NCBI RefSeq assembly: GCF_014699005.1
Contig: NZ_JACWZY010000002.1
Coordinates: forward strand, 372,001-436,000
Source: Spirosoma profusum
GTDB lineage: Bacteria > Bacteroidota > Bacteroidia > Cytophagales > Spirosomataceae
DNA length: 64,000 nucleotides
Reading direction: 5' to 3'
In this document: positions 1 to 64,000 of the stretch, in pieces
Position numbering within the stretch: the stretch's first letter is position 1
Layout of the letters: every line of letters starts with the position of its first letter
Notes under the pieces: model-generated
The model's database searches: none
Told to the model about the DNA's origin: nothing
What the model saw: the letters and a program-made list of their open reading frames with translations, nothing else
Translations under genes and position numbers: made by a program

Positions 1-1139
1 TAGGCACTCCAACGTAGTGCGGTGGCGAATGCTTTGGTAAGCGCGTGGACCTGTTCGGCGATAGCGCGGAGTCGTTTTGGGCCATGATAAACGGCATAAC
101 TACTCGCCATAACGGCTAATAAAACCTGCGCCGTGCAAATGTTCGACGTGGCCTTCTCCCGACGAATGTGCTGTTCGCGAGTTTGGAGCGCCATACGTAG
201 CGCAGGTTTGCCTTCGGCATCCTGCGATACACCAATAATTCGGCCGGGAATCTGCCGTTTGAACGCGTCGCGGGTAGCAAAAAAACCAGCATGTGGACCG
301 CCATAGCCCATCGGAACGCCAAAACGCTGCGACGAACCCACCACTACGTCGGCACCCATCTCACCGGGCGATGTCAGCAGTGTCAGCGCCAACAAATCAG
401 CGGCTACTGCTACGTTGATGTTCAGGTCATGAGCCGCAGCAATCAGGTCGGTATAATCAAATACAGCCCCATCCGATGCCGGGTATTGCAACAGCAAACC
501 AAAAATGCCCTCGTTCGTCAGGTCGGCGCTCTGGTGATCGCCAACCACTACGTTGATATCCAGTGGAATCGCTCGCGTAATTACTACGTCGATGGTTTGC
601 GGATGGCAGCGTTCCGATACAAAGAACGTAGCCGCATTTTTCTTCGCGGCCGGACGTAGCGCGTAGAGCATGTGCATGGCTTCGGCGGCTGCGGTCGCTT
701 CGTCAAGCAGCGACGCATTGGCCAGATCCATTCCTGTCAGGTCAGATACAACCGTCTGAAAATTCAGCAGCGCTTCGAGACGTCCCTGCGCAATTTCTGC
801 CTGATAGGGCGTATAAGCCGTGTACCAGGCCGGATTTTCCAGAATGTTACGTAGGATAACGTTCGGCGTAATTGTGTCGTAGTAACCGGCGCCGATGTAA
901 GATTTAAACACTTTATTCTGGCCCGCCAGTTTTTTAAAATCCGTCAGAAACTGCATTTCTGATTTGGGAGCCGGTAAATCAAGCGATTTTTCGAGTCGAA
1001 TGGCTTGTGGAATGGTTTGCTCGATAAGCTGGTCGATGGACTCGACCCCTACTGTTTTGAGCATGTCGGCCTGAGCCGCGTCGGTTTGACCGTGGTGACG
1101 GTCTTCAAAAAGATCTGTCTGCTGAAGCGTTAATTTCAT
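1..1139 (-). CDS. gcvP: Glycine dehydrogenase (decarboxylating), P protein, N-terminal part
   Basis: Translating the minus strand from the ATG at 1139 gives an open frame with no stop to the window edge, about 379 residues of a protein that is normally about 960. It begins [17 protein letters not shown] and contains [16 protein letters not shown] and [19 protein letters not shown], hallmarks of the P protein N-terminal half. The enzyme is the PLP-dependent decarboxylase of the glycine cleavage system and releases CO2 from glycine in the cytoplasm. The PLP lysine lies in the C-terminal half, outside the window. Its promoter region is shared with the divergent glycosyltransferase at 1242. Confidence 0.93.
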
Positions 1140-1241
1140 GCCTGGGAAACCCGCGTGTTCGTTTGGATGGAAACCCAAATTTACGGGAGAAGGTGCAAAC
1201 TTCCGTATTATTGTGGCCCGATAATTGCCAGCCCTACTTTG

Positions 1242-2078
1242 ATGCATCAAAATAATGTACCTTTAGTGTCGGTGGTTATGCCGGTTTATAACGGTGAACG
1301 GTACCTTACCGAAGCCATAGAGAGTATTTTGACGCAACAGTATTCGAATTTCGAGTTACTGATTCTTGACAATGGATCAACTGATAGCACACCTGATCTG
1401 TTAGCCAGATTTGCCCGGGTCGATAGCCGGATTCGGCTACTTCATGAACCAAAACCGTTTGGATATGGGGGCGAAGTAGCCAGTAACGTAGCAGCCCGTC
1501 AGGCAAAAGGAGCGTTTATTGCTAAACTAGATGCGGATGACGTAGCAATGCCAGATCGACTGATTAAACAAGTTAATTATCTGATTTCCAATCCAGATGT
1601 ATTTCTGGTGGGTAGTCAGCTTATACTTATCGACGAGACCGGGCAAGTTACTGGTAAGCGCGACTATCCGGTTACACATGAGGAGATTTATAGCCAGTTT
1701 TACCTTAAGTTTCCGATTGCGAACCCGGCCGTCATGTTCCGTAATATCCTGAAAGAGGATATGTATCAAATTAAGTTTCCTCATTTCAATGATTATTACA
1801 GTTTGTTTCGGCTCATACATACGGGCTATCGGATGCACAACCTACCCGAAGCCCTGACCGCCTACCGTATCCATACGACCAATACTGTATTTACGAATCT
1901 GAGGGCCAAATGGAGCAGTAACGTAATGATAAAACAAGCTTTTGTTCGGGAATTTGGTTACTCGGCTCCCTGGATTCACCGACTGAAAATAGCAGCTATC
2001 ACACAGGTAATTAACTTGTTCCCGGAACGTATGCTGCTCAAAATAATGAACAAAGCCCGTCAGCTAATCAATGCATAA
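1242..2078 (+). CDS. Family 2 glycosyltransferase
   Basis: This 278-residue GT-A enzyme has the usual GT2 opening ([14 protein letters not shown], residues 9-22), the LDNGSTDST nucleotide-binding segment near 42-50 and a DADD metal-binding motif at 97-100. I chose the ATG at 1242; an in-frame extension from 1155 reads through divergent promoter DNA and looks unlike protein. No membrane segment is evident, so it probably acts at the inner face of the cytoplasmic membrane on an activated sugar donor. It is the first of five co-directional genes (6 bp to the next), suggesting synthesis of a surface glycan. The donor and acceptor cannot be read from the sequence. Confidence 0.9.
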
Positions 2079-2084
2079 TCGACC

Positions 2085-2852
2085 ATGATTGGACGCATTC
2101 TTAAACTCGGCTCTCAAATGGTTTGGGGGGGGATGAAAGCAACTCCCGCTTACATTAGTGACTATTTTACGCTTAAAAAACAGTTAAACGGGCATTCTGA
2201 CTTTCCGATTCGAAGTTATTACCCGGCCATTTTTGACCGATACGCAGAAAGTGGAGAATTGGTAAAGCATTATTTTTTGCAGGATCTATACGTAGCACAG
2301 CGCATCTTCAAAAATAATCCCGTCAGGCACATGGATATTGGCTCGCGTATCGACGGCTTTGTTGGGCACGTGGCTTCATATCGATCCGTGGAAATTATTG
2401 ATATTCGCCCGTTGTCCCGTTCCATTCCAAACGTAAGTTTTCGGCAGGCTGATTTAATGAATTTGCCACCGGATCTGATCCATTCAACGGACTCTATCTC
2501 AGCCCTGCACGCCATTGAGCACTTTGGGCTGGGCCGCTACGGCGATCCAATTGACGTTGATGGGCATATTAAAGCGTTAGACAATATTCGCCAGATTATT
2601 AAACCGGGTGGTACGTTCTATTTTTCGTCGCCCATCGGCCCTCAGGGTATTGTGTATAATGCCCACCGCGTGTTCTCTGTCAATTACCTCATTCGCTTGT
2701 TTGAGCCTCATTATACGATTGACCGGTTTTCGTACATTGATGACAATGAGCAATTTAGAGAAGATGTTGATGTACATTCCGCCGATGCGCTGACCAATTT
2801 TGGATGCGAATATGGCTGTGGTATTTTTGAAATGACCCGACGAACCGATTAA
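2085..2852 (+). CDS. DUF268 family, methyltransferase-like protein
   Basis: The 255-residue product has a Rossmann methyltransferase-like core: HMDIGSRIDGFVGH near residue 82 resembles the SAM-binding glycine loop, followed by the acidic strand end VEIIDIRPL and a conserved SALHAIEHFGLGRYGD block. The HAIEH/GLGRYGDP pattern is typical of DUF268 proteins, which occur in polysaccharide clusters. The enzymatic activity of the family is not established to my knowledge; a methyltransferase role is inference. It lies 6 bp after the GT2 gene and 3 bp before the FkbM gene, so the three are probably co-transcribed. Confidence 0.75.
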   Translation: MIGRILKLGSQMVWGGMKATPAYISDYFTLKKQLNGHSDFPIRSYYPAIFDRYAESGELVKHYFLQDLYVAQRIFKNNPVRHMDIGSRIDGFVGHVASYRSVEIIDIRPLSRSIPNVSFRQADLMNLPPDLIHSTDSISALHAIEHFGLGRYGDPIDVDGHIKALDNIRQIIKPGGTFYFSSPIGPQGIVYNAHRVFSVNYLIRLFEPHYTIDRFSYIDDNEQFREDVDVHSADALTNFGCEYGCGIFEMTRRTD

Positions 2853-2855
2853 GCG

Positions 2856-3647
2856 ATGAAGCGATTCTTACAGTGGCTGCTGGCTCCTATCCGAATGACA
2901 TGGCTTCAGCCCTTCTATGAAAAACTGTATTTGTTTACAATTTATGCCATGAATTATGGCGGAGGGTCGTTTACGGATGATAGCGGGGAGAAAAACGTAA
3001 TTCAATACGTTGCCCGGAAAACCGCTGACCAGCCCGAACCGGTTGTCGTTTTCGATGTGGGCGCCAATGTGGGTAGTTATGCGCGTATGGTGCTGAACGG
3101 ATTGGGCAATCGGGCAATGATTCATTGTTTTGAGCCTTCGCAAGCAACGTATCAGACCCTGAAAACGAACGTACCCGAACCCAACGTTAAGAAACATAAT
3201 CTTGGTTTAAGTGATCAGGCAGGCGAGCTGGCTCTGTATACCGATGCCGCGCAATCAGGCATGACCTCTGTATATCAGCGGGATTTACAGCACATCAACG
3301 TATCATTTGCCCAGAACGAAGTGGCAGTTTTCAGCACTGTAGATGAGTTTTCTGCTGCCCAAAATATTCGACAAATCGATTTATTGAAAATCGACGTAGA
3401 AGGCCACGAATTAGCCGTTTTAAAAGGCGCTCGTCAAATGATCGATGAGCAACGTATTCGGTTTATCCAGTTTGAATTTGGTGGAACCAGTATCGATTCG
3501 CGAACGTATTTCCGCGATTTCTGGCGGCTGCTCTCACCGAATTATACGTTATATCGGATCGTTGGAAATGGTCTGCGACGTATCGATGCTTATTCTGAAT
3601 TCCTCGAAATATTCGTTACGGTCAATTTCCTGGCCGAACGTAAATAA
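2856..3647 (+). CDS. FkbM family SAM-dependent methyltransferase
   Basis: The product has 263 residues. The SAM-binding motif is DVGANVGSY at 67-75, followed by IHCFEPS (acidic loop) and the FkbM hallmark DLLKIDVEGHELAVLKGA near 172-189. FkbM-type enzymes usually O-methylate hydroxyl groups of sugars or small molecules. In this cluster the natural inference is methylation of a glycan or its lipid-linked precursor. The start ATG follows the previous stop by 3 bp. A second FkbM paralogue lies at 4562, with the fucosyltransferase between them, which suggests two methylated positions or alternative acceptors. Confidence 0.88.
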   Translation: MKRFLQWLLAPIRMTWLQPFYEKLYLFTIYAMNYGGGSFTDDSGEKNVIQYVARKTADQPEPVVVFDVGANVGSYARMVLNGLGNRAMIHCFEPSQATYQTLKTNVPEPNVKKHNLGLSDQAGELALYTDAAQSGMTSVYQRDLQHINVSFAQNEVAVFSTVDEFSAAQNIRQIDLLKIDVEGHELAVLKGARQMIDEQRIRFIQFEFGGTSIDSRTYFRDFWRLLSPNYTLYRIVGNGLRRIDAYSEFLEIFVTVNFLAERK

Positions 3648-3676
3648 GCCGACCGTTCACCCACAGCTACTACGTT

Positions 3677-4543
3677 ATGGTCATTTCTGTGCTTGCGGGC
3701 GGATTAGGGAATCAGCTATTTCAGTACGCTTTTGGCTTTCGCATGGCCCGGCAACTCCAAACCGAACTCCGGCTGGAGCGGCACATGCTGGAAAGTCAAA
3801 CTTTGGCCCGTCTCCGAAATTATACACCCCGTCAGTATGAACTTGATGTGTTTGGCATAACCAATGCTGAAGCATCGTGGAGTGATACGTTACTGTCCCT
3901 GAGCCGAACGTTGCTATCTGGTCACCAGGTGGTTCTGCTACGTGAGTCGGAGCCTGCTACGTTAGCCAAAGTAAGCGCACGAACGAAGGATGTGTTATGC
4001 GTTGGCTATTGGCAATCAGAAGATTATTTCAAATCTGAGTCCGAAGCGTTGCGGACGCAATTACGCTTTCAGAAGCGTCCTTCTGATGCTACGTTAGCCG
4101 TTGCCGACTCGATTCGGACACACCCAAATGCTACGTTCGTTCATATTCGCCGGGGTGATTACGTAACGAATGCCATCACAAATCAGCATCATGGTGTTTG
4201 CGGAGAAGCGTACTACCAACAGGCGGTTAGGTACGTTCGCGAGAGAGCTGCAGATACTCATTTTTTCGTTTTTTCCGACGATCAGACGTGGGTCAAACGG
4301 GAGCTAGGCGCATTACTCAGCCCTGCTACGTTTATTGAGCACAATAAAGGCGCTGACAGCTGGCAGGATATGTATTTAATGAGCTTATGCCGAAACGCCA
4401 TTGTTGCTAACAGTTCGTTTAGCTGGTGGGGCGCGTGGCTAAATGGGCAGTCCGAGCGGATTGTTGTAGCTCCTCAACGCTGGTTTGCCGCTGATAAGTC
4501 AAGTTATCCTTCGGTTGTTCCTCCACACTGGATTACAGTATAA
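3677..4543 (+). CDS. Alpha-1,2-fucosyltransferase (GT11)
   Basis: The 288-residue protein begins with GGLGNQLFQYAFG (residues 8-20), carries the GDP-fucose-binding motif VHIRRGDYV near 154-162 and the family-typical C-terminal block NSSFSWWGAWLN. These are diagnostic of GT11 enzymes such as WbiQ and FutC, which transfer fucose from GDP-fucose to the 2-position of galactose. The length fits the family. Placed between two FkbM methyltransferases it implies a fucosylated, probably methylated surface polysaccharide. The gene is unusually rich in GCTACGTT (3956, 4088, 4130, 4325). Confidence 0.92.
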   Translation: MVISVLAGGLGNQLFQYAFGFRMARQLQTELRLERHMLESQTLARLRNYTPRQYELDVFGITNAEASWSDTLLSLSRTLLSGHQVVLLRESEPATLAKVSARTKDVLCVGYWQSEDYFKSESEALRTQLRFQKRPSDATLAVADSIRTHPNATFVHIRRGDYVTNAITNQHHGVCGEAYYQQAVRYVRERAADTHFFVFSDDQTWVKRELGALLSPATFIEHNKGADSWQDMYLMSLCRNAIVANSSFSWWGAWLNGQSERIVVAPQRWFAADKSSYPSVVPPHWITV

Positions 4544-4561
4544 ATAAACCCTTTTACAAGC

Positions 4562-5287
4562 ATGATTCGGCAATTATTAGCTCCTTACTGGCATAAATTC
4601 TATGATCGAATGATGGCCAGCCGTCGTAAAAATTTTTATAAAACATTGATTAAACCCGGCGATTTATGTTTCGACGTAGGGGCTAATATTGGTAATCGAA
4701 CGGCTATTTTTCTGGGGCTTAAAGCCCGCGTTGTTGCTATAGAACCGCAGCCCAGTTGTGTTGAGGCCCTAAAAAAGCGGTTTGGCAATCAAATTGAACT
4801 GGTAGCCAAAGGATTAGGAGCAACGGAAGGAGAATTGCCCATCCACATCAGTACAAACAGTACGTTGTCGAGTTTTTCGGAAGAGTGGATTGATGCCGTT
4901 CAGGACCGATTCGCTGACTATAGCTGGAATGAAACCATTATGGTACCAGTTACGACACTCGATGATTTGATAGCCAGCTATGGAGTGCCGACTTTTTGTA
5001 AAATAGATGTAGAAGGATTTGAATTACAGGTGTTGCGGGGGCTAACGCAGCCAATTCCAATGCTTTCACTCGAATATGCCGTGCCGGAAGCCAAGAGTAA
5101 CCTCGTTGCCGTTATTGACCTGCTTAATTCACTCGCGGCTGATGTACGATTCAATTATTCGCCCGGCGAAAGTATGCAATTGGCACTACCTGAGTTCATT
5201 TCATACGCTGAGTTTACGAATCTCATTAACTCTCCGAAATTTGAGCAAACGCTCTTTGGCGATGTATACGTCAAAAGTCGGCTGTAG
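4562..5287 (+). CDS. FkbM family methyltransferase, second copy
   Basis: The 241-residue product shows CFDVGANIGNRT near 36-47 (SAM loop), VVAIEPQPSC (acidic loop) and FCKIDVEGFELQVLRGL near 147-163, the FkbM signature. It shares domain order with the gene at 2856 but is diverged from it, so this is not a recent duplication. It lies 18 bp after the fucosyltransferase and ends the plus-strand glycan cluster; the next genes run convergently on the minus strand. The likely role is O-methylation of a sugar; the acceptor is unknown. Confidence 0.88.
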   Translation: MIRQLLAPYWHKFYDRMMASRRKNFYKTLIKPGDLCFDVGANIGNRTAIFLGLKARVVAIEPQPSCVEALKKRFGNQIELVAKGLGATEGELPIHISTNSTLSSFSEEWIDAVQDRFADYSWNETIMVPVTTLDDLIASYGVPTFCKIDVEGFELQVLRGLTQPIPMLSLEYAVPEAKSNLVAVIDLLNSLAADVRFNYSPGESMQLALPEFISYAEFTNLINSPKFEQTLFGDVYVKSRL

Positions 5288-5300
5288 GTGATTTCAGTGC

Positions 5301-5672
5301 CTAAACCTCTGTTTTTTTGACTGTGCCTGGTGAGCGATGATGCTTGATAGCGTTTTGCCGGATTATTTGCGTCAACATGGTATCATGCTGAAGTAACCGA
5401 CGGTATAAGACGGCGATGAGCAGGAGAAAACCAGTAAACAGCAGGTAAAACACCAGGTCAACTCCTCGGCCTACCCCCAGTTTTGTTGCCAGATAAACGG
5501 GCAGAATAGGTACGGCCACGAACAGAATACCCGTGAACACAATTCCGATAAAGAATAGGCGATACAGCAACCGGTTGCGAAACAGACGTAGTGAAGCAAC
5601 CGCTACTACCAGCAATAAAGCGGATAATAATAGCTGAATGGGTGTTAGTGTAAATTGAATATCAGCCGTCAT
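5301..5672 (-). CDS. DUF2304 membrane protein, partner of a polyprenyl-phosphate GT2
   Basis: This 123-residue protein has three predicted membrane helices (about 10-30, 35-58 and 70-90) followed by a basic tail (RRLLQHDTMLTQIIRQNAIKHHR). Size and topology match DUF2304 proteins, which typically sit beside GT2 genes of the dolichyl-phosphate-mannose-synthase type. Its ATG overlaps the GT2 stop by one base (TAATG), so the two are translationally coupled. It may anchor or assist the GT2 at the membrane; that function is inferred from context. Confidence 0.75.
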   Translation of the reverse strand: MTADIQFTLTPIQLLLSALLLVVAVASLRLFRNRLLYRLFFIGIVFTGILFVAVPILPVYLATKLGVGRGVDLVFYLLFTGFLLLIAVLYRRLLQHDTMLTQIIRQNAIKHHRSPGTVKKTEV

Positions 5673-6352
5673 TAGCGGAAATATTTATTAATAAATACGT
5701 CAATCAGGATATCAATAGCTCCCTGCCACCGTTGGCCTTTTACCTGCGAATATTCGGAGTAAATAATGTGGGTTGGGTGCTCGATGAAATGCAATTTTTT
5801 GCGCCGGATGTGCATCAGTATTTCAGTCGCGTGGGCCATCCGATTTTCTTTCAACTGAATAGCCCGGAGTGCCTGACGGTTCATAACCCGAAAGCCATTG
5901 TGGGCATCCGATAGCCATAAGCCCGTCAGCAGGCCGTTCACAAGTCTGGCTACCCGGAGTAACAATCGGCGTAGTCGTGGTATAGCCTGCAAGTCGTCCT
6001 CCCGCATGAAACGAGAGCCCAGTACTACGTCGACTTTTTGCGTCTTCAGTACGTGGATAAACTGATCGATATCAGCCGGATTGTGCTGCCCGTCGGCATC
6101 AAAATGAACGACAATATCGGCTCCCTGCTGAAGCGCGAAATCCATACCCGTCTGGAGAGCAGCTCCCTGGCCCAGATTGATATCGTGACGCAGGTAATAA
6201 ACGGGCAGATCCCGCACAGCATTAGCCGTTTCGTCGGTCGATGCGTCATCAATGAGTACAATGTGGTACTGATCGCCTAGCGACCGGATAGTCTGGCGAA
6301 TGACCTTTCCTTCATTAAAGGAGGGAATCAGAATGAATACCTTGTCAGTCAT
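5672..6352 (-). CDS. GT2 glycosyltransferase, dolichyl-phosphate-mannose-synthase-like
   Basis: From the ATG at 6352 the protein is about 226 residues and begins MTDKVFILIPSFNEGKVI. It has IVLIDDASTDET, HDINLGQGAALQTGMDFAL and VVHFDADGQHNPADI (DxD), followed by VLGSRFM, all typical of DPM1/GtrB-like GT2 enzymes that load a sugar onto polyprenyl phosphate. I prefer this ATG over one 18 bases upstream because it overlaps the upstream stop by 8 bp, as in tightly coupled operons. There are no membrane segments of its own; the DUF2304 neighbour may supply them. The product probably feeds the adjacent large membrane protein. Confidence 0.88.
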   Translation of the reverse strand: MTDKVFILIPSFNEGKVIRQTIRSLGDQYHIVLIDDASTDETANAVRDLPVYYLRHDINLGQGAALQTGMDFALQQGADIVVHFDADGQHNPADIDQFIHVLKTQKVDVVLGSRFMREDDLQAIPRLRRLLLRVARLVNGLLTGLWLSDAHNGFRVMNRQALRAIQLKENRMAHATEILMHIRRKKLHFIEHPTHIIYSEYSQVKGQRWQGAIDILIDVFINKYFR

Positions 6353-8441
6353 TGGTTCGGTAAATTTCAAGATTACCTAATTTGGCCACTTGTTTCATAC
6401 AACGAATTTCAACCGGTTGCGGTGTTCGGTCGAACAGAATATAGCGCACGTTGAGCTTCCGAAGTTTTGGAGAGCAGGGATCAAGTGCCACCTGATAACC
6501 ATCTTCAAATCCGCTGTAAATAACCACCGAGTCAGGGTGGGCCGGATCGATATAGCTATTGTAAATGGCGTGAGCGTATCGGTTATAGGCCGAGTCACGT
6601 TTGGCGGTTGGGTCCAGCACATGCATGGTTTTAAAATCGGGCTGATTTTTTACGCCACTCAATTGGTTCACTCCCGTAGCCGTCACTAGGTAAGTGATGT
6701 ACTGATTCCCCAACACCACCCAGCGAGCTTTCGGCTCCTGAAGATGTAGTTCCCGCACTTTTTGATATAACGCATTTTCAGTAATGGGTGCCATGCCTTT
6801 CCCAACCGGATTGATTTTCAAATTGGGTAGCGTAAAAAAGACAACAGCCCCCACAACGGCTAGTTCTTTATGACGGAAATTGACAACGGGAAGTAACAGG
6901 AAATTGAGCGCCATGAAGAACAGCGTCGGCAGAAATAGCTGATACGCTTTATAAATCCCCTCTGCATCGTTCAGATTCAACCAGGCCGCGTAGATCATAA
7001 AGCCCACTACGCCAACCGACAACAGAGCCGCCACAGACCCGCTCACCTTGAGTTTCTTATCCTGGATATAGCCCATAAATAACACAGCCAGCACTACGTT
7101 GCCAATGCCAAACGGTATCTGCGTACGGCGGGTTGGGCTAACATCGAGCAGGGTTGCTTTGGCCAGAAACGCCGGGAAACCTACTTCCATCCAGACCAGC
7201 AGAATCAGTACGTATGCCAGAATGATGGCCAACAGCGGATCGACTTTCCGGGTGCGGGTGAAGTAGATAAGCGTACAAACAGTGATGACGGGCGTAAAGG
7301 TGATAAAGTGCGATAACTCGCAGATATTGAGCCAGCTTTTCGGGAATTTCTGGTCGTTAAGTAGCCAGCCAGCGTAGTACTCAGAGAACCAGTTGGCAAT
7401 AAAACCTGTGCCCCCAACTTCACTACGTTTGCCAGGATAAACCGTATTCGACATAACGTCGATGGTCGATTTCGCGTCTAAATAATACTGGTAAAAAATT
7501 ACGCCCATCACGGCGAAAGCCACCGCAAATACGCCCAGCTTAATCCATATCTTGTCGAAGATTAATTGTTTATCGTAATACCGCCAGGTATAACCGACCA
7601 GTAGGAACAGAAGCAAATAGCCTAGCGGTACCTGATAGGGCGGATAAAGGGTCAGGGCGAACGTAGCAAAGCACCAGAAAAATACAACTCCTGCAATGAG
7701 TAGGGTACGGGTTCGGTTTGAAAAGAACATGTACGCCGATGCTACCAGCATACCGAATCCTGAGAGGATACTGGTCAGTAGGAAAAAAGACCACCACGCC
7801 AAACCCGGCGAAAAAACCAACCAGACGGCCCCCAGCACCGATAGCCAGAACTGATTCCGGGTAAGGAGCATGAACGCTAACATTACCGAAATCAGCCCAA
7901 AGCACAGAATGAAATTCCAGCGCCAGGCAAACCCATGTTCAACGTCGAATAGATAGAATCCCCAGTAATCGGGGCGGAAAAACGAAACAAAGTGATTGAT
8001 AGGGAAATAACCGACCAGGGCCACCTTCTCTCCCCCAATGGCAGGATTTTCCAGCGGGAAACCCTGATGCGCCTGCGAAAGCATGAACGGAGCCAGAATA
8101 GCCCATTCATCCATACGTATCGGTTTAGGTGTGCCTGAAATAATGCCCCGTCGTGCATCGGAACCGTCGGGAATAACGGTATTCCACATGCCTATCGACG
8201 AGTAATTAATCTTTGCCAGCGTCAGTAAGATAAATAGCCCAATACAAATGCCCAGAAACCATTTTACCCGCTTGTCGAACCGAATTAGCTCAAAAGGCCG
8301 CTCAGTCGACTCAACTTCTGAAACAACAGGTTTGGGTGGCTTAACAGGCTGATGATGCTCAACGTTGGGTTGCGATTTAGTTTGTTTAACAACTGGGGTA
8401 GAGGCAACAGGAGCAGGCGGACCTTTTCTTTTTTTAGACAT
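6345..8441 (-). CDS. Large multi-pass membrane protein, possible GT-C type enzyme
   Basis: The 698-residue product starts with a Pro/Lys-rich cytoplasmic tail (1-55), has about 13 hydrophobic helices between 60 and 545, and ends in a soluble domain of about 150 residues. The first extracytoplasmic loop (SDARRGIISGTPKPIRMDEWAI) carries acidic residues, as GT-C sugar transferases do. I cannot name a family with certainty. Its position upstream of, and overlapping, a polyprenyl-phosphate GT2 suggests it uses the lipid-linked sugar at the periplasmic face. It is divergent from the flippase-like gene at 8571. Confidence 0.65.
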   Translation of the reverse strand: MSKKRKGPPAPVASTPVVKQTKSQPNVEHHQPVKPPKPVVSEVESTERPFELIRFDKRVKWFLGICIGLFILLTLAKINYSSIGMWNTVIPDGSDARRGIISGTPKPIRMDEWAILAPFMLSQAHQGFPLENPAIGGEKVALVGYFPINHFVSFFRPDYWGFYLFDVEHGFAWRWNFILCFGLISVMLAFMLLTRNQFWLSVLGAVWLVFSPGLAWWSFFLLTSILSGFGMLVASAYMFFSNRTRTLLIAGVVFFWCFATFALTLYPPYQVPLGYLLLFLLVGYTWRYYDKQLIFDKIWIKLGVFAVAFAVMGVIFYQYYLDAKSTIDVMSNTVYPGKRSEVGGTGFIANWFSEYYAGWLLNDQKFPKSWLNICELSHFITFTPVITVCTLIYFTRTRKVDPLLAIILAYVLILLVWMEVGFPAFLAKATLLDVSPTRRTQIPFGIGNVVLAVLFMGYIQDKKLKVSGSVAALLSVGVVGFMIYAAWLNLNDAEGIYKAYQLFLPTLFFMALNFLLLPVVNFRHKELAVVGAVVFFTLPNLKINPVGKGMAPITENALYQKVRELHLQEPKARWVVLGNQYITYLVTATGVNQLSGVKNQPDFKTMHVLDPTAKRDSAYNRYAHAIYNSYIDPAHPDSVVIYSGFEDGYQVALDPCSPKLRKLNVRYILFDRTPQPVEIRCMKQVAKLGNLEIYRTND

Positions 8442-8570
8442 GAATTCGACTATTGAAATCGATCTTTGGGTTGGACTGGTATTTGCTAATACTCAATCAA
8501 ACTTACTAATACCGTGCCAAATTTTCATAAGATTCTGTGCTCTCTTCCTCAAAATAGCTAATTTGCCCGT

Positions 8571-9590
8571 ATGAATAAACCGTTTGTGCGGCAGGTATTA
8601 CCCATTTTACTGGCTATTGGCTTGTTATGGTACGTACTGAAAGATGTTCCTCTGGCTGAACTGGCTTTTCAATTTAAGCAAGCTAATTATCGGTGGCTGA
8701 GTGTTGTTCTGCTGTTCACCGGATTCTATTATCTTACCCGTGCGGCCCGCTGGAATCTTACCCTACAGGCTCTCGGTTACCAGCCGTCATTGTTCCGTAG
8801 TACTATTGCTATACTAGCTGGTTCCCTTGCCAGTATGCTCATTCCCGGCGCAGGCGAACTAACGCGCTGCGGCACGCTTCAGCGAACCGATGGAGTTCCA
8901 CTAGCCAAAGGGATTGGGTCGGTAGTAGCCGAACGGGTCATCGATCTATTAATGCTTGTCGTCCTGATATGCCTGACTGCACTGCTCGAGTCGGCGCGTA
9001 TGGTTAATTACCTGACGGGTTTGCTCACACCCATTACGTCCCGATTACCACATACAAAATCGAGCGGTATTTTAATGGTTGGTTTGTTGGTAGGACTTGC
9101 GGGTTGTAGCGGCTTGCTTTACTGGCTCTGGAAACGTGAGTACCTTCAGCGATATGCGTTCGTTGGGCGCATAATCCGAATCGGGCGCGACGTACAGGTA
9201 GGCTTTCTCAGTATTCGGCAGTTGCAGCAGCCTCTATTGTTTGTTGTGCTGACAGTGATGGGAAATACACTATCATTTATCATTGCGTATGTCTTGTTTT
9301 TTACTTCCGTCCAGACACTTTCGCTACCTCCTTCGGCGGCCTTGACCGTGGTAACGGTTAGTTCGCTGGGTGGACTGGCCGTACCGACGCAGGGTGGCTT
9401 AGGAACGTATCACTTTTTGGTGAGCCGGGTGCTCATGCTGTATGGAATGCCCGAGACAAAAGCCGTAGTGGCTGCTACGTTCATGCACGCCGTGCAAACC
9501 GCTTTCTCGTTATTATTCAGCAGTGTTGGGGTTCTGATTCTACCAATGATAATTCGTAGGCAAATCAGCGCAAATCAAACAATACGTTAA
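8571..9590 (+). CDS. Flippase-like integral membrane protein (UPF0104/LPG synthase TM domain)
   Basis: The 339-residue protein has about eight membrane helices and the conserved blocks of this superfamily: YYLTRAARWNLTLQALGY near 53-70, ASMLIPGAGELTRCGTL near 91-107, VVAERVIDLLMLV near 120-132 and SSLGGLAVPTQGGLGTYH near 263-280. Relatives include AglD, YbhN and the transmembrane part of MprF; many are thought to move lipids or lipid-linked sugars. Divergent placement from the lipid-sugar module at 5301-8441 supports a role in the same envelope pathway, by inference. Confidence 0.82.
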   Translation: MNKPFVRQVLPILLAIGLLWYVLKDVPLAELAFQFKQANYRWLSVVLLFTGFYYLTRAARWNLTLQALGYQPSLFRSTIAILAGSLASMLIPGAGELTRCGTLQRTDGVPLAKGIGSVVAERVIDLLMLVVLICLTALLESARMVNYLTGLLTPITSRLPHTKSSGILMVGLLVGLAGCSGLLYWLWKREYLQRYAFVGRIIRIGRDVQVGFLSIRQLQQPLLFVVLTVMGNTLSFIIAYVLFFTSVQTLSLPPSAALTVVTVSSLGGLAVPTQGGLGTYHFLVSRVLMLYGMPETKAVVAATFMHAVQTAFSLLFSSVGVLILPMIIRRQISANQTIR

Positions 9591-9697
9591 GTGTATTTTT
9601 ATGAATTTTTATAGAATTTATGCAAAAAATGCTTTTTGTAGTAGGTTGCAATTAACTATTTTCATTCAAATTAATTTTTACCAATCATAGCTCCGGT

Positions 9698-11269
9698 ATG
9701 AAAAAACCTTTAGCCTACATCATTTTTAGTACCCTTTTATTCCTTTCGCCTGGTCTTACAACTTACGCAGGTAGTTTACCCACTATATCATCGCCACTTG
9801 CTGCTACGTGTCCTTCAGCTATATTTAGTTATACAGCTTCGAGCAGCACTACAGCCGTCATCTCAAACTCGTTGTCCGCACCAGCTCTCATAACTATTTG
9901 CAACGGCAGCTCTCTGGTGGTGGGTATGTTGACGGCTGACGTACCGACGGCTAACATTCGCTTTATTGAACAATTAAATTCAAATGGAAATATAGTGTTT
10001 CAAGGTGTACCACTTGAGACCCAGCGGCAAGCTATACAGGTAGGCATTGAGTACTTCAGCCGCTCTTATGGTCCTTATACGTTGTCCAACCCAACTATTA
10101 CCGGAACTATCAGTGAAACGTTTACACCTTACATTGATCTCAATAACGACCGCCAATTCAATCCTGCAACCGAATGTCTGGGACAGCCTGCTATACTCAA
10201 CTACGTCATTAACCCAATAACCACTCCGACCCTATCGGCCAGCCCCCTGGTAGCCAGTCAACCTATCTCCGTCACCGCCACAGGATGCTCAGGTACCCTT
10301 AACTGGACTCCTGTCGGAGGAGTAGGACAGGCTAATGGTAACATCTATACGTTCTCTCAGCCCGGATCGTATTCTATCTCAGCTACCTGCACACAAGGAA
10401 GTTGTACTGGCTCATCATCCAATGTTGTTGCTCTGCAAGTTCTGCCTGGCAGCTTTGCTATCAGTTCCATTACTACAGCCCAGTGTCAGACAATTGATGT
10501 CAGCCGAGGGAGCTATCAGGTTCAGTTTACCCCTGTTTATTCTGGCACCAACGGTAATCCTGTCAGCTTGTCGGTAACTAAGGAAATGTTACCCACAACC
10601 TTATCCGGACCTTATAGCCTGACACTTTATAGTGACAACCCCAGTGTCTCTGTAGTCGCCAATCAGGCTGGCAACCCTGAAGCCCGTTACGTCTACAACT
10701 GGCTCGCTGCCTGCCAGCCAGCTAGTTTTGCCTTTGTTGGAGTGAGTACGGTAAGCTGTGAGGTGCTGAGTCCAGTTCAGCGTCGGATCACGTTTACTCC
10801 TCAATACAGCGGCTCTAATGGTAGCCTCATCAGTTTCTCGGTGGTTAATGAAATGTTGCCTACTATGACTCCGGGGCCATATCAATTAAACCTCTATATC
10901 GACAATCCGGTAATCTCGCTACGGGCGCAGCAGGGCGGTACGTCGACGACTTATGCCTATAACTGGCTGGCGTTCTGCAATGTGCCTGCACGAGTGGGCG
11001 TAGGAGAAGCTGGAACGGGCTTGCAGGTTCGGGTGCTGGGTAATCCGGTCGAAAACCAGAAGCTGAAGGTGGAAATCAATGGTGTAGAAGGCCAACGGGT
11101 CGGCATTGAGTTGGTGGATCAAAAAGGGCGTCGTTTACAACAGAAGCACCTGGAGCGAGCCGCTGGAATGGAACAGGTGATGCTGGAGCTAGGCTCACAG
11201 CCCGGGGTGTTGCTGTTACAGGTGAGTACTGCTAACCAGCGGCAGGTGATTCGAGTCGTGAAACCGTAG
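9698..11269 (+). CDS. Secreted repeat protein with type IX secretion C-terminal domain
   Basis: The 523-residue protein starts with a signal peptide (MKKPLAYIIFSTLLFLSPGL, cleavage near 25). Two diverged repeats of about 90 residues each (about 250-337 and 343-430) share QFTPVYSGTNG / TFTPQYSGSNG, KEMLPT / NEMLPT, and end in YNWLAAC / YNWLAFC. The last 80 residues (from RVGVGEAGTGLQVRVLGNP) form a type A T9SS sorting domain ending RVVKP. Most likely it is exported and anchored to the cell surface. No catalytic motif is visible; an adhesin or structural role is inference. A terminator follows at 11301. Confidence 0.8.
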   Translation: MKKPLAYIIFSTLLFLSPGLTTYAGSLPTISSPLAATCPSAIFSYTASSSTTAVISNSLSAPALITICNGSSLVVGMLTADVPTANIRFIEQLNSNGNIVFQGVPLETQRQAIQVGIEYFSRSYGPYTLSNPTITGTISETFTPYIDLNNDRQFNPATECLGQPAILNYVINPITTPTLSASPLVASQPISVTATGCSGTLNWTPVGGVGQANGNIYTFSQPGSYSISATCTQGSCTGSSSNVVALQVLPGSFAISSITTAQCQTIDVSRGSYQVQFTPVYSGTNGNPVSLSVTKEMLPTTLSGPYSLTLYSDNPSVSVVANQAGNPEARYVYNWLAACQPASFAFVGVSTVSCEVLSPVQRRITFTPQYSGSNGSLISFSVVNEMLPTMTPGPYQLNLYIDNPVISLRAQQGGTSTTYAYNWLAFCNVPARVGVGEAGTGLQVRVLGNPVENQKLKVEINGVEGQRVGIELVDQKGRRLQQKHLERAAGMEQVMLELGSQPGVLLLQVSTANQRQVIRVVKP

Positions 11270-11300
11270 GAATAAGATATAGTTAAAGGAACGCATAAAC

Positions 11301-11333
11301 AAAGCCGGGCTTAGACTCGGCTTTGTGTTTTTA
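11301..11333 (+). terminator. Rho-independent terminator after the T9SS cargo gene
   Basis: AAAGCCG (11301-11307) pairs with CGGCTTT (11318-11324), followed by TGTGTTTTT. It lies 32 bp after the stop of the plus-strand gene. Confidence 0.8.
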
Positions 11334-11452
11334 AGCAGGTGAGGTTGTTACTATTTCTGAACGTCGTCAAGTAAAACTATCCCTCACATGTATCAAGGAT
11401 ACTCAGCTGGAGCCAACTAGTTAGGTGAAGTGATGCGGTCAGTACGTTAATG

Positions 11453-13081
11453 TTAGTTCTTGCCACCGCCTACTTTTCCAGCTTTGGTTGGCATACCGGG
11501 CTGCGTAATCTCGAAGTTTTCTTTAGTTTTTGCATCGGCTACTAACTTCCGAACGTCGGCCAGCAGTTTTTTTGCGTCGTAAACCACGCCATCTTTCACC
11601 GTATACGTAACGCCACCCACACGCTCGACTTCGTTTTTGTCGTTGAGGTGAATGGCCCCTGTTCCATACAGCACTTTCAGATTCGCCAGTGGATTTTGGT
11701 CAACAATCACGAAATCAGCGAGTTTGCCGACTTCTACAGAGCCAATCTGATCGGCCATGCCGAGAGCTTCAGCACCTTTCAACGTAGCAGCACGTATCAC
11801 TTCAAGCGGATGGAAGCCCGCTTCACGTAGCAACTCCAGTTCGCGGATGTAGGCGAAACCGTAGAGCTGGTAAATAAAGCCGGAGTCCGAACCCGTCGTA
11901 ACGCGACCACCCCGGTTTTTGTATTCGTTGATAAACTCCATCCAGAGTAGATAATTTTTCTTCCACGCCACTTCCTGCTCCGTGCCCCAGTTGTGCCAGT
12001 ACGAACCGTGCGAAATCCGGCTAGGGCCGTAAAAACGCCATAGACTCGGCATCGTATATTCGTCGTGCCATTCGGCTCGGCGGGCCAGCATCAACTCGCG
12101 ATTGGCTTCGTAAATATTGAATGTCGGGTCGAGGGTGAAATCGAGCGCGATAAGTTCATCCAACACCTTATTCCAGCGTTCGGAGCCGGGTTTGGCGGCT
12201 TGTTGCCAGAGGTTTCCGGCTTCTTCGAACCGATTCTGCTCGTTGTTGTAATTATACGTAGCAGGATAGTTCTGAACGGTTTTATCATCAAAAAGAGCTT
12301 CGGGCAGGCCGTACCAATGCTCCAGCGAAGTCAGACCAGCTTTAGCTGTTGCCAGCGCGTTCATTCGGGCCACTTCCAACTGAGCGTGGTGGCAGGCCGA
12401 CCGCAAACCAAGTTTTTTATTTTCTTCCAGTGCGGCCCGAAAAATGGCAGGTTCAGCACCGAAAAATTTAATGCCATCGGCACCTCGTTTAGCGTTCAGT
12501 TGAACCCACGCCCGTGCCTGTTCGGGCGTACTGATGGGTTCTTTAGCGCCTTGTCCAAAAACCGTATACGCTTTGATACGTGGTGCGGTAATTTCGTTAC
12601 GTTCACTTTTGGCGCGATGTTCCAGTACCCAGTCAAGTCCGTTTCCGCACGATGGGTCGCGGATGGTCGTGATGCCGTGGCCAAGCCAGAGTTTGAATAC
12701 GTATTCGGCATTCGCACCCTGCGCCTGCCCACCAATGTGCCCATGCATGTCGATAAAACCGGGCATCAGATACATGCCTTCGCAGTTCAGTTCTTTGTCA
12801 CCGGGATCGGCTTTCGGACGATTTTTGGCATCAATCGGAACACCCGGAAAACCGACTTGTCTGATTTGCGCAATGCGGTTTTTCTCGACCACAATATCGA
12901 CGGGCCCAACCGGCGGAGCACCTGTGCTGTTTACCAACGTAACACCCCTAATAATGAGATTACCGAAAGGCCCATCACCTTCGTGCCGGGCTGGTGCTTT
13001 CTCAACCTGTGCTGAAACAGAACGAACGATGAATAAGGCAAAATAAAGAAGAAGTAGAAGCCGCGTAGAAGGTTGTATCAT
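11453..13081 (-). CDS. Exported amidohydrolase-family metalloenzyme
   Basis: From the ATG at 13081 the protein has about 542 residues with a signal peptide (MIQPSTRLLLLLYFALFIV). The amidohydrolase signature is present: PGFIDMHGHIGG (metal-binding HxH near residue 112), a central CHHAQ, SLEHWYG, and GSDSGF near the C-terminal end of the barrel, with the flanking beta-sandwich ending in ADFVIVDQNPL. It resembles imidazolonepropionase-like or prolidase-like secreted amidohydrolases common in Bacteroidota. The substrate cannot be assigned. A frame from a TTG nine bases upstream is less likely as the start. Confidence 0.88.
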   Translation of the reverse strand: MIQPSTRLLLLLYFALFIVRSVSAQVEKAPARHEGDGPFGNLIIRGVTLVNSTGAPPVGPVDIVVEKNRIAQIRQVGFPGVPIDAKNRPKADPGDKELNCEGMYLMPGFIDMHGHIGGQAQGANAEYVFKLWLGHGITTIRDPSCGNGLDWVLEHRAKSERNEITAPRIKAYTVFGQGAKEPISTPEQARAWVQLNAKRGADGIKFFGAEPAIFRAALEENKKLGLRSACHHAQLEVARMNALATAKAGLTSLEHWYGLPEALFDDKTVQNYPATYNYNNEQNRFEEAGNLWQQAAKPGSERWNKVLDELIALDFTLDPTFNIYEANRELMLARRAEWHDEYTMPSLWRFYGPSRISHGSYWHNWGTEQEVAWKKNYLLWMEFINEYKNRGGRVTTGSDSGFIYQLYGFAYIRELELLREAGFHPLEVIRAATLKGAEALGMADQIGSVEVGKLADFVIVDQNPLANLKVLYGTGAIHLNDKNEVERVGGVTYTVKDGVVYDAKKLLADVRKLVADAKTKENFEITQPGMPTKAGKVGGGKN

Positions 13082-13167
13082 GATTGGCAAATCGTTTTCG
13101 ATAAACAGTTGTAAGATAAGCGAATCTGCCGGAATTTTGCGTACGAACAGCCTTTGGACTAACCTCC

Positions 13168-14112
13168 ATGAAACAATTTGTAACCAGATACTTCCTGCTT
13201 TTTGTACTGTTGCTGGCCGTAGTTATTGCTTTTGCGATGAAGGCTACCATTTTTCAAAATCCCAAGCCACCACCAAGCCAGCCGGCAACGCTACAACTGG
13301 ATTTCGGCTGGAATGCGGAAGAAGGCGCGTATTGGGCAGGTAATCTTTTGGAAGTCAATACGTATCGTCTCGAGCAAGCCTATAAAGGCGTACTGAATGC
13401 CGGTGAAGCTACGTTGGTTTTCACAGTAGAAAGCATTCTGCCCAATACACTTTCTCCCGCTGATAACGACGAAAACGCGATACTAACGCTGAAGTCAAAT
13501 CTGACCCGGCGATTTGGAAGGGGTACATCGGATGGGTCATTTGTTACGTCCGTTTTGACGCCAGTTCATAATCCAATTTTTCCTAATACGTTGGTTGTCA
13601 ATACGTCGAAACAACTTTGGGAAGGGTATGGTCATCAGCAACTAACGTACCGCGACAACGCCTATCAGGTGCAAACTCAGCCATCAGATACGAAAGAAGC
13701 TGACCAACCCCAATCCTTAGTCAAAACCCGGCTTGAAGATGAACTCTGGAACCGGATCCGGCTGGAGCCCGACAAATTACCGACTGGTGAAATCCAGCTT
13801 ATTCCGGGAACGGCCATCACACAGCTACGTAACATTCCTTTAAAAACGTTGCCTGCAAAAGCCACGTTGGCTGATTATGAAGGCGTTCTTTATCCGGGTA
13901 AGTTTTTGAAATCGTACATTCTCGAATACCCGACGGATGACCGCACGATGGTCTTTGTTTTTGAGGGCAAATTTCCGCACAAAATTGTCGGTTGGGAAGA
14001 AGAGTATCGAACGCAAGATAACCTTCTGACCTCTCGAGCCGTTTTAGTAAATACAGTTCAGACGGATAAACAGAATCGTAAAGTCCGTTCGGACAGTACG
14101 TTGCATAACTAA
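13168..14112 (+). CDS. Uncharacterised envelope protein, conserved Bacteroidota family
   Basis: The 314-residue product begins with a hydrophobic segment (FLLFVLLLAVVIAFAM, 9-24), a signal anchor or uncleaved signal. The rest is soluble, with blocks such as FGWNAEEGAYWAGN, EATLVFTVES, VNTSKQLWEGYGHQQL and LEDELWNRIRLEPDKLPTG. This layout recalls a widespread Bacteroidota family whose members are often mislabelled 'septum formation inhibitor Maf' although unrelated to Maf pyrophosphatase. No catalytic motif is visible and function is unknown. It lies 73 bp before a lipoprotein gene and may share its transcript. Confidence 0.7.
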   Translation: MKQFVTRYFLLFVLLLAVVIAFAMKATIFQNPKPPPSQPATLQLDFGWNAEEGAYWAGNLLEVNTYRLEQAYKGVLNAGEATLVFTVESILPNTLSPADNDENAILTLKSNLTRRFGRGTSDGSFVTSVLTPVHNPIFPNTLVVNTSKQLWEGYGHQQLTYRDNAYQVQTQPSDTKEADQPQSLVKTRLEDELWNRIRLEPDKLPTGEIQLIPGTAITQLRNIPLKTLPAKATLADYEGVLYPGKFLKSYILEYPTDDRTMVFVFEGKFPHKIVGWEEEYRTQDNLLTSRAVLVNTVQTDKQNRKVRSDSTLHN

Positions 14113-14185
14113 TCATTCACAAAAAAGAACGGCGGTGCTGCTACGTTGTGAAAAGAACTCCGGTAGTACTCGTTACAAATACGTA

Positions 14186-14950
14186 ATGAATCGACTAATC
14201 ATCATTTGCATACTTACTTTTTGGGCAGTTGCCTGTTCGTCGGAAAAAGATAAACCGGTACGTTCGGAAGAACCGGTTTACACGTTGATTTTTCTGGATA
14301 AAACACGTAGCGTGAACGTGAATAAGTCGTTTGTAGCTCAGAAATATCAGCAGGCTATAACTGATATCATCGAGCAGAACATCCGGCAGAAAGGCGATAA
14401 ATTGGACGTTTATTTCATCCATGAAAATACGTCCAAAGCGCGCGCCCTGAACCTGACGGTACGTTCCGAAATGGAGGACGTATCAGCAGCCAGCCCTACC
14501 GACCGCGAAGCCGCCGAAACTGAATTTAACCTCTCGCTGACGCGTGAAAAAGGGCAAATCCGGCAGCGAGTGTTACAACAATTGATGACGCAGAATGACG
14601 GCGCATCGAATCAGGAAACCGACATCTGGGCTAGCCTGCCAGTGATTGCGCGAGCGAACGAAACGGGTGCGACTGTAAAAGTGTATTACCTCAGCGACAT
14701 GATTGAGAGCGTAAAAGGCGCCACTCGGCGCGATTTTCAGGTAACTCCCCCTAAAGACAACGCCCAAGCCGATGAATGGGCTAAGGCCGATGCCAGGCAA
14801 CTCAAACGATACACCATCGGCAGCCCCGAAATCACGATGATTTTGCCCTTCGAGCCGAACGCAGCCGTTAAAGAAAATAATCCGGCTGTCACGCAGTACT
14901 GGCAAACGCTGCTTGCCGAATTAGGTGCTGGGAACGTAGCGGAGGAGTGA
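14186..14950 (+). CDS. Lipoprotein with von Willebrand A-like domain
   Basis: From the ATG at 14186 the product is 254 residues. The N-terminus is a lipoprotein signal (MNRLIIICILTFWAVACSS, lipid cysteine 17). A VWA-like fold is suggested by YTLIFLDKTRSVN near 32-44 (a variant DxSxS metal site, here DKTRS), an amphipathic helix, DVYFIHENTS, and VKVYYLSDMIES near 172. Anchored in the envelope, it may bind a partner through a metal-dependent site. I prefer the downstream ATG because it gives a clean lipobox; the frame could open at 14135. The VWA call is moderate. Confidence 0.65.
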   Translation: MNRLIIICILTFWAVACSSEKDKPVRSEEPVYTLIFLDKTRSVNVNKSFVAQKYQQAITDIIEQNIRQKGDKLDVYFIHENTSKARALNLTVRSEMEDVSAASPTDREAAETEFNLSLTREKGQIRQRVLQQLMTQNDGASNQETDIWASLPVIARANETGATVKVYYLSDMIESVKGATRRDFQVTPPKDNAQADEWAKADARQLKRYTIGSPEITMILPFEPNAAVKENNPAVTQYWQTLLAELGAGNVAEE

Positions 14951-14976
14951 TGTTAATGTGAAGTATGGGTAGTCAA

Positions 14977-15068
14977 TTTTTGTCATCCTGACGAAGGAAG
15001 GATCTTAACGTTTCCTTATCCGTGTGTTAGGATACTTTAAGATCCTTCCTTCGTCAGGATGACAAAAA
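14977..15068. repeat. Palindromic intergenic repeat, ATCCT subtype, copy 1
   Basis: A palindrome of about 92 bp: TTTTTGTCATCCTGACGAAG on the left, its complement on the right ending CAGGATGACAAAAA. Each arm contains its own hairpin ATCCT-9nt-AGGAT. It sits between convergent genes ending at 14950 and 15085. The T/A-rich ends allow it to act as a bidirectional terminator. Confidence 0.92.
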
Positions 15069-15084
15069 CAGTAATACTACGTCC

Positions 15085-15972
15085 TCATGAAGGCTCTGGA
15101 ACCTCTTCAATCTCAGCGGGAATCTCGAAATGATAACCTTCCGAAAACCCTGAGAAATCGTTTTTCAGGCAAAAAGAAGTTAAGTCAAGGCCATTGCCTT
15201 TTCGCTGGACGGACAGATAGTGAAACAGCGGTTTGTAGTCGGCGGCTAAATCAGGAAGTCGGTTGGCTGACGTATTGAGCGGCTGCCGTAAGCCACCCCC
15301 GCCCCCGATAATCAGAAACGTTTTGCCGTCGAATTCGTAGCGCTCGAACGCGTGCGAATGACCTGTAATGAATAGTTTTGCCTTCTGCGACTTCAGGTAA
15401 GGCGGAACGAACCGTTGCTGTACCAGTTTCGACGAACCGACCAGCTTGCTATTTGAGTAAGGGGCGTGGTGACACGTAACAATCACTACGTCTACGGCCG
15501 AATCGTTATCGAGTTCTTCCAGCGTTTGTTCATACCAGGTTTGCTGTTTCACCAGATCGGCAGCCGAAAGAATGCCAAAATTTGAGTTGAGCATAACCAC
15601 TGCAATCCGATCGGTAGTTTTGACGTAGCCTGTCGGAATGTGATCTGGAAAGCGTTTCTGGAAGTTGCGTGCTCCTTTCTTCGGACGGCCCATTACGTCG
15701 TGATTACCCATAAGCGCATACACGGCGGTACGTACCTCGGTGCATTTCAGCAAAAACTGGTCGATGATACGCCACTTATTGTTGCGGTATCCTAGCGAAA
15801 CGATGTCGCCCAGCCAGTACAGTACGGCAGGACGAATACGCAGGATTTCGGCAAAAATGATTTGGGTTGCCTTTTTGTTCTGATGGGCACGTAGCACCAG
15901 ACGCTCGACAAACATAGGCGCCTGGGTATCGCTCAAAAATAAAATCGATCTGTGTTCTTCTGTGTTTTCCAT
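15085..15972 (-). CDS. Calcineurin-like metallophosphoesterase
   Basis: The 295-residue protein shows all metallophosphoesterase motifs in order: ILFLSDTQAP (Asp of motif I), LYWLGDIVSLGYRNNK (GD), ALMGNHDVMG (GNHD), VTCHHAPYS and FITGHSHAFERYEF (GHxH). There is no signal peptide, so it is cytoplasmic or peripheral. A broad-specificity phosphodiesterase or phosphatase is likely; the C-terminal third holds a glycine run (LIIGGGGGLRQPL) also seen in acid-phosphatase-like members. The substrate is unknown. Convergent with the lipoprotein gene across the first palindromic repeat. Confidence 0.9.
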   Translation of the reverse strand: MENTEEHRSILFLSDTQAPMFVERLVLRAHQNKKATQIIFAEILRIRPAVLYWLGDIVSLGYRNNKWRIIDQFLLKCTEVRTAVYALMGNHDVMGRPKKGARNFQKRFPDHIPTGYVKTTDRIAVVMLNSNFGILSAADLVKQQTWYEQTLEELDNDSAVDVVIVTCHHAPYSNSKLVGSSKLVQQRFVPPYLKSQKAKLFITGHSHAFERYEFDGKTFLIIGGGGGLRQPLNTSANRLPDLAADYKPLFHYLSVQRKGNGLDLTSFCLKNDFSGFSEGYHFEIPAEIEEVPEPS

Positions 15973-15998
15973 AATACGTCTTCAATCAGAACGACGCT

Positions 15999-16646
15999 TT
16001 ACCACGAAAAAGCGCGCCATACCAGGTGAACTTCGGCAACAAAAGCGGCATTTTCGCTGGCAACAGCATCATACCATTTTAATTCAACCGCTGCCCGAAA
16101 ACGCCGACCAACGGGTTGCGCATACGAAGCACCGGCCATCCAGCCCGTGCTGTACGTACTGGCATTAACGATATTTCCATAGTTCAATCGCGAACGTACT
16201 ATATAAACGCCGGTTCCGCCCATAATCGACATTCGGCGGGCAAAGCTACGTTCGGTACCCGTCAGCCAGCCCAGCGGCATGGCAAACATGAGCAAAATGG
16301 GTGTGGTCGATACGTAAACCTGCGAACGCTCGCCTGCTATAAAACCCCGGTAGCTATATAGTGTTGTCCAGCCTGTTTCCAATCCTACCCGCAGCCGATG
16401 GTCAGGATACCACATAACCCGAATCGTTCCCGGAAAGCCGAATCGACTAACCCGGGCCGCTTCCAGCGTAGGAGGTACGCCAAGATGCGTTGAATAGTAA
16501 GACAAGCCCGTTCCGGCCGTAACGACAATGGCATATGGCCCCCGCTGACTTAATAGTGAGTCAATTTCTGATTGCTGTGCCCGCGCTCCCAAAGAGCCGA
16601 AGAGCCAGGCAATCAACCAATATAGTATACGAATGCGAGGTTGCAT
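15999..16646 (-). CDS. Exported outer-membrane beta-barrel-like protein
   Basis: 215 residues with a signal peptide (RILYWLIAWLFGSLGARA, cleaved after about residue 23). The mature part alternates polar and aromatic residues in short strands (RVMWYPDHRLRVGLETGW, TGWMAGASYAQPVG, AAVELKWYD) typical of small barrels. It ends VHLVWRAFSW, with an aromatic residue last, as OMP barrels often do. It lies 5 bp downstream of the GDPD gene and is probably in its operon. Function unknown. Confidence 0.65.
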   Translation of the reverse strand: MQPRIRILYWLIAWLFGSLGARAQQSEIDSLLSQRGPYAIVVTAGTGLSYYSTHLGVPPTLEAARVSRFGFPGTIRVMWYPDHRLRVGLETGWTTLYSYRGFIAGERSQVYVSTTPILLMFAMPLGWLTGTERSFARRMSIMGGTGVYIVRSRLNYGNIVNASTYSTGWMAGASYAQPVGRRFRAAVELKWYDAVASENAAFVAEVHLVWRAFSW

Positions 16647-16651
16647 CGGTT

Positions 16652-17920
16652 TTATTGCTTGGTGTAATGGTGATACGCAACCAGTGTTGAATAATTCGAT
16701 AAAATACCATCGAATCGGCTTTCGTTGATGAACTCCCGAATAAATTGGGGTTCATCGAGCGTCCAGACGAAAACAGTTCTACCCTCTTTTTGCATCGCTC
16801 GAACTTCGTCGATTTGCGGGCCGAGTGTCCAGCGGGGTGCCCAGATTGGCGAATTCAACGTAGTACGGGTTATGGCAGTGTCAAGTTCCGAAAGAATAGG
16901 CGTATTAGTTTTGTCGGCTAGGGCCTCATACGAAGCCAGCGCTTCGGTGCTGGGTATACCAATGACAATCTGCACATTACGACCAAGTTGCGCGGCTCGT
17001 TCCCGATACTTCCGCTGAATGGCCTGAATAGGCGCCATTGGACCAATATACTTTGTATCGAGCCAGACGAACGATAGGGGCGTATTGACAACAACCGCTT
17101 CCAGCGCTTCTTCCAGCGTTGGTATTTTTTCACCGTTTATCAGGCGAACCAGATTTGTCAATTGTTTGTACGTATAATCCTCAATAGGGCCGTTCAATCC
17201 ATTTTTTTGGATCAATCGCAAATTCAGATTATTGTCGTGATATAAGATAGGAACGCCGTCTTTTGTATAACGTACGTCTATTTCAATACCCGTTGCGCCC
17301 AGTCGTGATGCCAGTTTGATAATCTCAACCGAATTTTCCGACGAAGGCAATAAGTCAGACGTTCGTCCACCGCTGCGGTGCGCCAGAATGGCGAAGGGCT
17401 CAGGATTAAGAGGCCGATTATAGGTTAACGTCAGTCGACGGGTGGGCTTCGCTTTATCATCGTTATACAGACCTGAAATCACCAACGTATCACCAGTGGC
17501 TAATCGTCCTGCATAATTCTGAAGTTGCCCATTATGCTTCATCTGCACAGCAAACTCCGCCAGTCCGGTCTCCGTATTGGACAATTTTCGCCAATAACCC
17601 GCCAGCGCTAAACTATCGACTTGTGGCTGACCTGCCAGCGAAAAATACGTAGCATCGGTACCGGCGAACATGGAGAGGTAATACGTAGTGTCGTTTCCTT
17701 CGCGCAGATACGTCCACTTCACAACCATCTGATCGCCAAATCGGTCGGAGCCATCGGTAACACTATAAACGCCTTCCATTGATTGCCGAATCGACGTAGT
17801 GAATTTTCCGGCTCCTGGAATATCCGGCCCAGTGTAAGGTACGGGAGCTTCATAAATCTGTCGGCATCCTACGACCAGTAGCCACGCCAGACTAATCAGC
17901 CAAATAGGATAGAGTTTCAT
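16652..17920 (-). CDS. Glycerophosphodiester phosphodiesterase lipoprotein
   Basis: The 422-residue product has a lipoprotein signal (LISLAWLLVVGCRQ, lipid Cys 19). An N-terminal region of about 170 residues resembles a beta-sandwich of unknown role. The GDPD barrel follows: ILAHRSGGR, ENSVEII, GIEIDVRYTKDGVPILYHDNNL near 235-256, and VFVWTLDE near the C-terminus. GDPDs hydrolyse deacylated glycerophospholipids to glycerol-3-phosphate and an alcohol. The EID and HD residues of the active site are present. Its ATG overlaps the stop of the upstream gene by 4 bp (ATGA), so the two are coupled. Confidence 0.88.
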   Translation of the reverse strand: MKLYPIWLISLAWLLVVGCRQIYEAPVPYTGPDIPGAGKFTTSIRQSMEGVYSVTDGSDRFGDQMVVKWTYLREGNDTTYYLSMFAGTDATYFSLAGQPQVDSLALAGYWRKLSNTETGLAEFAVQMKHNGQLQNYAGRLATGDTLVISGLYNDDKAKPTRRLTLTYNRPLNPEPFAILAHRSGGRTSDLLPSSENSVEIIKLASRLGATGIEIDVRYTKDGVPILYHDNNLNLRLIQKNGLNGPIEDYTYKQLTNLVRLINGEKIPTLEEALEAVVVNTPLSFVWLDTKYIGPMAPIQAIQRKYRERAAQLGRNVQIVIGIPSTEALASYEALADKTNTPILSELDTAITRTTLNSPIWAPRWTLGPQIDEVRAMQKEGRTVFVWTLDEPQFIREFINESRFDGILSNYSTLVAYHHYTKQ

Positions 17921-18720
17921 AAAATAAAGCCGAAAAAAAGTTGCGGGTAAAATAATGGGCGGTCGAAGGTCTCGTACAACGACCAGAATTGCCAGTTGAA
18001 TCGGGAATAAGCTGCTCGTATGCCTAATGTTACGTGCTGTTTTTTATAGAAAGGCTGTTCGAGGGCAAACGCAAAAGCTACTCCGCTCAGTTGGGGGCGG
18101 TGGTAATCGACAGACAGGCTACCTACCTGTGAATGGTAATAAAAATCAAAAATGGCTTCGGTACGTGCCATTAACTGAAGGGTGCGGGTGAGTCGGTAAC
18201 CTACCGATACGTTCGGATAGTTCGATACGCCATACGCCTGAGCATCAAATACATCCCTTATTTTCAGAACGCCCATCCAGCCGTTTATATCGTAGCCAGC
18301 CGATACGAACCATTTCTCAGAAAGCGGCATGGCATAGCGTAGTCCCAGATTCAGGCTATTCTGTATAAACTGCGTTTGCAGACGGCCCACTACGTAAAGG
18401 TTTTTCGTCAGGCCGCGCTGAAGATTCAAGTCAATAGCCGGTACTGAAACGCGAACTTCTTCGGTTATTTCGGGTGGAGTAGCCGTAAAAACTAACCCTA
18501 CCGATCTACGCCATTCGCCGGGTTGAGGTGCCTGCGGGAAATAAATACAGGGCTGTTCAGGTTTTTCCCGTTTTTCGCGTCGCTGCATAACCTCTTCGCG
18601 GCTACGTCCAAGCCCCAAAAATCGTCGACGTTGGGTAGGGCGGGTTTGGGCCATCGCTGCCTCGGTGGTTATCAGTAACCCGATTGATAGTAAACTAATC
18701 GAAATAAACGTAGTGTTCAC
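17917..18720 (-). CDS. Exported outer-membrane beta-barrel protein
   Basis: 267 residues with a signal peptide (ISISLLSIGLLITTEAAMA). Beta-strand patterns fill the mature part (NLYVVGRLQTQFIQNSLNLGLRY, WFVSAGYDINGW, LSGVAFAFALEQPFYKK) and it ends YPQLFFGFIL, with alternating aromatic residues expected of a barrel end strand. It is the first gene of a three-gene minus-strand operon with the GDPD and a second barrel. A joint role in processing or passing glycerophosphodiester-type compounds is plausible inference. Confidence 0.65.
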   Translation of the reverse strand: MNTTFISISLLSIGLLITTEAAMAQTRPTQRRRFLGLGRSREEVMQRREKREKPEQPCIYFPQAPQPGEWRRSVGLVFTATPPEITEEVRVSVPAIDLNLQRGLTKNLYVVGRLQTQFIQNSLNLGLRYAMPLSEKWFVSAGYDINGWMGVLKIRDVFDAQAYGVSNYPNVSVGYRLTRTLQLMARTEAIFDFYYHSQVGSLSVDYHRPQLSGVAFAFALEQPFYKKQHVTLGIRAAYSRFNWQFWSLYETFDRPLFYPQLFFGFIL

Positions 18721-18909
18721 CTGGTGGAAGACAGTTATGTCAGATGAAATAAACTACGTAGCGAAAATTATGTTGTGTATGCCCCTTGAATCGACGTCAA
18801 AAATAAACAGCCGGGATACTTTCGGGGTAAAAAGAGTGGTGTTACGTAGTCGGCAAGTAACACCGCTGTAGGACATAAATACGATGTTGAGATATATCGG
18901 AAAGGCCGT

Positions 18910-19035
18910 AAAAATAAAAACCCCCGACACCGAACAGGCATGAACAGTGCTACGGGGGTCACCTCAACTTTGAAGGCTGTGCGGCTGAGGTGAGCTGCCA
19001 CGACGCAATATGCAAAGCCTGCACTAAAGTCAGGC
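18910..19035 (-). ncRNA. Candidate structured RNA with intrinsic terminator
   Basis: In a 402-bp gap, the minus strand reads three successive hairpins: GCCTG/CAGGC (19035-19031 with 19021-19017), CACCTCA/TGAGGTG (18992-18986 with 18966-18960), and CCCCCG/CGGGGG (18958-18953 with 18926-18921) followed by TTTTTATTTTT. The last is a clear terminator. The whole could be the 3' end of the LytTR transcript at 19123, a leader of the operon at 18720, or an independent small RNA. I recognise no known RNA family and see no SRP, 6S or riboswitch signature. The remaining gap DNA (18721-18900 and 19040-19122) shows nothing. Confidence 0.35.
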
Positions 19036-19122
19036 GTTAATTGATTAAACGGTAGTTTAATGCAAATTGTTAGGGATAATGCAAAATGTTTTTGCTAATC
19101 AGACAAAAAATGGTAGGTCTGG

Positions 19123-19479
19123 TTAGGCAATTGGCAAAGCTGCTAACGCTCGGTTATGGCTGGCCAGCTGAGGACGCAGACGGCGGGTCTGACGGCGGGA
19201 AATGGAAAGCTGCCTCGATTCAGAAAGTTCAACAAAGGGACTTTCCACGTAGCGGTATCGATACGCTATAATGTGTGCCGGATTCACCAGTGTGCCTTTA
19301 TGAATTCGCAGAAAGTTGGGTAATCGTTCTTCCAGCCGTTTGAGCGTAATGGCGACCAGCAACGGCTTTTGGCCCACTACGTATAAAGTAGTGTAGTTGC
19401 CCATAGCCTCAAGGTATTCGATGGCGGCAATCGGAATCGAGCGTTTCGTGGTAAAGTGGGGTAATTGAATCGTGTCCAT
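19123..19479 (-). CDS. Stand-alone LytTR DNA-binding protein
   Basis: This 118-residue protein is almost entirely a LytTR domain: RSIPIAAIEYLEAMGNYTTLY near 13-33, LKRLEERLPNFLRIHKGTLVNPAHI near 47-71 (the FLRIHKG/LVN segment is diagnostic), and a basic C-terminal tail (SISRRQTRRLRPQ). It has no receiver or membrane segment, so it may be constitutive or controlled by abundance or by a partner. Targets are unknown; the envelope operon just downstream is a candidate. Two further LytTR proteins occur at 41914 and 45879. Confidence 0.85.
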   Translation of the reverse strand: MDTIQLPHFTTKRSIPIAAIEYLEAMGNYTTLYVVGQKPLLVAITLKRLEERLPNFLRIHKGTLVNPAHIIAYRYRYVESPFVELSESRQLSISRRQTRRLRPQLASHNRALAALPIA

Positions 19480-19608
19480 TGAGCGTATTTGGTTGTTTCG
19501 TTTGTCAGTTGACGGACGAAACTAGGCGCTCGGCGACTCAAGCCCATTAGTAAGCTGGATGAAGTGTCAGAAAAAGAGGCTGAACTGTCATTTAAATGCC
19601 CCTGCGGG

Positions 19609-19935
19609 TCAATATTTTGTATTGCCTATGTATCGATAAAAGGCCTGCTCCTGTTTGGTAATGACTAAAAGGCGCCCCGCCATTTCATCGCTCAATCTGA
19701 GTTGTACGAAATTGTCTTCTGAGGGAATCTGACAAACGTGTCCTACTCGCATAAGTTCCCAGATGGCCTTAATGACCTCGCCGGTGGGGCCACTTATGTT
19801 TTCCATCAATACGGCTGGCGTCGTTACGTAGTTGGGCTGTGTAAGGAGATATTGTAAAACTTGCTGTTGGCGGGTGGGAAATTCGTTGATGCTTGTAATC
19901 ATGCCCGGTGAGGTGGTGTGCCTATATAACTTCAT
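19609..19935 (-). CDS. Small hypothetical protein, possible winged helix
   Basis: The 108-residue product contains FPTRQQQVLQYLLTQPNYVTTPAVLMENISGP split by predicted helices, then GEVIKAIWELMRVGHVCQI, a pattern that could be a winged helix-turn-helix (helix, TP start of the second helix, recognition-like helix, wing). An alternative ATG at 19902 removes the first 11 residues. There is no signal peptide. I do not recognise a family; DNA binding is only a structural guess. Upstream is the structured gap 19936-20368. Confidence 0.5.
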   Translation of the reverse strand: MKLYRHTTSPGMITSINEFPTRQQQVLQYLLTQPNYVTTPAVLMENISGPTGEVIKAIWELMRVGHVCQIPSEDNFVQLRLSDEMAGRLLVITKQEQAFYRYIGNTKY

Positions 19936-20368
19936 GAAATCACATCAGGTTTAGTGGACGAAGAATTATGCAATAAATCAGGATAATCATCCCGCCCATA
20001 CTTATGCGATAACGGCCTGATTTTTAGGTGTGTTCTGGCAAATAAAACTCCCTCATTGAACCTAAAAATCAGCCCATTAAAGATGCCCCGCACAGCCAAG
20101 CGGCCAGAGCGGGGACACTAACCCATAAATGATAAGAGTATGAAGATAGTAATTATTTGCTAGAGATACACACTAAATGGTAATTATTTTTTATTAATAG
20201 TAACATAAAGTTTATGGTAAATAGTATCAACAGCTCTGTGTGACATATCAATTTCGTCTGTCCCGAACAGTTTAAATGGGGTCCACAAGCGAGAAAAACA
20301 CTCGTTCAAAAACAAAATAGATTGATAGACTATTAGTATTCAGTACATACAGACTTGAAAGAAACATT
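19936..20368. other. Divergent intergenic region with two strong hairpins
   Basis: This 433-bp gap between divergent genes contains a 13-bp perfect inverted repeat (CTGATTTTTAGGT 20017-20029 with ACCTAAAAATCAG 20060-20072) and a GC-rich hairpin (CCCCGC 20086-20091 with GCGGGG 20109-20114, the loop holding a further GCC/GGC pair). Neither is followed by a T tract on either strand, so they are not simple terminators. From 20130 the DNA is AT-rich promoter-like sequence. No coding frame is convincing. Confidence 0.6.
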
Positions 20369-20761
20369 ATGATCAATCAGGAAAACATAAAAAAAGCTGC
20401 CCGGATTTTATTGGGCGGGTCGCTGATTTTAGCGGGGATCGGACACCTGACATTTGCCCGCAGAGAGTTTCAGGCGCAGGTCCCAGACCCGATTCCATTG
20501 AAGAAAGATGATACCGTAGTTTATTCCGGTATCGTCGAAATCGCATTGGGCAGTACGTTGATTTTAACCGATGAGGAGCACCAAAAAACGATTGGAAAAG
20601 TAGCGGCTGCATTTTTCACGGCTGTTTTTCCGGGTAATATTTCTCAGTACGTTAAGAGACGTAGTATGCCTGGTTTAGATACCGACCTAAAACGGTTTGT
20701 TCGATTGTTTTTCCAACCCGTGCTGGTCTTCTGGGCACTGAAAAGCACAGATAATGTTTAA
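20369..20761 (+). CDS. Small DoxX-like membrane protein
   Basis: 130 residues with helices near 10-27 (ARILLGGSLILAGIGHLTFA), 47-65, 73-91 and 108-125. The ARILLGGSLILAGIGHLTF opening followed by FQAQVPDPIP resembles the DoxX/DUF4267-type small membrane proteins that begin with a GHL/F motif. Their biochemical role is not settled. It lies alone, 124 bp before the response-regulator gene, and has no visible partner. Confidence 0.65.
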   Translation: MINQENIKKAARILLGGSLILAGIGHLTFARREFQAQVPDPIPLKKDDTVVYSGIVEIALGSTLILTDEEHQKTIGKVAAAFFTAVFPGNISQYVKRRSMPGLDTDLKRFVRLFFQPVLVFWALKSTDNV

Positions 20762-20884
20762 GGCTTCCCTATAGCTAATCTGTTGGATACGAATGCGTTT
20801 TTTTAATACCTTGCTTAGGCCGGGCGGAGACGCTGTAGCGCAAATAAGGTTGGCGCACTCGATGCAAACTCCGGTTGCTGAACT

Positions 20885-21517
20885 ATGATTAAACTTATTC
20901 TCGCTGATGATCACCAGTTGGTCCGACGTGGATTTCGGTCGCTGCTGGAAAGCCTGGATTTTGTCGAGGTGGTTGGTGAAGCGAGCAATGGGCAGGAGGT
21001 GATCGACTTATTGCGAAGTGGCAAACACGCTCAGGTGGTTCTGATGGATGTGGAGATGCCCATGCTGGACGGTATTTCGGCAACGGAGCAAATCAGTCGG
21101 GATTTCCTAGGCGTGAGTATTATTATGCTCACCATGCTCAACGTCAGAGAAGTTATTCAGGCTGCCGTTGGGAAGGGAGCCAAAGGTTTTTTGTTCAAGA
21201 ATGCCTCGCAAACAGAACTTAGCGAGGCCATTCGACGAGTGGCGGAAGGCGGTACGTATTTTACCAGTGAAGTGGCTTCAATTCTACTCAATACGTCCCA
21301 GCAACCAACCAACTCCCTCCTAACTCAGCTTTCGGAGCGGGAAGTTGAAATCCTGAAACTCGTGGCCGAAGGATATTCCAGCACCGAAATCGGCGAAAAG
21401 TTATTCATCTCTCCCCGAACGGTCGATACGCACCGCAATAACCTCATCCAGAAACTCAACGTCAACGGAATTGTTGGGCTCGTGCGGTTTGCCATCCAGC
21501 AGAAATTGGTGGGCTAA
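20885..21517 (+). CDS. NarL/FixJ-type response regulator
   Basis: The 210-residue protein has a receiver domain (acidic pair D8/D9, phospho-acceptor D55 in VVLMDVEMPML, K105-type lysine in GAKGFLFKNA) and a LuxR-type helix-turn-helix (QLSEREVEILKLVAEGYSS and FISPRTVDTHRNNLIQKL). It would dimerise on phosphorylation and bind DNA. The convergent histidine kinase at 21563 is the obvious partner, as NarL-type regulators pair with HisKA_3 kinases. Targets are unknown. Confidence 0.95.
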   Translation: MIKLILADDHQLVRRGFRSLLESLDFVEVVGEASNGQEVIDLLRSGKHAQVVLMDVEMPMLDGISATEQISRDFLGVSIIMLTMLNVREVIQAAVGKGAKGFLFKNASQTELSEAIRRVAEGGTYFTSEVASILLNTSQQPTNSLLTQLSEREVEILKLVAEGYSSTEIGEKLFISPRTVDTHRNNLIQKLNVNGIVGLVRFAIQQKLVG

Positions 21518-21562
21518 CTTGCTGAATTGCTGGCGCCAGCAAAACGTTAATTGATGTATTCG

Positions 21563-23488
21563 TTAATCAACCGGTATACGTACCGTTGCAACTGTTCCTG
21601 TAGGTTCGCCCTTTTCGGAGGTGTACGTACCGCTTAACGTACTAACTCTACTCAAAATATTCAGTAATCCCATGCTGCCTCTGCGCTTTGCTTCGTCGAA
21701 GTCAAAGCTCTTGCCATTGTCTTCGATCCGCATAATCAGGTTGTTCCCCGCCTGATACAATTGCAGAATTACTTTATCCGCCTGGGCGTGTTTCAGTACG
21801 TTGTTGAGCAATTCCTGAGCAATGCGGTATAAACCCAGTTCCGTTTTTTCATTTAGGCGCGTTGGCAAATTAAAATGGTCGAATTCAGTTTGTAAGCCCA
21901 CCGGCTCAAGGCTGTTACGTAGCAGCATTTCCAGACTGGGCACTAAGCCATGCTGTTCTAAGGTGGGCGGCATCATTACGTGCGCGATGTTGCGGACTTC
22001 CGTACACGAGTCATTTAATTGCGACGATAAGTCCTCCAGTCGCTGAGCTTCGGCGGGTGCTACGTTGCCGAGTCTGTTCTGTAATACGTTAAACCCCAGT
22101 TTGAGCGCAACCAGTTCCTGGGCAATTCCGTCGTGAAGATCTTTGGCGATACGTCGGCGCTCGGCTTCCTGCGCTTCAATAACTGCATTCAAGCCCAACT
22201 GCTGCTCCCGAATAACGGCCGCGTCCAATAGCGCTTTCTGTTTGAGCCGTGAACGGCTGTAGTATAAATAACCCAATAGGAGTAAAGCCAATAGGCTGAG
22301 AGCTAATGTAATAAGCCACGTACGCTGGCGAAAATTCTGTTCACGTTGCTCAAGTAATTCCTTTTCTTTCTTTGCCGTCTCGTATTTTACCTGCGTTTCT
22401 GAGATTTTCTCAGCAATGGTTTCGTTGTTCACCGAATCCCGATACGTTCGGGCTAGTTCTTCATAGAGGTTCAGGTTTTTATACTCCCGCTTGGCCGATA
22501 CCAATTGTACTTGCAGTTGGTAAATCTCAGCTAAATAATTTTTGTCGTTGAACTTCTTGGCGACAGCCAGGGCCTGATCGATATACTTCGTGGCAGAATC
22601 CAACTGGTTTTTTACCTGAAAAATACTGCCCGCACCCGCACTCGGCACAATGAGCGCGGACTCATCACCCACCTCACGGGCGGCCCGACAAGCTTTTAGA
22701 AATGCGGCTAAAGCCTCATCGGGCCGGTCAGATTTCTGATAGGCATTTCCCTGTTCGGCATAGGAACGCGCCAATAGGTGACCGTTTTGCTGCTGCTGGC
22801 CGATACGTACGGCTTTATTGGCATAATCCAGGGCTTCTTTGTAGCGATTAGATATATAACAGATCGTAGCCAGGTTAGTGTACACATAGCCCAGACTCAC
22901 AATATCGCTCGGTTTGGGAAGTTTATGGGTAGAGAAGTAGTTGGCTACCTGCAAAAAACTCTTTTCTGCTTCCGACCTGCGCCCCAATCTCATGTTGACG
23001 GTTCCTACGTTGTTTTGTAAACTATAAGCTTGAAAAAGGTCATTAGCTTTCTCGGCAGGCGGAATCCCCTGTAAATAATAGCCGAGTGCGCTCTCAAAAT
23101 TTCCTTTGTAAAACTCCGCATTTCCTAATCCCATGTAGGCCCGTGACGTAGAGGAGTCGTTTTTGAGTTTAATAGCTAATGGCAGCGCTTTTTGAGAAAA
23201 ATACTTTATGCTATCACTATTGCCGTAAAACACATATGCCCGATTTAGCGCCAGATTACAACGCATGATAGCCTCTTCGTCGGCCAGTTTTTCGGCCTCG
23301 GTTAATGCTTTTCGCCCATAGAAAATTCCTTTTCGTATGTCGGTTGACAAATACGCATTACACAGTTCCCGCAGGGTTTTGGGACGCTGCGATGCGGGCG
23401 TTGTCAACAGCACTTTTTCCAGACTATCGGTTTTGGTTTGGGCGAACAAACTGCTCGATAGGAACAGGCAGATAAGCAGCTTTTTCAT
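21563..23488 (-). CDS. TPR-containing sensor histidine kinase (HisKA_3 type)
   Basis: The 641-residue protein has a signal peptide (MKKLLICLFLSSSLFAQ), six or seven TPR-like repeats spanning about 30-330 in the periplasm, a coiled region, one membrane helix near 392-409 (WLITLALSLLALLLLGYLYY), then HisKA_3 with EAERRRIAKDLHDGIAQE (phospho-His in DLHDG) and a HATPase domain (ELLNNVLKHAQAD, IEDNGKSFD, GSMGLLNI). This is the common Bacteroidota TPR-kinase design. It ends 46 bp from the stop of the NarL-type regulator on the other strand and probably phosphorylates it. The periplasmic signal is unknown. Confidence 0.93.
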   Translation of the reverse strand: MKKLLICLFLSSSLFAQTKTDSLEKVLLTTPASQRPKTLRELCNAYLSTDIRKGIFYGRKALTEAEKLADEEAIMRCNLALNRAYVFYGNSDSIKYFSQKALPLAIKLKNDSSTSRAYMGLGNAEFYKGNFESALGYYLQGIPPAEKANDLFQAYSLQNNVGTVNMRLGRRSEAEKSFLQVANYFSTHKLPKPSDIVSLGYVYTNLATICYISNRYKEALDYANKAVRIGQQQQNGHLLARSYAEQGNAYQKSDRPDEALAAFLKACRAAREVGDESALIVPSAGAGSIFQVKNQLDSATKYIDQALAVAKKFNDKNYLAEIYQLQVQLVSAKREYKNLNLYEELARTYRDSVNNETIAEKISETQVKYETAKKEKELLEQREQNFRQRTWLITLALSLLALLLLGYLYYSRSRLKQKALLDAAVIREQQLGLNAVIEAQEAERRRIAKDLHDGIAQELVALKLGFNVLQNRLGNVAPAEAQRLEDLSSQLNDSCTEVRNIAHVMMPPTLEQHGLVPSLEMLLRNSLEPVGLQTEFDHFNLPTRLNEKTELGLYRIAQELLNNVLKHAQADKVILQLYQAGNNLIMRIEDNGKSFDFDEAKRRGSMGLLNILSRVSTLSGTYTSEKGEPTGTVATVRIPVD

Positions 23489-23669
23489 AGGAGTTTACGG
23501 AAGGAATCGACACGTAAAGTTGGCAGAAAATCAGCAAAATACGCAGATCTGCGTAGTCAGATTACGAACATCTGCTGATGATTGAGGAGGTCGGTTGAGC
23601 CGAACTTTGTTTCATCAAATCAATCAATTTTTAATCAACTCAATTCACGAAAAATCAATAACCATTCTC

Positions 23670-24524
23670 ATGAAAAAGTCAGTTATCTACTTCATAAGCA
23701 TTATGACCGCTACGTTGGTTAATTCAGCCAACCTTCAGGCGCAAACCAAGCCAGCCGCCCGTAAATCGGTTGCGCCCGCTGCCCGAACAACCACGAGTCC
23801 GGCAAAAAAAGTGGCTTCATCTGTCACCTATACTCAACGTCCGGCGGCAACACCAGCGCCAGCAATGGCGATCGTTCAGCCAGCGGCAACGCCCGTCTCT
23901 AAAGTTTCGCACCCGCAACAAATACCCCCTAGAGTCGTTCATGCACCCGCTGCAGAGAGCCGATTCCGGATTGGATTTCGCGCCGGTGTTAACTCATCAA
24001 AAATAACCGGTATGGATGTTTCAGCGTTGGGATCTGGCGTTCAGTTTGCTCGCGTTACGGGTTTTCATACGGGTGTCATGTTCAATATTGGTGGACCATC
24101 TTTTTCCATACAGCCCGAAATTCTGTACAGTCAATACGGCACTCGGCTGAATTTGGGCAGTGATTACATCCAACTGAAATACAGTCTTCTGGAGGTTCCC
24201 CTGCTGCTGAAAGCCTCTTTCGGTCAGCCAAACCTTCGGTTCTTCGTCAATGCGGGACCGATGGCAACTTATACAATGAACGGTACGGCTTCGTTTATGG
24301 AATCTGGGCAATCGGGTTCGCAGGAGATCGATTTGACGGGTACGGGCCGTTTTTCGTTCGGAGCCACCGGCGGGGCAGGGGTTTCAATGCAAGCGGGTCC
24401 GGGAGCGGTTCAACTGGAAGCCCGGTACAACTATCTATTTTCCACCAATGAGAATGGCGATAAACTGAATCCCCAAAACCTGATGGTATCCGTTGGCTAC
24501 CTGATTCCGCTGGGAGGGCGCTAA
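23670..24524 (+). CDS. Porin-family outer-membrane beta-barrel protein
   Basis: From the ATG at 23670 the protein has 284 residues: a signal peptide (VIYFISIMTATLVNSANLQA), an Ala/Pro/Lys-rich low-complexity linker (about 27-105), and an eight-strand-like barrel (FRIGFRAGVNSSKITG ... FSIQPEILYSQYG ... LLEVPLLLKASFG ... AVQLEARYNYLF) ending MVSVGYLIPLGGR. This matches the PorT-like OMP_b-brl_2 family. An upstream in-frame extension to 23595 lacks signal character and is rejected. The proline-rich linker may reach through the periplasm or bind peptidoglycan. Confidence 0.82.
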   Translation: MKKSVIYFISIMTATLVNSANLQAQTKPAARKSVAPAARTTTSPAKKVASSVTYTQRPAATPAPAMAIVQPAATPVSKVSHPQQIPPRVVHAPAAESRFRIGFRAGVNSSKITGMDVSALGSGVQFARVTGFHTGVMFNIGGPSFSIQPEILYSQYGTRLNLGSDYIQLKYSLLEVPLLLKASFGQPNLRFFVNAGPMATYTMNGTASFMESGQSGSQEIDLTGTGRFSFGATGGAGVSMQAGPGAVQLEARYNYLFSTNENGDKLNPQNLMVSVGYLIPLGGR

Positions 24525-24527
24525 CCG

Positions 24528-24653
24528 ATGGCTTCACCAAAGTCTACCATTCCCTGGAAATCCTTCCTTCCAAATCCCTGGGTCATCTTTCTTTTACTTT
24601 TGTTCTCGGTATTGCTGGTGACCTCAAAATGGCTTTGGATGAAATTAGACTGA
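24528..24653 (+). CDS. 41-residue single-pass membrane protein
   Basis: A short frame opens 3 bp after the porin stop: MASPKSTIPWKSFLPNPW, then a hydrophobic helix (VIFLLLLFSVLLVTS, residues 19-33), then a basic/aromatic end KWLWMKLD. One hydrophobic span flanked by Trp and Lys is what a real small membrane protein looks like. Close spacing to the porin gene and a terminator shortly after (24698) support expression as the second gene of the operon. The function is unknown. No homology evidence is available to me. Confidence 0.5.
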   Translation: MASPKSTIPWKSFLPNPWVIFLLLLFSVLLVTSKWLWMKLD

Positions 24654-24697
24654 AACTGATACAGACACGTAGTACTTTTGCTACGTAGCACCAATTC

Positions 24698-24755
24698 TAA
24701 CAGATGATACGTTGGCAATTATGCACTAACGTATCATCTGTTACGTTTTTCTTTC
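24698..24755 (+). terminator. Perfect 16-bp stem terminator abutting the next start codon
   Basis: TAACAGATGATACGTT (24698-24713) pairs perfectly with AACGTATCATCTGTTA (24728-24743), followed by CGTTTTTCTTTC and directly by the ATG at 24756. It can terminate the porin/small-protein transcript. A TACTTTTG box at 24673-24680 upstream would place the hairpin in the leader of the 24756 gene. Confidence 0.8.
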
Positions 24756-27700
24756 ATGTCATCTTTATTTTTCTGGAACGACTGGCGCCAGCCTTACCGG
24801 TTCGCCTATTTAGTCAGTTTTAGTGTACTCATTATCAGTTTAGTAGGATTCGTTATTGCCTGGGTACGTGGCCTCGGAAATGTTGTCCGTTGGGACGTAT
24901 TGAGCGAACTGAACGAAGTTCCTGTCATTTTTCATTCTTTCACCGATGGTCTGCTCGATTACGCTGTCGATGGAAAAGCTTACGCAGTTTCCGAGCAGTT
25001 TCTAGCCGGTAGTATGCAGGTACGTCCCGAAGTGGCCACGGCGCTGCTGACCGGAGTTGGAGTAGCGTTTGTGTTGATTATCAGTGCTGTTACCCGTTTC
25101 GACCGGATACGCTACCTAGTGAGCATGGGCATACTGATTCTCGGACTGGCTTTTTTTCGTTGGGAAATGCTCGAAATTCCGGGCCTGGAGAGCAATTATA
25201 TTTTTATGTTGCTCACGTTCCTGTTTGGGTCGGTGAGTTATTACTTTCACGCCTTTCGTTCCGATTATCCTATCCTGATTCGACTGGCTGTTTTTGGTCT
25301 GCTAACGGGCCTGATAGCGATCGGCCTTGCTACGTTGTCGACCATTGCGTTTCCGGCGATGGCGCTGGTGAGCTACGGAATGCCGGTTTTACTGGTATAC
25401 AGTGCCGGATTCATTTTCTTTATTTCCATCGAAATTATTGCCGGATTGGTCTGGCTCACATCGGTTGGCCGAACGGAAGAGTCACCAACGCAGCTAGGAC
25501 CACGGCGAGTGCTGGGTGTAAATAATCTGCTGTTTATCAGTGTTTTGTATTTTGTAAACCTGATACTTATCTGGCTGAAAAATACGAAATCGATTGACTG
25601 GGATATTCTGTCCATCAGCCCATTTCTTATCTATCTGATTTCGATAACACTGGGTATCTGGGGTTTCCGGCGATTGATTCAGCAACAGGATACCGTTTCA
25701 TTTCGAGATTCAGGTGCCTTTCTGTATGTCGGACTGGCGCTGATCACTACGTTGACTATTGCGTACACCTTCGCCACTGCCAACGACCCATTAGTGGAGT
25801 TATTTGAAGATCTTATTGTCGATACACATTTGGTAATGGGCGTGTTTTTTCTGGCGTACGTCCTGATTAATTTCTGGCCTATTTATCAGCAGAATTTGCC
25901 TGTATATCGCGTGCTTTACAAACCCAGGCGCCTGGAATTGAGTTTGTTTCGCGTAGTGGCTGTGTTTGGCGTCGTGGTTATGCTGGTGTTCGGCAGCGAC
26001 ATTACGTTCCGGCAAAGTATGGCGGGCTATTACAACGGACTCGCCGATTACTACTTTGCCGCTGGAGAAGGTACCTCGGCTAATGCGTTTTATCAGCGGG
26101 CACTCGAAAGCGAGTTTCAGAATCACAAATCCAACTACGCGCTGGCCTCGATGGCGATGGCGCAGAATAATCAGCCAGTGGCGGCTTTTTTCTACAACCA
26201 GTCGTTGCTGAAACAGCCAAATCCGCAGGATTATATAGGACTGAGTCAGGCATATCTTCAGTCAAATCTTTTTTTTGAAGCGGTCAAAGCGCTGCAAAAA
26301 GGCATTCGCGCCTTTCCCGGCAGTGGCGAATTGCAAAACAATTTGGGGTACCTTTACTCCCGCACCAGCGTAGCCGATTCAGCGTACTATTATTTTACAA
26401 ATGCCGCGAGCAACGCAAATCGCGATGAAGTGCCCGAGTCGAATCTGCTGGCCTTGTATGCACGTAACCCGAAAGTACTGCTTGCCGATTCAACCTTAGC
26501 TCGCAACGTAGCACAATCGTCGTATGAGTCGTACCAGGCCAATGCGCTGGCTTTACGGCTGGTCGCTCAAGCCGATACGTCCCAACCCAACCAACCCGAC
26601 TGGCTCAGTGGCGACGTAATAAAAGAAGGATTAAGCGTTGGTCGATTTGCCAGTTTGTATAATTATGCGCTGGCCGATAATCGCCCGAATGCTACGTTGG
26701 CTGCTACGTTACAGAAGGTTTCAACCATGCCTGTTAACCAGGATTTTTCGGACGATTTGCTATTGGCTCGCGCCGTAACCGAATATAAGAGGTACAACCA
26801 CCCCACAGCTTTCGGTTTACTGGAACAGCTTGCAGAAGTGAACCAGCAAAACGGGGCCGCTTTTCGATCGATTGCGGGTTTGTGGCAACTGGAACAAGGT
26901 TTATTCGGAAAAGCCGCCGAAACCTTTGGTTACAATAGCGATACTACGTCGATCTACTACCGCGCTGTTGCTTATACCAAAGCCAACAACCCGGTACTAG
27001 CGCAATCGCTCTGGGAAACAGCTTCCAAAAACGATCCGGCTGTAACGGCTATTAAACAGGTGTATTATCAGGAACGCAAACCCCAGACCGATCTGGAGAA
27101 AGCCTTCTACGCAACGTATCGAATTGATGATCCGAACCGGGGGGCGTATTGGGAAACCATTCAGAGTCCCAATCTGAAAACGGCAGCTGGTGTGGCACTG
27201 ACAAACGATTTTCTCGATCAGTTGCAGTGGCGTAACGCGCAACTGGTTCTGGCGGGTTTGCCCGATTCTACCCTTGTTAATCCTGTTTCTTTGTCGTTAC
27301 GGAACGTAGCGGCCATACGTCTGTCAGCCTTCCGACGTAGCGTTGGCTCGGCGGAAACGATGGCGAAGAAAACCATTCTACCTCAATACCAGGCTGAGCG
27401 GGATTATTGGCTGGCACAGACCTACGAACGTACCCGGAACGTAGCAAAGGCAAGGCAAGCCTACAAAAATGCATTGAAGCTCGCCCCGCTGAATGGACGT
27501 ATTACCGCATCGGCCGCTCAGTTTGAACAGCAACAGAAGCAAACCAAACGAGCGTATGAACTGGTGCTGACGGCCTTGCCTTTCAATGAAGACAATGCCG
27601 AACTGCTTAAAACCTACGTTACGTTGTGTCTGGATCTAAGCCTGTTCGACTACGCGCAAAACGGCATGGACAAATACCGGGCCGCAGCCAAACCTGCCGA

Positions 27701-27776
27701 CTATCAGGCGTTTCAGGCGATTTATCAGGAAAAATTGGCGTCGGTCGAAAACAGTCGTCAAAAATTCCTGCAATAA
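24756..27776 (+). CDS. Large polytopic membrane protein with C-terminal TPR repeats
   Basis: This 1006-residue protein has 11 or so membrane helices in the first 412 residues (for example 21-40, 90-108, 170-220, 319-337, 395-412), then a long periplasmic or cytoplasmic alpha-solenoid. TPR-like units are clear at about 425-460 (YYNGLADYYFAAGEG), 460-560 and again 885-950 (WLAQTYERTRNVAKARQAYKNALKLAP). I do not recognise a named family. It could be a scaffold in the envelope. It is followed after 23 bp by a 180-residue gene, then an ABC ATPase, all co-directional. Confidence 0.75.
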   Translation: MSSLFFWNDWRQPYRFAYLVSFSVLIISLVGFVIAWVRGLGNVVRWDVLSELNEVPVIFHSFTDGLLDYAVDGKAYAVSEQFLAGSMQVRPEVATALLTGVGVAFVLIISAVTRFDRIRYLVSMGILILGLAFFRWEMLEIPGLESNYIFMLLTFLFGSVSYYFHAFRSDYPILIRLAVFGLLTGLIAIGLATLSTIAFPAMALVSYGMPVLLVYSAGFIFFISIEIIAGLVWLTSVGRTEESPTQLGPRRVLGVNNLLFISVLYFVNLILIWLKNTKSIDWDILSISPFLIYLISITLGIWGFRRLIQQQDTVSFRDSGAFLYVGLALITTLTIAYTFATANDPLVELFEDLIVDTHLVMGVFFLAYVLINFWPIYQQNLPVYRVLYKPRRLELSLFRVVAVFGVVVMLVFGSDITFRQSMAGYYNGLADYYFAAGEGTSANAFYQRALESEFQNHKSNYALASMAMAQNNQPVAAFFYNQSLLKQPNPQDYIGLSQAYLQSNLFFEAVKALQKGIRAFPGSGELQNNLGYLYSRTSVADSAYYYFTNAASNANRDEVPESNLLALYARNPKVLLADSTLARNVAQSSYESYQANALALRLVAQADTSQPNQPDWLSGDVIKEGLSVGRFASLYNYALADNRPNATLAATLQKVSTMPVNQDFSDDLLLARAVTEYKRYNHPTAFGLLEQLAEVNQQNGAAFRSIAGLWQLEQGLFGKAAETFGYNSDTTSIYYRAVAYTKANNPVLAQSLWETASKNDPAVTAIKQVYYQERKPQTDLEKAFYATYRIDDPNRGAYWETIQSPNLKTAAGVALTNDFLDQLQWRNAQLVLAGLPDSTLVNPVSLSLRNVAAIRLSAFRRSVGSAETMAKKTILPQYQAERDYWLAQTYERTRNVAKARQAYKNALKLAPLNGRITASAAQFEQQQKQTKRAYELVLTALPFNEDNAELLKTYVTLCLDLSLFDYAQNGMDKYRAAAKPADYQAFQAIYQEKLASVENSRQKFLQ

Positions 27777-27778
27777 GG

Positions 27779-27786
27779 TAGCTTTG
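27779..27786 (+). promoter_or_regulatory. Possible -7 element TAGCTTTG
   Basis: TAGCTTTG matches the Bacteroidota -7 consensus TAnnTTTG and lies between 27776 and the ATG at 27800. The leader would be only about 8 bases, and no clear TTTG -33 element is seen, so the call is weak. Confidence 0.3.
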
Positions 27787-27799
27787 CTTGTTAACTTAA

Positions 27800-28342
27800 A
27801 TGAATCTGTTGATGAGCCGGAAATTGAATTGGGTGAAAGAAGCCTTCAGCCGCGAAATTAGCCTTATGCAAGATGGTCAGGTGGTGGGTGGAATGCACCG
27901 AAACGGATTTAGCCGTGACGTAGACGCTTTCCTAAACAATGTTCAGTTAAGGTTCGACGTAATGGGTTTTCTTGTTCAGTCGGTCAATATTCACGATATC
28001 AACGCCAACAACCAGATTATAGGTACCATTGAGTTCAGTTTCGGAAAACGTGCCGAACTGAAACTGAATAATGGGTCTAACTATCTCTGGAAGCGGCACA
28101 ACGTACTGATGCGGGAATGGGATATGATTCGCGAAAACGCCGATGGATCACCCGAAAAAGAGATTGTCAATTATGACCTGACTCGCCGGTTTTTTGAAGA
28201 ACAAGGTGATATTACTGTAGACGAAAACGGAGAAACAAAGTCGGTTGAGGTTATTATCCTGACAGGTTTGTTCATTCGAAATTACTTTCAACGTCGTCGG
28301 CGGATGGCTGCGGTGGCAGCTGCAGGCGTAGCATCCAGATAA
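27800..28342 (+). CDS. Conserved hypothetical protein, possibly tubby/LURP-like
   Basis: The 180-residue product begins with [20 protein letters not shown]; a second ATG at 27812 is possible. It contains alternating strands ([32 protein letters not shown]) followed by an acidic insert and a basic C-terminal helix ([19 protein letters not shown]). The strand-rich core with lysine/tryptophan at YLWKRHN recalls LURP-one/tubby-like or scramblase-like folds, but this is a resemblance only. It is 12 bp upstream of the ABC ATPase gene, which suggests joint expression. Confidence 0.55.
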
Positions 28343-28353
28343 CTCAAGTCAGT

Positions 28354-29076
28354 ATGAACATCATTGAAACACGCACTATTGCCAAGCGCTACGTTATGGG
28401 AACCGAAGTGGTCGATGCATTAAAATCCATCACTATCGATATTCAGAAAGGCGAATACGTAGCGTTTATGGGACCTTCGGGGTCGGGCAAATCTACGCTG
28501 ATGAATATTGTGGGCTGCCTGGACTCACCGACTTCAGGGCAATACGTTCTGAATAATCAGGACGTGAGCCGCATGGGCGAAAACGAACTGGCGGAGGTAC
28601 GTAATAAAGAAATCGGTTTTGTATTCCAGACGTTCAACCTGCTGCCTCGTCAAACCTCGCTCGAGAACGTAGCGTTACCGCTAATTTATGCGGGTTATAA
28701 TAAAGCCGACCGTACCGAAAAAGCCATGATGGCACTTCGAAATGTTGGTCTGGAAAACCGGGCCGGTCACCGTCCGAACGAACTGTCCGGGGGGCAACGG
28801 CAACGGGTGGCGGTAGCACGCGCCCTGGTCAACGATCCAAGTATCCTGCTTGCCGATGAACCAACCGGGAACCTTGATTCCAAAACATCGTACGAAATCA
28901 TGGATCTGTTCGACCAGATTCATAGCAAAGGCAATACGGTGATTATGGTGACGCACGAAGAAGACATTGCCGAATACGCTCACCGCATCATCCGCCTGCG
29001 CGATGGTCTGATTGAAAGTGACCGGGTTAATAATAACATTCGTAAAGCTCAAACCTTGATACAGGCGCTGGAGTAA
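28354..29076 (+). CDS. ABC transporter ATP-binding protein, MacB/LolD type
   Basis: All ABC motifs are intact in 240 residues: Walker [10 protein letters not shown] (40-48), Q-loop [19 protein letters not shown], signature [15 protein letters not shown] near 145-159, Walker [13 protein letters not shown] and H-loop MVTHEED. The [20 protein letters not shown] segment is typical of the MacB/LolD/FtsE-like group that works with FtsX-type permeases in lipoprotein transport, export or cell-wall control. No permease gene is adjacent, so the partner is encoded elsewhere or is the unusual 24756 membrane protein (inference). Confidence 0.92.
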
Positions 29077-29138
29077 TTTGGGAATGAGATTTTCAGAGCG
29101 TTATATTTAGACCAGATTCACATAATCTGATCTAATCT

Positions 29139-29621
29139 ATGCTCCGTAAAATCTTGCTTGGCCTTTTAGCTGTTTTTGTTGTCATTCAATTCTTTCGCCC
29201 CGAAAAGAATCAGTCAACAGCCCCATCGCCCAACGATATTGCCACAAAGTATGCCGTGCCAGCCGATGTGCAGACGGTACTAAAACGTTCCTGTTACGAC
29301 TGCCATTCTAACAATACTACGTATCCGTGGTATGACAATATCCAGCCTGTTGCGTGGTGGCTAAGTCATCACATCGACGAAGGAAAAGACGAACTTAATT
29401 TCTCGGAATTCACGACTTATACGCCAAAAAGAGCCCGACATAAGCTCGAAGAAGTTGGCGAAGCTGTCACCGATGGCTGGATGCCGCTGGGTTCTTATCT
29501 CTGGATTCACCATGATGCCAAGCTAAAGCCCGAAGAAGCCAAACTCATTGCCGACTGGGCCAGCAACCTACGTAGTCAAATCCCTGCCCCGGCTGACGAG
29601 GAAGAAGAACATCATCATTGA
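29139..29621 (+). CDS. Haem-binding domain protein (c-type CxxCH)
   Basis: 160 residues with an N-terminal signal anchor (LLGLLAVFVVIQFF) and a single haem-attachment motif in KRSCYDCHSNNTTYPWYDNIQPVAWWLSHHI split across about 50-80; the CYDCH is at about 51-55. The DCHSN...YPWY...P..WW...H pattern identifies the Haem_bd family found widely in Bacteroidota. It acts on the periplasmic side and probably takes part in electron transfer. The C-terminus is acidic and His-rich (DEEEEHHH). The gene is followed by a palindromic repeat. Confidence 0.87.
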   Translation: MLRKILLGLLAVFVVIQFFRPEKNQSTAPSPNDIATKYAVPADVQTVLKRSCYDCHSNNTTYPWYDNIQPVAWWLSHHIDEGKDELNFSEFTTYTPKRARHKLEEVGEAVTDGWMPLGSYLWIHHDAKLKPEEAKLIADWASNLRSQIPAPADEEEEHHH

Positions 29622-29623
29622 GG

Positions 29624-29730
29624 TTTTTTGTCATGCTGACGAAGGAAGCATCTTAAATTTTCCTGATATTCAAATAAGGATACGTTAAGATGCTTCCTTC
29701 GTCAGCATGACAAAATCAGCATGACAAAAA
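29624..29730. repeat. Palindromic intergenic repeat, ATGCT subtype, copy 2, with duplicated end
   Basis: Left arm TTTTTTGTCATGCTGACGAA, right arm complementary and ending GTCAGCATGACAAAA. Arms hold ATGCT-9nt-AGCAT hairpins. Uniquely, the right end TCAGCATGACAAAA is repeated in tandem (29702-29715 and 29716-29729). It lies between convergent genes. Confidence 0.92.
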
Positions 29731-29739
29731 AGCAACGTA

Positions 29740-30918
29740 TCAACCTTTCAAAGTAATCTTCCTACCCGTTTCGGCGGCCTGGTAAATGGCTTGCAGGAGC
29801 GTTACGTCCTTCAACCCCTCTTCGCCTGTTACGTGGTTGGGAAGTGTTTTGCCGTCGAGTAAGTCCTTGCAGATGCCGTCCATGTGTACTGCCTGGTGGT
29901 TCACATGGGGCAGCTCGATGGGGCCTTTGCTGGTCATTCCTTTTAAAGGGCCATAGCCAAACGCGGGCGATAATTCAAACCAGCCTTTCTCGCAGGACGC
30001 CCGAAGCCGCTCAATGCCAGCCGTGTAGCTTGTTGTGGAATTAGACACCGCACCGCTCGGGAACTGGAATTGCCAGAACATCGTCTCTTCCACTTCCGTA
30101 AATTTCTGCGGCTCAGTTTTGGGCGAAAATTGCGCCGTTACTGAAATCGGTTCTTCACCCGTTACGTAGCGCGAGCCCTGCACGGCGTAAATGCCAACGT
30201 CCATTAGCGGGCCACCACCAGCCATTGCTTTTTTCATCCGCCACTGCTTCGGATCGCCGACGCGGAAGCCGTCGCTGCTTTCGATGAATTTGACCGGGCC
30301 AAACACTTTTTCCTGCCCGAGACGTATCACTTCTTTTGTAAATGGTTCGTAATGAAGTCGATAACCAACGGCTAGTTGTTTATTCGCTTTTTTGCAGGCG
30401 TCGATCATATTCTGGCACGCTTTCGGAAAAATCGCCATCGGCTTTTCACAGATGACGTGCTTCCCGGCCTGAGCCGCCCGTATGACGAACTCCTCGTGCA
30501 TGGAGTTAGGCAGCACTACGTAGACAACGTCAATATCTTTATTGTCGGCAATCCGGTCGAAGGTTTTGTAATCGTACACATTCTCTTTTGGAATGTTGTA
30601 TTTCTTCATCCATTCGTCGGCTTTGGCAGGCGTACCGGTCACGATACCAGCCAGTCGACAATATTGTGTTTCTTGCAGAGCTGGTGCCAATCGGCCGCTG
30701 CTGTAGTAGCCCAATCCAACTAAAGCAATCCCCAGCTTGCGGCCGGGCTGACCTAATTCTGTACCGTACGGATTGGTGACTAACGAATGCACGCGATTGT
30801 ACTCGCGCTGATACGTTAGATTATCGGCATAACTCAGAAGCGGCAGGGAGAGCGCTGATGCACTTGCTCCCAGATGGCGTAGAAAATCTCGTCGTGTATT
30901 CGCTGATTTATTGTGCAT
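29740..30918 (-). CDS. Gfo/Idh/MocA-family oxidoreductase with Tat signal
   Basis: From the ATG at 30918 the protein has 392 residues. It begins with a twin-arginine-like signal (NTRRDFLRHLGASASALSLP). The NAD(P)-binding Rossmann domain has LGIALVGLGYYSSGRL near 62, and the EKP motif is present in HVICEKPMAIFPKAC, as is YRLHYEPFTKEVIRLG. The family oxidises or reduces sugars and derivatives; a Tat-exported member resembles glucose-fructose oxidoreductase and GH109-like enzymes with tightly bound cofactor. The substrate is unknown. An upstream in-frame extension to 30987 is rejected because it destroys the signal. Confidence 0.9.
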   Translation of the reverse strand: MHNKSANTRRDFLRHLGASASALSLPLLSYADNLTYQREYNRVHSLVTNPYGTELGQPGRKLGIALVGLGYYSSGRLAPALQETQYCRLAGIVTGTPAKADEWMKKYNIPKENVYDYKTFDRIADNKDIDVVYVVLPNSMHEEFVIRAAQAGKHVICEKPMAIFPKACQNMIDACKKANKQLAVGYRLHYEPFTKEVIRLGQEKVFGPVKFIESSDGFRVGDPKQWRMKKAMAGGGPLMDVGIYAVQGSRYVTGEEPISVTAQFSPKTEPQKFTEVEETMFWQFQFPSGAVSNSTTSYTAGIERLRASCEKGWFELSPAFGYGPLKGMTSKGPIELPHVNHQAVHMDGICKDLLDGKTLPNHVTGEEGLKDVTLLQAIYQAAETGRKITLKG

Positions 30919-31065
30919 ACGTAGTTTGGCTGCTAAATGATGATAGGCTGGAAAACAAAAAAGTATCATAACTGATTTTTCTACCAACTTTCGTTAGTAC
31001 AGAAAGCGGGGTAGTAGCTGTTGAGAACATTTGGCTAACTTGCCCTAAAAAAACACTGGTCATTA

Positions 31066-33225
31066 ATGATACAACCTGTGCTTCGCCTGGCCGCACTGTC
31101 GGCTACGCTATTTGTTACTCAACAGAATCTGGTGCTGGCTCAATCGATACCTGCCAACACAGCCTCGATACGTACTGATTCCTCTCAGGGTGGCCCGCTC
31201 GATTTGGGCAAGATGTGGACATTTGATAATCCACCCAAAGAGTTTTTCAGTAAAACGTATGGATTCACCCCGGACGAAAAATGGTTCGAGGAAGCTCGAT
31301 TGGCGTCGCTACGTTTCGCTGATTATTGCTCGGCTTCGTTCGTGTCGGCGAATGGCCTTGTCATGACCAACCACCACTGCGCCCGCGAGTCGGGAACGGG
31401 TGTTACGCGGAAAGGCGAAGACCTGAACGCGACCGGTTTCTTTGCCAAAACAGCCGCCGAAGAACGGAAAGTTGAAGGTTTGTTCGTAGACCAGCTGGTG
31501 AAAATCGAAGACATCACGAAGCGGGTGCAGGATGCCATGAATAGCGCTACGTCGGAGCAGGCAAAGTTGCAGGCGCGTGAAGAAGCATTTTCGGCAATCA
31601 AGCAGGAATACGGCCAGAAGGATGGCTGGAAAGGGCTGGAGTTGCAGACGATTGTGTTTTACAACGGCGGCCGTTATTCCATTTATGGCTTTAAACGCTA
31701 TAACGACGTGCGTCTGGTGTTTATGCCCGAATTGCAACTTGGCTTTTTCGGGGGCGATTACGACAACTTTACGTATCCACGTTACGCGCTGGATTGTTCG
31801 TTCTTTCGGGTTTACGACAACGGCAAGCCACTGCAAACGACGCACTTCTTCAAATTCAATCCGAATGGTATTCGTGATGGCGAGCCAATTTTTGTAATTG
31901 GTAATCCGGGCCATACCGAACGGCTCAAAACCGTTGCCGAACTGGAAATGGACCGCGATATGCAGACACCTGCTACCATTCAGCTTTTACAAAATCGGTC
32001 GGCGGCTTTGAAAATCTATAATGCAACGGCCAAAAGTGACAGCGTTCTCAACGAAATTTTTAGCTATGATAACAGCCTGAAAGCCTACGGCGGACAACTG
32101 GCTGGTTTGAAGGATGCGAGTTTGCTGGCACGTAAAGGCGTTTTCGAAAACCAGTTTAAAGCCGCAGCCAAAACCAAAAATCTCCCAGCCGATCAGCTTA
32201 AAACCTGGGATGATATTGCCGCCAACACTGCGCAAATGCGTAAGCTGTTCAATGATGCCAACTACCTCGGTCCCAGCGAACGTACCATGGGCGAGTTGAT
32301 GACCTTTGCGAACGTAGTGTCTCAATACAGCGAGTTGCTCGCTTCCCGGCCACAGGACGCCGAACGGGCACGTGGCCTGATGATATCTCCGCCTGTGAAA
32401 AGTCTGGCGCTGGACGAGGCTTATCTGGCGGCTCACCTAGCCGAAGCACAACAGGCACTCGGAAACGACGACCCTTACGTAAAAACGGCTCTGACTGGTC
32501 CTGATGGCAAGATGCGTACGGCGAAAGAAGCGGCCGCCTATCTGGTTAAGAATACCAAACTGCAAGACCCTGCTTTTGTGAGCGAACTGGCTACGCGCCC
32601 CTATGCCGCCAGTGTCTCCGACGACCCAATGCTGGTGCTGGCGCGTATCGGTTTTTCGCGTTATCGAAATGCCGCGTTACAAATGCGCGATCTGGGTCAG
32701 AAGCAGGAAGTGCTACGTGGTCAGTTGGGCCGGATGCTGTATGATGTGTATGGAACCGCCGTTCCGCCCGACGCTACGTTCTCGCTACGTATCAACGATG
32801 GCGTTGTGAAATCGTACGATTACAACGGCACGAAAGCCCCCATTCTCACTACGTTTGCTGGGTTGTATGACCGGAATTATTCGTTTGCTAACAAAGCTCC
32901 GTGGGATTTGCCGGCTCGCTGGAAAAACCCACCAGCCGAATTGCTGAAACAGCCGATGTGTTTTATTTCGACAAACGACATTATTGGTGGTAACTCGGGA
33001 AGTCCGATGATTAACAAAAACCGGGAAGCGGTTGGACTGGCTTTCGATGGCAATATGGAAAGCCTGCCGGGCGAGTTTATTTTCGTGCCCGACGCCAACC
33101 GGACCATTTCCGTACATACGGGCGGCATCGTGGCTGCGCTACGTTACATCTACAAAGCCGACCGGCTGGCTACCGAACTCGTTGGCGCTCCGGCTACTGC
33201 AAAACCGGCCCCGACAAAAAAATGA
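31066..33225 (+). CDS. S46-family dipeptidyl peptidase (DPP7/DPP11 type)
   Basis: 719 residues, the usual S46 length. A signal peptide (LAALSATLFVTQQNLVLA) precedes a chymotrypsin-like double barrel interrupted by a helical domain. The catalytic histidine is in SANGLVMTNHHCARES (H103/H104) and the serine in IGGNSGSPMIN (S644), followed by GLAFDGNMES, all family hallmarks. It removes dipeptides from N-termini in the periplasm. The P1 preference (hydrophobic in DPP7, acidic in DPP11) cannot be assigned from what I can align by eye. The segment after the serine (HTGGIVAALRYIYKAD) departs from the usual DVRYVLF block. Confidence 0.93.
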   Translation: MIQPVLRLAALSATLFVTQQNLVLAQSIPANTASIRTDSSQGGPLDLGKMWTFDNPPKEFFSKTYGFTPDEKWFEEARLASLRFADYCSASFVSANGLVMTNHHCARESGTGVTRKGEDLNATGFFAKTAAEERKVEGLFVDQLVKIEDITKRVQDAMNSATSEQAKLQAREEAFSAIKQEYGQKDGWKGLELQTIVFYNGGRYSIYGFKRYNDVRLVFMPELQLGFFGGDYDNFTYPRYALDCSFFRVYDNGKPLQTTHFFKFNPNGIRDGEPIFVIGNPGHTERLKTVAELEMDRDMQTPATIQLLQNRSAALKIYNATAKSDSVLNEIFSYDNSLKAYGGQLAGLKDASLLARKGVFENQFKAAAKTKNLPADQLKTWDDIAANTAQMRKLFNDANYLGPSERTMGELMTFANVVSQYSELLASRPQDAERARGLMISPPVKSLALDEAYLAAHLAEAQQALGNDDPYVKTALTGPDGKMRTAKEAAAYLVKNTKLQDPAFVSELATRPYAASVSDDPMLVLARIGFSRYRNAALQMRDLGQKQEVLRGQLGRMLYDVYGTAVPPDATFSLRINDGVVKSYDYNGTKAPILTTFAGLYDRNYSFANKAPWDLPARWKNPPAELLKQPMCFISTNDIIGGNSGSPMINKNREAVGLAFDGNMESLPGEFIFVPDANRTISVHTGGIVAALRYIYKADRLATELVGAPATAKPAPTKK

Positions 33226-33228
33226 GCG

Positions 33229-33320
33229 TTTTTGTCATGCTGATGCACGAAGCATCTTAACGTTTCCTAACATTCAAATAAGGAAACGTTAAGATGCTTC
33301 GTGCCTCAGCATGACAAAAA
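33229..33320. repeat. Palindromic intergenic repeat, ATGCT subtype, copy 3
   Basis: An almost perfect palindrome of 92 bp including the middle (TTAACGTTTCCT with AGGAAACGTTAA). The loop of the arm hairpins differs from the other copies: GATGCACGA on the left and its near-complement (GAGGCACGA) on the right, but still 9 nt between ATGCT and AGCAT. Confidence 0.92.
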
Positions 33321-33346
33321 ATCCATCCTTAGTCATCACTTTTATG

Positions 33347-33388
33347 CAAACTCCTCGAAAGTCAGTACTTTCGGGGAGTTTGTGTTTT
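33347..33388 (+). terminator. Terminator upstream of dinB-like gene
   Basis: CAAACTCCTCGAAAGT (33347-33362) pairs with ACTTTCGGGGAGTTTG (33367-33382) with one mismatch, followed by TGTTTTG. It follows the S46 gene and its palindromic repeat, 17 bp before the next ATG. Confidence 0.75.
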
Positions 33389-33404
33389 GAATTACTAACC
33401 TGAA

Positions 33405-33938
33405 ATGAAAAAGTCTGACATTCCGGTTCTGCCGAAGTTTTTCGACCGGTACATTAACATCGCCGATAATACGTTTATTCTGGATGCGCTGGAGCAAGGC
33501 GCTACGTTTGAGAAGCTGATTCCTGCCAGAACTCTGGAAGATCTGGGTGAACTCCGCTACGCTCCCGGCAAGTGGACGGTGAAAGATATTGTCCAACACA
33601 TCATTGATAACGAACGTATTATGACGTACCGGGCGATGCGTTTTTCACGTAATGACCAAACGCCGTTGCCTGGTTACGACGAAGAATTGTTTGGTCAGTT
33701 TGCCAACGCCAACCATCGTACGATAGCCGACCTTTACGATGAATACGCTTCACTACGTCAGGCGAGTATTGCTCTTTACAAAAGTTTTGATGATGAGATG
33801 CTGCTACGTAGTGGCGTCTGTTTCAATCAAACCATTACGGTGCTGGCGCTGGGTTTTGTGCTCGTGGGCCACGCTACGCACCATATCAACATTATCAAAG
33901 AGCGCTATCTTCCTCTTCTTTCAACAAACAATGCTTAA
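33405..33938 (+). CDS. DinB-family four-helix-bundle protein
   Basis: 177 residues with the DinB/YfiT pattern: GKWTVKDIVQHIIDNERI near 57-74 (first metal-ligand His at IVQHI), helix LRQASIALYKSF, and GHATHHINIIKERYLP near 156-171 with the HxxHH pair. Three histidines would bind a divalent metal. Members include thiol-dependent transferases such as bacillithiol S-transferases; the exact reaction here is unknown. Its stop overlaps the next ATG by 8 bp (ATGCTTAA), so it is coupled to the peptidase. Confidence 0.88.
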   Translation: MKKSDIPVLPKFFDRYINIADNTFILDALEQGATFEKLIPARTLEDLGELRYAPGKWTVKDIVQHIIDNERIMTYRAMRFSRNDQTPLPGYDEELFGQFANANHRTIADLYDEYASLRQASIALYKSFDDEMLLRSGVCFNQTITVLALGFVLVGHATHHINIIKERYLPLLSTNNA

Positions 33939-36138
33939 ACGAACACTTCTGCTAATCGCCATTACGGCGCAAACCGTTTGTGCGCAGACAAAATCGAAAG
34001 TTACCGTTACCGACCTGACACGTATTAAACAGGTAGGCGGAATCGAAATTTCGCCGGATGGTCAACGGGCGGTGTATATCCTCACGACGATTGAGGCCAA
34101 CCCCGACCAGAAGGAGGAATACGACTACAAAACGCACATTTACCTGACCGATCTCAAGCCCGGTGATACAAAAGCCTTGACACGCGGTCCGGAGTCGGCA
34201 CGTCAGGCAACCTGGTCGCCGGATGGGAAACGTATTGCGTTTGTACGTACCATAAAGGCTAAAAGCCAGATTTTCGTTATGCCGCTGGATGGGGGCGAAG
34301 CGTGGCAACTGACGAATAGTACGTACGGAGCAACGACTCCACTCTGGTCGCCGGATGGGAAACGTATCGCCTTTACGTCGGGTGTCGGTATGGCTCAGAT
34401 GCTGACGGATTCACTGCTGAATCCGTCCAAAAATGGGCCTTCCTGGTCGCTGGAGAAGCCGGGTTTCGTGAACAACAACTTTGTGAAAGTCGATAAAAAA
34501 GTGAAGCCTAATCCTGATGGCTCACTGGCCGAAATCCGGGCGTATCTGAACAAAGACGTTGAAGATAAAAAAGCAAAAGTCATCAATCGACTCAATTTTC
34601 AGGGTGAGTTCACCACCGAACCCGACATTACGTTCTCTCACCTTTACGTTATCGACGTAGCAGAAAACGCCACCCCCAAACCGCTGACCCGTGGATTTGC
34701 TTCCTACCAGGCCGCCAACTGGCTTCCGAACGGGCAGGGTTTGCTGGCCGTTACCGACCGCGATTCGCTTAAACACCCAGATCGTGAGCAGGATAACGCC
34801 ATCGTATTTGTTTCATCCGACGCATCGGGCAAACAGAACGTAGTGCTTGGCGAGTCCGGAAAAAGCTATGGCGCACCAGAGATTTCGCCGGATGGGAAAC
34901 AACTAGCATTTCTGGTCAGTCCATCCGAAGGGGTGAACTTTCCGTCAATTGGATTAGCTACTTTAAACGGTACGTCGGCGTCTAATCCCCAACTCGTTAC
35001 GTTCGACCGGGCCGCCGGAAATCTGGTCTGGACTGCTACGTCGACAGCGGCAAAAGGGAAAAAGACAACGACTGAATACGCCATCTATTTCACAGCCAAT
35101 TCCAACGGTGGTGCTCCGCTTTATAAACTCAATCCGGTAACCCGCCAGGTCGCTCAGTTGACTGATTTTGAAAGCGGTGTAACGAATTTCGACATTGTTG
35201 GAAATCGGGTTGTACTGGCCAAAACGGAAGTCACCAATCCTTCGGAATTATACGTAACGGACGGGATTGCAAAAAGCCAGACGAAGGTGAGCAATCATAA
35301 CGATTGGGTAGCACAACGACAACTCAGTTTCCCGGAAAAACACACATTCAAAAATTCAATCGGGCAGGACGTCGAGTACTGGATTGTGCGGCCCGTAAAT
35401 TTTCAGGCGGGTAAAAAATATCCCCTGTTGCTGAATATGCACGGTGGGCCAACGGCAATGTGGGGGCCGGGCGAGCAGTCGATGTGGCACGAGTTTCAGT
35501 ACATGGCCTCGCAAGGTTACGGCATCGTGTACGCAAATCCGCGTGGCTCGGGTGGCTATGGTCTTAATTTTCAGCGTGCCAATATAAAAGACTGGGGAAC
35601 TGGTCCCGCCGAAGATGTATTGACGGCGGCAACGGCAGCCGCTAAAGAAGCCTGGGTCGATACCACTCGGCAAGTAATTACGGGTGGTTCTTATGCGGGT
35701 TATCTCACCGCCTGGATTGTCGCACATGACAATCGATTCAAGGCTGCTTTTGCGCAACGTGGTGTGTATGACCTCACTACGTTTCTGGGAGAAGGCAATG
35801 CCTGGCGGCTGGTTCCTAATTATTTCGCCTATCCGTGGACTCCAGAAGCTAAAGTACTGGATGCCAATTCGCCGTATACGTTCGTGCAAAACATCAAAAC
35901 GCCGTTGCTTATTAAACACGGTGAGAACGACCTACGTACCGGCCCGATCCAGAGCGAAATGATGTATAAAAGCCTGAAAATTCTGGGTAAACAAGTTGAA
36001 TATGTTCGAATGCCGGGCGCGACACATGAGTTAAGCCGGACAGGGAATGTTCGTCAACGTATCGATAGAATCCTGCGGATTTACGAATTCTTCGAACGGT
36101 ATATTGGCCCAGATTCGCAGGTTTTAACCCAGAAATAA
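33931..36138 (+). CDS. S9-family prolyl oligopeptidase-type peptidase
   Basis: I place the start at the ATG at 33931 (735 residues), which gives a signal peptide (MLKRTLLLIAITAQTVCA); a frame open from 33739 overlaps DinB and is spurious. Seven-bladed propeller repeats (WSPDGKRIAFV, WSPDGKRIAFTSG, ISPDGKQLAFLV) precede an alpha/beta-hydrolase domain with MHGGPTAMWG (oxyanion region), GGSYAGYLTAW (Ser 587), KHGENDLRTG (Asp 667) and GATHELSRTG (His 699). It cleaves short peptides in the periplasm, like acylaminoacyl or dipeptidyl peptidases. Nearby S46 and S9 peptidases suggest peptide use as a nutrient. Confidence 0.93.
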   Translation: MLKRTLLLIAITAQTVCAQTKSKVTVTDLTRIKQVGGIEISPDGQRAVYILTTIEANPDQKEEYDYKTHIYLTDLKPGDTKALTRGPESARQATWSPDGKRIAFVRTIKAKSQIFVMPLDGGEAWQLTNSTYGATTPLWSPDGKRIAFTSGVGMAQMLTDSLLNPSKNGPSWSLEKPGFVNNNFVKVDKKVKPNPDGSLAEIRAYLNKDVEDKKAKVINRLNFQGEFTTEPDITFSHLYVIDVAENATPKPLTRGFASYQAANWLPNGQGLLAVTDRDSLKHPDREQDNAIVFVSSDASGKQNVVLGESGKSYGAPEISPDGKQLAFLVSPSEGVNFPSIGLATLNGTSASNPQLVTFDRAAGNLVWTATSTAAKGKKTTTEYAIYFTANSNGGAPLYKLNPVTRQVAQLTDFESGVTNFDIVGNRVVLAKTEVTNPSELYVTDGIAKSQTKVSNHNDWVAQRQLSFPEKHTFKNSIGQDVEYWIVRPVNFQAGKKYPLLLNMHGGPTAMWGPGEQSMWHEFQYMASQGYGIVYANPRGSGGYGLNFQRANIKDWGTGPAEDVLTAATAAAKEAWVDTTRQVITGGSYAGYLTAWIVAHDNRFKAAFAQRGVYDLTTFLGEGNAWRLVPNYFAYPWTPEAKVLDANSPYTFVQNIKTPLLIKHGENDLRTGPIQSEMMYKSLKILGKQVEYVRMPGATHELSRTGNVRQRIDRILRIYEFFERYIGPDSQVLTQK

Positions 36139-36142
36139 CGTA

Positions 36143-37021
36143 GTGGTGTTACGTTATCAGATCATACTGATAGTCATTACGTTGCTTGCTGCTACGTTCA
36201 GCATAAGTAACGTGTCGGCGCAGTCAACCTCGGATTCGCTACGTATCAAAAACGCTTCCTGGCGAACTACCCGGCTGAGTCGGGAGGTGGTTTGGCGGGA
36301 ATCACATTTTGATACCTTGTTCGGCTCGAAGCAGAATATTAATCTGATTGTTCTGAAAAATCGTCGGCGCAAACCCCAGATTGCATTGGCTTCGGCTGGC
36401 GACAGTTTGAAACCTACAAGCTGGTTTGGTGAGAAATTCGGGGCGATGGTAGCCCTGAACGGTACGTTCTTCGATACCAAAAACGGCGGCTCTGTTGACC
36501 TGATAAAAATTGACGGGAAAGTCATAGACACAACGCGCGTAACGGGTAACAAACTGATTGAACACCAGCAGGCCGCCATTGTCATTCACCGGAATCGAGT
36601 ACGTATCAAATTCGGTGGCAATCAGTCCGGCTGGGATCGTCAACTTGGCGAAGACAACGTAATGACTACCGGGCCGTTGCTTCTTCAGGATGGTAAGCCC
36701 CACGTTTTGCAGAAAAATGCGTTCAACGATAACCGGCACCCGCGCACTTGTATCTGCATTGGCCCCCGCAAACAGCTTATCCTCGCAACCGTAGACGGAC
36801 GTAACGCGAACGCACAGGGCATGAATCTGCATGAGCTAACGAACCTGATGCGCTGGCTGGGCTGCCGCCATGCCATCAACTTCGACGGTGGCGGTTCTAC
36901 TACGTTATGGCTGAACTCGGTGGGGCAGGGCAGCAATGGCGTTGTGAATTATCCGTCCGACAGCAAGCAGTGGATTCATACGGGCGAGCGACCGGTGAGT
37001 AACGTATTGCTAATACTTTAA
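36143..37021 (+). CDS. Phosphodiester glycosidase (NAGPA-domain) protein, GTG start
   Basis: 292 residues with a signal peptide (IILIVITLLAATFSISNVSA). The NAGPA domain is shown by MVALNGTFFDTKNGG near 106-120, VMTTGPLLLQDG, RTCICIGPRKQLILATVDG and the C-terminal NFDGGGSTTLWLN. The family includes the mammalian enzyme that uncovers mannose-6-phosphate and bacterial phosphodiester glycosidases. The start is GTG at 36143, 4 bp after the peptidase stop; a second GTG at 36146 is equally possible. A cell-envelope glycan or teichoic-like substrate is a guess. Confidence 0.87.
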   Translation: MVLRYQIILIVITLLAATFSISNVSAQSTSDSLRIKNASWRTTRLSREVVWRESHFDTLFGSKQNINLIVLKNRRRKPQIALASAGDSLKPTSWFGEKFGAMVALNGTFFDTKNGGSVDLIKIDGKVIDTTRVTGNKLIEHQQAAIVIHRNRVRIKFGGNQSGWDRQLGEDNVMTTGPLLLQDGKPHVLQKNAFNDNRHPRTCICIGPRKQLILATVDGRNANAQGMNLHELTNLMRWLGCRHAINFDGGGSTTLWLNSVGQGSNGVVNYPSDSKQWIHTGERPVSNVLLIL

Positions 37022-37088
37022 AGAGTGAATGAGTGAAAGAGCGGCTGCCGGATGGTTTTCACACTTTCACTCATTCACTCTTTAAAAA
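37021..37088 (+). terminator. Hairpin terminator with 19-bp perfect stem
   Basis: AAGAGTGAATGAGTGAAAG (37021-37039) pairs perfectly with CTTTCACTCATTCACTCTT (37064-37082). It overlaps the stop codon of the previous gene; the following run is TAAAAAG, so termination strength is uncertain. Confidence 0.6.
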
Positions 37089-37173
37089 GCTGACCGAATA
37101 CTCAAACGTACTGATACGTAGTAGCCTAATTCCGGTAAGTTTGCCGGACAACAAATCTTTTTCGCTACGTATC

Positions 37174-37827
37174 ATGCGTTACTTTTTTTTCTGCCTACTC
37201 TTTTTTGCTACGTCGGCATTCGCGCAGATTGCCAACGACAACACGCTGACCGCCCAGGTTGATGGGAAAGAATTTATGACGCAACCGCGCCGGATCAAGA
37301 TTGGAAATTTCTGGTGGATTACAGCCAATTCGATTAAACCCGATAAATCGCTACGTATCTGGCTCGGAAGTTTCAACGGACAGGATGCGCTCGAACCTGG
37401 AACATACGTAGTGGTCGATGCCAAAGACCCCTATAAAAAGGAGTACCGGAAGAAGTATGAAGATTTAGGCAAATACAAAGGCATTGCCGCTATCCGGTAC
37501 ATTGAAGAAACACGTGAACCACGGATGGAATACCACGTTGGCGATTCGGGAAATAACGACGAAACCATTGTCGTAACGACGGGCACCGACGGTACGTTGG
37601 AAGCCACTTTCAGCAGCAAACTGGTGGGAACGTACTGGAAAGAAAAGGCATCGGCTACAGTTTTCGGTGGCGTTGGAAGATTAGTGAATAAACTGGAAGA
37701 TAAAGCCATTACAAAGACGACGGGCTATGATTCTGACATCGACCCGGAAGGTAATGGCTACAAAAAACAATCTAAAACCGACGAGGTTGTCGTAACGAAT
37801 GGTAAGGTTAAGTTGAAAATTAAATAA
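37174..37827 (+). CDS. Exported hypothetical protein
   Basis: From the ATG at 37174 the product is 217 residues with a signal peptide (YFFFCLLFFATSAFA). The mature part is strand-rich (NTLTAQVDGKEFMTQPRRIKIG, LEPGTYVVVDA, VVTTGTDGTLEATFSSKLVG), suggesting a beta-sandwich that presents a lysine-rich face. No catalytic motif or family is recognised. The frame is open from 37033, but that stretch covers the terminator hairpin, so the later start is preferred. A palindromic repeat and a terminator follow. Confidence 0.65.
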   Translation: MRYFFFCLLFFATSAFAQIANDNTLTAQVDGKEFMTQPRRIKIGNFWWITANSIKPDKSLRIWLGSFNGQDALEPGTYVVVDAKDPYKKEYRKKYEDLGKYKGIAAIRYIEETREPRMEYHVGDSGNNDETIVVTTGTDGTLEATFSSKLVGTYWKEKASATVFGGVGRLVNKLEDKAITKTTGYDSDIDPEGNGYKKQSKTDEVVVTNGKVKLKIK

Positions 37828-37833
37828 GCAAAC

Positions 37834-37925
37834 TTTTTGTCATGCTGACGCAGGAAGCATCTTTAACTTTCCTTACACATTAATAAGGACAATTTAAGAT
37901 GCTTCCTGCGTCAGCATGGCAAAAA
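37834..37925. repeat. Palindromic intergenic repeat, ATGCT subtype, copy 4
   Basis: Left arm TTTTTGTCATGCTGACGCAG, right arm complementary with one mismatch at the end (CATGGC instead of CATGAC). The hairpin loop is GACGCAGGA in both arms. Confidence 0.92.
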
Positions 37926-37945
37926 CACTGTTCATAATTATAGTT

Positions 37946-37990
37946 TACGTCTCCGGGCAGTAAGTCTAGTTTGGAGACGTATTTTATTTT
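37946..37990 (+). terminator. Terminator before the NUDIX gene
   Basis: TACGTCTCC (37946-37954) pairs with GGAGACGTA (37973-37981), followed by TTTTATTTT. It ends 14 bp before the ATG at 38005, so the NUDIX gene may be transcribed from a promoter overlapping it. Confidence 0.75.
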
Positions 37991-38004
37991 CCGAAATTGC
38001 CGGT

Positions 38005-38685
38005 ATGAGTAAGAAGAAAGAATCGCTCGAAGAAGCGCACAAATTCCGTTTCTGGAAACGGCAGGCCGAAGCCAATGGCTTGACTATTAACGAAGTAAAA
38101 GATTATTACGTTCGCTATAGGCATAACGGCGAGGTACTATTTGCCATGCTCGAAGTGGATGCCGATACGCCCGAAGGCGATAAAATTCCACCGGCTTTAT
38201 TCCTGAAAGGTCACGCAGCTTCGATGCTGGTTTGCCTGATCGATAAAGAAACACGCGAAAAATTCGTGGTTTTAGTTCGCCAGCGACGTATCGCCGATGG
38301 GTCGCATACATACGAACATCCAGCCGGTATGATCGACGCCAGCGATGCCGCTGATGACGTAGCAGCCCGCGAAATTGGTGAGGAAATTGGTCTAACGGTT
38401 TCGGCTAATGAACTAACCAAACTCAACTCCCGGCTCTGGTTTCCGAGTACTGGTACCAGCGATGAAGCTATGCACTTTTTCTGTATGGAGAAAGAAATGT
38501 CGCGCGAAGAAATTATGGCGTTTCACCTGAAAAACATGGGTAGCGAGTCTGAACACGAACGTATCACGAGCATAGTCGCTACGTTGCCTGAAGCACAAAA
38601 ACTTATCACAAACGTAAATGGCCTGTTGCTTAATTTTCTTTATCTGAAGCACATTGGCGATTACGAAACGATGAAGTTGTTATAG
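38005..38685 (+). CDS. NUDIX hydrolase
   Basis: The 226-residue protein has the Nudix box at about 108-130, GMIDASDAADDVAAREIGEE followed by IGL. The canonical GX5EX7REUXEEXGU is met except that the first glutamate is aspartate (D114). It has an N-terminal region of about 70 residues before the box, as ADP-sugar pyrophosphatases do, and the HTYEHPAG segment before the box fits that group. It probably cleaves a nucleoside diphosphate linked to another moiety. Cytoplasmic. Confidence 0.9.
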   Translation: MSKKKESLEEAHKFRFWKRQAEANGLTINEVKDYYVRYRHNGEVLFAMLEVDADTPEGDKIPPALFLKGHAASMLVCLIDKETREKFVVLVRQRRIADGSHTYEHPAGMIDASDAADDVAAREIGEEIGLTVSANELTKLNSRLWFPSTGTSDEAMHFFCMEKEMSREEIMAFHLKNMGSESEHERITSIVATLPEAQKLITNVNGLLLNFLYLKHIGDYETMKLL

Positions 38686-38724
38686 ATTGACCTAAGGTTG
38701 CTGCCATTTTCTAGCAATAGTCCA

Positions 38725-38814
38725 TTTTGTCATGCTGACGCAGGAAGCATCTTAATATTTCCTGACCGGCTAGTTTGTAACTTTAAGATGCTTCCTGGTC
38801 AGCATGACAAAAAA
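38725..38814. repeat. Palindromic intergenic repeat, ATGCT subtype, copy 5
   Basis: Left arm TTTTGTCATGCTGACGCAGG; the right arm lacks one base (CCTGGTCAG in place of CCTGCGTCAG plus flanks), so the two arms have begun to diverge. Middle of the palindrome is poorly conserved. Confidence 0.9.
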
Positions 38815-38840
38815 CACATATAAAAAACGCTGAAAATTTC

Positions 38841-39275
38841 ATGGATGAATTCATGCAGGAGGCCATTCGTCAGGCCCGTAAAAGTTTGAGTGAAGGCGGC
38901 ATTCCTATCGGCTCGGCACTCATAAAAAATGGAGAATTAGTGGCTTCCGGACATAACAAGCGCGTGCAGGAGAATAACCCGATTCTGCATGGCGAAATGG
39001 ATTGCCTGAACAATGCGGGTCGGGTGGGCTCGTTTAAAAACACGGTTATTTATTCGACGCTGATGCCCTGCTACATGTGTGCGGGCACTATTGTTCAGTT
39101 TAAAATTCCGAAAGTGATTGTGGGCGAGTCGCGGACGTTTGCCGGGGCGCGTGAATTTATGGAACAACATGGTGTTGAGGTTATTGACCTCGATTTGCCC
39201 GAATGCGTCGACATGATGAACCAGTTCATTGCCGAAAAACCTACGCTTTGGAATGAAGATATAGGTGAGCTGTAA
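38841..39275 (+). CDS. Cytosine deaminase-like nucleoside deaminase (yeast FCY1 type)
   Basis: 144 residues of the cytidine-deaminase-like zinc fold: H50-G-E52 in PILHGEMD and C77/C80 in LMPCYMC supply the zinc ligands and catalytic glutamate. The sequence follows yeast cytosine deaminase closely by memory: GGIPIGSALI, GHNKRVQ, LHGE, VVGES-like VIVGESRTF, and the C-terminal EKPTLWNEDIGEL matches the yeast RPQDWFEDIGE end, a region that caps the active site. It should convert cytosine to uracil in pyrimidine salvage, or a related base such as guanine or creatinine precursors. The substrate needs biochemical confirmation. Confidence 0.8.
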   Translation: MDEFMQEAIRQARKSLSEGGIPIGSALIKNGELVASGHNKRVQENNPILHGEMDCLNNAGRVGSFKNTVIYSTLMPCYMCAGTIVQFKIPKVIVGESRTFAGAREFMEQHGVEVIDLDLPECVDMMNQFIAEKPTLWNEDIGEL

Positions 39276-39327
39276 GTTACCTTTACCAATTTGATACGTC
39301 ACATGGTCTTATTTCTCAAAGACCATC

Positions 39328-40152
39328 GTGATCCGTATACCATTTATCTGGACCCTAACAATTTCATTTCTTTTTGGTACGAATGCCTGGGCGCAACGTT
39401 CAGAAATCTGGCGTGAGCAACCCGGTACGCAGTTGCTGAATATAGGCGTCGGAACGACCCGATATCTGGGCGATCTGAACGAACGCGATAATCTGGCCCA
39501 TTTGCAACTTGGGTTTGCGCTCAATGCGGCTTTCGCGTATCGCTACTCGCCCCAGCTCACGCTACGTGCCGAAGCTCAGCTTTACTACGTTCGCGGAAGT
39601 CAGGAAGATACCCATCTTTCCTACAATCATTTATCGTTCTGGAGCCTGAATCCGGATATTTGGGCGGGCTTGCAGTGGGACTTCTGGAAGGCCGCTGATC
39701 GAAACCATGTCGTGATTCCGTATGCGCTGGCGGGTGTAGGGGTGACCTATATAACGCCTAAAACGAGCTATAAGGGGCAGACCGTCAGCCTCGCTCCCCT
39801 GCAGACGGAAGGTGTTGATTACAATCGATTTCCGTTCATACTACGTTATGGTATCGGCATTCCCGTCTTTGCTACCGAACGATTTAAATGGCATCTGGAA
39901 GGCACCTACACGCATGTATTGAGTGATTATCTGGACGATGTTAGTACCGTTTATCCCGACAGAGACAAGATGACACCACTAGCGGCAGCATTATCAGACA
40001 GACGTCTCGAACTGAATCAATTACCGAACGTAGCAGGCGCCAAGCGAGGCAACGCAAGCAAGCGAGATGGCTACTTTGCGCTATCGGCCCGGATGATCTT
40101 TCTGCTTAGTACGTCGTCGCAGCGGAATTACCGACGAATGTTCGGCGGTTAG
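39328..40152 (+). CDS. Outer-membrane beta-barrel protein (DUF6089-like)
   Basis: 274 residues with a signal peptide (IWTLTISFLFGTNAWA). The opening of the mature protein, LLNIGVGTTRYLGDLNERD, is characteristic of a Bacteroidota barrel family often called DUF6089, and strands such as LTLRAEAQLYYVRGS, VIPYALAGVGVTYIT and ILRYGIGIPVFA follow. It ends with a basic tail (RNYRRMFGG) rather than an aromatic residue. The function is unknown; a porin-like or scaffold role is usual for the group. Confidence 0.75.
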   Translation: MIRIPFIWTLTISFLFGTNAWAQRSEIWREQPGTQLLNIGVGTTRYLGDLNERDNLAHLQLGFALNAAFAYRYSPQLTLRAEAQLYYVRGSQEDTHLSYNHLSFWSLNPDIWAGLQWDFWKAADRNHVVIPYALAGVGVTYITPKTSYKGQTVSLAPLQTEGVDYNRFPFILRYGIGIPVFATERFKWHLEGTYTHVLSDYLDDVSTVYPDRDKMTPLAAALSDRRLELNQLPNVAGAKRGNASKRDGYFALSARMIFLLSTSSQRNYRRMFGG

Positions 40153-40212
40153 GCTTTTGGCGGCTTTTCGTCTATTTTTGGGGTAAAACCGGTAGAATGC
40201 CGCTCTAACCGA

Positions 40213-41184
40213 ATGAGTCCAACCTACTTTATTGACGCTCTCCAGAACGAACTTTCTCAACTTCAATACGGTCAGCATCCGCCTGAACTTTACGACCCGA
40301 TTCGCTATATTATGAGTCTGGGAGGTAAACGATTGCGCCCATTGCTGACTTTAATGGCTACGTATCTGTTTACCGACGACTGGCAGAAAGCGATACGTCC
40401 GGCGCTTGGTATTGAAGTGTTCCACAACTTCACCCTCCTCCACGACGACATTATGGACAAGGCTCCGCTACGTCGTGGTGAGCCGACAGTACACGAGAAA
40501 TGGAACGATAACATTGCCATTCTGTCGGGCGATGTGATGCTGGTAAATGCGTATAAATTGTTGCTCCACGTAGAGGCCGATAAACTAAAATCAGTGCTGG
40601 CTCGCTTTAGTGAGACAGCCGCCGAGGTATGCGAAGGTCAGCAGATGGACATGAATTTTGAGACGCGCTGGGACGTTACTGAGGAAGAATACGTCGAAAT
40701 GATTCGCCTGAAAACGTCTGTATTAGTCGGATACGCCCTTGAATTGGGTGGCCTCATTGCTGGTGCCGATGACGACACTAATCGGCATCTGTATGAAGGC
40801 GGAATGAATATTGGCATCGGGTTTCAGCTCAAGGACGATTTGCTAGATGTTTACGGCGATCCAGCTAAGTTTGGCAAGCAGGTCGGTGGGGATATCATTG
40901 CCAATAAAAAAACGTTTTTACTAATTGAAGCCCTTGAACAAACGACGGGCTCCCTGAAAAACGAACTGATCGAGTGGCTGCAAAAATCAGAATTTGATCG
41001 GGACGAAAAAGTGCGGGCCGTGACAGCCATTTATGATAAAGTTGGAATTCGCCAACTGACCGAGAGCCGCATCAACGACTATTTCGCTCGTGGTTTTGCT
41101 AATTTTGACGCGATCGATGCCGATCCGAACCGGAAAAATGTACTCAGTCAATTTGCGCGGCAACTGGTTGAACGGGAAAGCTAA
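40213..41184 (+). CDS. Polyprenyl diphosphate synthase
   Basis: The 323-residue enzyme has both aspartate-rich motifs: first at D78-D82 in LLHDDIMDKAPLRRGEPTVH, second in FQLKDDLLDVYGD near 213. SLGGKRLRP (35-43) binds diphosphate. It condenses isopentenyl diphosphate with an allylic diphosphate to make a short or medium-chain product for quinones, carotenoids or undecaprenol-type carriers. The first motif lacks the two-residue insertion of bacterial FPP synthases, and Phe occupies the -5 position; I do not assign chain length. The rhomboid gene follows after 72 bp. Confidence 0.92.
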   Translation: MSPTYFIDALQNELSQLQYGQHPPELYDPIRYIMSLGGKRLRPLLTLMATYLFTDDWQKAIRPALGIEVFHNFTLLHDDIMDKAPLRRGEPTVHEKWNDNIAILSGDVMLVNAYKLLLHVEADKLKSVLARFSETAAEVCEGQQMDMNFETRWDVTEEEYVEMIRLKTSVLVGYALELGGLIAGADDDTNRHLYEGGMNIGIGFQLKDDLLDVYGDPAKFGKQVGGDIIANKKTFLLIEALEQTTGSLKNELIEWLQKSEFDRDEKVRAVTAIYDKVGIRQLTESRINDYFARGFANFDAIDADPNRKNVLSQFARQLVERES

Positions 41185-41188
41185 ACGA

Positions 41189-41252
41189 TGTAGGATATAT
41201 GATGTATAAAGTAGTTTGAGTCATATAGCCTATATCATACATCCTATATAAA
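41189..41252. repeat. Imperfect inverted repeat between genes
   Basis: TAGGATATATGATGTATA on the left resembles the complement of TATATCATACATCCTATA on the right, with several mismatches. It may act as a weak terminator after the polyprenyl synthase gene. Confidence 0.4.
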
Positions 41253-41256
41253 AACT

Positions 41257-41877
41257 ATGGATACTACAGTTATCATTATTGCGGTTACGGTCATCATCAG
41301 CCTCCTGGCCTGGAATAATTACGGCCTGATGGATCGTTGGGTGATGAACCCCTATATGATTGCCAAAAAAGGCCAATATTATCGATTACTTACTTCTGGA
41401 TTTCTCCATGCCGACTGGGCTCACCTGTTGTTTAATATGTTGAGTTTATACTTCTTTGGAGGATACATTGAGCAGATTTTCGGGATGTTATTTGGTGCAG
41501 CAGCTCCACTTTATCTTATCGGTTTTTATCTGGTTGGTATTATCGTGTCCGACATTCCCACTTTTCTGAAGCACCGCAATGATTCCAATTACAATTCACT
41601 AGGCGCTTCGGGCGGGGTGGCGGCCATCGTTTTCGCAGGCATATTGTTTCAACCGCTGACTAAAATTTGCCTGTACTTCACGCTTTGTATTCCAGGGTTT
41701 ATTTTCGGTATAGTTTATCTGGGATATTCCTATTACGAGTCCCGGCGGGGTTCAGGAACCATCAACCACGATGCTCACTTTTATGGTGCCCTGTTTGGTG
41801 TGCTCTTTATGATTATCGTTTATCCACCCGTACTACCTGGATTTTTTGAGCAGATTGCAAGCTGGCGATTATTCTGA
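41257..41877 (+). CDS. Rhomboid-family intramembrane serine protease
   Basis: The 206-residue protein has six membrane helices. The catalytic serine is S118 in LGASGG and the histidine is H174 in HDAHFYGALFG, both in the expected helices. The conserved N-terminal block HADWAHLLFNMLSLYFFG (51-68) is present. It cleaves membrane proteins within or near their transmembrane segments in the inner membrane. Substrates are unknown. The gene follows the polyprenyl synthase and precedes a LytTR membrane protein. Confidence 0.93.
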   Translation: MDTTVIIIAVTVIISLLAWNNYGLMDRWVMNPYMIAKKGQYYRLLTSGFLHADWAHLLFNMLSLYFFGGYIEQIFGMLFGAAAPLYLIGFYLVGIIVSDIPTFLKHRNDSNYNSLGASGGVAAIVFAGILFQPLTKICLYFTLCIPGFIFGIVYLGYSYYESRRGSGTINHDAHFYGALFGVLFMIIVYPPVLPGFFEQIASWRLF

Positions 41878-41913
41878 CCCGAACAACGTAGCGTCCAGGT
41901 CGACAGATAGATT

Positions 41914-42810
41914 ATGTTTAAACTACTTGGTCAACCTTATCCAGCCGACGAGAGTATCAGCGTAACGCTTCGCAAAGCATTTGTGATTGGCCTTTTTGTT
42001 GCGTTGTTTCTACTTGTTTTTCAGCCATTTGAGCTAGATCGTTGGGGAACTTCCTACAAAACTCTTAAAATCATTGGGTTTGGCGTAGTCACTACGTTAA
42101 TTACCTTCTTCAATACGGTTTTCTGGAAACAACTACTTCGTGGGCAGTTTTCAGGAGAAAAATGGACCGTTGGTCGTGAAATCGTATTCATTACAGCCAA
42201 TTTGGTATTGATTGCCATCGCGAATCAATACTATTTGGCAGCACTTTTAGGGTCAGCGGATATGGGCTACCTGCACAACTGGAGCATGTTCCTGATTACG
42301 TTTCTGGTCGGAATTTTCCCAATTACGGGATTAGTCGTGCTCAATTACATTACTCAGCTCAAAAAGTATAGCCAGTCGGCCGCCGAATTGCCAATCCACC
42401 ATTCTCCATCAATTGATCAGGAAAAAGTCGATACGTTACCTAACGACGTAAGCCAGCCGACGGACGACGTGCTACGTCTGGTAGCAGATAATGAAAAGGA
42501 TACGTTGAACGTAGCGGTCAACGATTTGCTCTTTGTTGAGTCGAGTGATAACTACTGCACGGTTGTTTATCTAAAAAACGACCGGCCTGCCAGGCCGTTG
42601 CTACGTAGCAGCCTGAGCCGGGTAGAAAAGCAGATTGACCGATCGGATATTGTACGTTGCCACCGTTCCTACGTAGTGAATCTGAACCGAATCGAGCGCG
42701 TAACAGGTAATGCGCAAGGGTACAAACTCCACTTGCTCAACGGGCAGTTTCAGATTCCGGTGGCGCGTCAGTACAACGAAACACTCGTGGCCCGGTTAAA
42801 GGCTTTGTGA
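41914..42810 (+). CDS. Membrane-anchored LytTR transcriptional regulator
   Basis: 298 residues: four helices in the first 145 residues (FVIGLFVALFLLVFQPF, IIGFGVVTTLITFFNTVF, IVFITANLVLIAIANQYYLAA, MFLITFLVGIFPITGLVVL), a linker, and a C-terminal LytTR domain (about 195-297) with LLFVESSDNYCTVVY and IVRCHRSYVVNLNRIERV. A membrane-bound regulator would sense the membrane state or a ligand directly without a kinase. This architecture is known in Bacteroidota. It is 36 bp from the rhomboid gene, which makes regulated proteolysis worth considering. Confidence 0.88.
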   Translation: MFKLLGQPYPADESISVTLRKAFVIGLFVALFLLVFQPFELDRWGTSYKTLKIIGFGVVTTLITFFNTVFWKQLLRGQFSGEKWTVGREIVFITANLVLIAIANQYYLAALLGSADMGYLHNWSMFLITFLVGIFPITGLVVLNYITQLKKYSQSAAELPIHHSPSIDQEKVDTLPNDVSQPTDDVLRLVADNEKDTLNVAVNDLLFVESSDNYCTVVYLKNDRPARPLLRSSLSRVEKQIDRSDIVRCHRSYVVNLNRIERVTGNAQGYKLHLLNGQFQIPVARQYNETLVARLKAL

Positions 42811-42946
42811 TACGTCCCACCAATCATCCCAGGGGGCTCATCTTCTTGCCAAACGTCCCTAAGGCTGCTGTCTGGCCCTTTTTATAATAGTTGCGTTCTA
42901 AGCGACTGTATGTTTGTCTCAACAAACGACAACCGCTGAACCGATT

Positions 42947-43645
42947 ATGAAAACGCTCGTTACGTCTCTATTGATACTCCACATTGCTACCGGTTCTATT
43001 GCCCTGCTGGTAGGAATGATTCCGATGTTCTCGAAAAAAGGAAGCCGGTTACACAATCGTGCCGGACTTGTGTATGTGTATTGCATGATAACCGTTGCTA
43101 TAACTGCCCTGCTTCTATGCGCCCTGCAACCCTTAACCATGATGCGGCTTTTTCTGACGGGTATTGCTGTATTTAGCTTTTACCTGAGTATGAGCGGATG
43201 GCGCGCTACCAAACAAAAGAAATCGGGGCCAACCGTTGCTGATCGAGTGATGATGTACACTACGTTGGCGGTGAGCCTTGCTATGATTAGCATGGGTGTA
43301 AATTTGATGAGTCGCCCTGGTAACGTATTCTTTCCTGTCCTGTTTACATTTTTTGGTGTGCTGACGGCCGTTTTTGCCACGCAGGATATTCAGCGATTAA
43401 GAAAACCAACCGAGAAGATGCATTGGTTTTTTCAGCATTTCACTCGTATGGGCGGCTCTTATATTGCTACGTTCACGGCGGCTCTTGTCACAAACATAGG
43501 GCGCATTTTACCCCCCGATGCCCCCGCCTGGACAGGTACAATTGGGTGGATTGCACCGAGTATTGTCGGAGGAATGCTTATTGGCCGAACGGTACGTTAT
43601 TACAAACAGAAATTCAACGTAGCAAAAGCAGAGCTGGTGGCTTAA
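42947..43645 (+). CDS. DUF2306-like integral membrane protein
   Basis: From the ATG at 42947 the product is 232 residues with seven helices. The first block (LLILHIATGSIALLVGMIPM, FSKKGSRLHNRAG) and the HxxFQH motif in MHWFFQHFTRMGGSYIA resemble DUF2306-type proteins, whose conserved histidines may bind haem or metal. Function is not established. A frame from a TTG at 42914 is rejected in favour of the ATG. Confidence 0.7.
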   Translation: MKTLVTSLLILHIATGSIALLVGMIPMFSKKGSRLHNRAGLVYVYCMITVAITALLLCALQPLTMMRLFLTGIAVFSFYLSMSGWRATKQKKSGPTVADRVMMYTTLAVSLAMISMGVNLMSRPGNVFFPVLFTFFGVLTAVFATQDIQRLRKPTEKMHWFFQHFTRMGGSYIATFTAALVTNIGRILPPDAPAWTGTIGWIAPSIVGGMLIGRTVRYYKQKFNVAKAELVA

Positions 43646-43659
43646 GTAAGGGTTGAACC

Positions 43660-43703
43660 TGCGTTCATTGGGGCAGGTGCTTGCATCTGCTCCAATGAAC
43701 GCA
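43660..43703 (+). terminator. Hairpin terminator, 17-bp stem
   Basis: TGCGTTCATTGGGGCAG (43660-43676) pairs with CTGCTCCAATGAACGCA (43687-43703) with one G-T type wobble. There is only a weak T tract after it (GTTGCTATT). Confidence 0.6.
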
Positions 43704-43814
43704 AGTTGCTATTAAGCCGTAATTGTCAACCGGTTCTGCATGCGACTGTGACGCTTCGGTCGATCGAAATGATGCTTCGGTAGTTAGCTCCTCTGCCATG
43801 ATAGTACGCTGGCT

Positions 43815-43822
43815 CACCTTTG
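43815..43822 (+). promoter_or_regulatory. Possible -7 element CACCTTTG
   Basis: CACCTTTG resembles TAnnTTTG and is followed by GCATCATCAA, similar to the context CACCTTTGTAGCATCAA at 51256. It lies 27 bp before the ATG at 43849. Confidence 0.35.
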
Positions 43823-43848
43823 CATCATCAATTCAAAACACCAGGCAC

Positions 43849-44430
43849 ATGCAAACGACCAAAACAACAGCTACTGCGTCAGCCAAATCACGTACTATTA
43901 CCAATCCTGTTCTGAAAGACGAAGTAATCTTTCTGGAAACCAGCCGCGAAAGCAACGGCTATCACACGCTGGTTGAAGTTACCTTAGCAGCCGGAGGGGA
44001 AAATCCGCTGCATTACCACGAAGATTTTTCGGAAGAATTTACCTGTCTGGAAGGCGAACTAAGCATTCAGGTGGGCAATGAAATTATTCGTCTCCAGCCA
44101 GGCGAGTCGGCCACGGCATCGGCTTATAGCAAACACCGATTTTTCAACCAAAGCAAGCATTCCTGCCGTTTCCAGTGTCGGATTGCGCCGGGTTGCCCTG
44201 GTTTTGAACAGACGCTTCAAATTATGTATGGCCTTGCCCGCGATGGTCAAACAAATGCGCAGGGCGCGCCCAAAAGTATATATGCGCTGGGATACACCGT
44301 TATGATTAGTGGTACGTATATGACGGGGTGGATGGCTATACTGCAACCCATGCTGCACTGGTTTGGGCGTCAGGCGCTTAAGAAAGGAATTGCCGCTGAA
44401 TTGCAGCGTCGTTACCTGACAATCTGGTAG
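43849..44430 (+). CDS. Cupin-domain protein
   Basis: From the ATG at 43849 the protein has 193 residues. A single cupin barrel is shown by NPLHYHEDFSEEFTCLEGEL near 51-70 (HxHx(n)E metal site) and RLQPGESATASAYSKHRFFN near 80-99. The C-terminal half carries a hydrophobic stretch (VMISGTYMTGWMAILQPMLHWFG) that may contact the membrane. The role, perhaps metal-dependent oxygenase or binding protein, cannot be determined. Frames opening upstream at 43723 contain unlikely residues and no signal. Confidence 0.8.
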   Translation: MQTTKTTATASAKSRTITNPVLKDEVIFLETSRESNGYHTLVEVTLAAGGENPLHYHEDFSEEFTCLEGELSIQVGNEIIRLQPGESATASAYSKHRFFNQSKHSCRFQCRIAPGCPGFEQTLQIMYGLARDGQTNAQGAPKSIYALGYTVMISGTYMTGWMAILQPMLHWFGRQALKKGIAAELQRRYLTIW

Positions 44431-44535
44431 TCTGTACAAACCGGCTAAGTGATTTGAACGCAAGCTTAGTCGGCTTGCTACGTTGATTAAGCCACACTTA
44501 ACCCCTATTTTTGATAGAGAATTATTACTCTTCTT

Positions 44536-45561
44536 ATGAAAAAGTGGGCTACGTTTGACCGCTTCGATTTTCTGGTTTATTTGCTGAATTATCCGGCTGT
44601 CATCATTGCCAATTACCTGATTTTTGGACCTACTTATTTTCAGAATAAGTCGCTGTTTATTGGGTCTACACTGATCGTCAATATCTGGGCAGCCTTAATT
44701 TTCGTAGGATTAACAACCTGGATGAAATACATGCGGTTCCGTTTTGGCGGACCGGATCAATTTGGTCAGCGACTGCTGTATTCCATGCTCATGTACGTTG
44801 GGGTGATGGAGACGACCATTCCGATTGTCTTCTGGATTTATGGCCAATTCGGATATCCCTACAAACCCGAAATAATCCCCTGGATCATGATGATCGGGTT
44901 TGTAACCAATGTTATCTCCGCCGGATGCCATGAAGCGATTTTTACGTACAACCAATTGCGGGAAAGCACTCGGCGCGAGTATCAACTGAAGCAACTGCAC
45001 ATGCAGCAACAGATGGACGTACTGAAACAGCAGGTAAATCCGCATTTTCTGTTCAATAGTCTTAATTCGCTGCTAACTCTGATTGGAGAAAGCCCCCAAC
45101 AGGCCGAAGTTTTTACCGAAGAGTTAAGTTCGGTGTACCGCTACGTATTGCGAGCTAATGAACAGGACCTGACCGATTTAGCAACTGAACTGGATTTCAT
45201 CAACTCCTACACGCATCTGCTACGTACTCGCTACGGCGCTGGTTTCGATCTGATCATTCAGGTCGATCAGCGTTTTCGAACGTATCAGCTTCCGCCTTTA
45301 ACGCTACAATTGCTGGTCGAAAACGCGGTAAAGCACAACGTGGTCATGAAAAATAAACCGCTGACCATTGAAATTCAGACCGATGAGTTGGCCAACCTGC
45401 ACGTTCGGAACAATATTCAGAAGAAAAAACAGAGCGTAGTATCCAACGGAGTGGGATTGACCAATATTCTGGCGAAGTACGAAATGTTGGGCCAGCCCAG
45501 GCCATCTGTTCGGGAAGAGACGGGTCAGTTTGTAGTAGCCTTACCCCTGATTCCATCCTGA
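44536..45561 (+). CDS. LytS/YehU-like sensor histidine kinase
   Basis: 341 residues: about four membrane helices in the first 135 residues, a helical linker (REYQLKQLHMQQQMDVLKQQ), then the His_kinase domain with H170 in QVNPHFLFNSLNSLL, and an ATPase domain with LQLLVENAVKHN near 255-266. It likely phosphorylates the LytTR response regulator at 45879. The two genes are separated by a 317-bp gap holding a palindromic repeat and a 16-bp palindrome, so they are not a tight operon. Confidence 0.92.
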   Translation: MKKWATFDRFDFLVYLLNYPAVIIANYLIFGPTYFQNKSLFIGSTLIVNIWAALIFVGLTTWMKYMRFRFGGPDQFGQRLLYSMLMYVGVMETTIPIVFWIYGQFGYPYKPEIIPWIMMIGFVTNVISAGCHEAIFTYNQLRESTRREYQLKQLHMQQQMDVLKQQVNPHFLFNSLNSLLTLIGESPQQAEVFTEELSSVYRYVLRANEQDLTDLATELDFINSYTHLLRTRYGAGFDLIIQVDQRFRTYQLPPLTLQLLVENAVKHNVVMKNKPLTIEIQTDELANLHVRNNIQKKKQSVVSNGVGLTNILAKYEMLGQPRPSVREETGQFVVALPLIPS

Positions 45562-45629
45562 TTTTACTACGTAACGTGAGTTATGAGTAACGAATAGAGT
45601 AAAGTGCTGATTTACAGGAAATTGTCGAA

Positions 45630-45721
45630 TTTTTTGTCATCCTGACGCAGGAAGGATCTTAAATTATCCTAGTGTTCTAGTGAGGATACCTTAAGATCCT
45701 TCCTGCGTCAGGATGACAAAA
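45630..45721. repeat. Palindromic intergenic repeat, ATCCT subtype, copy 6
   Basis: Left arm TTTTTTGTCATCCTGACGCA, right arm complementary ending CAGGATGACAAAA. Loop is GACGCAGGA in both arms; hairpins are ATCCT/AGGAT. Confidence 0.92.
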
Positions 45722-45850
45722 TTAGCTACCTATAATTCACGTTACGTAGCAAGTCATCCTGTATCTATTCCGCTTCAGTGGTCATTTTGGTACGTTGGTG
45801 CATATTTCATTGGCCTAACGCTCGCTCTTAATCTAGTTTAGCAGAACCAT

Positions 45851-45866
45851 TTACCCGTACGGGTAA
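45851..45866. promoter_or_regulatory. 16-bp perfect palindrome, candidate operator
   Basis: TTACCCGTACGGGTAA is identical to its own reverse complement and ends 12 bp before the ATG of the LytTR response regulator. Binding by a dimeric regulator at this spot would control the gene. The rest of the gap (45562-45878) holds the palindromic repeat and no coding sequence. Confidence 0.45.
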
Positions 45867-45878
45867 GCCAACAACTAC

Positions 45879-46649
45879 ATGAACGTACTGATTATTGAAG
45901 ATGAAGATTTAGCCGCCCTTCGTCTAACTAAATTATTAGCTGAAATAAATCCGCAGATACGTATTATACATACCACGTCAAGCGTCGAAGCCTCTGTAGA
46001 CTATCTACAAACGAAACCAGCCCTTGATTTAATCTTCATGGATATTGAGCTGGCAGACGGGCAAAGTTTCGAGATTTTTGAACAAACGGTCGTTGCTGCG
46101 CCGGTCATCTTCACTACGTCATACGATGAATACGCTATCAAAGCTTTCAAAGTCAACAGCATTGATTACCTGCTGAAGCCGATCAAACAACCCGAACTGG
46201 TGGCCAGTCTGCAAAAATTTCAGCAATTGACTCAACCTGCTCCGGCACTCCAGCACGAAGCTATCGATGCGCTGGTTGATCAGTTACGTCGGCAGACGTT
46301 GCCAGCCGAATATCGCCGTCGTTTTTTGGTGCGTCATCTTTCGCAATGGTTGCCAGTTGAGGTCAGTGAGATTGCCTATTTTCACTCCGAGGAGCGCGTA
46401 ACGCTGTTCCGTACGTTCAAAGGACAAAAGTTTTCGCTGGATTATACGATGGATCAGGTGATTGATATGCTGGACCCAAATCTATTCTTTCGGGCTAGTC
46501 GGCAGTTTATCGTGAACATTCAGGCAGTGCAGCAGATACATCCATATATCAACAATAAGCTCAAGCTGACGCTGAATCCTGCGCCTGATGAAGATGTACT
46601 GGTGAGCCGCGAACGCGCTACTGAGTTTAAAAACTGGATGGGTAAATAG
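45879..46649 (+). CDS. LytTR-family response regulator
   Basis: The 256-residue protein has a receiver domain with phospho-acceptor D55 (LIFMDIELADG), acidic residues D8-E9-D10 region and K110-type lysine in SIDYLLKPIKQ, and a C-terminal LytTR domain (about 150-256) with EVSEIAYFHSEERVTLFRT and FRASRQFIVNIQAVQQIHPY. Together with the LytS-like kinase at 44536 it forms a two-component system. In Bacteroidota such pairs often control envelope or carbon-source genes; no target is identified here. A perfect palindrome precedes the gene. Confidence 0.94.
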   Translation: MNVLIIEDEDLAALRLTKLLAEINPQIRIIHTTSSVEASVDYLQTKPALDLIFMDIELADGQSFEIFEQTVVAAPVIFTTSYDEYAIKAFKVNSIDYLLKPIKQPELVASLQKFQQLTQPAPALQHEAIDALVDQLRRQTLPAEYRRRFLVRHLSQWLPVEVSEIAYFHSEERVTLFRTFKGQKFSLDYTMDQVIDMLDPNLFFRASRQFIVNIQAVQQIHPYINNKLKLTLNPAPDEDVLVSRERATEFKNWMGK

Positions 46650-46656
46650 TGACAGC

Positions 46657-47358
46657 TTACTTCATCAACAAGTCTTTAGCCACGGGCAATGCTTTGGTGG
46701 CCCATTGTTGCATCTGTTTGCCGGAATAATGCAGTCCATCGGAAGCAAACTGCGAATCATCGCCCGCTGCTGATCTTGTGAGCGGAGTGATGTCTACAAA
46801 TGGAATGTTCGCTTTCTGGCATTCGTCTTTAGCAATGGCGTTGAACTGGTCGATTTCCTGCCCAATTTTCGTTTTGTTTTGACCCGTTGCATACGGAGAG
46901 GCTCCCCAGTCGGGGATGGAGAGCACAAAAACATGGTTGCTATTTCCTCCTGCGAATTTGATAGCTGTCTGAAGTAACTCCTTAAACTCGGTTCGATACC
47001 GATCCTGACTTTGCCCTCTGTACTGATTATTTACGCCAATCAGTAGCGAAACCAAGCTGTATGTTTTCTGATTGCCACTGGCTTTAATGGCGTCCTGAAG
47101 TTCGGCGGTCGTCCAGCCGGTTCGGGCAATAATATCGGGAGTCGCTACGTCTACACTTTCTTTACGTAGCATTCCGGCCAACTGAACACTCCAGCGGTCG
47201 GCTTCCGAAACGCTTTCCCCAATTGTATATGAGTCGCCAAGCGATAAAAAGGAATAGTTGGCTAATGGAGCAGTTGGAGTGGGCATAGCGTCAGAATCAG
47301 TGCTACGTTGCACGCAGGCCAGTAGGAGAGGGGCGAAGAAAAACAGCAGTTTCGTCAT
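46657..47358 (-). CDS. SGNH/GDSL hydrolase lipoprotein
   Basis: 233 residues with a lipoprotein signal (LLFFFAPLLLACVQ, Cys 15). The four SGNH blocks are present: FLSLGDSYTIGE (Ser 43), a block I/II glycine in IARTGWTTAEL, SLLIGVNNQYRG (Asn), and FASDGLHYSGKQM (Asp-His). It is an esterase or lipase acting in the periplasm or outer membrane, perhaps deacetylating a polysaccharide. It is convergent with the LytTR regulator (7-bp gap) and downstream of a 22-bp inverted repeat. Confidence 0.9.
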   Translation of the reverse strand: MTKLLFFFAPLLLACVQRSTDSDAMPTPTAPLANYSFLSLGDSYTIGESVSEADRWSVQLAGMLRKESVDVATPDIIARTGWTTAELQDAIKASGNQKTYSLVSLLIGVNNQYRGQSQDRYRTEFKELLQTAIKFAGGNSNHVFVLSIPDWGASPYATGQNKTKIGQEIDQFNAIAKDECQKANIPFVDITPLTRSAAGDDSQFASDGLHYSGKQMQQWATKALPVAKDLLMK

Positions 47359-47378
47359 GGTCGTATTCGTTCATTAAA

Positions 47379-47438
47379 CACTACGTTACGTTCACGAATC
47401 GGGTCTAAAATCGGCAGATTCGTGAACGTAACGTAGTG
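47379..47438. repeat. 22-bp perfect inverted repeat
   Basis: CACTACGTTACGTTCACGAATC (split here as 47379-47400) pairs perfectly with 47417-47438 (GATTCGTGAACGTAACGTAG and TG). Loop 16 nt. It lies between two minus-strand genes, after the SDR stop and 20 bp before the SGNH hydrolase start. It contains two copies of the TACGT motif per arm. Confidence 0.85.
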
Positions 47439-47481
47439 AAATTACGTACGAACGTAACAAACGGATTGTTGTTCTATACGT

Positions 47482-48165
47482 TCAGGCCCGATTGTAGAGT
47501 TTAATAACGGTTTCCCGCATCATTTGGCCGGTATCGTTTAGCAGAAAGCCAATTAATTCGGCGATGTTGCTGGCGGGTACCCATCGACTTGGGTCGGCGT
47601 CGGGCATCGCGGTTCGGTTGGTGGGCGTATCGATGGTGCTGGGCACAATAACGGTGGCCGTAATATTTTTCGACTTTCCCTGCGCATTAATAATGTCGGC
47701 CAGTTCAAAGACAAGCGTTTTGCTCAACGCATACGCCACTACGTTCTTTCCTTCATTGGCGTGGAGGGCCGGTCGGGCACCGATAAATACAAACTGCCCT
47801 TTCCCCTGTTTCTCGAACTTGGCCATCAGCGGTTTGACGAGGTTGAAAACAGATAGGAAATTAACGTCGAACATACTCTGCAACAACGCTGTATCAGTTT
47901 CCTGAATGGTTCCCATTGCAAATCCACCCACCAGCAGAATAGCCGCCTGAATCGAGTCGGATTCATGTTCATTCAGAAACGTATTGACACTAGTTTCGTC
48001 CACTACGTTCACTTCCTTCGTTTCAACATTTGGTAACGTATCGAATAAATTGACGTGTCGGCCTGAGCCAACTGTAGCTAGTATATGGTATCCTTGCTCA
48101 TGCAAATGGGTCACTACGTCCTGACCAAGCCCGCCTGATGCCCCGGTAATCAATAGCGTATTCAT
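47482..48165 (-). CDS. Short-chain dehydrogenase/reductase
   Basis: 227 residues with the NAD(P)-binding motif TGASGGLG (7-14), the active-site tyrosine/lysine in VAYALSKTLVFE, and a conserved serine region near FIGARPAL. The classical SDR serine is replaced or shifted (FVFIGARPALHAN), so the catalytic triad should be checked. Its NVVDETSVNTF segment matches SDRs that handle NADPH. The substrate is unknown. Cytoplasmic. Confidence 0.85.
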   Translation of the reverse strand: MNTLLITGASGGLGQDVVTHLHEQGYHILATVGSGRHVNLFDTLPNVETKEVNVVDETSVNTFLNEHESDSIQAAILLVGGFAMGTIQETDTALLQSMFDVNFLSVFNLVKPLMAKFEKQGKGQFVFIGARPALHANEGKNVVAYALSKTLVFELADIINAQGKSKNITATVIVPSTIDTPTNRTAMPDADPSRWVPASNIAELIGFLLNDTGQMMRETVIKLYNRA

Positions 48166-48222
48166 AAAATTGGTGGTGTTACGTTAAAAATGGGTGTCGA
48201 TTAAAGCACTAAAGCCAAAATA

Positions 48223-48268
48223 ATCGAAAAACCCTGCCCGAATGTTACGTCAGGCAGGGTTTTTCGAT
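48223..48268. terminator. Bidirectional terminator after prfB
   Basis: ATCGAAAAACCCTGCC (48223-48238) pairs perfectly with GGCAGGGTTTTTCGAT (48253-48268). Both strands have T-rich flanks, but it lies 9 bp after the prfB stop, so it mainly ends that minus-strand transcript. Confidence 0.88.
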
Positions 48269-48276
48269 GAATCCTA

Positions 48277-49351
48277 TTACTGATCGAGCAGAAAGGCTTT
48301 GATGAACGGGTCCAGATCACCATCTAGAACCGCATCCGTATTGGACGTTTGATGGCCAGTACGATGGTCTTTCACGCGCCGGTCGTCCAGTACGTACGAA
48401 CGTATCTGCGATCCCCATTCGATCTTCTGTTTACCGGCTTCGACTTCGGCGCGGGCCGCGTTACGTTTCTGAACTTCAATCTCATACAGTTTCGATTTCA
48501 GCAAACGTATCGCCACCTCTTTGTTCTGCAACTGACTCCGTTCCTGCTGACATTCAATAATCAATCCAGAAGGCCGGTGGCGCAATCGAACCGCCGTTTC
48601 TACTTTGTTTACGTTCTGCCCACCAGCACCGCCAGATCGGAACGTATCCCAGTCAATATCAGCCGGATTCACTTCGATGTTAATGGTATCATCAACCAGC
48701 GGATAGGCAAACACCGACGCAAAGGACGTGTGCCGTCGGGCGTTAGAATCGAACGGAGAAATACGAACCAATCGATGAACGCCATTCTCTGATTTCAGAA
48801 AACCATACGCCAGCGGACCGTCGACTTCAATGGTAGCCGATTTAATTCCCGCCGTATCGCCTTCCTGGTAATCGACCTGTTTAAGGTTGTAGCCGTGTTT
48901 TTCGGCCCAGCGCATGTACATTCGATACAGCATATCGGCCCAATCCTGGCTTTCGGTACCACCGGCACCAGCGTTAATTTCGAGGACGGCGCTGAGCTGG
49001 TCTTCCTCGTTACCGAGCATTTTTTTCAGCTCAAGGTCATCGAGCGTGATTAGTACTTTTTCCTTTTCTTCATCGACCTCTTCTTCGGTTACCTCGCCCG
49101 CTTCGTAGAACTCAAACAGCGTTTCGAGGTCGCCGAGTTGGGTGTTCAGGTTTTCGTAGCCAGAAATCCAGCCTTTTAGTCCGCGTACCTGCTTCATTAC
49201 ACCTTCGGCGCGGGCAGCATCCGACCAGAATTCGGGCTGAAAGGTTTGTTGTTCGAGTTCGGCTAATTGTTCTTTCTTGTTATCGTAGTCAAAGATACCC
49301 CCTTAGAGCCTCTACTCTGGCTCTCAAGTCGGTCAACTGGTCAGTTGTCAT
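48277..49351 (-). CDS. prfB: Peptide chain release factor 2, with programmed +1 frameshift
   Basis: Translation starts at the ATG at 49351 ([20 protein letters not shown]), meets TGA after 20 codons at 49291-49289, and continues in the +1 frame from GAC at 49290 to the stop at 48277, giving about 357 residues, normal for RF2. The second frame holds [18 protein letters not shown] (SPF, recognition of UGA/UAA) and [19 protein letters not shown] (GGQ peptidyl-tRNA hydrolysis motif). RF2 releases nascent chains at UGA and UAA. The frameshift makes its own level depend on RF2 activity. Reading the gene from an internal start would wrongly remove the first 51 residues. Confidence 0.96.
49288..49303 (-). 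promoter_or_regulatory. prfB programmed frameshift site
   Basis: On the minus strand the sequence is AGGGGGTATCTTTGAC: an internal Shine-Dalgarno-like AGGGGG, spacer TAT, slippery CTT and the TGA stop followed by C. This is the canonical RF2 recoding signal. Confidence 0.95.
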
Positions 49352-49382
49352 GAACTTGTTTTCTTGGTTTGAAAATTTGGTT

Positions 49383-49440
49383 GTTACGCAGAGGTATTTC
49401 TATATTTTTCTCTGTGAATCTTTTTTAACCTCTGCGTAAC
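49383..49440. repeat. Inverted repeat in the prfB/lpd divergent gap
   Basis: GTTACGCAGAGGT (49383-49395) pairs perfectly with ACCTCTGCGTAAC (49428-49440); the loop of 32 nt is T-rich. It lies 32 bp upstream of the prfB start and could influence either promoter. Other bases of the gap contain the lpd promoter. Confidence 0.7.
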
Positions 49441-49511
49441 AATTTTAAATCACAAAGATAGAACAAAAGCAGGTGGTAGAAGGGTTTGGTCTCGGTATCA
49501 ACTTTTCAACC

Positions 49512-49519
49512 TACCTTTG
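49512..49519 (+). promoter_or_regulatory. -7 element TACCTTTG of the lpdA promoter
   Basis: TACCTTTG is an exact match to TAnnTTTG and lies 54 bp before the ATG at 49574. A TTTG at about 49485-49488 upstream is a candidate -33 element with slightly long spacing (23 nt). Confidence 0.5.
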
Positions 49520-49573
49520 CGTTCTCCTTCAAGAGATCGCATTACTCATTTTTCATTATACATTTCATAGATA

Positions 49574-50974
49574 ATGGCTTCACAGTACGATGTAATCGTT
49601 GTGGGTAGCGGGCCGGGCGGCTATGTAGCTGCTATCCGGGCGTCGCAATTGGGATTGAAAACGGCTGTCATCGAGCGCGAAAGTCTCGGCGGCATTTGCC
49701 TGAACTGGGGTTGTATTCCCACCAAAGCTCTGCTGAAATCCGCGCAGGTTTTTGAATATATCAAGCATTCCGCCGATTACGGCATTACTATTTCGGGCGA
49801 GTCGAAACCCGATTTTGGTGCCGTAATCAAACGGAGTCGGGGCGTTGCCGATAGCATGAGCAAAGGCGTTACGTTCCTGATGAAGAAGAATAAAATCGAT
49901 GTCATTGCCGGCACGGGTAAAGTGAAAAAAGGCAAGAAAGTAGACGTAACGGCTGCCGATGGTAAGGTTACGGAATACGAAGCCAAACACATCATCATCG
50001 CCACCGGTGGTCGGGCGCGTCAGTTGCCAAGCGTCCCCATCGACGGCAACAAAGTGATCGAATACCGGAAAGCGATGTCGCTCGAAAAACGGCCTGATTC
50101 GATGCTGGTGATTGGTTCGGGTGCCATTGGTGTTGAGTTCGCGTATGTGTATGCCAGCATGGGCACGAAAGTGACCATCATTGAATTCCTGCCGAACGTA
50201 GTGCCCGTTGAAGATGAAGACATCTCCAAAGAACTCGCCAAGCAGTACAAAAAACTCGGTATAGACATCTACACAAAATCGGAAGTAACGAAAGTCGATA
50301 CGAGCGGCAACGGCTGCAAAGTGTTTGTGAAAACGCCCGACGGTGAGAAAACCTTCGACGTCGACGTCGTACTGTCGGCGGCTGGCGTTGTGGCTAACAT
50401 CGAAAACATTGGTCTTGAAGAAACGGGTATCGCCGTTGATCGGGGCAAAATCGTAACCGACGATTATTACCGCACCAACGTAGATGGTTATTACGCCATC
50501 GGCGATTGCACGAAAGGTCAGGCGCTGGCACACGTAGCGTCGGCTGAAGCCATCATCTGCGTTGAGAAAATTGCTGGCTTGGCACACGTAGAGCCACTGA
50601 ATTACAACAACATTCCGGGTTGTACGTACTGCTCACCTGAAATCGCTTCGGTGGGTTACACGGAGAAAGCGGCTCGTGAAGCTGGTTACGAACTGAAAGT
50701 GGGTAAGTTCCCGTTCTCGGCATCGGGTAAGGCGAAGGCCGCCGGTACTCCGGAAGGTTTCGTGAAGGTAATTTTCGATGCCAAATACGGCGAGTTTTTA
50801 GGGGCTCACTTCATCGGTAACAACGTAACGGAAATGATTGCCGAGGTAGTAGCTGCCCGCAAACTCGAAACCACAGGCGAAGAAATTCTGAAAGCCGTTC
50901 ACCCGCACCCCACCATGTCGGAAGCCATCAAAGATGCGACGGAAGCGGCTTACGGTGAGGCTATTCACTTGTAG
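49574..50974 (+). CDS. lpdA: Dihydrolipoyl dehydrogenase
   Basis: The 466-residue flavoprotein begins with the FAD motif VVGSGPGGYVAA and redox pair C42/C47 in GGICLNWGCIPTKALL. The NAD-binding motif VIGSGAIGVEFAYVY (near 177) and the catalytic HPHPTMSEA (H445, E450) at the C-terminus complete the enzyme. It reoxidises dihydrolipoyl groups in pyruvate and 2-oxoglutarate dehydrogenase and in glycine cleavage, where it would act with GcvP at the left end of the window. It is monocistronic, with a terminator downstream. Confidence 0.97.
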   Translation: MASQYDVIVVGSGPGGYVAAIRASQLGLKTAVIERESLGGICLNWGCIPTKALLKSAQVFEYIKHSADYGITISGESKPDFGAVIKRSRGVADSMSKGVTFLMKKNKIDVIAGTGKVKKGKKVDVTAADGKVTEYEAKHIIIATGGRARQLPSVPIDGNKVIEYRKAMSLEKRPDSMLVIGSGAIGVEFAYVYASMGTKVTIIEFLPNVVPVEDEDISKELAKQYKKLGIDIYTKSEVTKVDTSGNGCKVFVKTPDGEKTFDVDVVLSAAGVVANIENIGLEETGIAVDRGKIVTDDYYRTNVDGYYAIGDCTKGQALAHVASAEAIICVEKIAGLAHVEPLNYNNIPGCTYCSPEIASVGYTEKAAREAGYELKVGKFPFSASGKAKAAGTPEGFVKVIFDAKYGEFLGAHFIGNNVTEMIAEVVAARKLETTGEEILKAVHPHPTMSEAIKDATEAAYGEAIHL

Positions 50975-50993
50975 AATTCGATAGCTTTTTGTC

Positions 50994-51040
50994 AATGCCG
51001 TTAAGTTGTGATACGTAGCAACTTAGCGGCATTTTGTTTT
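50994..51040 (+). terminator. Terminator after lpdA
   Basis: AATGCCGTTAAGTTG (50994-51008) pairs with CAACTTAGCGGCATT (51019-51033), one G-T wobble, followed by TTGTTTT. A palindromic repeat follows 16 bp later. Confidence 0.85.
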
Positions 51041-51055
51041 AATACGTAGCATTTC

Positions 51056-51143
51056 TTTGTCATGCTGACGAAGGAAGCAGCTTAACGTTTCCTTTTTGGC
51101 TCGTTCGGATGCCTTATGATGCTTCCTTCGTCAGCATAACAAA
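51056..51143. repeat. Palindromic intergenic repeat, ATGCT subtype, copy 7 (degraded)
   Basis: Arms TTTGTCATGCTGACGAAGGA and complement, but with several changes (AGCAGC instead of AGCATC on the left; CATAAC instead of CATGAC on the right). The most degenerate copy in the window. Confidence 0.85.
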
Positions 51144-51255
51144 TAAAATGCATAGCGAAAGAGCTCCTCATTCATTCGTCACCAATAAACCGGCATCCAT
51201 CCGGTTGAATACTGAGTTTATCCCTTTTCCTTTTTATAGGAATTTATCTGGAGTC

Positions 51256-51280
51256 ACCTTTGTAGCATCAATCTGATGCT
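51256..51280 (+). promoter_or_regulatory. Promoter -7 box and adjacent hairpin at the receptor start
   Basis: CACCTTTG (51256-51263) resembles TAnnTTTG. It is followed by AGCATCA-ATC-TGATGCT (51264-51280), a 7-bp perfect inverted repeat that directly touches the ATG at 51281. The repeat could be an operator or a small hairpin masking the start. The gap 50975-51280 otherwise holds the terminator and the palindromic repeat. Confidence 0.45.
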
Positions 51281-53848
51281 ATGAAAACGAACATCGCTCT
51301 ACTCACAACACTTCTACTTGCTCTTACTTTGCTAGGCCCGGTTCAGGCTCAATTCCCAATGGGAGGAGGAAGCACTCAACCCAAAGCCTTACCTGGAACT
51401 GCTGGGGACACAAGACCCACAGGAACTGCTAAAATCATTGGCTCTGTAGCCGACTCAGCGCAAGGCAAAGCGGTTGAATTTGCCAGCATTGCTCTCTTCA
51501 ACAAATCGAACGATAAAGCCGTCGATGGTACGGTCGCCGATGAGAAAGGCAAGTTCACTCTACCAAAACTGCCTGCTGGTCAATATCGGGTGCTGGTTAG
51601 TTTTGTAGGTTTTCGCAATAAGACCATCGATAACGTTACGTTGGTCGATGGTCAGAATCTTGATTTAGGGTCTATCAAACTGAGTTCCAGCATTAAAACC
51701 CTGGAAGAAGTAACCGTAGTGGGTCAGGCGGCTCTTATCGAAGAAAAAGTTGACCGGCTGGTTTATAATGCCGAGAAAGACATTACCGCTAAAGGTGGAG
51801 ACGCCACCGACATTCTTCGTAAAGTGCCGATGCTCAGCGTCGATTTGGATGGGAACGTATCACTACGTGGTAGCCAGAATATTCGTGTGTTGATCAACAA
51901 CAAACCATCGACTATCGTTGCCAACAGCGTGGCTGACGCGTTGAAGCAAATCCCGGCCGATCAGATTAAAACCGTTGAAGTCATTACGTCTCCATCGGCC
52001 AAGTACGATGCTGAAGGATCGGGTGGTATCATCAACATCATCACTAAAAAGAACAGTTTGCAGGGTCTGAACCTCAACATTGATTCGGGCGTGGGGAACC
52101 GGGGGGCGCAACTGGCGCTAAACGGTAACTACCGCAAAGGCAAAGCTGGCTTTACGCTAGGCGGCTTCGGTCGGGCGATATACAACACAAAAACGTCGAC
52201 CAGTCTGGACCAAAGCAGTGAAGTAAACGGTGTGCAAACCTTGACTCGTCAGATAGGTGACGGACGTAGTTCGGGTATGTTTGGTCAGTATAATCTGGGA
52301 TTTGACTACGATCTGGCTAAAGATCAAAGTTTAACGGCGGGAGTTCGCTATGGCGTCCGCAACTTTGCAAACCAACAGGATCTGGTTACTCAGCTATTTA
52401 ATAACAACTCGCTTACGTCGACGTCGAATCGGAATGTTGATGCCAAAAACCTATCTGGAACTGTCGATGCCAACATCGATTACCTGCATACGTTTAAACC
52501 ACAACAGGAGTGGAGCATTTCGACCCTATATAGCCGCAACGATCTGACTAACAACTTCGATGCCGATCTTCTGAACAGTTCCAGACAGTTGACGAGTCGT
52601 CAGCGGAACCTGAATAGTAATATAAACCAGGAGTTTACGCTGCAAACCGATTACCAGACGCCAATTAAGAAAAACCAACTGATTGAATTTGGTGGTAAAG
52701 CTATTTTTCGGGAAGTAAACAGTGATTATAAATACCTGGTGGCTGGCCCTTCTGGTGTTTTCAGTACCGAAGCCAACAATACGTTGGGCGAACTAACGTA
52801 TCACCAGAACATCGCTGCCGGTTATACGTCCTACACCTACACGACCAAAAATCGCTATACGTTCAAAGGCGGAGCGCGTTACGAACACACCTTTATCGAT
52901 GCCAGCACCCGCGAAGGAGGTAACTTAGGCGTTGGCGACTATGGCGTGCTGGTACCCAGTGTGAATGCGTCGAAAACCTTTAAAGGCACTACGTTGAAAC
53001 TGGGCTTTAACCGCCGGATTCAACGTCCTGGTCTGCAACAATTGAACCCCAACTTCAATGCAGCGAACCCACAGGTGATTCAGGTCGGTAACCCAACACT
53101 ACGTCCTGAGTTAACCAATAATTTTGAACTGGGTGTAAGCAAAACCATCGGCAAAACGTTCGTGAACGCTACGTTCTTTGGCCGGTCAACCAACAACGCG
53201 ATTACGCAGGTGAGCCAGCCTTCCGATTCACTTCCCGGAGCCATCGTTACTACGTATCAGAACATTGGCCGCCAGCACAGTTATGGCATCAACCTGTTCA
53301 CGAACATAGCTTTTACGTCGAAAATCAACATGGGTATCTTCCTGAACGGGTTCTATACCAGCTTAACCGGTCAGGCGATGGGCCGCGACAGAGTATCGAC
53401 CACATTCACCAACACAGGCGTAAACATAAGCGGTGGTTCGTTCCTGAATGCTACGTTCAAAAATGGCTGGGGAGCGCAGGCATTTGGGTTCATGCAGGGA
53501 AATCAGGTGCAGTTGCAGGGTACACAGGGTGGTTTTGCTTTCTACACGGTTGGCGTGAAAAAAGAATTCAAGGACAAAAAGGCCAGTGTGGGCTTAGCGG
53601 CTGAAAACTTCCTGAACAATCGGTTCAATATTCACACGGTTCTGAACTCGCCGTTGTTTAATCAAACAAATGATGTGTATCTTTATAACCGGGGTATTCG
53701 TCTGACGTTTACGTACAAAATTGGTAAGATGACGATGGAAGCGCCCCGCAAAAAAGCGAAATCGGTTAATAACGATGACGTGAAGAGTGACGGCCAGAAC
53801 CAGGGTGGAGGTGGAACTTCGAATGGGGGCGGAACGCCACGTCAATAA
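51281..53848 (+). CDS. TonB-dependent receptor-like outer-membrane protein with CarboxypepD_reg domain
   Basis: The 855-residue protein has a signal peptide (IALLTTLLLALTLLGPVQA), a CarboxypepD_reg-like domain (about 50-128, KIIGSVADSAQGKAVEFASI), then a plug (LRKVPMLSVDLDGNVSLRG, INNKPSTIVANSVADALKQIP, INIITKKNS) and a barrel of beta strands. It belongs to the OMP_b-brl_3 group of TonB-dependent receptor-like proteins. No strong TonB-box is seen. The C-terminus is Gly/Asn-rich (GGGGTSNGGGTPRQ), unusual after a barrel end strand. The ligand is unknown. It is followed by a LolA-like gene. Confidence 0.87.
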   Translation: MKTNIALLTTLLLALTLLGPVQAQFPMGGGSTQPKALPGTAGDTRPTGTAKIIGSVADSAQGKAVEFASIALFNKSNDKAVDGTVADEKGKFTLPKLPAGQYRVLVSFVGFRNKTIDNVTLVDGQNLDLGSIKLSSSIKTLEEVTVVGQAALIEEKVDRLVYNAEKDITAKGGDATDILRKVPMLSVDLDGNVSLRGSQNIRVLINNKPSTIVANSVADALKQIPADQIKTVEVITSPSAKYDAEGSGGIINIITKKNSLQGLNLNIDSGVGNRGAQLALNGNYRKGKAGFTLGGFGRAIYNTKTSTSLDQSSEVNGVQTLTRQIGDGRSSGMFGQYNLGFDYDLAKDQSLTAGVRYGVRNFANQQDLVTQLFNNNSLTSTSNRNVDAKNLSGTVDANIDYLHTFKPQQEWSISTLYSRNDLTNNFDADLLNSSRQLTSRQRNLNSNINQEFTLQTDYQTPIKKNQLIEFGGKAIFREVNSDYKYLVAGPSGVFSTEANNTLGELTYHQNIAAGYTSYTYTTKNRYTFKGGARYEHTFIDASTREGGNLGVGDYGVLVPSVNASKTFKGTTLKLGFNRRIQRPGLQQLNPNFNAANPQVIQVGNPTLRPELTNNFELGVSKTIGKTFVNATFFGRSTNNAITQVSQPSDSLPGAIVTTYQNIGRQHSYGINLFTNIAFTSKINMGIFLNGFYTSLTGQAMGRDRVSTTFTNTGVNISGGSFLNATFKNGWGAQAFGFMQGNQVQLQGTQGGFAFYTVGVKKEFKDKKASVGLAAENFLNNRFNIHTVLNSPLFNQTNDVYLYNRGIRLTFTYKIGKMTMEAPRKKAKSVNNDDVKSDGQNQGGGGTSNGGGTPRQ

Positions 53849-53852
53849 ATAA

Positions 53853-53888
53853 GTAACGCGAACGGTTCACTACAACCGTTCGCGTTAC
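53853..53888 (+). terminator. 15-bp perfect hairpin between receptor and LolA-like genes
   Basis: GTAACGCGAACGGTT (53853-53867) pairs perfectly with AACCGTTCGCGTTAC (53874-53888). No T tract follows, so it may attenuate rather than stop transcription or stabilise the upstream mRNA end. Confidence 0.5.
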
Positions 53889-53933
53889 GTTCAAATCCCT
53901 AATTACTTAACTTAATCAAACCCCAGTTAACAA

Positions 53934-54647
53934 ATGAAAACCAATAAATTTCTGGCCGCGACACTGGCCGTTTGCTTCTCCGTCGGCGCATACGCTCAGA
54001 CCGTGGACGAAATCGTTGATAAACACGTTGCTGCCCTGGGTGGTAAGGATAAATTGAGCGGTGTGAAATCAGTTTATACCGAACGCTCGCTATCGGTGCA
54101 GGGCATGGATATACCAACCAAATCGACGGTGGTAGTCGGTAAAGCCATGCGTACCGAGTCGTCGGTGATGGGTAATTCGATGGTTCAGGTAGTGGATGGC
54201 AGCACCGGCTGGATGATTCGTCCGGCCATGATGGGCGGCTCAGGCGACCCTGAAGAAATGCCTGCCGATCAGGTGAAGCAGCAAATGGGCCAGCTTGATC
54301 CGTTTGGGCCGCTGGTTAACTACCAGGAAAAAGGTAACAAGATTGAACTGGTCGGCAAAGAGAAAGTTGACGGTAAAGACGCTTACCACCTGAAAGTGAC
54401 CACGAAAGAAGGACAGACCGTGGAAGAGTTTGTCGATGCCGATACGTATCTGATCAGCAAAATCAAGATGGCGATGAACGGGCAGACGGGCGAAATCAGC
54501 CTGTCGAACTACAAAGAGAAAGATGGTATTAAATTTCCAAATACCATGGAAATGAATTCGCCACAGGGTGCCCTTACATTTACGACCGAGAAAATAACGA
54601 TCAACGGCCCGGTTGACGAAGCTATTTTCAAGAAACCAGCTAAGTAA
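53934..54647 (+). CDS. Exported LolA-like outer-membrane lipoprotein-sorting-type protein
   Basis: 237 residues with a signal peptide (KFLAATLAVCFSVGAYA). QTVDEIVDKHVAALGGKDKLSGVKS opens a fold seen in exported LolA/LppX-like proteins (a half-barrel with a hydrophobic cavity), followed by strands such as YHLKVTTKEGQTVEEFVDADTYLI. The gene follows a receptor gene by 85 bp and may help receive its ligand or lipid, which is inference. The exact fold class (LolA versus DUF4292) cannot be separated here. Confidence 0.75.
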   Translation: MKTNKFLAATLAVCFSVGAYAQTVDEIVDKHVAALGGKDKLSGVKSVYTERSLSVQGMDIPTKSTVVVGKAMRTESSVMGNSMVQVVDGSTGWMIRPAMMGGSGDPEEMPADQVKQQMGQLDPFGPLVNYQEKGNKIELVGKEKVDGKDAYHLKVTTKEGQTVEEFVDADTYLISKIKMAMNGQTGEISLSNYKEKDGIKFPNTMEMNSPQGALTFTTEKITINGPVDEAIFKKPAK

Positions 54648-54687
54648 ATAGCTTATTCGGCACTTCATAATGCTCATTTCAAAACGT

Positions 54688-54733
54688 CCGCCGGGTCAGT
54701 AGCCTAAAAACTGCTGACCCGGCGGTCATTTTG
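54688..54733 (+). terminator. Strong GC-rich terminator
   Basis: CCGCCGGGTCAGTAG (54688-54702) pairs with CTGCTGACCCGGCGG (54711-54725) apart from the TA/TG base, followed by TCATTTTGTATT. It ends the LolA-like transcript. Confidence 0.88.
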
Positions 54734-54766
54734 TATTACTACGTAAGGTGAATAATGGGTTAGTGA

Positions 54767-54859
54767 TTTTTTGTCATCCTGACGCAGGAAGGATCTCAAA
54801 GTATCCCTACTAGAGAGCTAGGAAACCTTAAGATCCTTCCTGCGTCAGGATGACAAAAA
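54767..54859. repeat. Palindromic intergenic repeat, ATCCT subtype, copy 8
   Basis: Left arm TTTTTTGTCATCCTGACGCA, right arm complementary ending CAGGATGACAAAAA. Arm hairpins ATCCT/AGGAT with loop GACGCAGGA. Central part diverged. Confidence 0.92.
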
Positions 54860-54936
54860 GCACTACGAAACCTTGTTAACTAGGAATTTATCTTATCAAA
54901 TATTCATAATTCACGTTACGTTACGTATATTCTCGG

Positions 54937-54982
54937 ATGCTCAAAGGTCACAGAGTACTTTTGCTCTGTGACCTTTGAGCAT
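54937..54982. repeat. 19-bp perfect inverted repeat
   Basis: ATGCTCAAAGGTCACAGAG (54937-54955) pairs perfectly with CTCTGTGACCTTTGAGCAT (54964-54982), loop TACTTTTG, a sequence matching the TAnnTTTG promoter element. It is in the 525-bp gap between the LolA-like gene and the ECF sigma gene and could act as a terminator or operator. The rest of that gap holds the terminator, the palindromic repeat and the ECF-type promoter. Confidence 0.7.
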
Positions 54983-55044
54983 TCTTCCGTACTTAACTAG
55001 CTTTCACATTAAAATTCAATAATTCAAAAAAATAATTAAAAATT

Positions 55045-55073
55045 GACTAAGTGTTTTTGGGAACTTAGTCGTC
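55045..55073 (+). promoter_or_regulatory. ECF-type promoter upstream of the sigma-factor gene
   Basis: GACTAAGTGTTTTT, then 11 bases, then CGTC (-10-like). The same 14-mer with CGTC follows 813 bp later upstream of fecR. CGTC is a common ECF -10 element. The box also forms a hairpin (GACTAAGT/ACTTAGTC), which the second copy does not. Confidence 0.6.
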
Positions 55074-55172
55074 TTTAGAGAAACGTAGCATTCGTATCTT
55101 GTACTTACCGAGTGAAGTCTACGCAACTAACCTAACCTGATATAAAATCAATACTTTCCTCTACCAACCAAA

Positions 55173-55844
55173 ATGGGACCAATTCAGCCGCTACCTGTTT
55201 CCCAAAAGATGGTGCATCCAAACTTTTGGAGGGAAGATAATCCTGATTCCATTCCGCTGGAAAAGTCGTATCTGGACACAGAGTTGTTCATTCGCAAAAC
55301 GTTTGAGCAGGATACCGACAAAGGAATCAGTCTGTTGTTTCGCCAGTACTACGTCGTTTTATGCAGCCATGCTGTGCGCTACGTTGCTTCAAAAGCCATC
55401 GCTGAAGATATTGTATCGGATATTTTCTATGAATTTCACAGTGAACTTCGGTTTAAGTCAATAACCACTTCATTTCGGGCTTATCTCTTTACGGCGGTTC
55501 GTAATCGGGCATTCGATTACATCCGGGCCGAAATGCGGCAGAGTATTTCGCTCGATAATGCTGAATTTGTGCCCGCCCATAGCACCCAAAGCCCCGATGC
55601 CATTACCCAATACGAAGAACTCTACCACGATCTTGAAAATGCCATCAACGAAATGCCTCTGAAACGGCGTCAGATCTACGTAATGCATCGATTTGAGGGC
55701 AAAAAATACCAGGAGATCGCCGAGGAGTTAAGCCTGTCGCTTCGAACCGTGGAGTCGCATTTGTATCAGGCCATTCATCAGATTCGAAATGCGCTCAAAA
55801 ATAAATGGCAGTTTCTACTTTGTCTACTCGCAGGGCTCTGGTAA
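55173..55844 (+). CDS. ECF-family RNA polymerase sigma factor, Bacteroidota type
   Basis: The 223-residue product (or 211 from the ATG at 55209) has region 2 (ISLLFRQYYVVLCSHAVRYV, IAEDIVSDIFYEFH, FRAYLFTAVRNRAFDYIR) and region 4 (LENAINEMPLKRRQIYVMHRFEGKKYQE, LSLRTVESHLYQAIHQIR). It directs RNA polymerase to promoters when released from the FecR-type anti-sigma factor encoded next door. Its own promoter appears to be controlled by itself, judged from the repeated GACTAAGTGTTTTT box. The likely regulon includes the downstream SusC/SusD genes. Confidence 0.94.
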   Translation: MGPIQPLPVSQKMVHPNFWREDNPDSIPLEKSYLDTELFIRKTFEQDTDKGISLLFRQYYVVLCSHAVRYVASKAIAEDIVSDIFYEFHSELRFKSITTSFRAYLFTAVRNRAFDYIRAEMRQSISLDNAEFVPAHSTQSPDAITQYEELYHDLENAINEMPLKRRQIYVMHRFEGKKYQEIAEELSLSLRTVESHLYQAIHQIRNALKNKWQFLLCLLAGLW

Positions 55845-55857
55845 TAAATCCGACATC

Positions 55858-55887
55858 GACTAAGTGTTTTTCCGGGGCTAAATCGTC
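55858..55887 (+). promoter_or_regulatory. ECF-type promoter upstream of fecR
   Basis: GACTAAGTGTTTTT (55858-55871) followed by 12 bases and CGTC (55884-55887), 24 bp before the ATG of the FecR gene. It overlaps the end of the sigma gene's intergenic space. It would drive fecR-susC-susD. Confidence 0.6.
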
Positions 55888-55910
55888 ATGAGATTACAAC
55901 TTATCTACAC

Positions 55911-56921
55911 ATGAAACCGCAGGTATCGAAAGAATCCCTTTTCAACTATTTTGCCGGACGGGCTACCGCTCTGCAAAAGCAGCAGATTGATGAGTGGGCG
56001 AAAGAGGAACAGAATCGGGAATTATTTTTCGAGTGCCTGGCTATTTGGGAAAATCAGAATATTCAATTCGTTGCCGACGTACAGGATGCCATGCAACGCC
56101 ACACAAACCGGATGATTTCGGAACCGGATGATACTAATGCGCCTGTTTCCTTACCTGAAGTTGTAGAGCGTCCGTTGGGGGCTGGTTCCTTGTTTCGCTG
56201 GCTAGTAGCAGCTACTGTTGCGGGGGTTTTGCTGGTCAGCGGTGTTCGTTTCAGCGACAAACTTATATACACGACGTATCAGGCACCCTTTGGCCAAACT
56301 CGTTCGATTACACTTTCCGACGGTAGCCGGATTACACTCAACGCCAACTCTACATTACAAGTACCCCGATTTGGATTTGGTCAGCGAACCCGTAAAGTGA
56401 TACTGGCTGGTGAAGCGGATTTCGCCATTAAGCACATGCCCAATCACCAAAAATTCATTGTACAGACCAATAAGAATTTTGAGGTTGTCGTACTGGGCAC
56501 CGAGTTTATGGTGAACACCCGCGAGCACGGTCGGAAAGTGATTCTGAATAAAGGGAAGGTACAGCTTCTGTATCAGGAAGGCGAAATGAATAAGCAGCTT
56601 ACGATGAAACCGGGTAATCTGGTGCTGTTCGACCGGCAGGGACACGTCAGTTTAAAACAGGCAGCTAACCCGCAGGAACTCAGATCCTGGAAAGTACATC
56701 GGTTTGTGTTCGACCAGACCACTCTGGAGGAAATCAGTACACTTTTTAGGGAAAATTATAGTATCTACCTGGATTTCCCGGACGAAGAATTAAGGCAGTG
56801 GGCTGTTTCGGGCGCCTTTACGGCTAACAACGCTGAAGAACTGATTGAGGCCCTCACTAGCGCTTCTAATCTGACCTACAAGCGACAAGGCGATACGCTC
56901 ATCGTGGTGCAACCGCATTAA
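55911..56921 (+). CDS. FecR-family anti-sigma factor
   Basis: The 336-residue protein has a cytoplasmic N-terminal region that resembles sigma-binding (ESLFNYFAGRATALQKQQIDEW), one membrane helix at 97-113 (WLVAATVAGVLLVSGVR), a FecR domain (about 120-215: TRSITLSDGSRITLNANSTL, VVVLGTEFMVNT) and a C-terminal DUF4974 domain (about 265-333: FDQTTLEEISTLFRENYSI, ANNAEELIEALTSASNLTY). It holds the ECF factor inactive until an outer-membrane receptor signals. The gene is 67 bp from the sigma gene and 20 bp from susC. Confidence 0.93.
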   Translation: MKPQVSKESLFNYFAGRATALQKQQIDEWAKEEQNRELFFECLAIWENQNIQFVADVQDAMQRHTNRMISEPDDTNAPVSLPEVVERPLGAGSLFRWLVAATVAGVLLVSGVRFSDKLIYTTYQAPFGQTRSITLSDGSRITLNANSTLQVPRFGFGQRTRKVILAGEADFAIKHMPNHQKFIVQTNKNFEVVVLGTEFMVNTREHGRKVILNKGKVQLLYQEGEMNKQLTMKPGNLVLFDRQGHVSLKQAANPQELRSWKVHRFVFDQTTLEEISTLFRENYSIYLDFPDEELRQWAVSGAFTANNAEELIEALTSASNLTYKRQGDTLIVVQPH

Positions 56922-56940
56922 CTAAATAAACCCTTACCAT

Positions 56941-59900
56941 ATGGAAAAATTAGTACGTATTCTACTCCTGCTGGGGGTAGGGATGGGAGGAGTATATCCA
57001 GGCTTTTCCCAAACGCTGGCAAGCGTGAAGCATTTGCAGGAACAGAATTCTCCAACGGGGAGGATGAACGTAGCAGGAGAACAGGCAGCCGATATTTCGG
57101 TTCAGGGTACTGTATCAGATGAAAAAGGTGAAGGTTTGCCGGGTGTGAGTATTCTGCTGAAAGGAACCCAGAAAGGCTCGACCACTGATGCTAACGGGCG
57201 GTACAAACTAGACGTGCCGAACACGGCTGCTACGTTGATTTTCAGTTTTGTTGGCTATGCGTCGCAGGAAATCGTTGTGGGGAGCCGCACGAGCGTGAAC
57301 GTTACGTTGGTAGCTGACGACAAAACGTTGAATGAAGTCGTTGTAATTGGCTATGGCACCGTTCAAAAGAAAGATCTGACGGGGGCTGTGGCTTCGGTAG
57401 GCAGTAAATCCATTCAGGAAATGGCTGCGCCACGTATCGACCAGGCCCTGATCGGGAAAGTGGCGGGCGTGCAGGTGAAACCCGTTTCGGGTGAACCCGG
57501 TGCCGCTCCGCAAATCAGAATACGTGGTGTTGGTAGTATTTCGGCGGGGGCCGGACCGCTCTACGTTGTGGATGGTTTTCCAATCTCCAGCATACAAAAC
57601 CTGAACCCGAACGATGTTGAAACCATCGACGTATTGAAAGATGCGTCGGCTACCGCCATCTACGGATCGCGGGGCGCAAACGGCGTGGTGATCATCAACA
57701 CGAAACGAGGAAAATTAGGTAAGGCTGCTATTAATTTCAACTATCAGTTTGGCTTTCAGAACATAGCCAAACGGCCCGTGCTGCAAACAGGGATAGAAGA
57801 AGCGCAGCATTATTTCGACGGCGTGCGCAACCGAAATCTGGATGAAGGCAACGACGTATCAGGTAACCCGCTTAACTGGAAAGCCCCCGTTCCGCAAACT
57901 ATTCTGGACGTGCTTTCGGGAAAACTCACCACCAACGAAGACCCACTTGATGCGATTCTACGTAGCGGTCCGCAGCAGCAGTACCAATTAACGGCATCTG
58001 GCGGCAGCGAGAACATGCGCTATGCCATTAGCGGAGAGTATTTTAATCAGGACGGGATTATTCTGAATACCAATTTCAAACGGTACTCCGTCCGGGCAAA
58101 TCTCGACGCGAGACTCTCGCCAAAACTCACGTTGAAAGTGAATTTGAATCCTTCGTACACCGATAAATTCAATGTAGGTGGAGCGGGTGCCGAGGACGTA
58201 GCAACGTTTTCTGATATTACCAACAACCCGTTGTATAATGCACTGGTCATTCCAACGTATCAATCGCTGCTAAATCCTGACGGGAGTTATTATCCGTTTG
58301 GTAATGGGCTGGATGCCGTGGTGACCAGCAAAAACCCGCTCGCGCTGGCTAAAGAAATTAAGGCCCGGCAAAAGGGGGTTGGTTTTCTGGGTAATACGTT
58401 CATCGACTATGCCATCATGGATAACCTGAAGGTCAACGTCATGCTTGGCATCAACCTGATGAACATTAAAGGAAGCTACTTCAAGCCTCAAATGGCGGCC
58501 TTCCTGAATGAACTGGCATCGGGTACCGACAATGCATCGCAACGACTGAACTGGATTACGGAAACGACGCTGAACTATACCAAAAGCCTGGGCAAACACA
58601 ACTTCACTGGACTATTGGGCTACACGACGCAACGGGAAACGTTTGAATACAACTCGTTGACCAGCAACCGTTATCCGAATAACCTCGTGCCAACGCTGAG
58701 CGCGGTGAGCGGTATTCTGACCGGTGGTTCTTCTAACGTAGCGGAGTGGTCGTTGGTGTCGTATCTGGGACGTATCAACTACAACTATAACAGCAAATAC
58801 TACGTAACGGCATCGTTACGTACCGATGGCTCCTCACGTTTTGGTGCGCAGAACAAATATGGCCTGTTCCCTTCAGCAGCGCTGGCCTGGCGGATTTCGG
58901 ACGAGAATTTCATGAAAGACGTTAGGTTTATCAGCGAACTTAAACTACGTACCAGCTACGGAAAAACCGGGAATAACAACATCGGTAACTACGACCACCT
59001 CGCCACCATTAACTACGAAAAATACGTACTGGGTGGAACGGGTGTTGGCGGCTTCTCTCCGGGACGGCTGGCCAACCCAAATCTGACCTGGGAAACGCAG
59101 CAACAGGTAAACGTAGGTGTCGATGTGAGTTTCCTGAACAGCCGGATAGCCCTTTCCCTGGATCATTTCCGGTCAAAAAATACAGATTTGCTGCTGAACG
59201 TCAACATTCCTGACATTACTGGCTTCAATACGGCGTTGCAGAACATCGGTGAAGTGAAAAACACCGGCTGGGAAATTACCCTGAACTCATTTAATACGCA
59301 GGGCGCTTTTAAATGGGAAACTTCACTGAATTTCTCAGCCTATAAAAACGAAGTGGTTCGGTTAGGGCCTTCCGGTGATCCAATTATTTCGGGGGGAAAT
59401 ATTACCATGATCGGTCAGCCCGTGGGTATGTTTTACGGCTGGCTGACCGACGGTATTTTCAAAACCAAAGCTGAACTGGACCGGGGACCGCTCTGGAATC
59501 CGGGCGGACGCGATGCCTCGCGGGTAGGCGACGTTCGATTCATCGATGTCAGCGGTCCGAACGGAACGCCGGATGGTGTCATCAATAGCCTCGACCGAAC
59601 GGTTATGGGCTCGCCCTATCCTGATTTTTATTACGGTATGACGAACAGCTTTTCCTTTAAAAATCTGAGTCTGAGCATCAGTTTGCAGGGTGTACAGGGA
59701 AACAGCGTACTTGCCCTGTCGAGAGAGCAACTTGCCAACGACCGCGCTCGCTTCCGGCAGTACGCGTTCATGAACAATTACTGGAAATCGGAGACGGAGC
59801 CGGGCGATGGCTACTCCGTACGGCCCAACGACGTACCGACGGGGAATTTCAGAGGTACCTATAGCCAACGCTGGCTTGACGATGGGTCTTACCTACGTAT

Positions 59901-60126
59901 CAACAATATCGTTCTCGGCTACGTCCTGCCCGAAGCCATTACCCGGAAGGCCAAGCTCAGTTCAGTACGTTTGTCCGTAACGGCGAATAACCCGTTCCTC
60001 TTTACGAAGTTCATCGGCTTCAACCCGGATGTTAGCCGGAGCGATAGCCCACTGACCCCCGGTAACGAACGGTACGATTACCCCACGGCCAAAAGTCTTC
60101 TGTTCGGTATCAACATCGGTTTCTAA
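56941..60126 (+). CDS. SusC/RagA-type TonB-linked outer-membrane receptor
   Basis: The 1061-residue protein has a signal peptide (ILLLLGVGMGGVYPGFS), a CarboxypepD_reg domain (about 52-130: VQGTVSDEKGEGLPGVSILL, GRYKLDVPNT), then the family signature VVVIGYGTVQKKDLTGAVAS near 135-154, a plug (QIRIRGVGSISAGAGPLYVV, ATAIYGSRGANGVVIINTK) and a large barrel. It imports glycans or similar ligands with SusD and TonB energy. It lacks an STN signalling domain, which FecR-linked receptors often have. No glycosidase gene is adjacent. The gene is the third of a sigma-fecR-susC-susD operon. Confidence 0.95.
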   Translation: MEKLVRILLLLGVGMGGVYPGFSQTLASVKHLQEQNSPTGRMNVAGEQAADISVQGTVSDEKGEGLPGVSILLKGTQKGSTTDANGRYKLDVPNTAATLIFSFVGYASQEIVVGSRTSVNVTLVADDKTLNEVVVIGYGTVQKKDLTGAVASVGSKSIQEMAAPRIDQALIGKVAGVQVKPVSGEPGAAPQIRIRGVGSISAGAGPLYVVDGFPISSIQNLNPNDVETIDVLKDASATAIYGSRGANGVVIINTKRGKLGKAAINFNYQFGFQNIAKRPVLQTGIEEAQHYFDGVRNRNLDEGNDVSGNPLNWKAPVPQTILDVLSGKLTTNEDPLDAILRSGPQQQYQLTASGGSENMRYAISGEYFNQDGIILNTNFKRYSVRANLDARLSPKLTLKVNLNPSYTDKFNVGGAGAEDVATFSDITNNPLYNALVIPTYQSLLNPDGSYYPFGNGLDAVVTSKNPLALAKEIKARQKGVGFLGNTFIDYAIMDNLKVNVMLGINLMNIKGSYFKPQMAAFLNELASGTDNASQRLNWITETTLNYTKSLGKHNFTGLLGYTTQRETFEYNSLTSNRYPNNLVPTLSAVSGILTGGSSNVAEWSLVSYLGRINYNYNSKYYVTASLRTDGSSRFGAQNKYGLFPSAALAWRISDENFMKDVRFISELKLRTSYGKTGNNNIGNYDHLATINYEKYVLGGTGVGGFSPGRLANPNLTWETQQQVNVGVDVSFLNSRIALSLDHFRSKNTDLLLNVNIPDITGFNTALQNIGEVKNTGWEITLNSFNTQGAFKWETSLNFSAYKNEVVRLGPSGDPIISGGNITMIGQPVGMFYGWLTDGIFKTKAELDRGPLWNPGGRDASRVGDVRFIDVSGPNGTPDGVINSLDRTVMGSPYPDFYYGMTNSFSFKNLSLSISLQGVQGNSVLALSREQLANDRARFRQYAFMNNYWKSETEPGDGYSVRPNDVPTGNFRGTYSQRWLDDGSYLRINNIVLGYVLPEAITRKAKLSSVRLSVTANNPFLFTKFIGFNPDVSRSDSPLTPGNERYDYPTAKSLLFGINIGF

Positions 60127-60140
60127 TCCTTCTAATCTCC

Positions 60141-61586
60141 ATGAAAAAGATAGTTTCAGTTGTGGCGATGGTCATGTTACTGATGACCTCCTGTCGGAAA
60201 GATTTTATTGAAATCCTGCCAATAGATACTGTAACGGTTGATGTGCTCTATAAAACCGACAAAGATTATCAGGATGCTATTGTTGGTATTTACGGAATTT
60301 ATCAGGATCAGTACGCAAACATGTATTACTACGGCGATATCCGGGGTGATGATGTGTGGGATGAACTGGTTAAGGGTACGGCGGGCGCCTTTGATAACTT
60401 CACCCTCTCGAACGACGACGGAACATTGATCACCACCTGGCGCAACTATTATAAAGCCATTACCCGGGCCAATACGTTGTTGGAGCGAATCGGTTCGACT
60501 GATGCGGCTGTCATCACCAACAAAAACCGTCACATCGGCGAGGCCGAATTTTTGCGGGCGCTGGCTTATTTCGATCTAGTCAGAATCTTCGGCGACGTAC
60601 CGATGGTCACGAAATCGTTGAGCATCGCTGACTCATATACTACGCCCCGCGAAAAAGTGGATAAAATTTATGATGAAGTTATCATCAAGGATTTGCTGGA
60701 TGCCGAAGCCAAATTGCCAGCCACCTATGCTGGTTCCGAAGTTGGCCGGGCCACGAAAGGGGCCGCTCGGGCGTTGCTGGGCAAAGTATATCTCACCCGG
60801 AAAGATTTTACAAAGGCCGAAGTAAAACTACAGGAAGTAACTACTATGGGCTATTCGCTGCTACCCAACTGGGCCGATTTGTGGGATTACACCAAAAACG
60901 AACACCATAGCGAATTCATTTTCGATATCGAATACGAGCAGGGGTTGGGTGGTGAAGGCAGCATTTATACCAATCGGTTTACGCCCAAAGTCACATCTAT
61001 GATCGCTTTCTATGGAATCGCTGGTTCGGTCGATGATCAGAACACGCCCCACCAGGTCTTGTTTGATTTGTTCGAAGCGAAAGACAAACGCAAAGACCTG
61101 ACGGCTTCGAAAGGCTATACGGATGCTACTGGTAAATTCATTCCATTGCTGGTTTCTTCGAACAACATGTCGGCCTACACCCGCAAATACATTGTCAAGA
61201 TTGCCACGGCCAACGACAGCCCGGCAAACTGGAAGGTAATCCGCTACGCCGACGTATTACTGATGTACGCCGAAGCACTGAACGAGAACGGTAAAACGAC
61301 AGCCGCTCTGCCTTATCTGAATCAGATACGTACCCGAGCTGGTATCGACGCCCTGGCAGCGGGCATAACCCAAGCCGCACTACGTGAGCAAATTGTGCTG
61401 GAGCGTCGGCGGGAGTTGGCTTTTGAAGGACATCGGTGGTTTGATCTGATACGTACCGGCCAGGCGCTTAATGTCATGGCGAAATACGGAATGAAAGCGC
61501 ACCATGTCTTATTCCCGATTCCGCTGGCTCAGATTCAGTTAATTAATAACACGACCATATTCCCGCAGAATCCGGGTTATCAATAA
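60141..61586 (+). CDS. SusD/RagB-type outer-membrane lipoprotein
   Basis: 481 residues with a lipoprotein signal (IVSVVAMVMLLMTSCRKDF, Cys 18). SusD features: TPR-like helices (YQDAIVGIYGIYQDQYANMY), FLRALAYFDLVRIFGDVPMV near 133-152 and a C-terminal LERRRELAFEGHRWFDLIRTG. It binds the ligand at the surface and closes over SusC. The gene lies 15 bp after susC. The ligand cannot be inferred from the sequence. Confidence 0.95.
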   Translation: MKKIVSVVAMVMLLMTSCRKDFIEILPIDTVTVDVLYKTDKDYQDAIVGIYGIYQDQYANMYYYGDIRGDDVWDELVKGTAGAFDNFTLSNDDGTLITTWRNYYKAITRANTLLERIGSTDAAVITNKNRHIGEAEFLRALAYFDLVRIFGDVPMVTKSLSIADSYTTPREKVDKIYDEVIIKDLLDAEAKLPATYAGSEVGRATKGAARALLGKVYLTRKDFTKAEVKLQEVTTMGYSLLPNWADLWDYTKNEHHSEFIFDIEYEQGLGGEGSIYTNRFTPKVTSMIAFYGIAGSVDDQNTPHQVLFDLFEAKDKRKDLTASKGYTDATGKFIPLLVSSNNMSAYTRKYIVKIATANDSPANWKVIRYADVLLMYAEALNENGKTTAALPYLNQIRTRAGIDALAAGITQAALREQIVLERRRELAFEGHRWFDLIRTGQALNVMAKYGMKAHHVLFPIPLAQIQLINNTTIFPQNPGYQ

Positions 61587-61607
61587 ATCAATTGCCAATA
61601 CTGATGG

Positions 61608-61703
61608 AACGTTGTCTGTTTACCCCTAAATCCCCTAAAGGGAACTTTGTCTGATCACGAGCCAAGTCCCCTTTAGGGGATTTAGGGGTAAACAGACAAC
61701 GTT
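61608..61703. repeat. Long palindromic intergenic repeat, CCCCTAAA type
   Basis: AACGTTGTCTGTTTACCCCT at the left has its complement at the right (AGGGGTAAACAGACAACGTT) and the palindrome extends through TAAATCCCCTAAAGGGA. Each arm contains TCCCC/GGGGA self-pairing. It follows the SusD stop. Confidence 0.85.
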
Positions 61704-61751
61704 TTATTCTTCCATAAAAATGAATTTGAACCCTTTTCTATCACCAAATTT

Positions 61752-62918
61752 ATGAAGACAATTAAAACCGCTTTTCTGCTGCTGTTAAGCGGCCTGATTT
61801 TCGTATCGGCCACTGCCTGGATAGCGTCATCGGGCGACAAACTGACAACTTCTGCCCCAAAACCAGCCCCTAAAGTTCAGCGTCTGTTGTACGTAGTAAC
61901 GCCTGGTATTCGTAACTATCTGGGTTATGGCGGTCATGGGATTCAGGTCTTCGACATCGACAATAATCACAAGTTTCTGAAGTTCATCAAAACGCCCGGT
62001 GGCATGATGAAAAAAGGTATTCCATCGAACGTAAAGGGGGTCGATGTGAGTCTGTCTACCAACTGTATCTATATCAGTACGTTAGAAGCAATTCAATGCA
62101 TCGATCTGGTCACGGAAAAAACGCTTTGGGAAAAGGAATACGAAGGGGGCGTCGACCGGATTTCGATTTCGCCCGACGGCAAGATTATTTACGCACCCTC
62201 ACTCGAAAAAGCGCACTGGAACGTAGTAGATGCCAAAACAGGAGACGTAATAACCAAAATTGTTACCAATTCCGGTTCACACAACACCATTTACGGACCT
62301 GATGGTAAAGAAGTGTATATGGCTGGTCTGAAGTCGACCATGCTGAACGTAGCAGATACGAAAACGCATACTGTGTCTAAACAGGTAGGTCCGTTTGGCG
62401 CCGAAATCCGCCCGTTTACGATCAACGGTGCGCAGACGCTCGTTTATGTAAACGTCAATGGATTGCTCGGTTTTGAGATTGGGGATCTGGTAACCGGTAA
62501 ATTCCTGCATCGGGTAGTGGTCGAAGGATGGAATGTTGGTGAAGTAAGGCGGCATGGTTGCCCTAGTCACGGCATTGGCCTGACGCCCGATGAAAAAGAA
62601 CTCTGGTTATGCGACGGCCATAATCTCCGCCTGCACGTTTTTGACAACACAGTGATGCCACCGGTCCAGAAAACCACGATCGCGCTGAAAGATATGCCCG
62701 GCTGGATTACGTTTAGCCTGGATGGTAAATACGCCTATCCAGCAACCGGCGAGGTTATCGATGTGAAAACCCGCAAAATCATTACGAATCTGGAAGATGC
62801 TGACCACAACGACGTTCAAAGCGAGAAAATGGTCGAAATTCACTTCAATGGCGGAAAACCCGTTGCCGCCGGCGATCAGTTCGGTCTTGGCCAGGTGAGA
62901 AAGGCGACCAAGAATTAA
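61752..62918 (+). CDS. Exported beta-propeller protein (YncE-like)
   Basis: 388 residues with a signal segment (FLLLLSGLIFVSATAWIAS). Repeated WD/YVTN-like blades include GIQVFDIDNN, ISPDGKIIYAPSLEKA, YGPDGKEVYMAGL, VDVKTRKIITNLEDADHND and PDEKELWLCDGHN. The blades resemble YncE-type propellers that bind or act on small compounds. There is no catalytic motif. The position after susD suggests a ligand-binding or lactonase-like partner of the uptake locus. Confidence 0.82.
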   Translation: MKTIKTAFLLLLSGLIFVSATAWIASSGDKLTTSAPKPAPKVQRLLYVVTPGIRNYLGYGGHGIQVFDIDNNHKFLKFIKTPGGMMKKGIPSNVKGVDVSLSTNCIYISTLEAIQCIDLVTEKTLWEKEYEGGVDRISISPDGKIIYAPSLEKAHWNVVDAKTGDVITKIVTNSGSHNTIYGPDGKEVYMAGLKSTMLNVADTKTHTVSKQVGPFGAEIRPFTINGAQTLVYVNVNGLLGFEIGDLVTGKFLHRVVVEGWNVGEVRRHGCPSHGIGLTPDEKELWLCDGHNLRLHVFDNTVMPPVQKTTIALKDMPGWITFSLDGKYAYPATGEVIDVKTRKIITNLEDADHNDVQSEKMVEIHFNGGKPVAAGDQFGLGQVRKATKN

Positions 62919-62936
62919 TTGAATAAGTAGACATTT

Positions 62937-63084
62937 CAGCCCACTGCTTTAGCTGTGGGGCATCGAGTAAAACAAACCCATTTACGATTGAACCGTTTCA
63001 ACGGTTTTTACTCAGTAAACCGTTGAAACGGTTCTTTTGCCAAAGAATATTTCCTTAATTACCCATAGCTAAAGCAGTGGGCTG
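62937..63084. repeat. Nested double palindrome, AGCCCACTGC type
   Basis: Outer arms CAGCCCACTGCTTTAGCT (62937-62954) and AGCTAAAGCAGTGGGCTG (63067-63084) pair perfectly. Inside, GAACCGTTTCAACGGTTT (62990-63007) pairs perfectly with AAACCGTTGAAACGGTTC (63017-63034), and each arm is itself palindromic (AACCGTT/AACGGTT). The segments between (62955-62989 and 63035-63066) show no other structure. Confidence 0.9.
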
Positions 63085-63115
63085 ATACGGGTTAATTGTT
63101 TGTTATTCAAAGGGT

Positions 63116-63739
63116 ATGAAAAAACTCTCCGCATATATTCTCGCGCTCTTAGTATTACTGATCGGATCTGCCGTTCGCGCTCAATCGGCTGAAGAGTGGA
63201 CGGGGAAGAAGGCTGAGCAATGGTACACCAAGATGGAATGGCTGAATGGCTTACCCGCCAAACCGGGCGAAGGCATCAACAAAGAAGAGTTCGCCAAACG
63301 GTATCATAACAACCCGGCTGCCTGGGATAAAGCATTCCTGTTTCTGAAAAACACAGATTTCACCCGCCTGCGTCCGGGCAAGTACCCCATCGACGACGAG
63401 AATGTATTTGCGACCATTTCAGAAGGTCCACCCCGCGAAATCAACAGTTCGAAGTGGGAAGCCCATCAGACTTACACGGATATCCATTTCGTTGTGAAAG
63501 GAAAAGAAAAAATCGGTATTACGCCTGTCGAGAAAGTAAATGGGAACGTAGCAGTAGGTTATGACTCGGCGAAAGACATCGGTTTTTATTCGACTGACGA
63601 TGGGCCGTTCTACGTTGCCGAACCCGGTATTTTCTACATCGTTACGCCCACCGAAGCGCATAATCCCAGCAACAAAGTCGAAGGATACGACGGCGTTAAA
63701 AAAGTGGTGGTTAAAGTGAGAACAACGCCAACTCCCTAG
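63116..63739 (+). CDS. Exported YhcH/YjgK/YiaL-family (cupin-like) protein
   Basis: 207 residues with a signal peptide (LSAYILALLVLLIGSAVRA), a helical N-terminal extension (about 30-80) and a YhcH-like cupin domain: NSSKWEAHQTYTDIHFVVKG near 112-131 (E/H ligands), DIGFYSTDDGPFYVAEPGIF and TPTEAHNPS. The family includes NanQ, which opens or anomerises sialic acids, and YjgK/YiaL of sugar-acid pathways; most members are about 150 residues and cytoplasmic, so the export signal is unusual. It supports a sugar-uptake function of the locus. Confidence 0.82.
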   Translation: MKKLSAYILALLVLLIGSAVRAQSAEEWTGKKAEQWYTKMEWLNGLPAKPGEGINKEEFAKRYHNNPAAWDKAFLFLKNTDFTRLRPGKYPIDDENVFATISEGPPREINSSKWEAHQTYTDIHFVVKGKEKIGITPVEKVNGNVAVGYDSAKDIGFYSTDDGPFYVAEPGIFYIVTPTEAHNPSNKVEGYDGVKKVVVKVRTTPTP

Positions 63740-63788
63740 CCTATTCATGAACCTATTTTACACTTTCGGGAAAAATTAAAAATGGGTG

Positions 63789-63876
63789 TTTTTGTCAGGC
63801 TGACGAAGGAAGCATCTTTCTCCTTATTTGAGAATTAGGATACCTTAAGATGCTTCCTTCGTCAGCATGACAAAAA
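63789..63876. repeat. Palindromic intergenic repeat, ATGCT subtype, copy 9
   Basis: Left arm TTTTTGTCAGGCTGACGAAG (ATGCT changed to AGGCT), right arm GATGCTTCCTTCGTCAGCAT ending GACAAAAA. The left arm hairpin is weakened. Follows the YhcH-like gene. Confidence 0.9.
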
Positions 63877-63922
63877 CACCCTCCATAGAAAAGTTTATCT
63901 AGCTTCCAGCTCTCGACTTAGT

Positions 63923-64000
63923 ATGCACGTAGTGTTTTTAGATACCAAAACGGTCGGTGACGTACCGAATCTGAATCGGTTCGAAAAATATGGTCAGGTA
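63923..64000 (+). CDS. D-2-hydroxyacid dehydrogenase, N-terminal fragment
   Basis: The frame from the ATG at 63923 to the window end gives 26 residues, starting MHVVFLDTKTVGDVPNLNRF and continuing EKYGQV. Bacteroidota D-2-hydroxyacid dehydrogenases (glycerate or hydroxypyruvate reductase type) open with a very similar KIVFLDTxTVGxVPNL segment. The NAD-binding and catalytic parts are beyond the window. The neighbourhood of a sugar-uptake locus fits a role in sugar-acid metabolism. Confidence 0.6.
   Translation, partial: MHVVFLDTKTVGDVPNLNRFEKYGQV

Follow-up and report, generated by a model that had tools for sequence, protein, structure and literature searches.

Chi words are asymmetric, over-represented in some genomes, sometimes short and frequent, and usually oriented to replication. 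The target words of restriction-modification systems commonly contain a degenerate YR and are generally avoided in the host genome. HIP1 (GCGATCGC) and the alternate HIPs of cyanobacteria are GC-rich palindromes that, by Elhai's figures, number about 500 to 2,500 per million bases (PMC4390886, section 2.3) and occur together with a putative methyltransferase that can modify them (PMC4390886). For HIP1, Elhai proposed methylation-directed mismatch repair, in which site density reaches equilibrium near one per 1,000 bases (PMC4390886, section 3.5), and called its significance little understood as of 2015 (PMC4390886). The uptake signal sequence (USS) of Haemophilus is described as spaced about 1,000 bp apart, relatively evenly, and as under-represented in coding DNA (PMC7811141); mismatched forms of uptake sequences are described as over-represented (PMC1939737).

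Here, we describe an asymmetric 8-mer, ACGTANYR, that is highly over-represented in a Spirosoma genome (Bacteroidota). Like the HIPs, it occurs genome-wide, lies far above expectation, and is high or low among close relatives, a likeness in kind to HIP1 that an earlier sequence-only reading of this DNA had drawn. It differs from the HIPs, as Elhai describes them, in its asymmetry, in its one-sided arm, in its density (∼4,500 per million bases), and in that no tested methyltransferase family tracks it. It shares the degenerate YR of restriction-modification targets but is enriched rather than avoided. We found no report of highly iterated palindromes in Bacteroidetes in the open-access literature and, among the open-access papers listed, no relevant report of Spirosoma with such repeated words or with a methylome.

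The window, by which we mean the whole 64,000-nt stretch analyzed, contains 337 copies of ACGTANYR (157 on the plus strand and 180 on the minus strand; examples in Table 1). They are present all along it, with a largest gap between neighboring starts of 1,420 bp; the control word ACGTANRY occurs 35 times. On the plus strand, TACGT and ACGTA occur 265 and 223 times, respectively, and ACGTA on both strands is found 488 times versus 120 expected from dinucleotides (4.07-fold). The sequence-only reading had singled out TACGT/ACGTA and estimated at least 35 occurrences of GCTACGTT and its complement AACGTAGC versus ∼2 expected; we counted 47, and every example that it gave (409, 3956, 4088, 4130, and 4325) is present. 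Its count of 9 TACGT/ACGTA sites in positions 1 to 960 holds if each overlapping TACGTA scores a single site (11 if it scores two); in 32281 to 33240, where it gave 8, there are 7 separate cores, or 9 on the double count. An Rfam search of the window at gathering scores gave no match. The dihydrolipoyl dehydrogenase gene (TIGR01350) served as the anchor for placing the genome in Spirosoma and for locating syntenic regions in congeners.

Table 1. Example copies of ACGTANYR and the marker gene in the window.
Feature	Position	Strand	Source
ACGTANYR copy, first on the plus strand	12..19	+	Motif search
ACGTANYR copy	195..202	+	Motif search
ACGTANYR copy, seen as YRNTACGT on the plus strand	342..349	-	Motif search
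ACGTANYR copy beneath GCTACGTT at 409 of the sequence-only reading	408..415	-	Motif search
ACGTANYR copy beneath AACGTAGC at 1485	1486..1493	+	Motif search
ACGTANYR copy beneath GCTACGTT at 3956 of the sequence-only reading	3955..3962	-	Motif search
ACGTANYR copy beneath GCTACGTT at 4088 of the sequence-only reading	4087..4094	-	Motif search
Dihydrolipoyl dehydrogenase gene (TIGR01350), outside the element	49574..50974	+	Marker for genus placement

The enrichment extends well beyond the window. The 8.73-Mb genome holds 39,401 copies (19,710 and 19,691 on the two strands) versus 1,549 and 1,594 copies of the reversed word, and ACGTAGCA occurs 2,761 and 2,701 times versus 119 and 104 for its reversed word. 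As a null model, we shuffled synonymous codons inside each gene 50 times, keeping the protein and codon usage. The 54 genes of the window contain 281 copies of ACGTANYR versus 46 in the shuffles (6.2-fold; z = 46), bearing out the earlier impression that synonymous codons are bent to make the word, and 339 open reading frames (ORFs) over 456 kb gave 6.3-fold (z = 122). In the window genes, ACGTA (417 versus 139.4; z = 29) and AACGTAGC (40 versus 5.9; z = 16) are also in excess, and the control ACGTANRY is near expectation (32 versus 28.8). As the sequence-only reading had held, the word is found in both orientations and in coding and noncoding DNA alike: over 670 kb of this genome, its density is 50.4 per 10 kb in coding and 47.1 in intergenic DNA, versus 4.5 and 5.3, respectively, over 440 kb of the congener G001. 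All three codon phases are used.

The over-representation noticed earlier is thus real, but its unit is neither TACGTA nor GCTACGTT. ACGT without a following A or a preceding T is not enriched relative to one congener (0.75- to 1.08-fold), the exception being the rare CACGTG (72 versus 43; 1.69-fold), and cores without a full arm reach 1.24-fold over pooled low genomes. Among armed cores, 3,183 of 3,375 carry a single arm, so the element is not a palindrome. Enrichment over low genomes is 9.2-fold with one arm and 15.8-fold with two, far below the product of two independent arms; two-armed cores are nevertheless about twice as enriched as one-armed cores, so that a second arm has some effect. 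The odds ratio of 0.16 for a second arm must be set against the 0.41 that low genomes themselves give. Plain ACGT and TACGTA can be ruled out as the unit: an arm is needed, and one suffices.

No clear bias of gene orientation or spacing was seen. Gaps between divergent, convergent, and tandem genes have similar densities (46.0, 51.0, and 51.8 per 10 kb, respectively), and values around gene starts range from 31 to 51 per 10 kb, being lowest over a gene's initial 50 bases; on these grounds, a regulatory role was rejected. A search for a helical period or spacing rule revealed nothing notable except the codon period.

Comparison with related genomes, which the sequence-only reading had proposed, showed that the density here is six to ten times that of 26 baseline congeners. 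On an rpoB tree of 30 genomes, the four richest genomes form four separate lineages (P-AU of 8e-60 when they are forced together), and none of the genomes closest to this one is enriched. Arm preferences of the four high genomes correlate (mean r, 0.52 to 0.64, with independent baselines). "High" and "low" are terms of convenience because intermediate genomes exist, such as G003, with 10,207 sites in 5.8 Mb.

To describe how copies arose, we defined near-sites as sequences one step from the word, taking as reference the positions identical in two low congeners, G004 and G013, and using as controls 16 words with a permuted core or a swapped arm. Among silent near-sites, 23 of 32 are sites here versus 40 of 416 for control words. 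Every class of change took part (9 of 10 transitions, 10 of 17 transversions, and 4 of 5 arm changes), and the transversions were of several kinds. Nonsilent near-sites were converted in 2 of 94 cases versus 6 of 1,814 for control words. Silently reachable positions are about half filled here (361/745) versus 41/653 in G004 and 57/682 in G013; the number of such positions is itself raised, unlike that for four control words. Conversion does not depend on neighbors: it reached 13 of 17 near-sites that have another site within 50 bp, compared with 5 of 10 that have none within 400 bp. To judge from these alignments, copies apparently accumulated stepwise through individual point mutations.

High genomes retain 21 of 25 old sites, whereas control words give 133 of 229 (P = 0.016; the 25 come from a small set of positions, scored in each of four genomes), and low genomes do nearly as well (13/18). 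The gain of sites is ∼12-fold faster (range, 7.5 to 20). Because loss is hardly reduced, a drive acting on gain fits at least as well as strong plain selection, which should suppress site loss more than we see.

We consider it plausible, if short of probable, that each ACGTANYR copy is individually favored, probably via a putative conserved sequence-specific DNA-binding factor. On this view, ACGTANYR would serve as a recognition element iterated many times over, with an advantage attached to every copy at any place and on either strand; mutations that create it would be fixed far more often than comparable ones, and copies would accumulate to the point at which about half of all silently reachable positions were occupied. 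The advantage would come from an abundant DNA-binding factor conserved in the genus, of a nucleoid or chromosome-maintenance type, whose effective pull may vary between species; the nucleoid role suggested by the sequence-only reading is part of this proposal. A fuller claim is possible, if far from assured: that Spirosoma harbors a sequence-directed drive of a non-methylation kind, in which a conserved factor fixes most silent ACGTANYR-making mutations regardless of neighbors, strand, and gene content, fills half of the silent opportunities, pulls the amino acid sequence, and became strong separately about four times in the genus.

A drive linked to repair or recombination that brings the cell no benefit would produce a very similar pattern. 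In such a drive, an enzyme that chooses strands or corrects heteroduplexes would retain the ACGTANYR allele. The strong acceleration of gain with only weakly reduced loss fits it, as does action per site, in coding and noncoding DNA alike and through all classes of base change; we nonetheless regard it as doubtful. The version proposed by Elhai needs a cognate methyltransferase, and its published equilibrium lies well below the ∼5 sites per kb found here; moreover, nearby copies do not slow conversion. Among 36 genomes, none of five DNA-methyltransferase Pfam families is common to the four high genomes and absent elsewhere: two of these four have no match to PF01555, PF00145 and PF02086 each go unmatched in three, and PF02384 (34/36 genomes) and PF07669 (33/36) do not separate high from low. 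These five families lend no support to the methylase target suggested by the sequence-only reading. The sole m5C methyltransferase gene found here (G000:C22:462808) adjoins genes for an MvaI/BcnI-type endonuclease and Vsr and proved to belong to a restriction locus of that type. This family cuts CCNGG-type sites, and the endonuclease had no match among solved structures. Vsr-like repair of deaminated sites was at first hinted at by ACGTAG alone, for which both transitions stand at 0.63 to 0.64, and was ruled out because the deaminated neighbors show no clear depletion versus NRY controls (ATGTANYR, 0.75 versus 0.83; ACATANYR, 0.89 versus 0.86).

The word could also be a DNA uptake signal, spread by molecular drive through natural transformation. 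Like the USS of Pasteurellaceae and the DUS of Neisseriaceae, it is short and asymmetric, lies on both strands, and is gained by point mutation; it is also uneven between species. It has built up in place, although some conversions may be older sites, and is missing from new DNA in the one case of a mobile-element segment that carries genes for a relaxase and a coupling protein (0 sites in eight ORFs over 8.6 kb versus ∼43 expected at genome density). We consider an uptake role unlikely. ACGTANYR is about five times denser than USS as described for Haemophilus, with no shortage in coding DNA. Neither even spacing nor a diminishing return was found: pair ratios of filled sites at 8 to 500 bp are 0.91 to 1.07, without mutual avoidance, copies lie tens of bases apart as often as expected, 500-bp windows show clumped counts (variance/mean, 1.56), and nothing suggests that a copy is superfluous next to another. 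One-mismatch forms of the core are not in excess at its first four positions in this genome (0.75- to 1.25-fold), unlike those of uptake sequences; the values at the fifth (1.4- to 2.4-fold) are confounded by the opposite arm.

It is quite unlikely that the word acts as a Chi-like site, read by an enzyme of the AddAB/RecBCD type, or as a self-mark shielding host DNA from an exonuclease. Chi words resemble ACGTANYR in being short, asymmetric, and at times frequent, and a word common across a genus would suit them. Chi is usually oriented, however, and 670 kb from two contigs, binned at 50 kb along the contig and not from the origin, showed no strand skew (ACGTA, 869 and 1,663 forward versus 831 and 1,666 reverse), so that a Chi- or segregation-type polarity, in line with roles raised by the sequence-only reading, has no support; nor do neighboring copies bring a diminishing return.

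It is likewise improbable that the word is an ancient feature of a motif-rich genus ancestor that most lineages lost. High genomes share reachable positions beyond independence (25 versus 13.5 between this genome, which is G000, and G029), leaving room for common ancestry with later losses, and 5 of the 10 conversions in rpo genes are also sites in the low genomes G001 or G025. At those five positions, the word may be older and have been lost in G004 and G013, and the 13 conversions outside rpo genes were compared with G004 and G013 only; some of the 23 may not be gains on this genome's branch. The other five rpo conversions lack the word in all six low genomes, a class in which 5 of 6 near-sites were converted versus 3 of 115 for controls; requiring all six to be identical base by base left no silent case (0/0). 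In the rpo set, G001 and G025 themselves converted 3 of 11 near-sites each (8/139 and 13/139 for control words), and the other high genomes converted only 4 to 5 of 11. On the rpoB tree, moreover, each high genome is a single tip among low ones, and well-supported branches force at least three changes.

A bias of codon usage, codon pairs, or general mutational context, which would suit the location of most sites in genes at silent positions, is very improbable given the nearly equal intergenic density, the use of both strands and all codon phases, the z of 46 over codon-preserving shuffles, and the several kinds of transversion among the conversions, a spread that no single context-dependent mutation would produce.

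These findings reveal, in another phylum, a build-up comparable to that of HIP1, denser, asymmetric, and with no visible link to a methylase. In such genomes, a word that has nothing to do with translation shapes codon choice and, slightly, the amino acid sequence. Something in these Spirosoma cells seems to favor ACGTANYR, and the existence of motif-rich and motif-poor close relatives (this genome versus G004, G020, and G027) makes the cause directly testable.

The excess of TACGT/ACGTA noticed in a sequence-only reading of the window is borne out by exact counts: ACGTA occurs 488 times on both strands versus 120 expected from dinucleotides, and the 8-mer GCTACGTT, with its complement AACGTAGC, occurs 47 times versus ∼2 expected. 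The nine distinct cores reported at 1-960 are there; at 32281-33240 we counted seven, not the claimed eight. When protein and codon usage were held fixed by a codon-preserving shuffle, the window genes still had 417 ACGTA versus 139 expected, and an excess above this shuffle also held in genes of 456 kb. The whole Spirosoma profusum genome (G000; 8.73 Mb in 81 contigs, 99.98% complete) is enriched alike, with 5,462 copies of ACGTAGCA versus 223 of the reversed word, which excludes confinement to the window. Neither chance, codon bias, nor simple context mutation can be the main cause. We found no published account of the phenomenon among papers listed in searches of an open-access library.

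To define the iterated unit, we set 670 kb of G000 against 440 kb from a congener, G001. The strongest 8-mers included ACGTAGCA, ACGTAACA, ACGTAGCG, ACGTAGTG, and ACGTATCA. After ACGTA and any nucleotide, a pyrimidine-purine step is preferred (CA, 14.8x; CG, 12.8x; TA, 7.9x; TG, 6.8x), and the remaining dinucleotides reach 1.3-2.7x, in part because of good arms on the opposite side. ACGT cores with neither a preceding T nor a following A showed no enrichment over G001, except for the rare CACGTG. With 1.06 Mb pooled from low genomes as the baseline, cores were enriched 1.24x with no full arm, 9.2x with one arm, and 15.8x with two, and 3,183 of 3,375 armed cores had a single arm; the unit is therefore the asymmetric ACGTANYR, and a second arm contributes <2-fold, not a further ninefold. 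The window has 337 ACGTANYR and 35 ACGTANRY, the swapped-arm control. One-mismatch words stood at 0.75-1.25 at core positions one to four, so core recognition is sharp, and no Vsr-like pathway was visible among them.

Two other words are depleted. CGCCGC/GCGGCG is nearly forbidden in Spirosoma, with 1 copy in 670 kb of G000, where trinucleotides predict 331, and 0 versus 193 in 440 kb of G001; there are 55 copies in the whole 8.73-Mb G000 genome and 1-174 in other genus members except G033 (1,047). Many relatives have thousands, and the word is likewise almost missing from some genera elsewhere in the family and order. GATC is also depleted in G000 (3,420 versus 5,707 expected from trinucleotides, 670 kb), more mildly in G001 (3,890 versus 4,345).

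ACGTANYR is spread through genes and gaps, at 50.4 per 10 kb within and 47.1 between genes in G000 (4.5 and 5.3 in G001). Its orientation relative to genes is near even (1,446 same, 1,547 opposite); we observed no strand skew in 50-kb bins, no helical period in spacing, and no avoidance of divergent intergenic gaps. A mobile segment on contig C22, in which ∼43 copies would be expected at 5 per kb, has none in its ORFs (see the table).

Features located in the window and on contig C22 of G000
Feature	Coordinates	Content	Remark
Mobile segment	C22:1-8580	Eight ORFs, with relaxase and type IV (T4SS) coupling protein genes	0 ACGTANYR in the ORFs; adjoins low-GC cargo genes (HMGL-like, TauD/CsiD-like, ATP-grasp)
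Polysaccharide gene	C22:216555-218036	Low-GC gene	0 ACGTANYR
Restriction locus	G000:C22:461308-465237	MvaI/BcnI-family endonuclease, m5C methyltransferase, Vsr mismatch endonuclease, adjacent genes	Sole PF00145 gene of G000 adjoins the MvaI/BcnI-type endonuclease and Vsr genes
Glycosyltransferase cluster	window 1155-5287	Glycosyltransferases (families 2 and 11), FkbM-type methyltransferases	Probably a surface polysaccharide locus
SusC/SusD-type pair	window 56941-61586	SusC/RagA-type receptor (TIGR04056, 908 bits) adjoining a SusD-like protein	Typical Bacteroidota glycan-uptake pair

Codon alignments of G000 with its sister G004 and with G013 (84,807 columns) suggest how copies arose. We scored near-sites one silent change away from the word and identical in G004 and G013, against 16 control words with a permuted core or swapped arm. 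In G000, 23/32 silent near-sites are sites, versus 40/416 for controls (Fisher P = 5e-15), a conversion rate ∼12x that of controls (the exact interval for 23/32 gives 7.5-20); for nonsilent near-sites, the counts were 2/94 versus 6/1,814 (P = 0.055). Conversion took place by transitions (9/10), transversions (10/17), and arm changes (4/5), in rpo genes (10/11; controls, 9/139) and in others (13/21; controls, 31/278). Of the 10 rpo conversions, 5 fall where a low genome, G001 or G025, carries the word too. This complicates the simple picture, since some rpo words may predate the split and have been lost in G004 and G013. The 11 rpo near-sites are sites 5, 4, and 4 times in the other high genomes, 3 times each in G001 and G025, and never in G020 and G027. 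Among rpo near-sites with the word in none of six low genomes, 5/6 were converted versus 3/115 for controls (P = 2e-6). Silently reachable positions are filled at 361/745 in G000, 41/653 in G004, and 57/682 in G013, and at 1,979/4,010 in genes of 456 kb of C22. Four control words had similar fill in all three genomes, the largest difference being that of ACGTANRY (51/456 in G000 versus 34/443 and 33/455). The total of reachable positions is itself raised in G000 and not for control words, suggesting that the amino acid sequence has been pulled as well.

Among 36 Spirosoma genomes (G000 and 35 congeners), four are rich in ACGTANYR: G000 (39,401), G029 (22,928), G008 (22,187), and G031 (18,007). 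G003 is intermediate (10,207 in 5.8 Mb), G033, G034, G007, G014, and G002 have 5,100-6,400 each, and the other 26 have ∼2,400-4,900. When ACGTAGCA was counted in 149 genomes, the standouts among the 113 outside the genus were two from one genus of the same family, G052 (401; reversed control, 152) and G077 (522; 170); G147, of the same order, has few copies at an uneven ratio (73 versus 18 reversed). In an even class-wide sample of 395 genomes including G000, the next highest ratio to the reversed control among those listed was 1.66 (G501). An rpoB tree of 30 loci, out of 33 matching genomes, places each of the rich four on a tip of its own, and forcing them together was rejected (p-AU, 8e-60); the sisters of G000 (G020, G027, and G004) are all at baseline. 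The window encodes a dihydrolipoyl dehydrogenase that shares 93% identity with the Spirosoma fluviale enzyme and 92% with its S. oryzae counterpart. Arm preferences correlate across the four rich genomes (16 arms, independent baselines; mean r, 0.52-0.64; 5-95% ranges, 0.30 to 0.79), which points to a single recognizing factor shared by all four.

One copy does not make another redundant: relative to within-gene shuffles, pairs at 8-500 bp occur at 0.91-1.07, and conversion of near-sites was no less frequent with a copy within 50 bp (13/17) than with none within 400 bp (5/10). This argues against one-copy-per-fragment roles (uptake signal, Chi, or mismatch-repair strand mark) and for an additive per-copy effect, which could come from an abundant DNA-binding factor occupying each copy or from a drive acting site by site. 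Retention of old sites is 21/25 in the high genomes, a tally in which a few positions recur up to four times, versus 133/229 for control words and 13/18 in low genomes; loss may thus be less suppressed than selection would require. It is very probable that copies are individually favored. As the cause, we tentatively propose a conserved DNA-binding factor; a repair or recombination drive without benefit, the per-site alternative, seems less likely.

Elhai (PMC4390886) reports that every cyanobacterial genome with highly over-represented sequences has a putative methyltransferase capable of modifying them. In family-level searches, from which target specificities are not readable, PF01555 had no match in G000 and G031, PF00145 none in G029, G031, and G008, and PF02086 none in G000, G008, and G031; PF07669 (33/36 genus genomes) and PF02384 (34/36) showed no pattern with the word. 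A methylase behind the word is thus unsupported by these searches. Unlike HIP, ACGTANYR is not palindromic, and it has no methylase link visible in the five families searched; like HIP, it is iterated genome-wide, and it groups with HIP-like iterated words.
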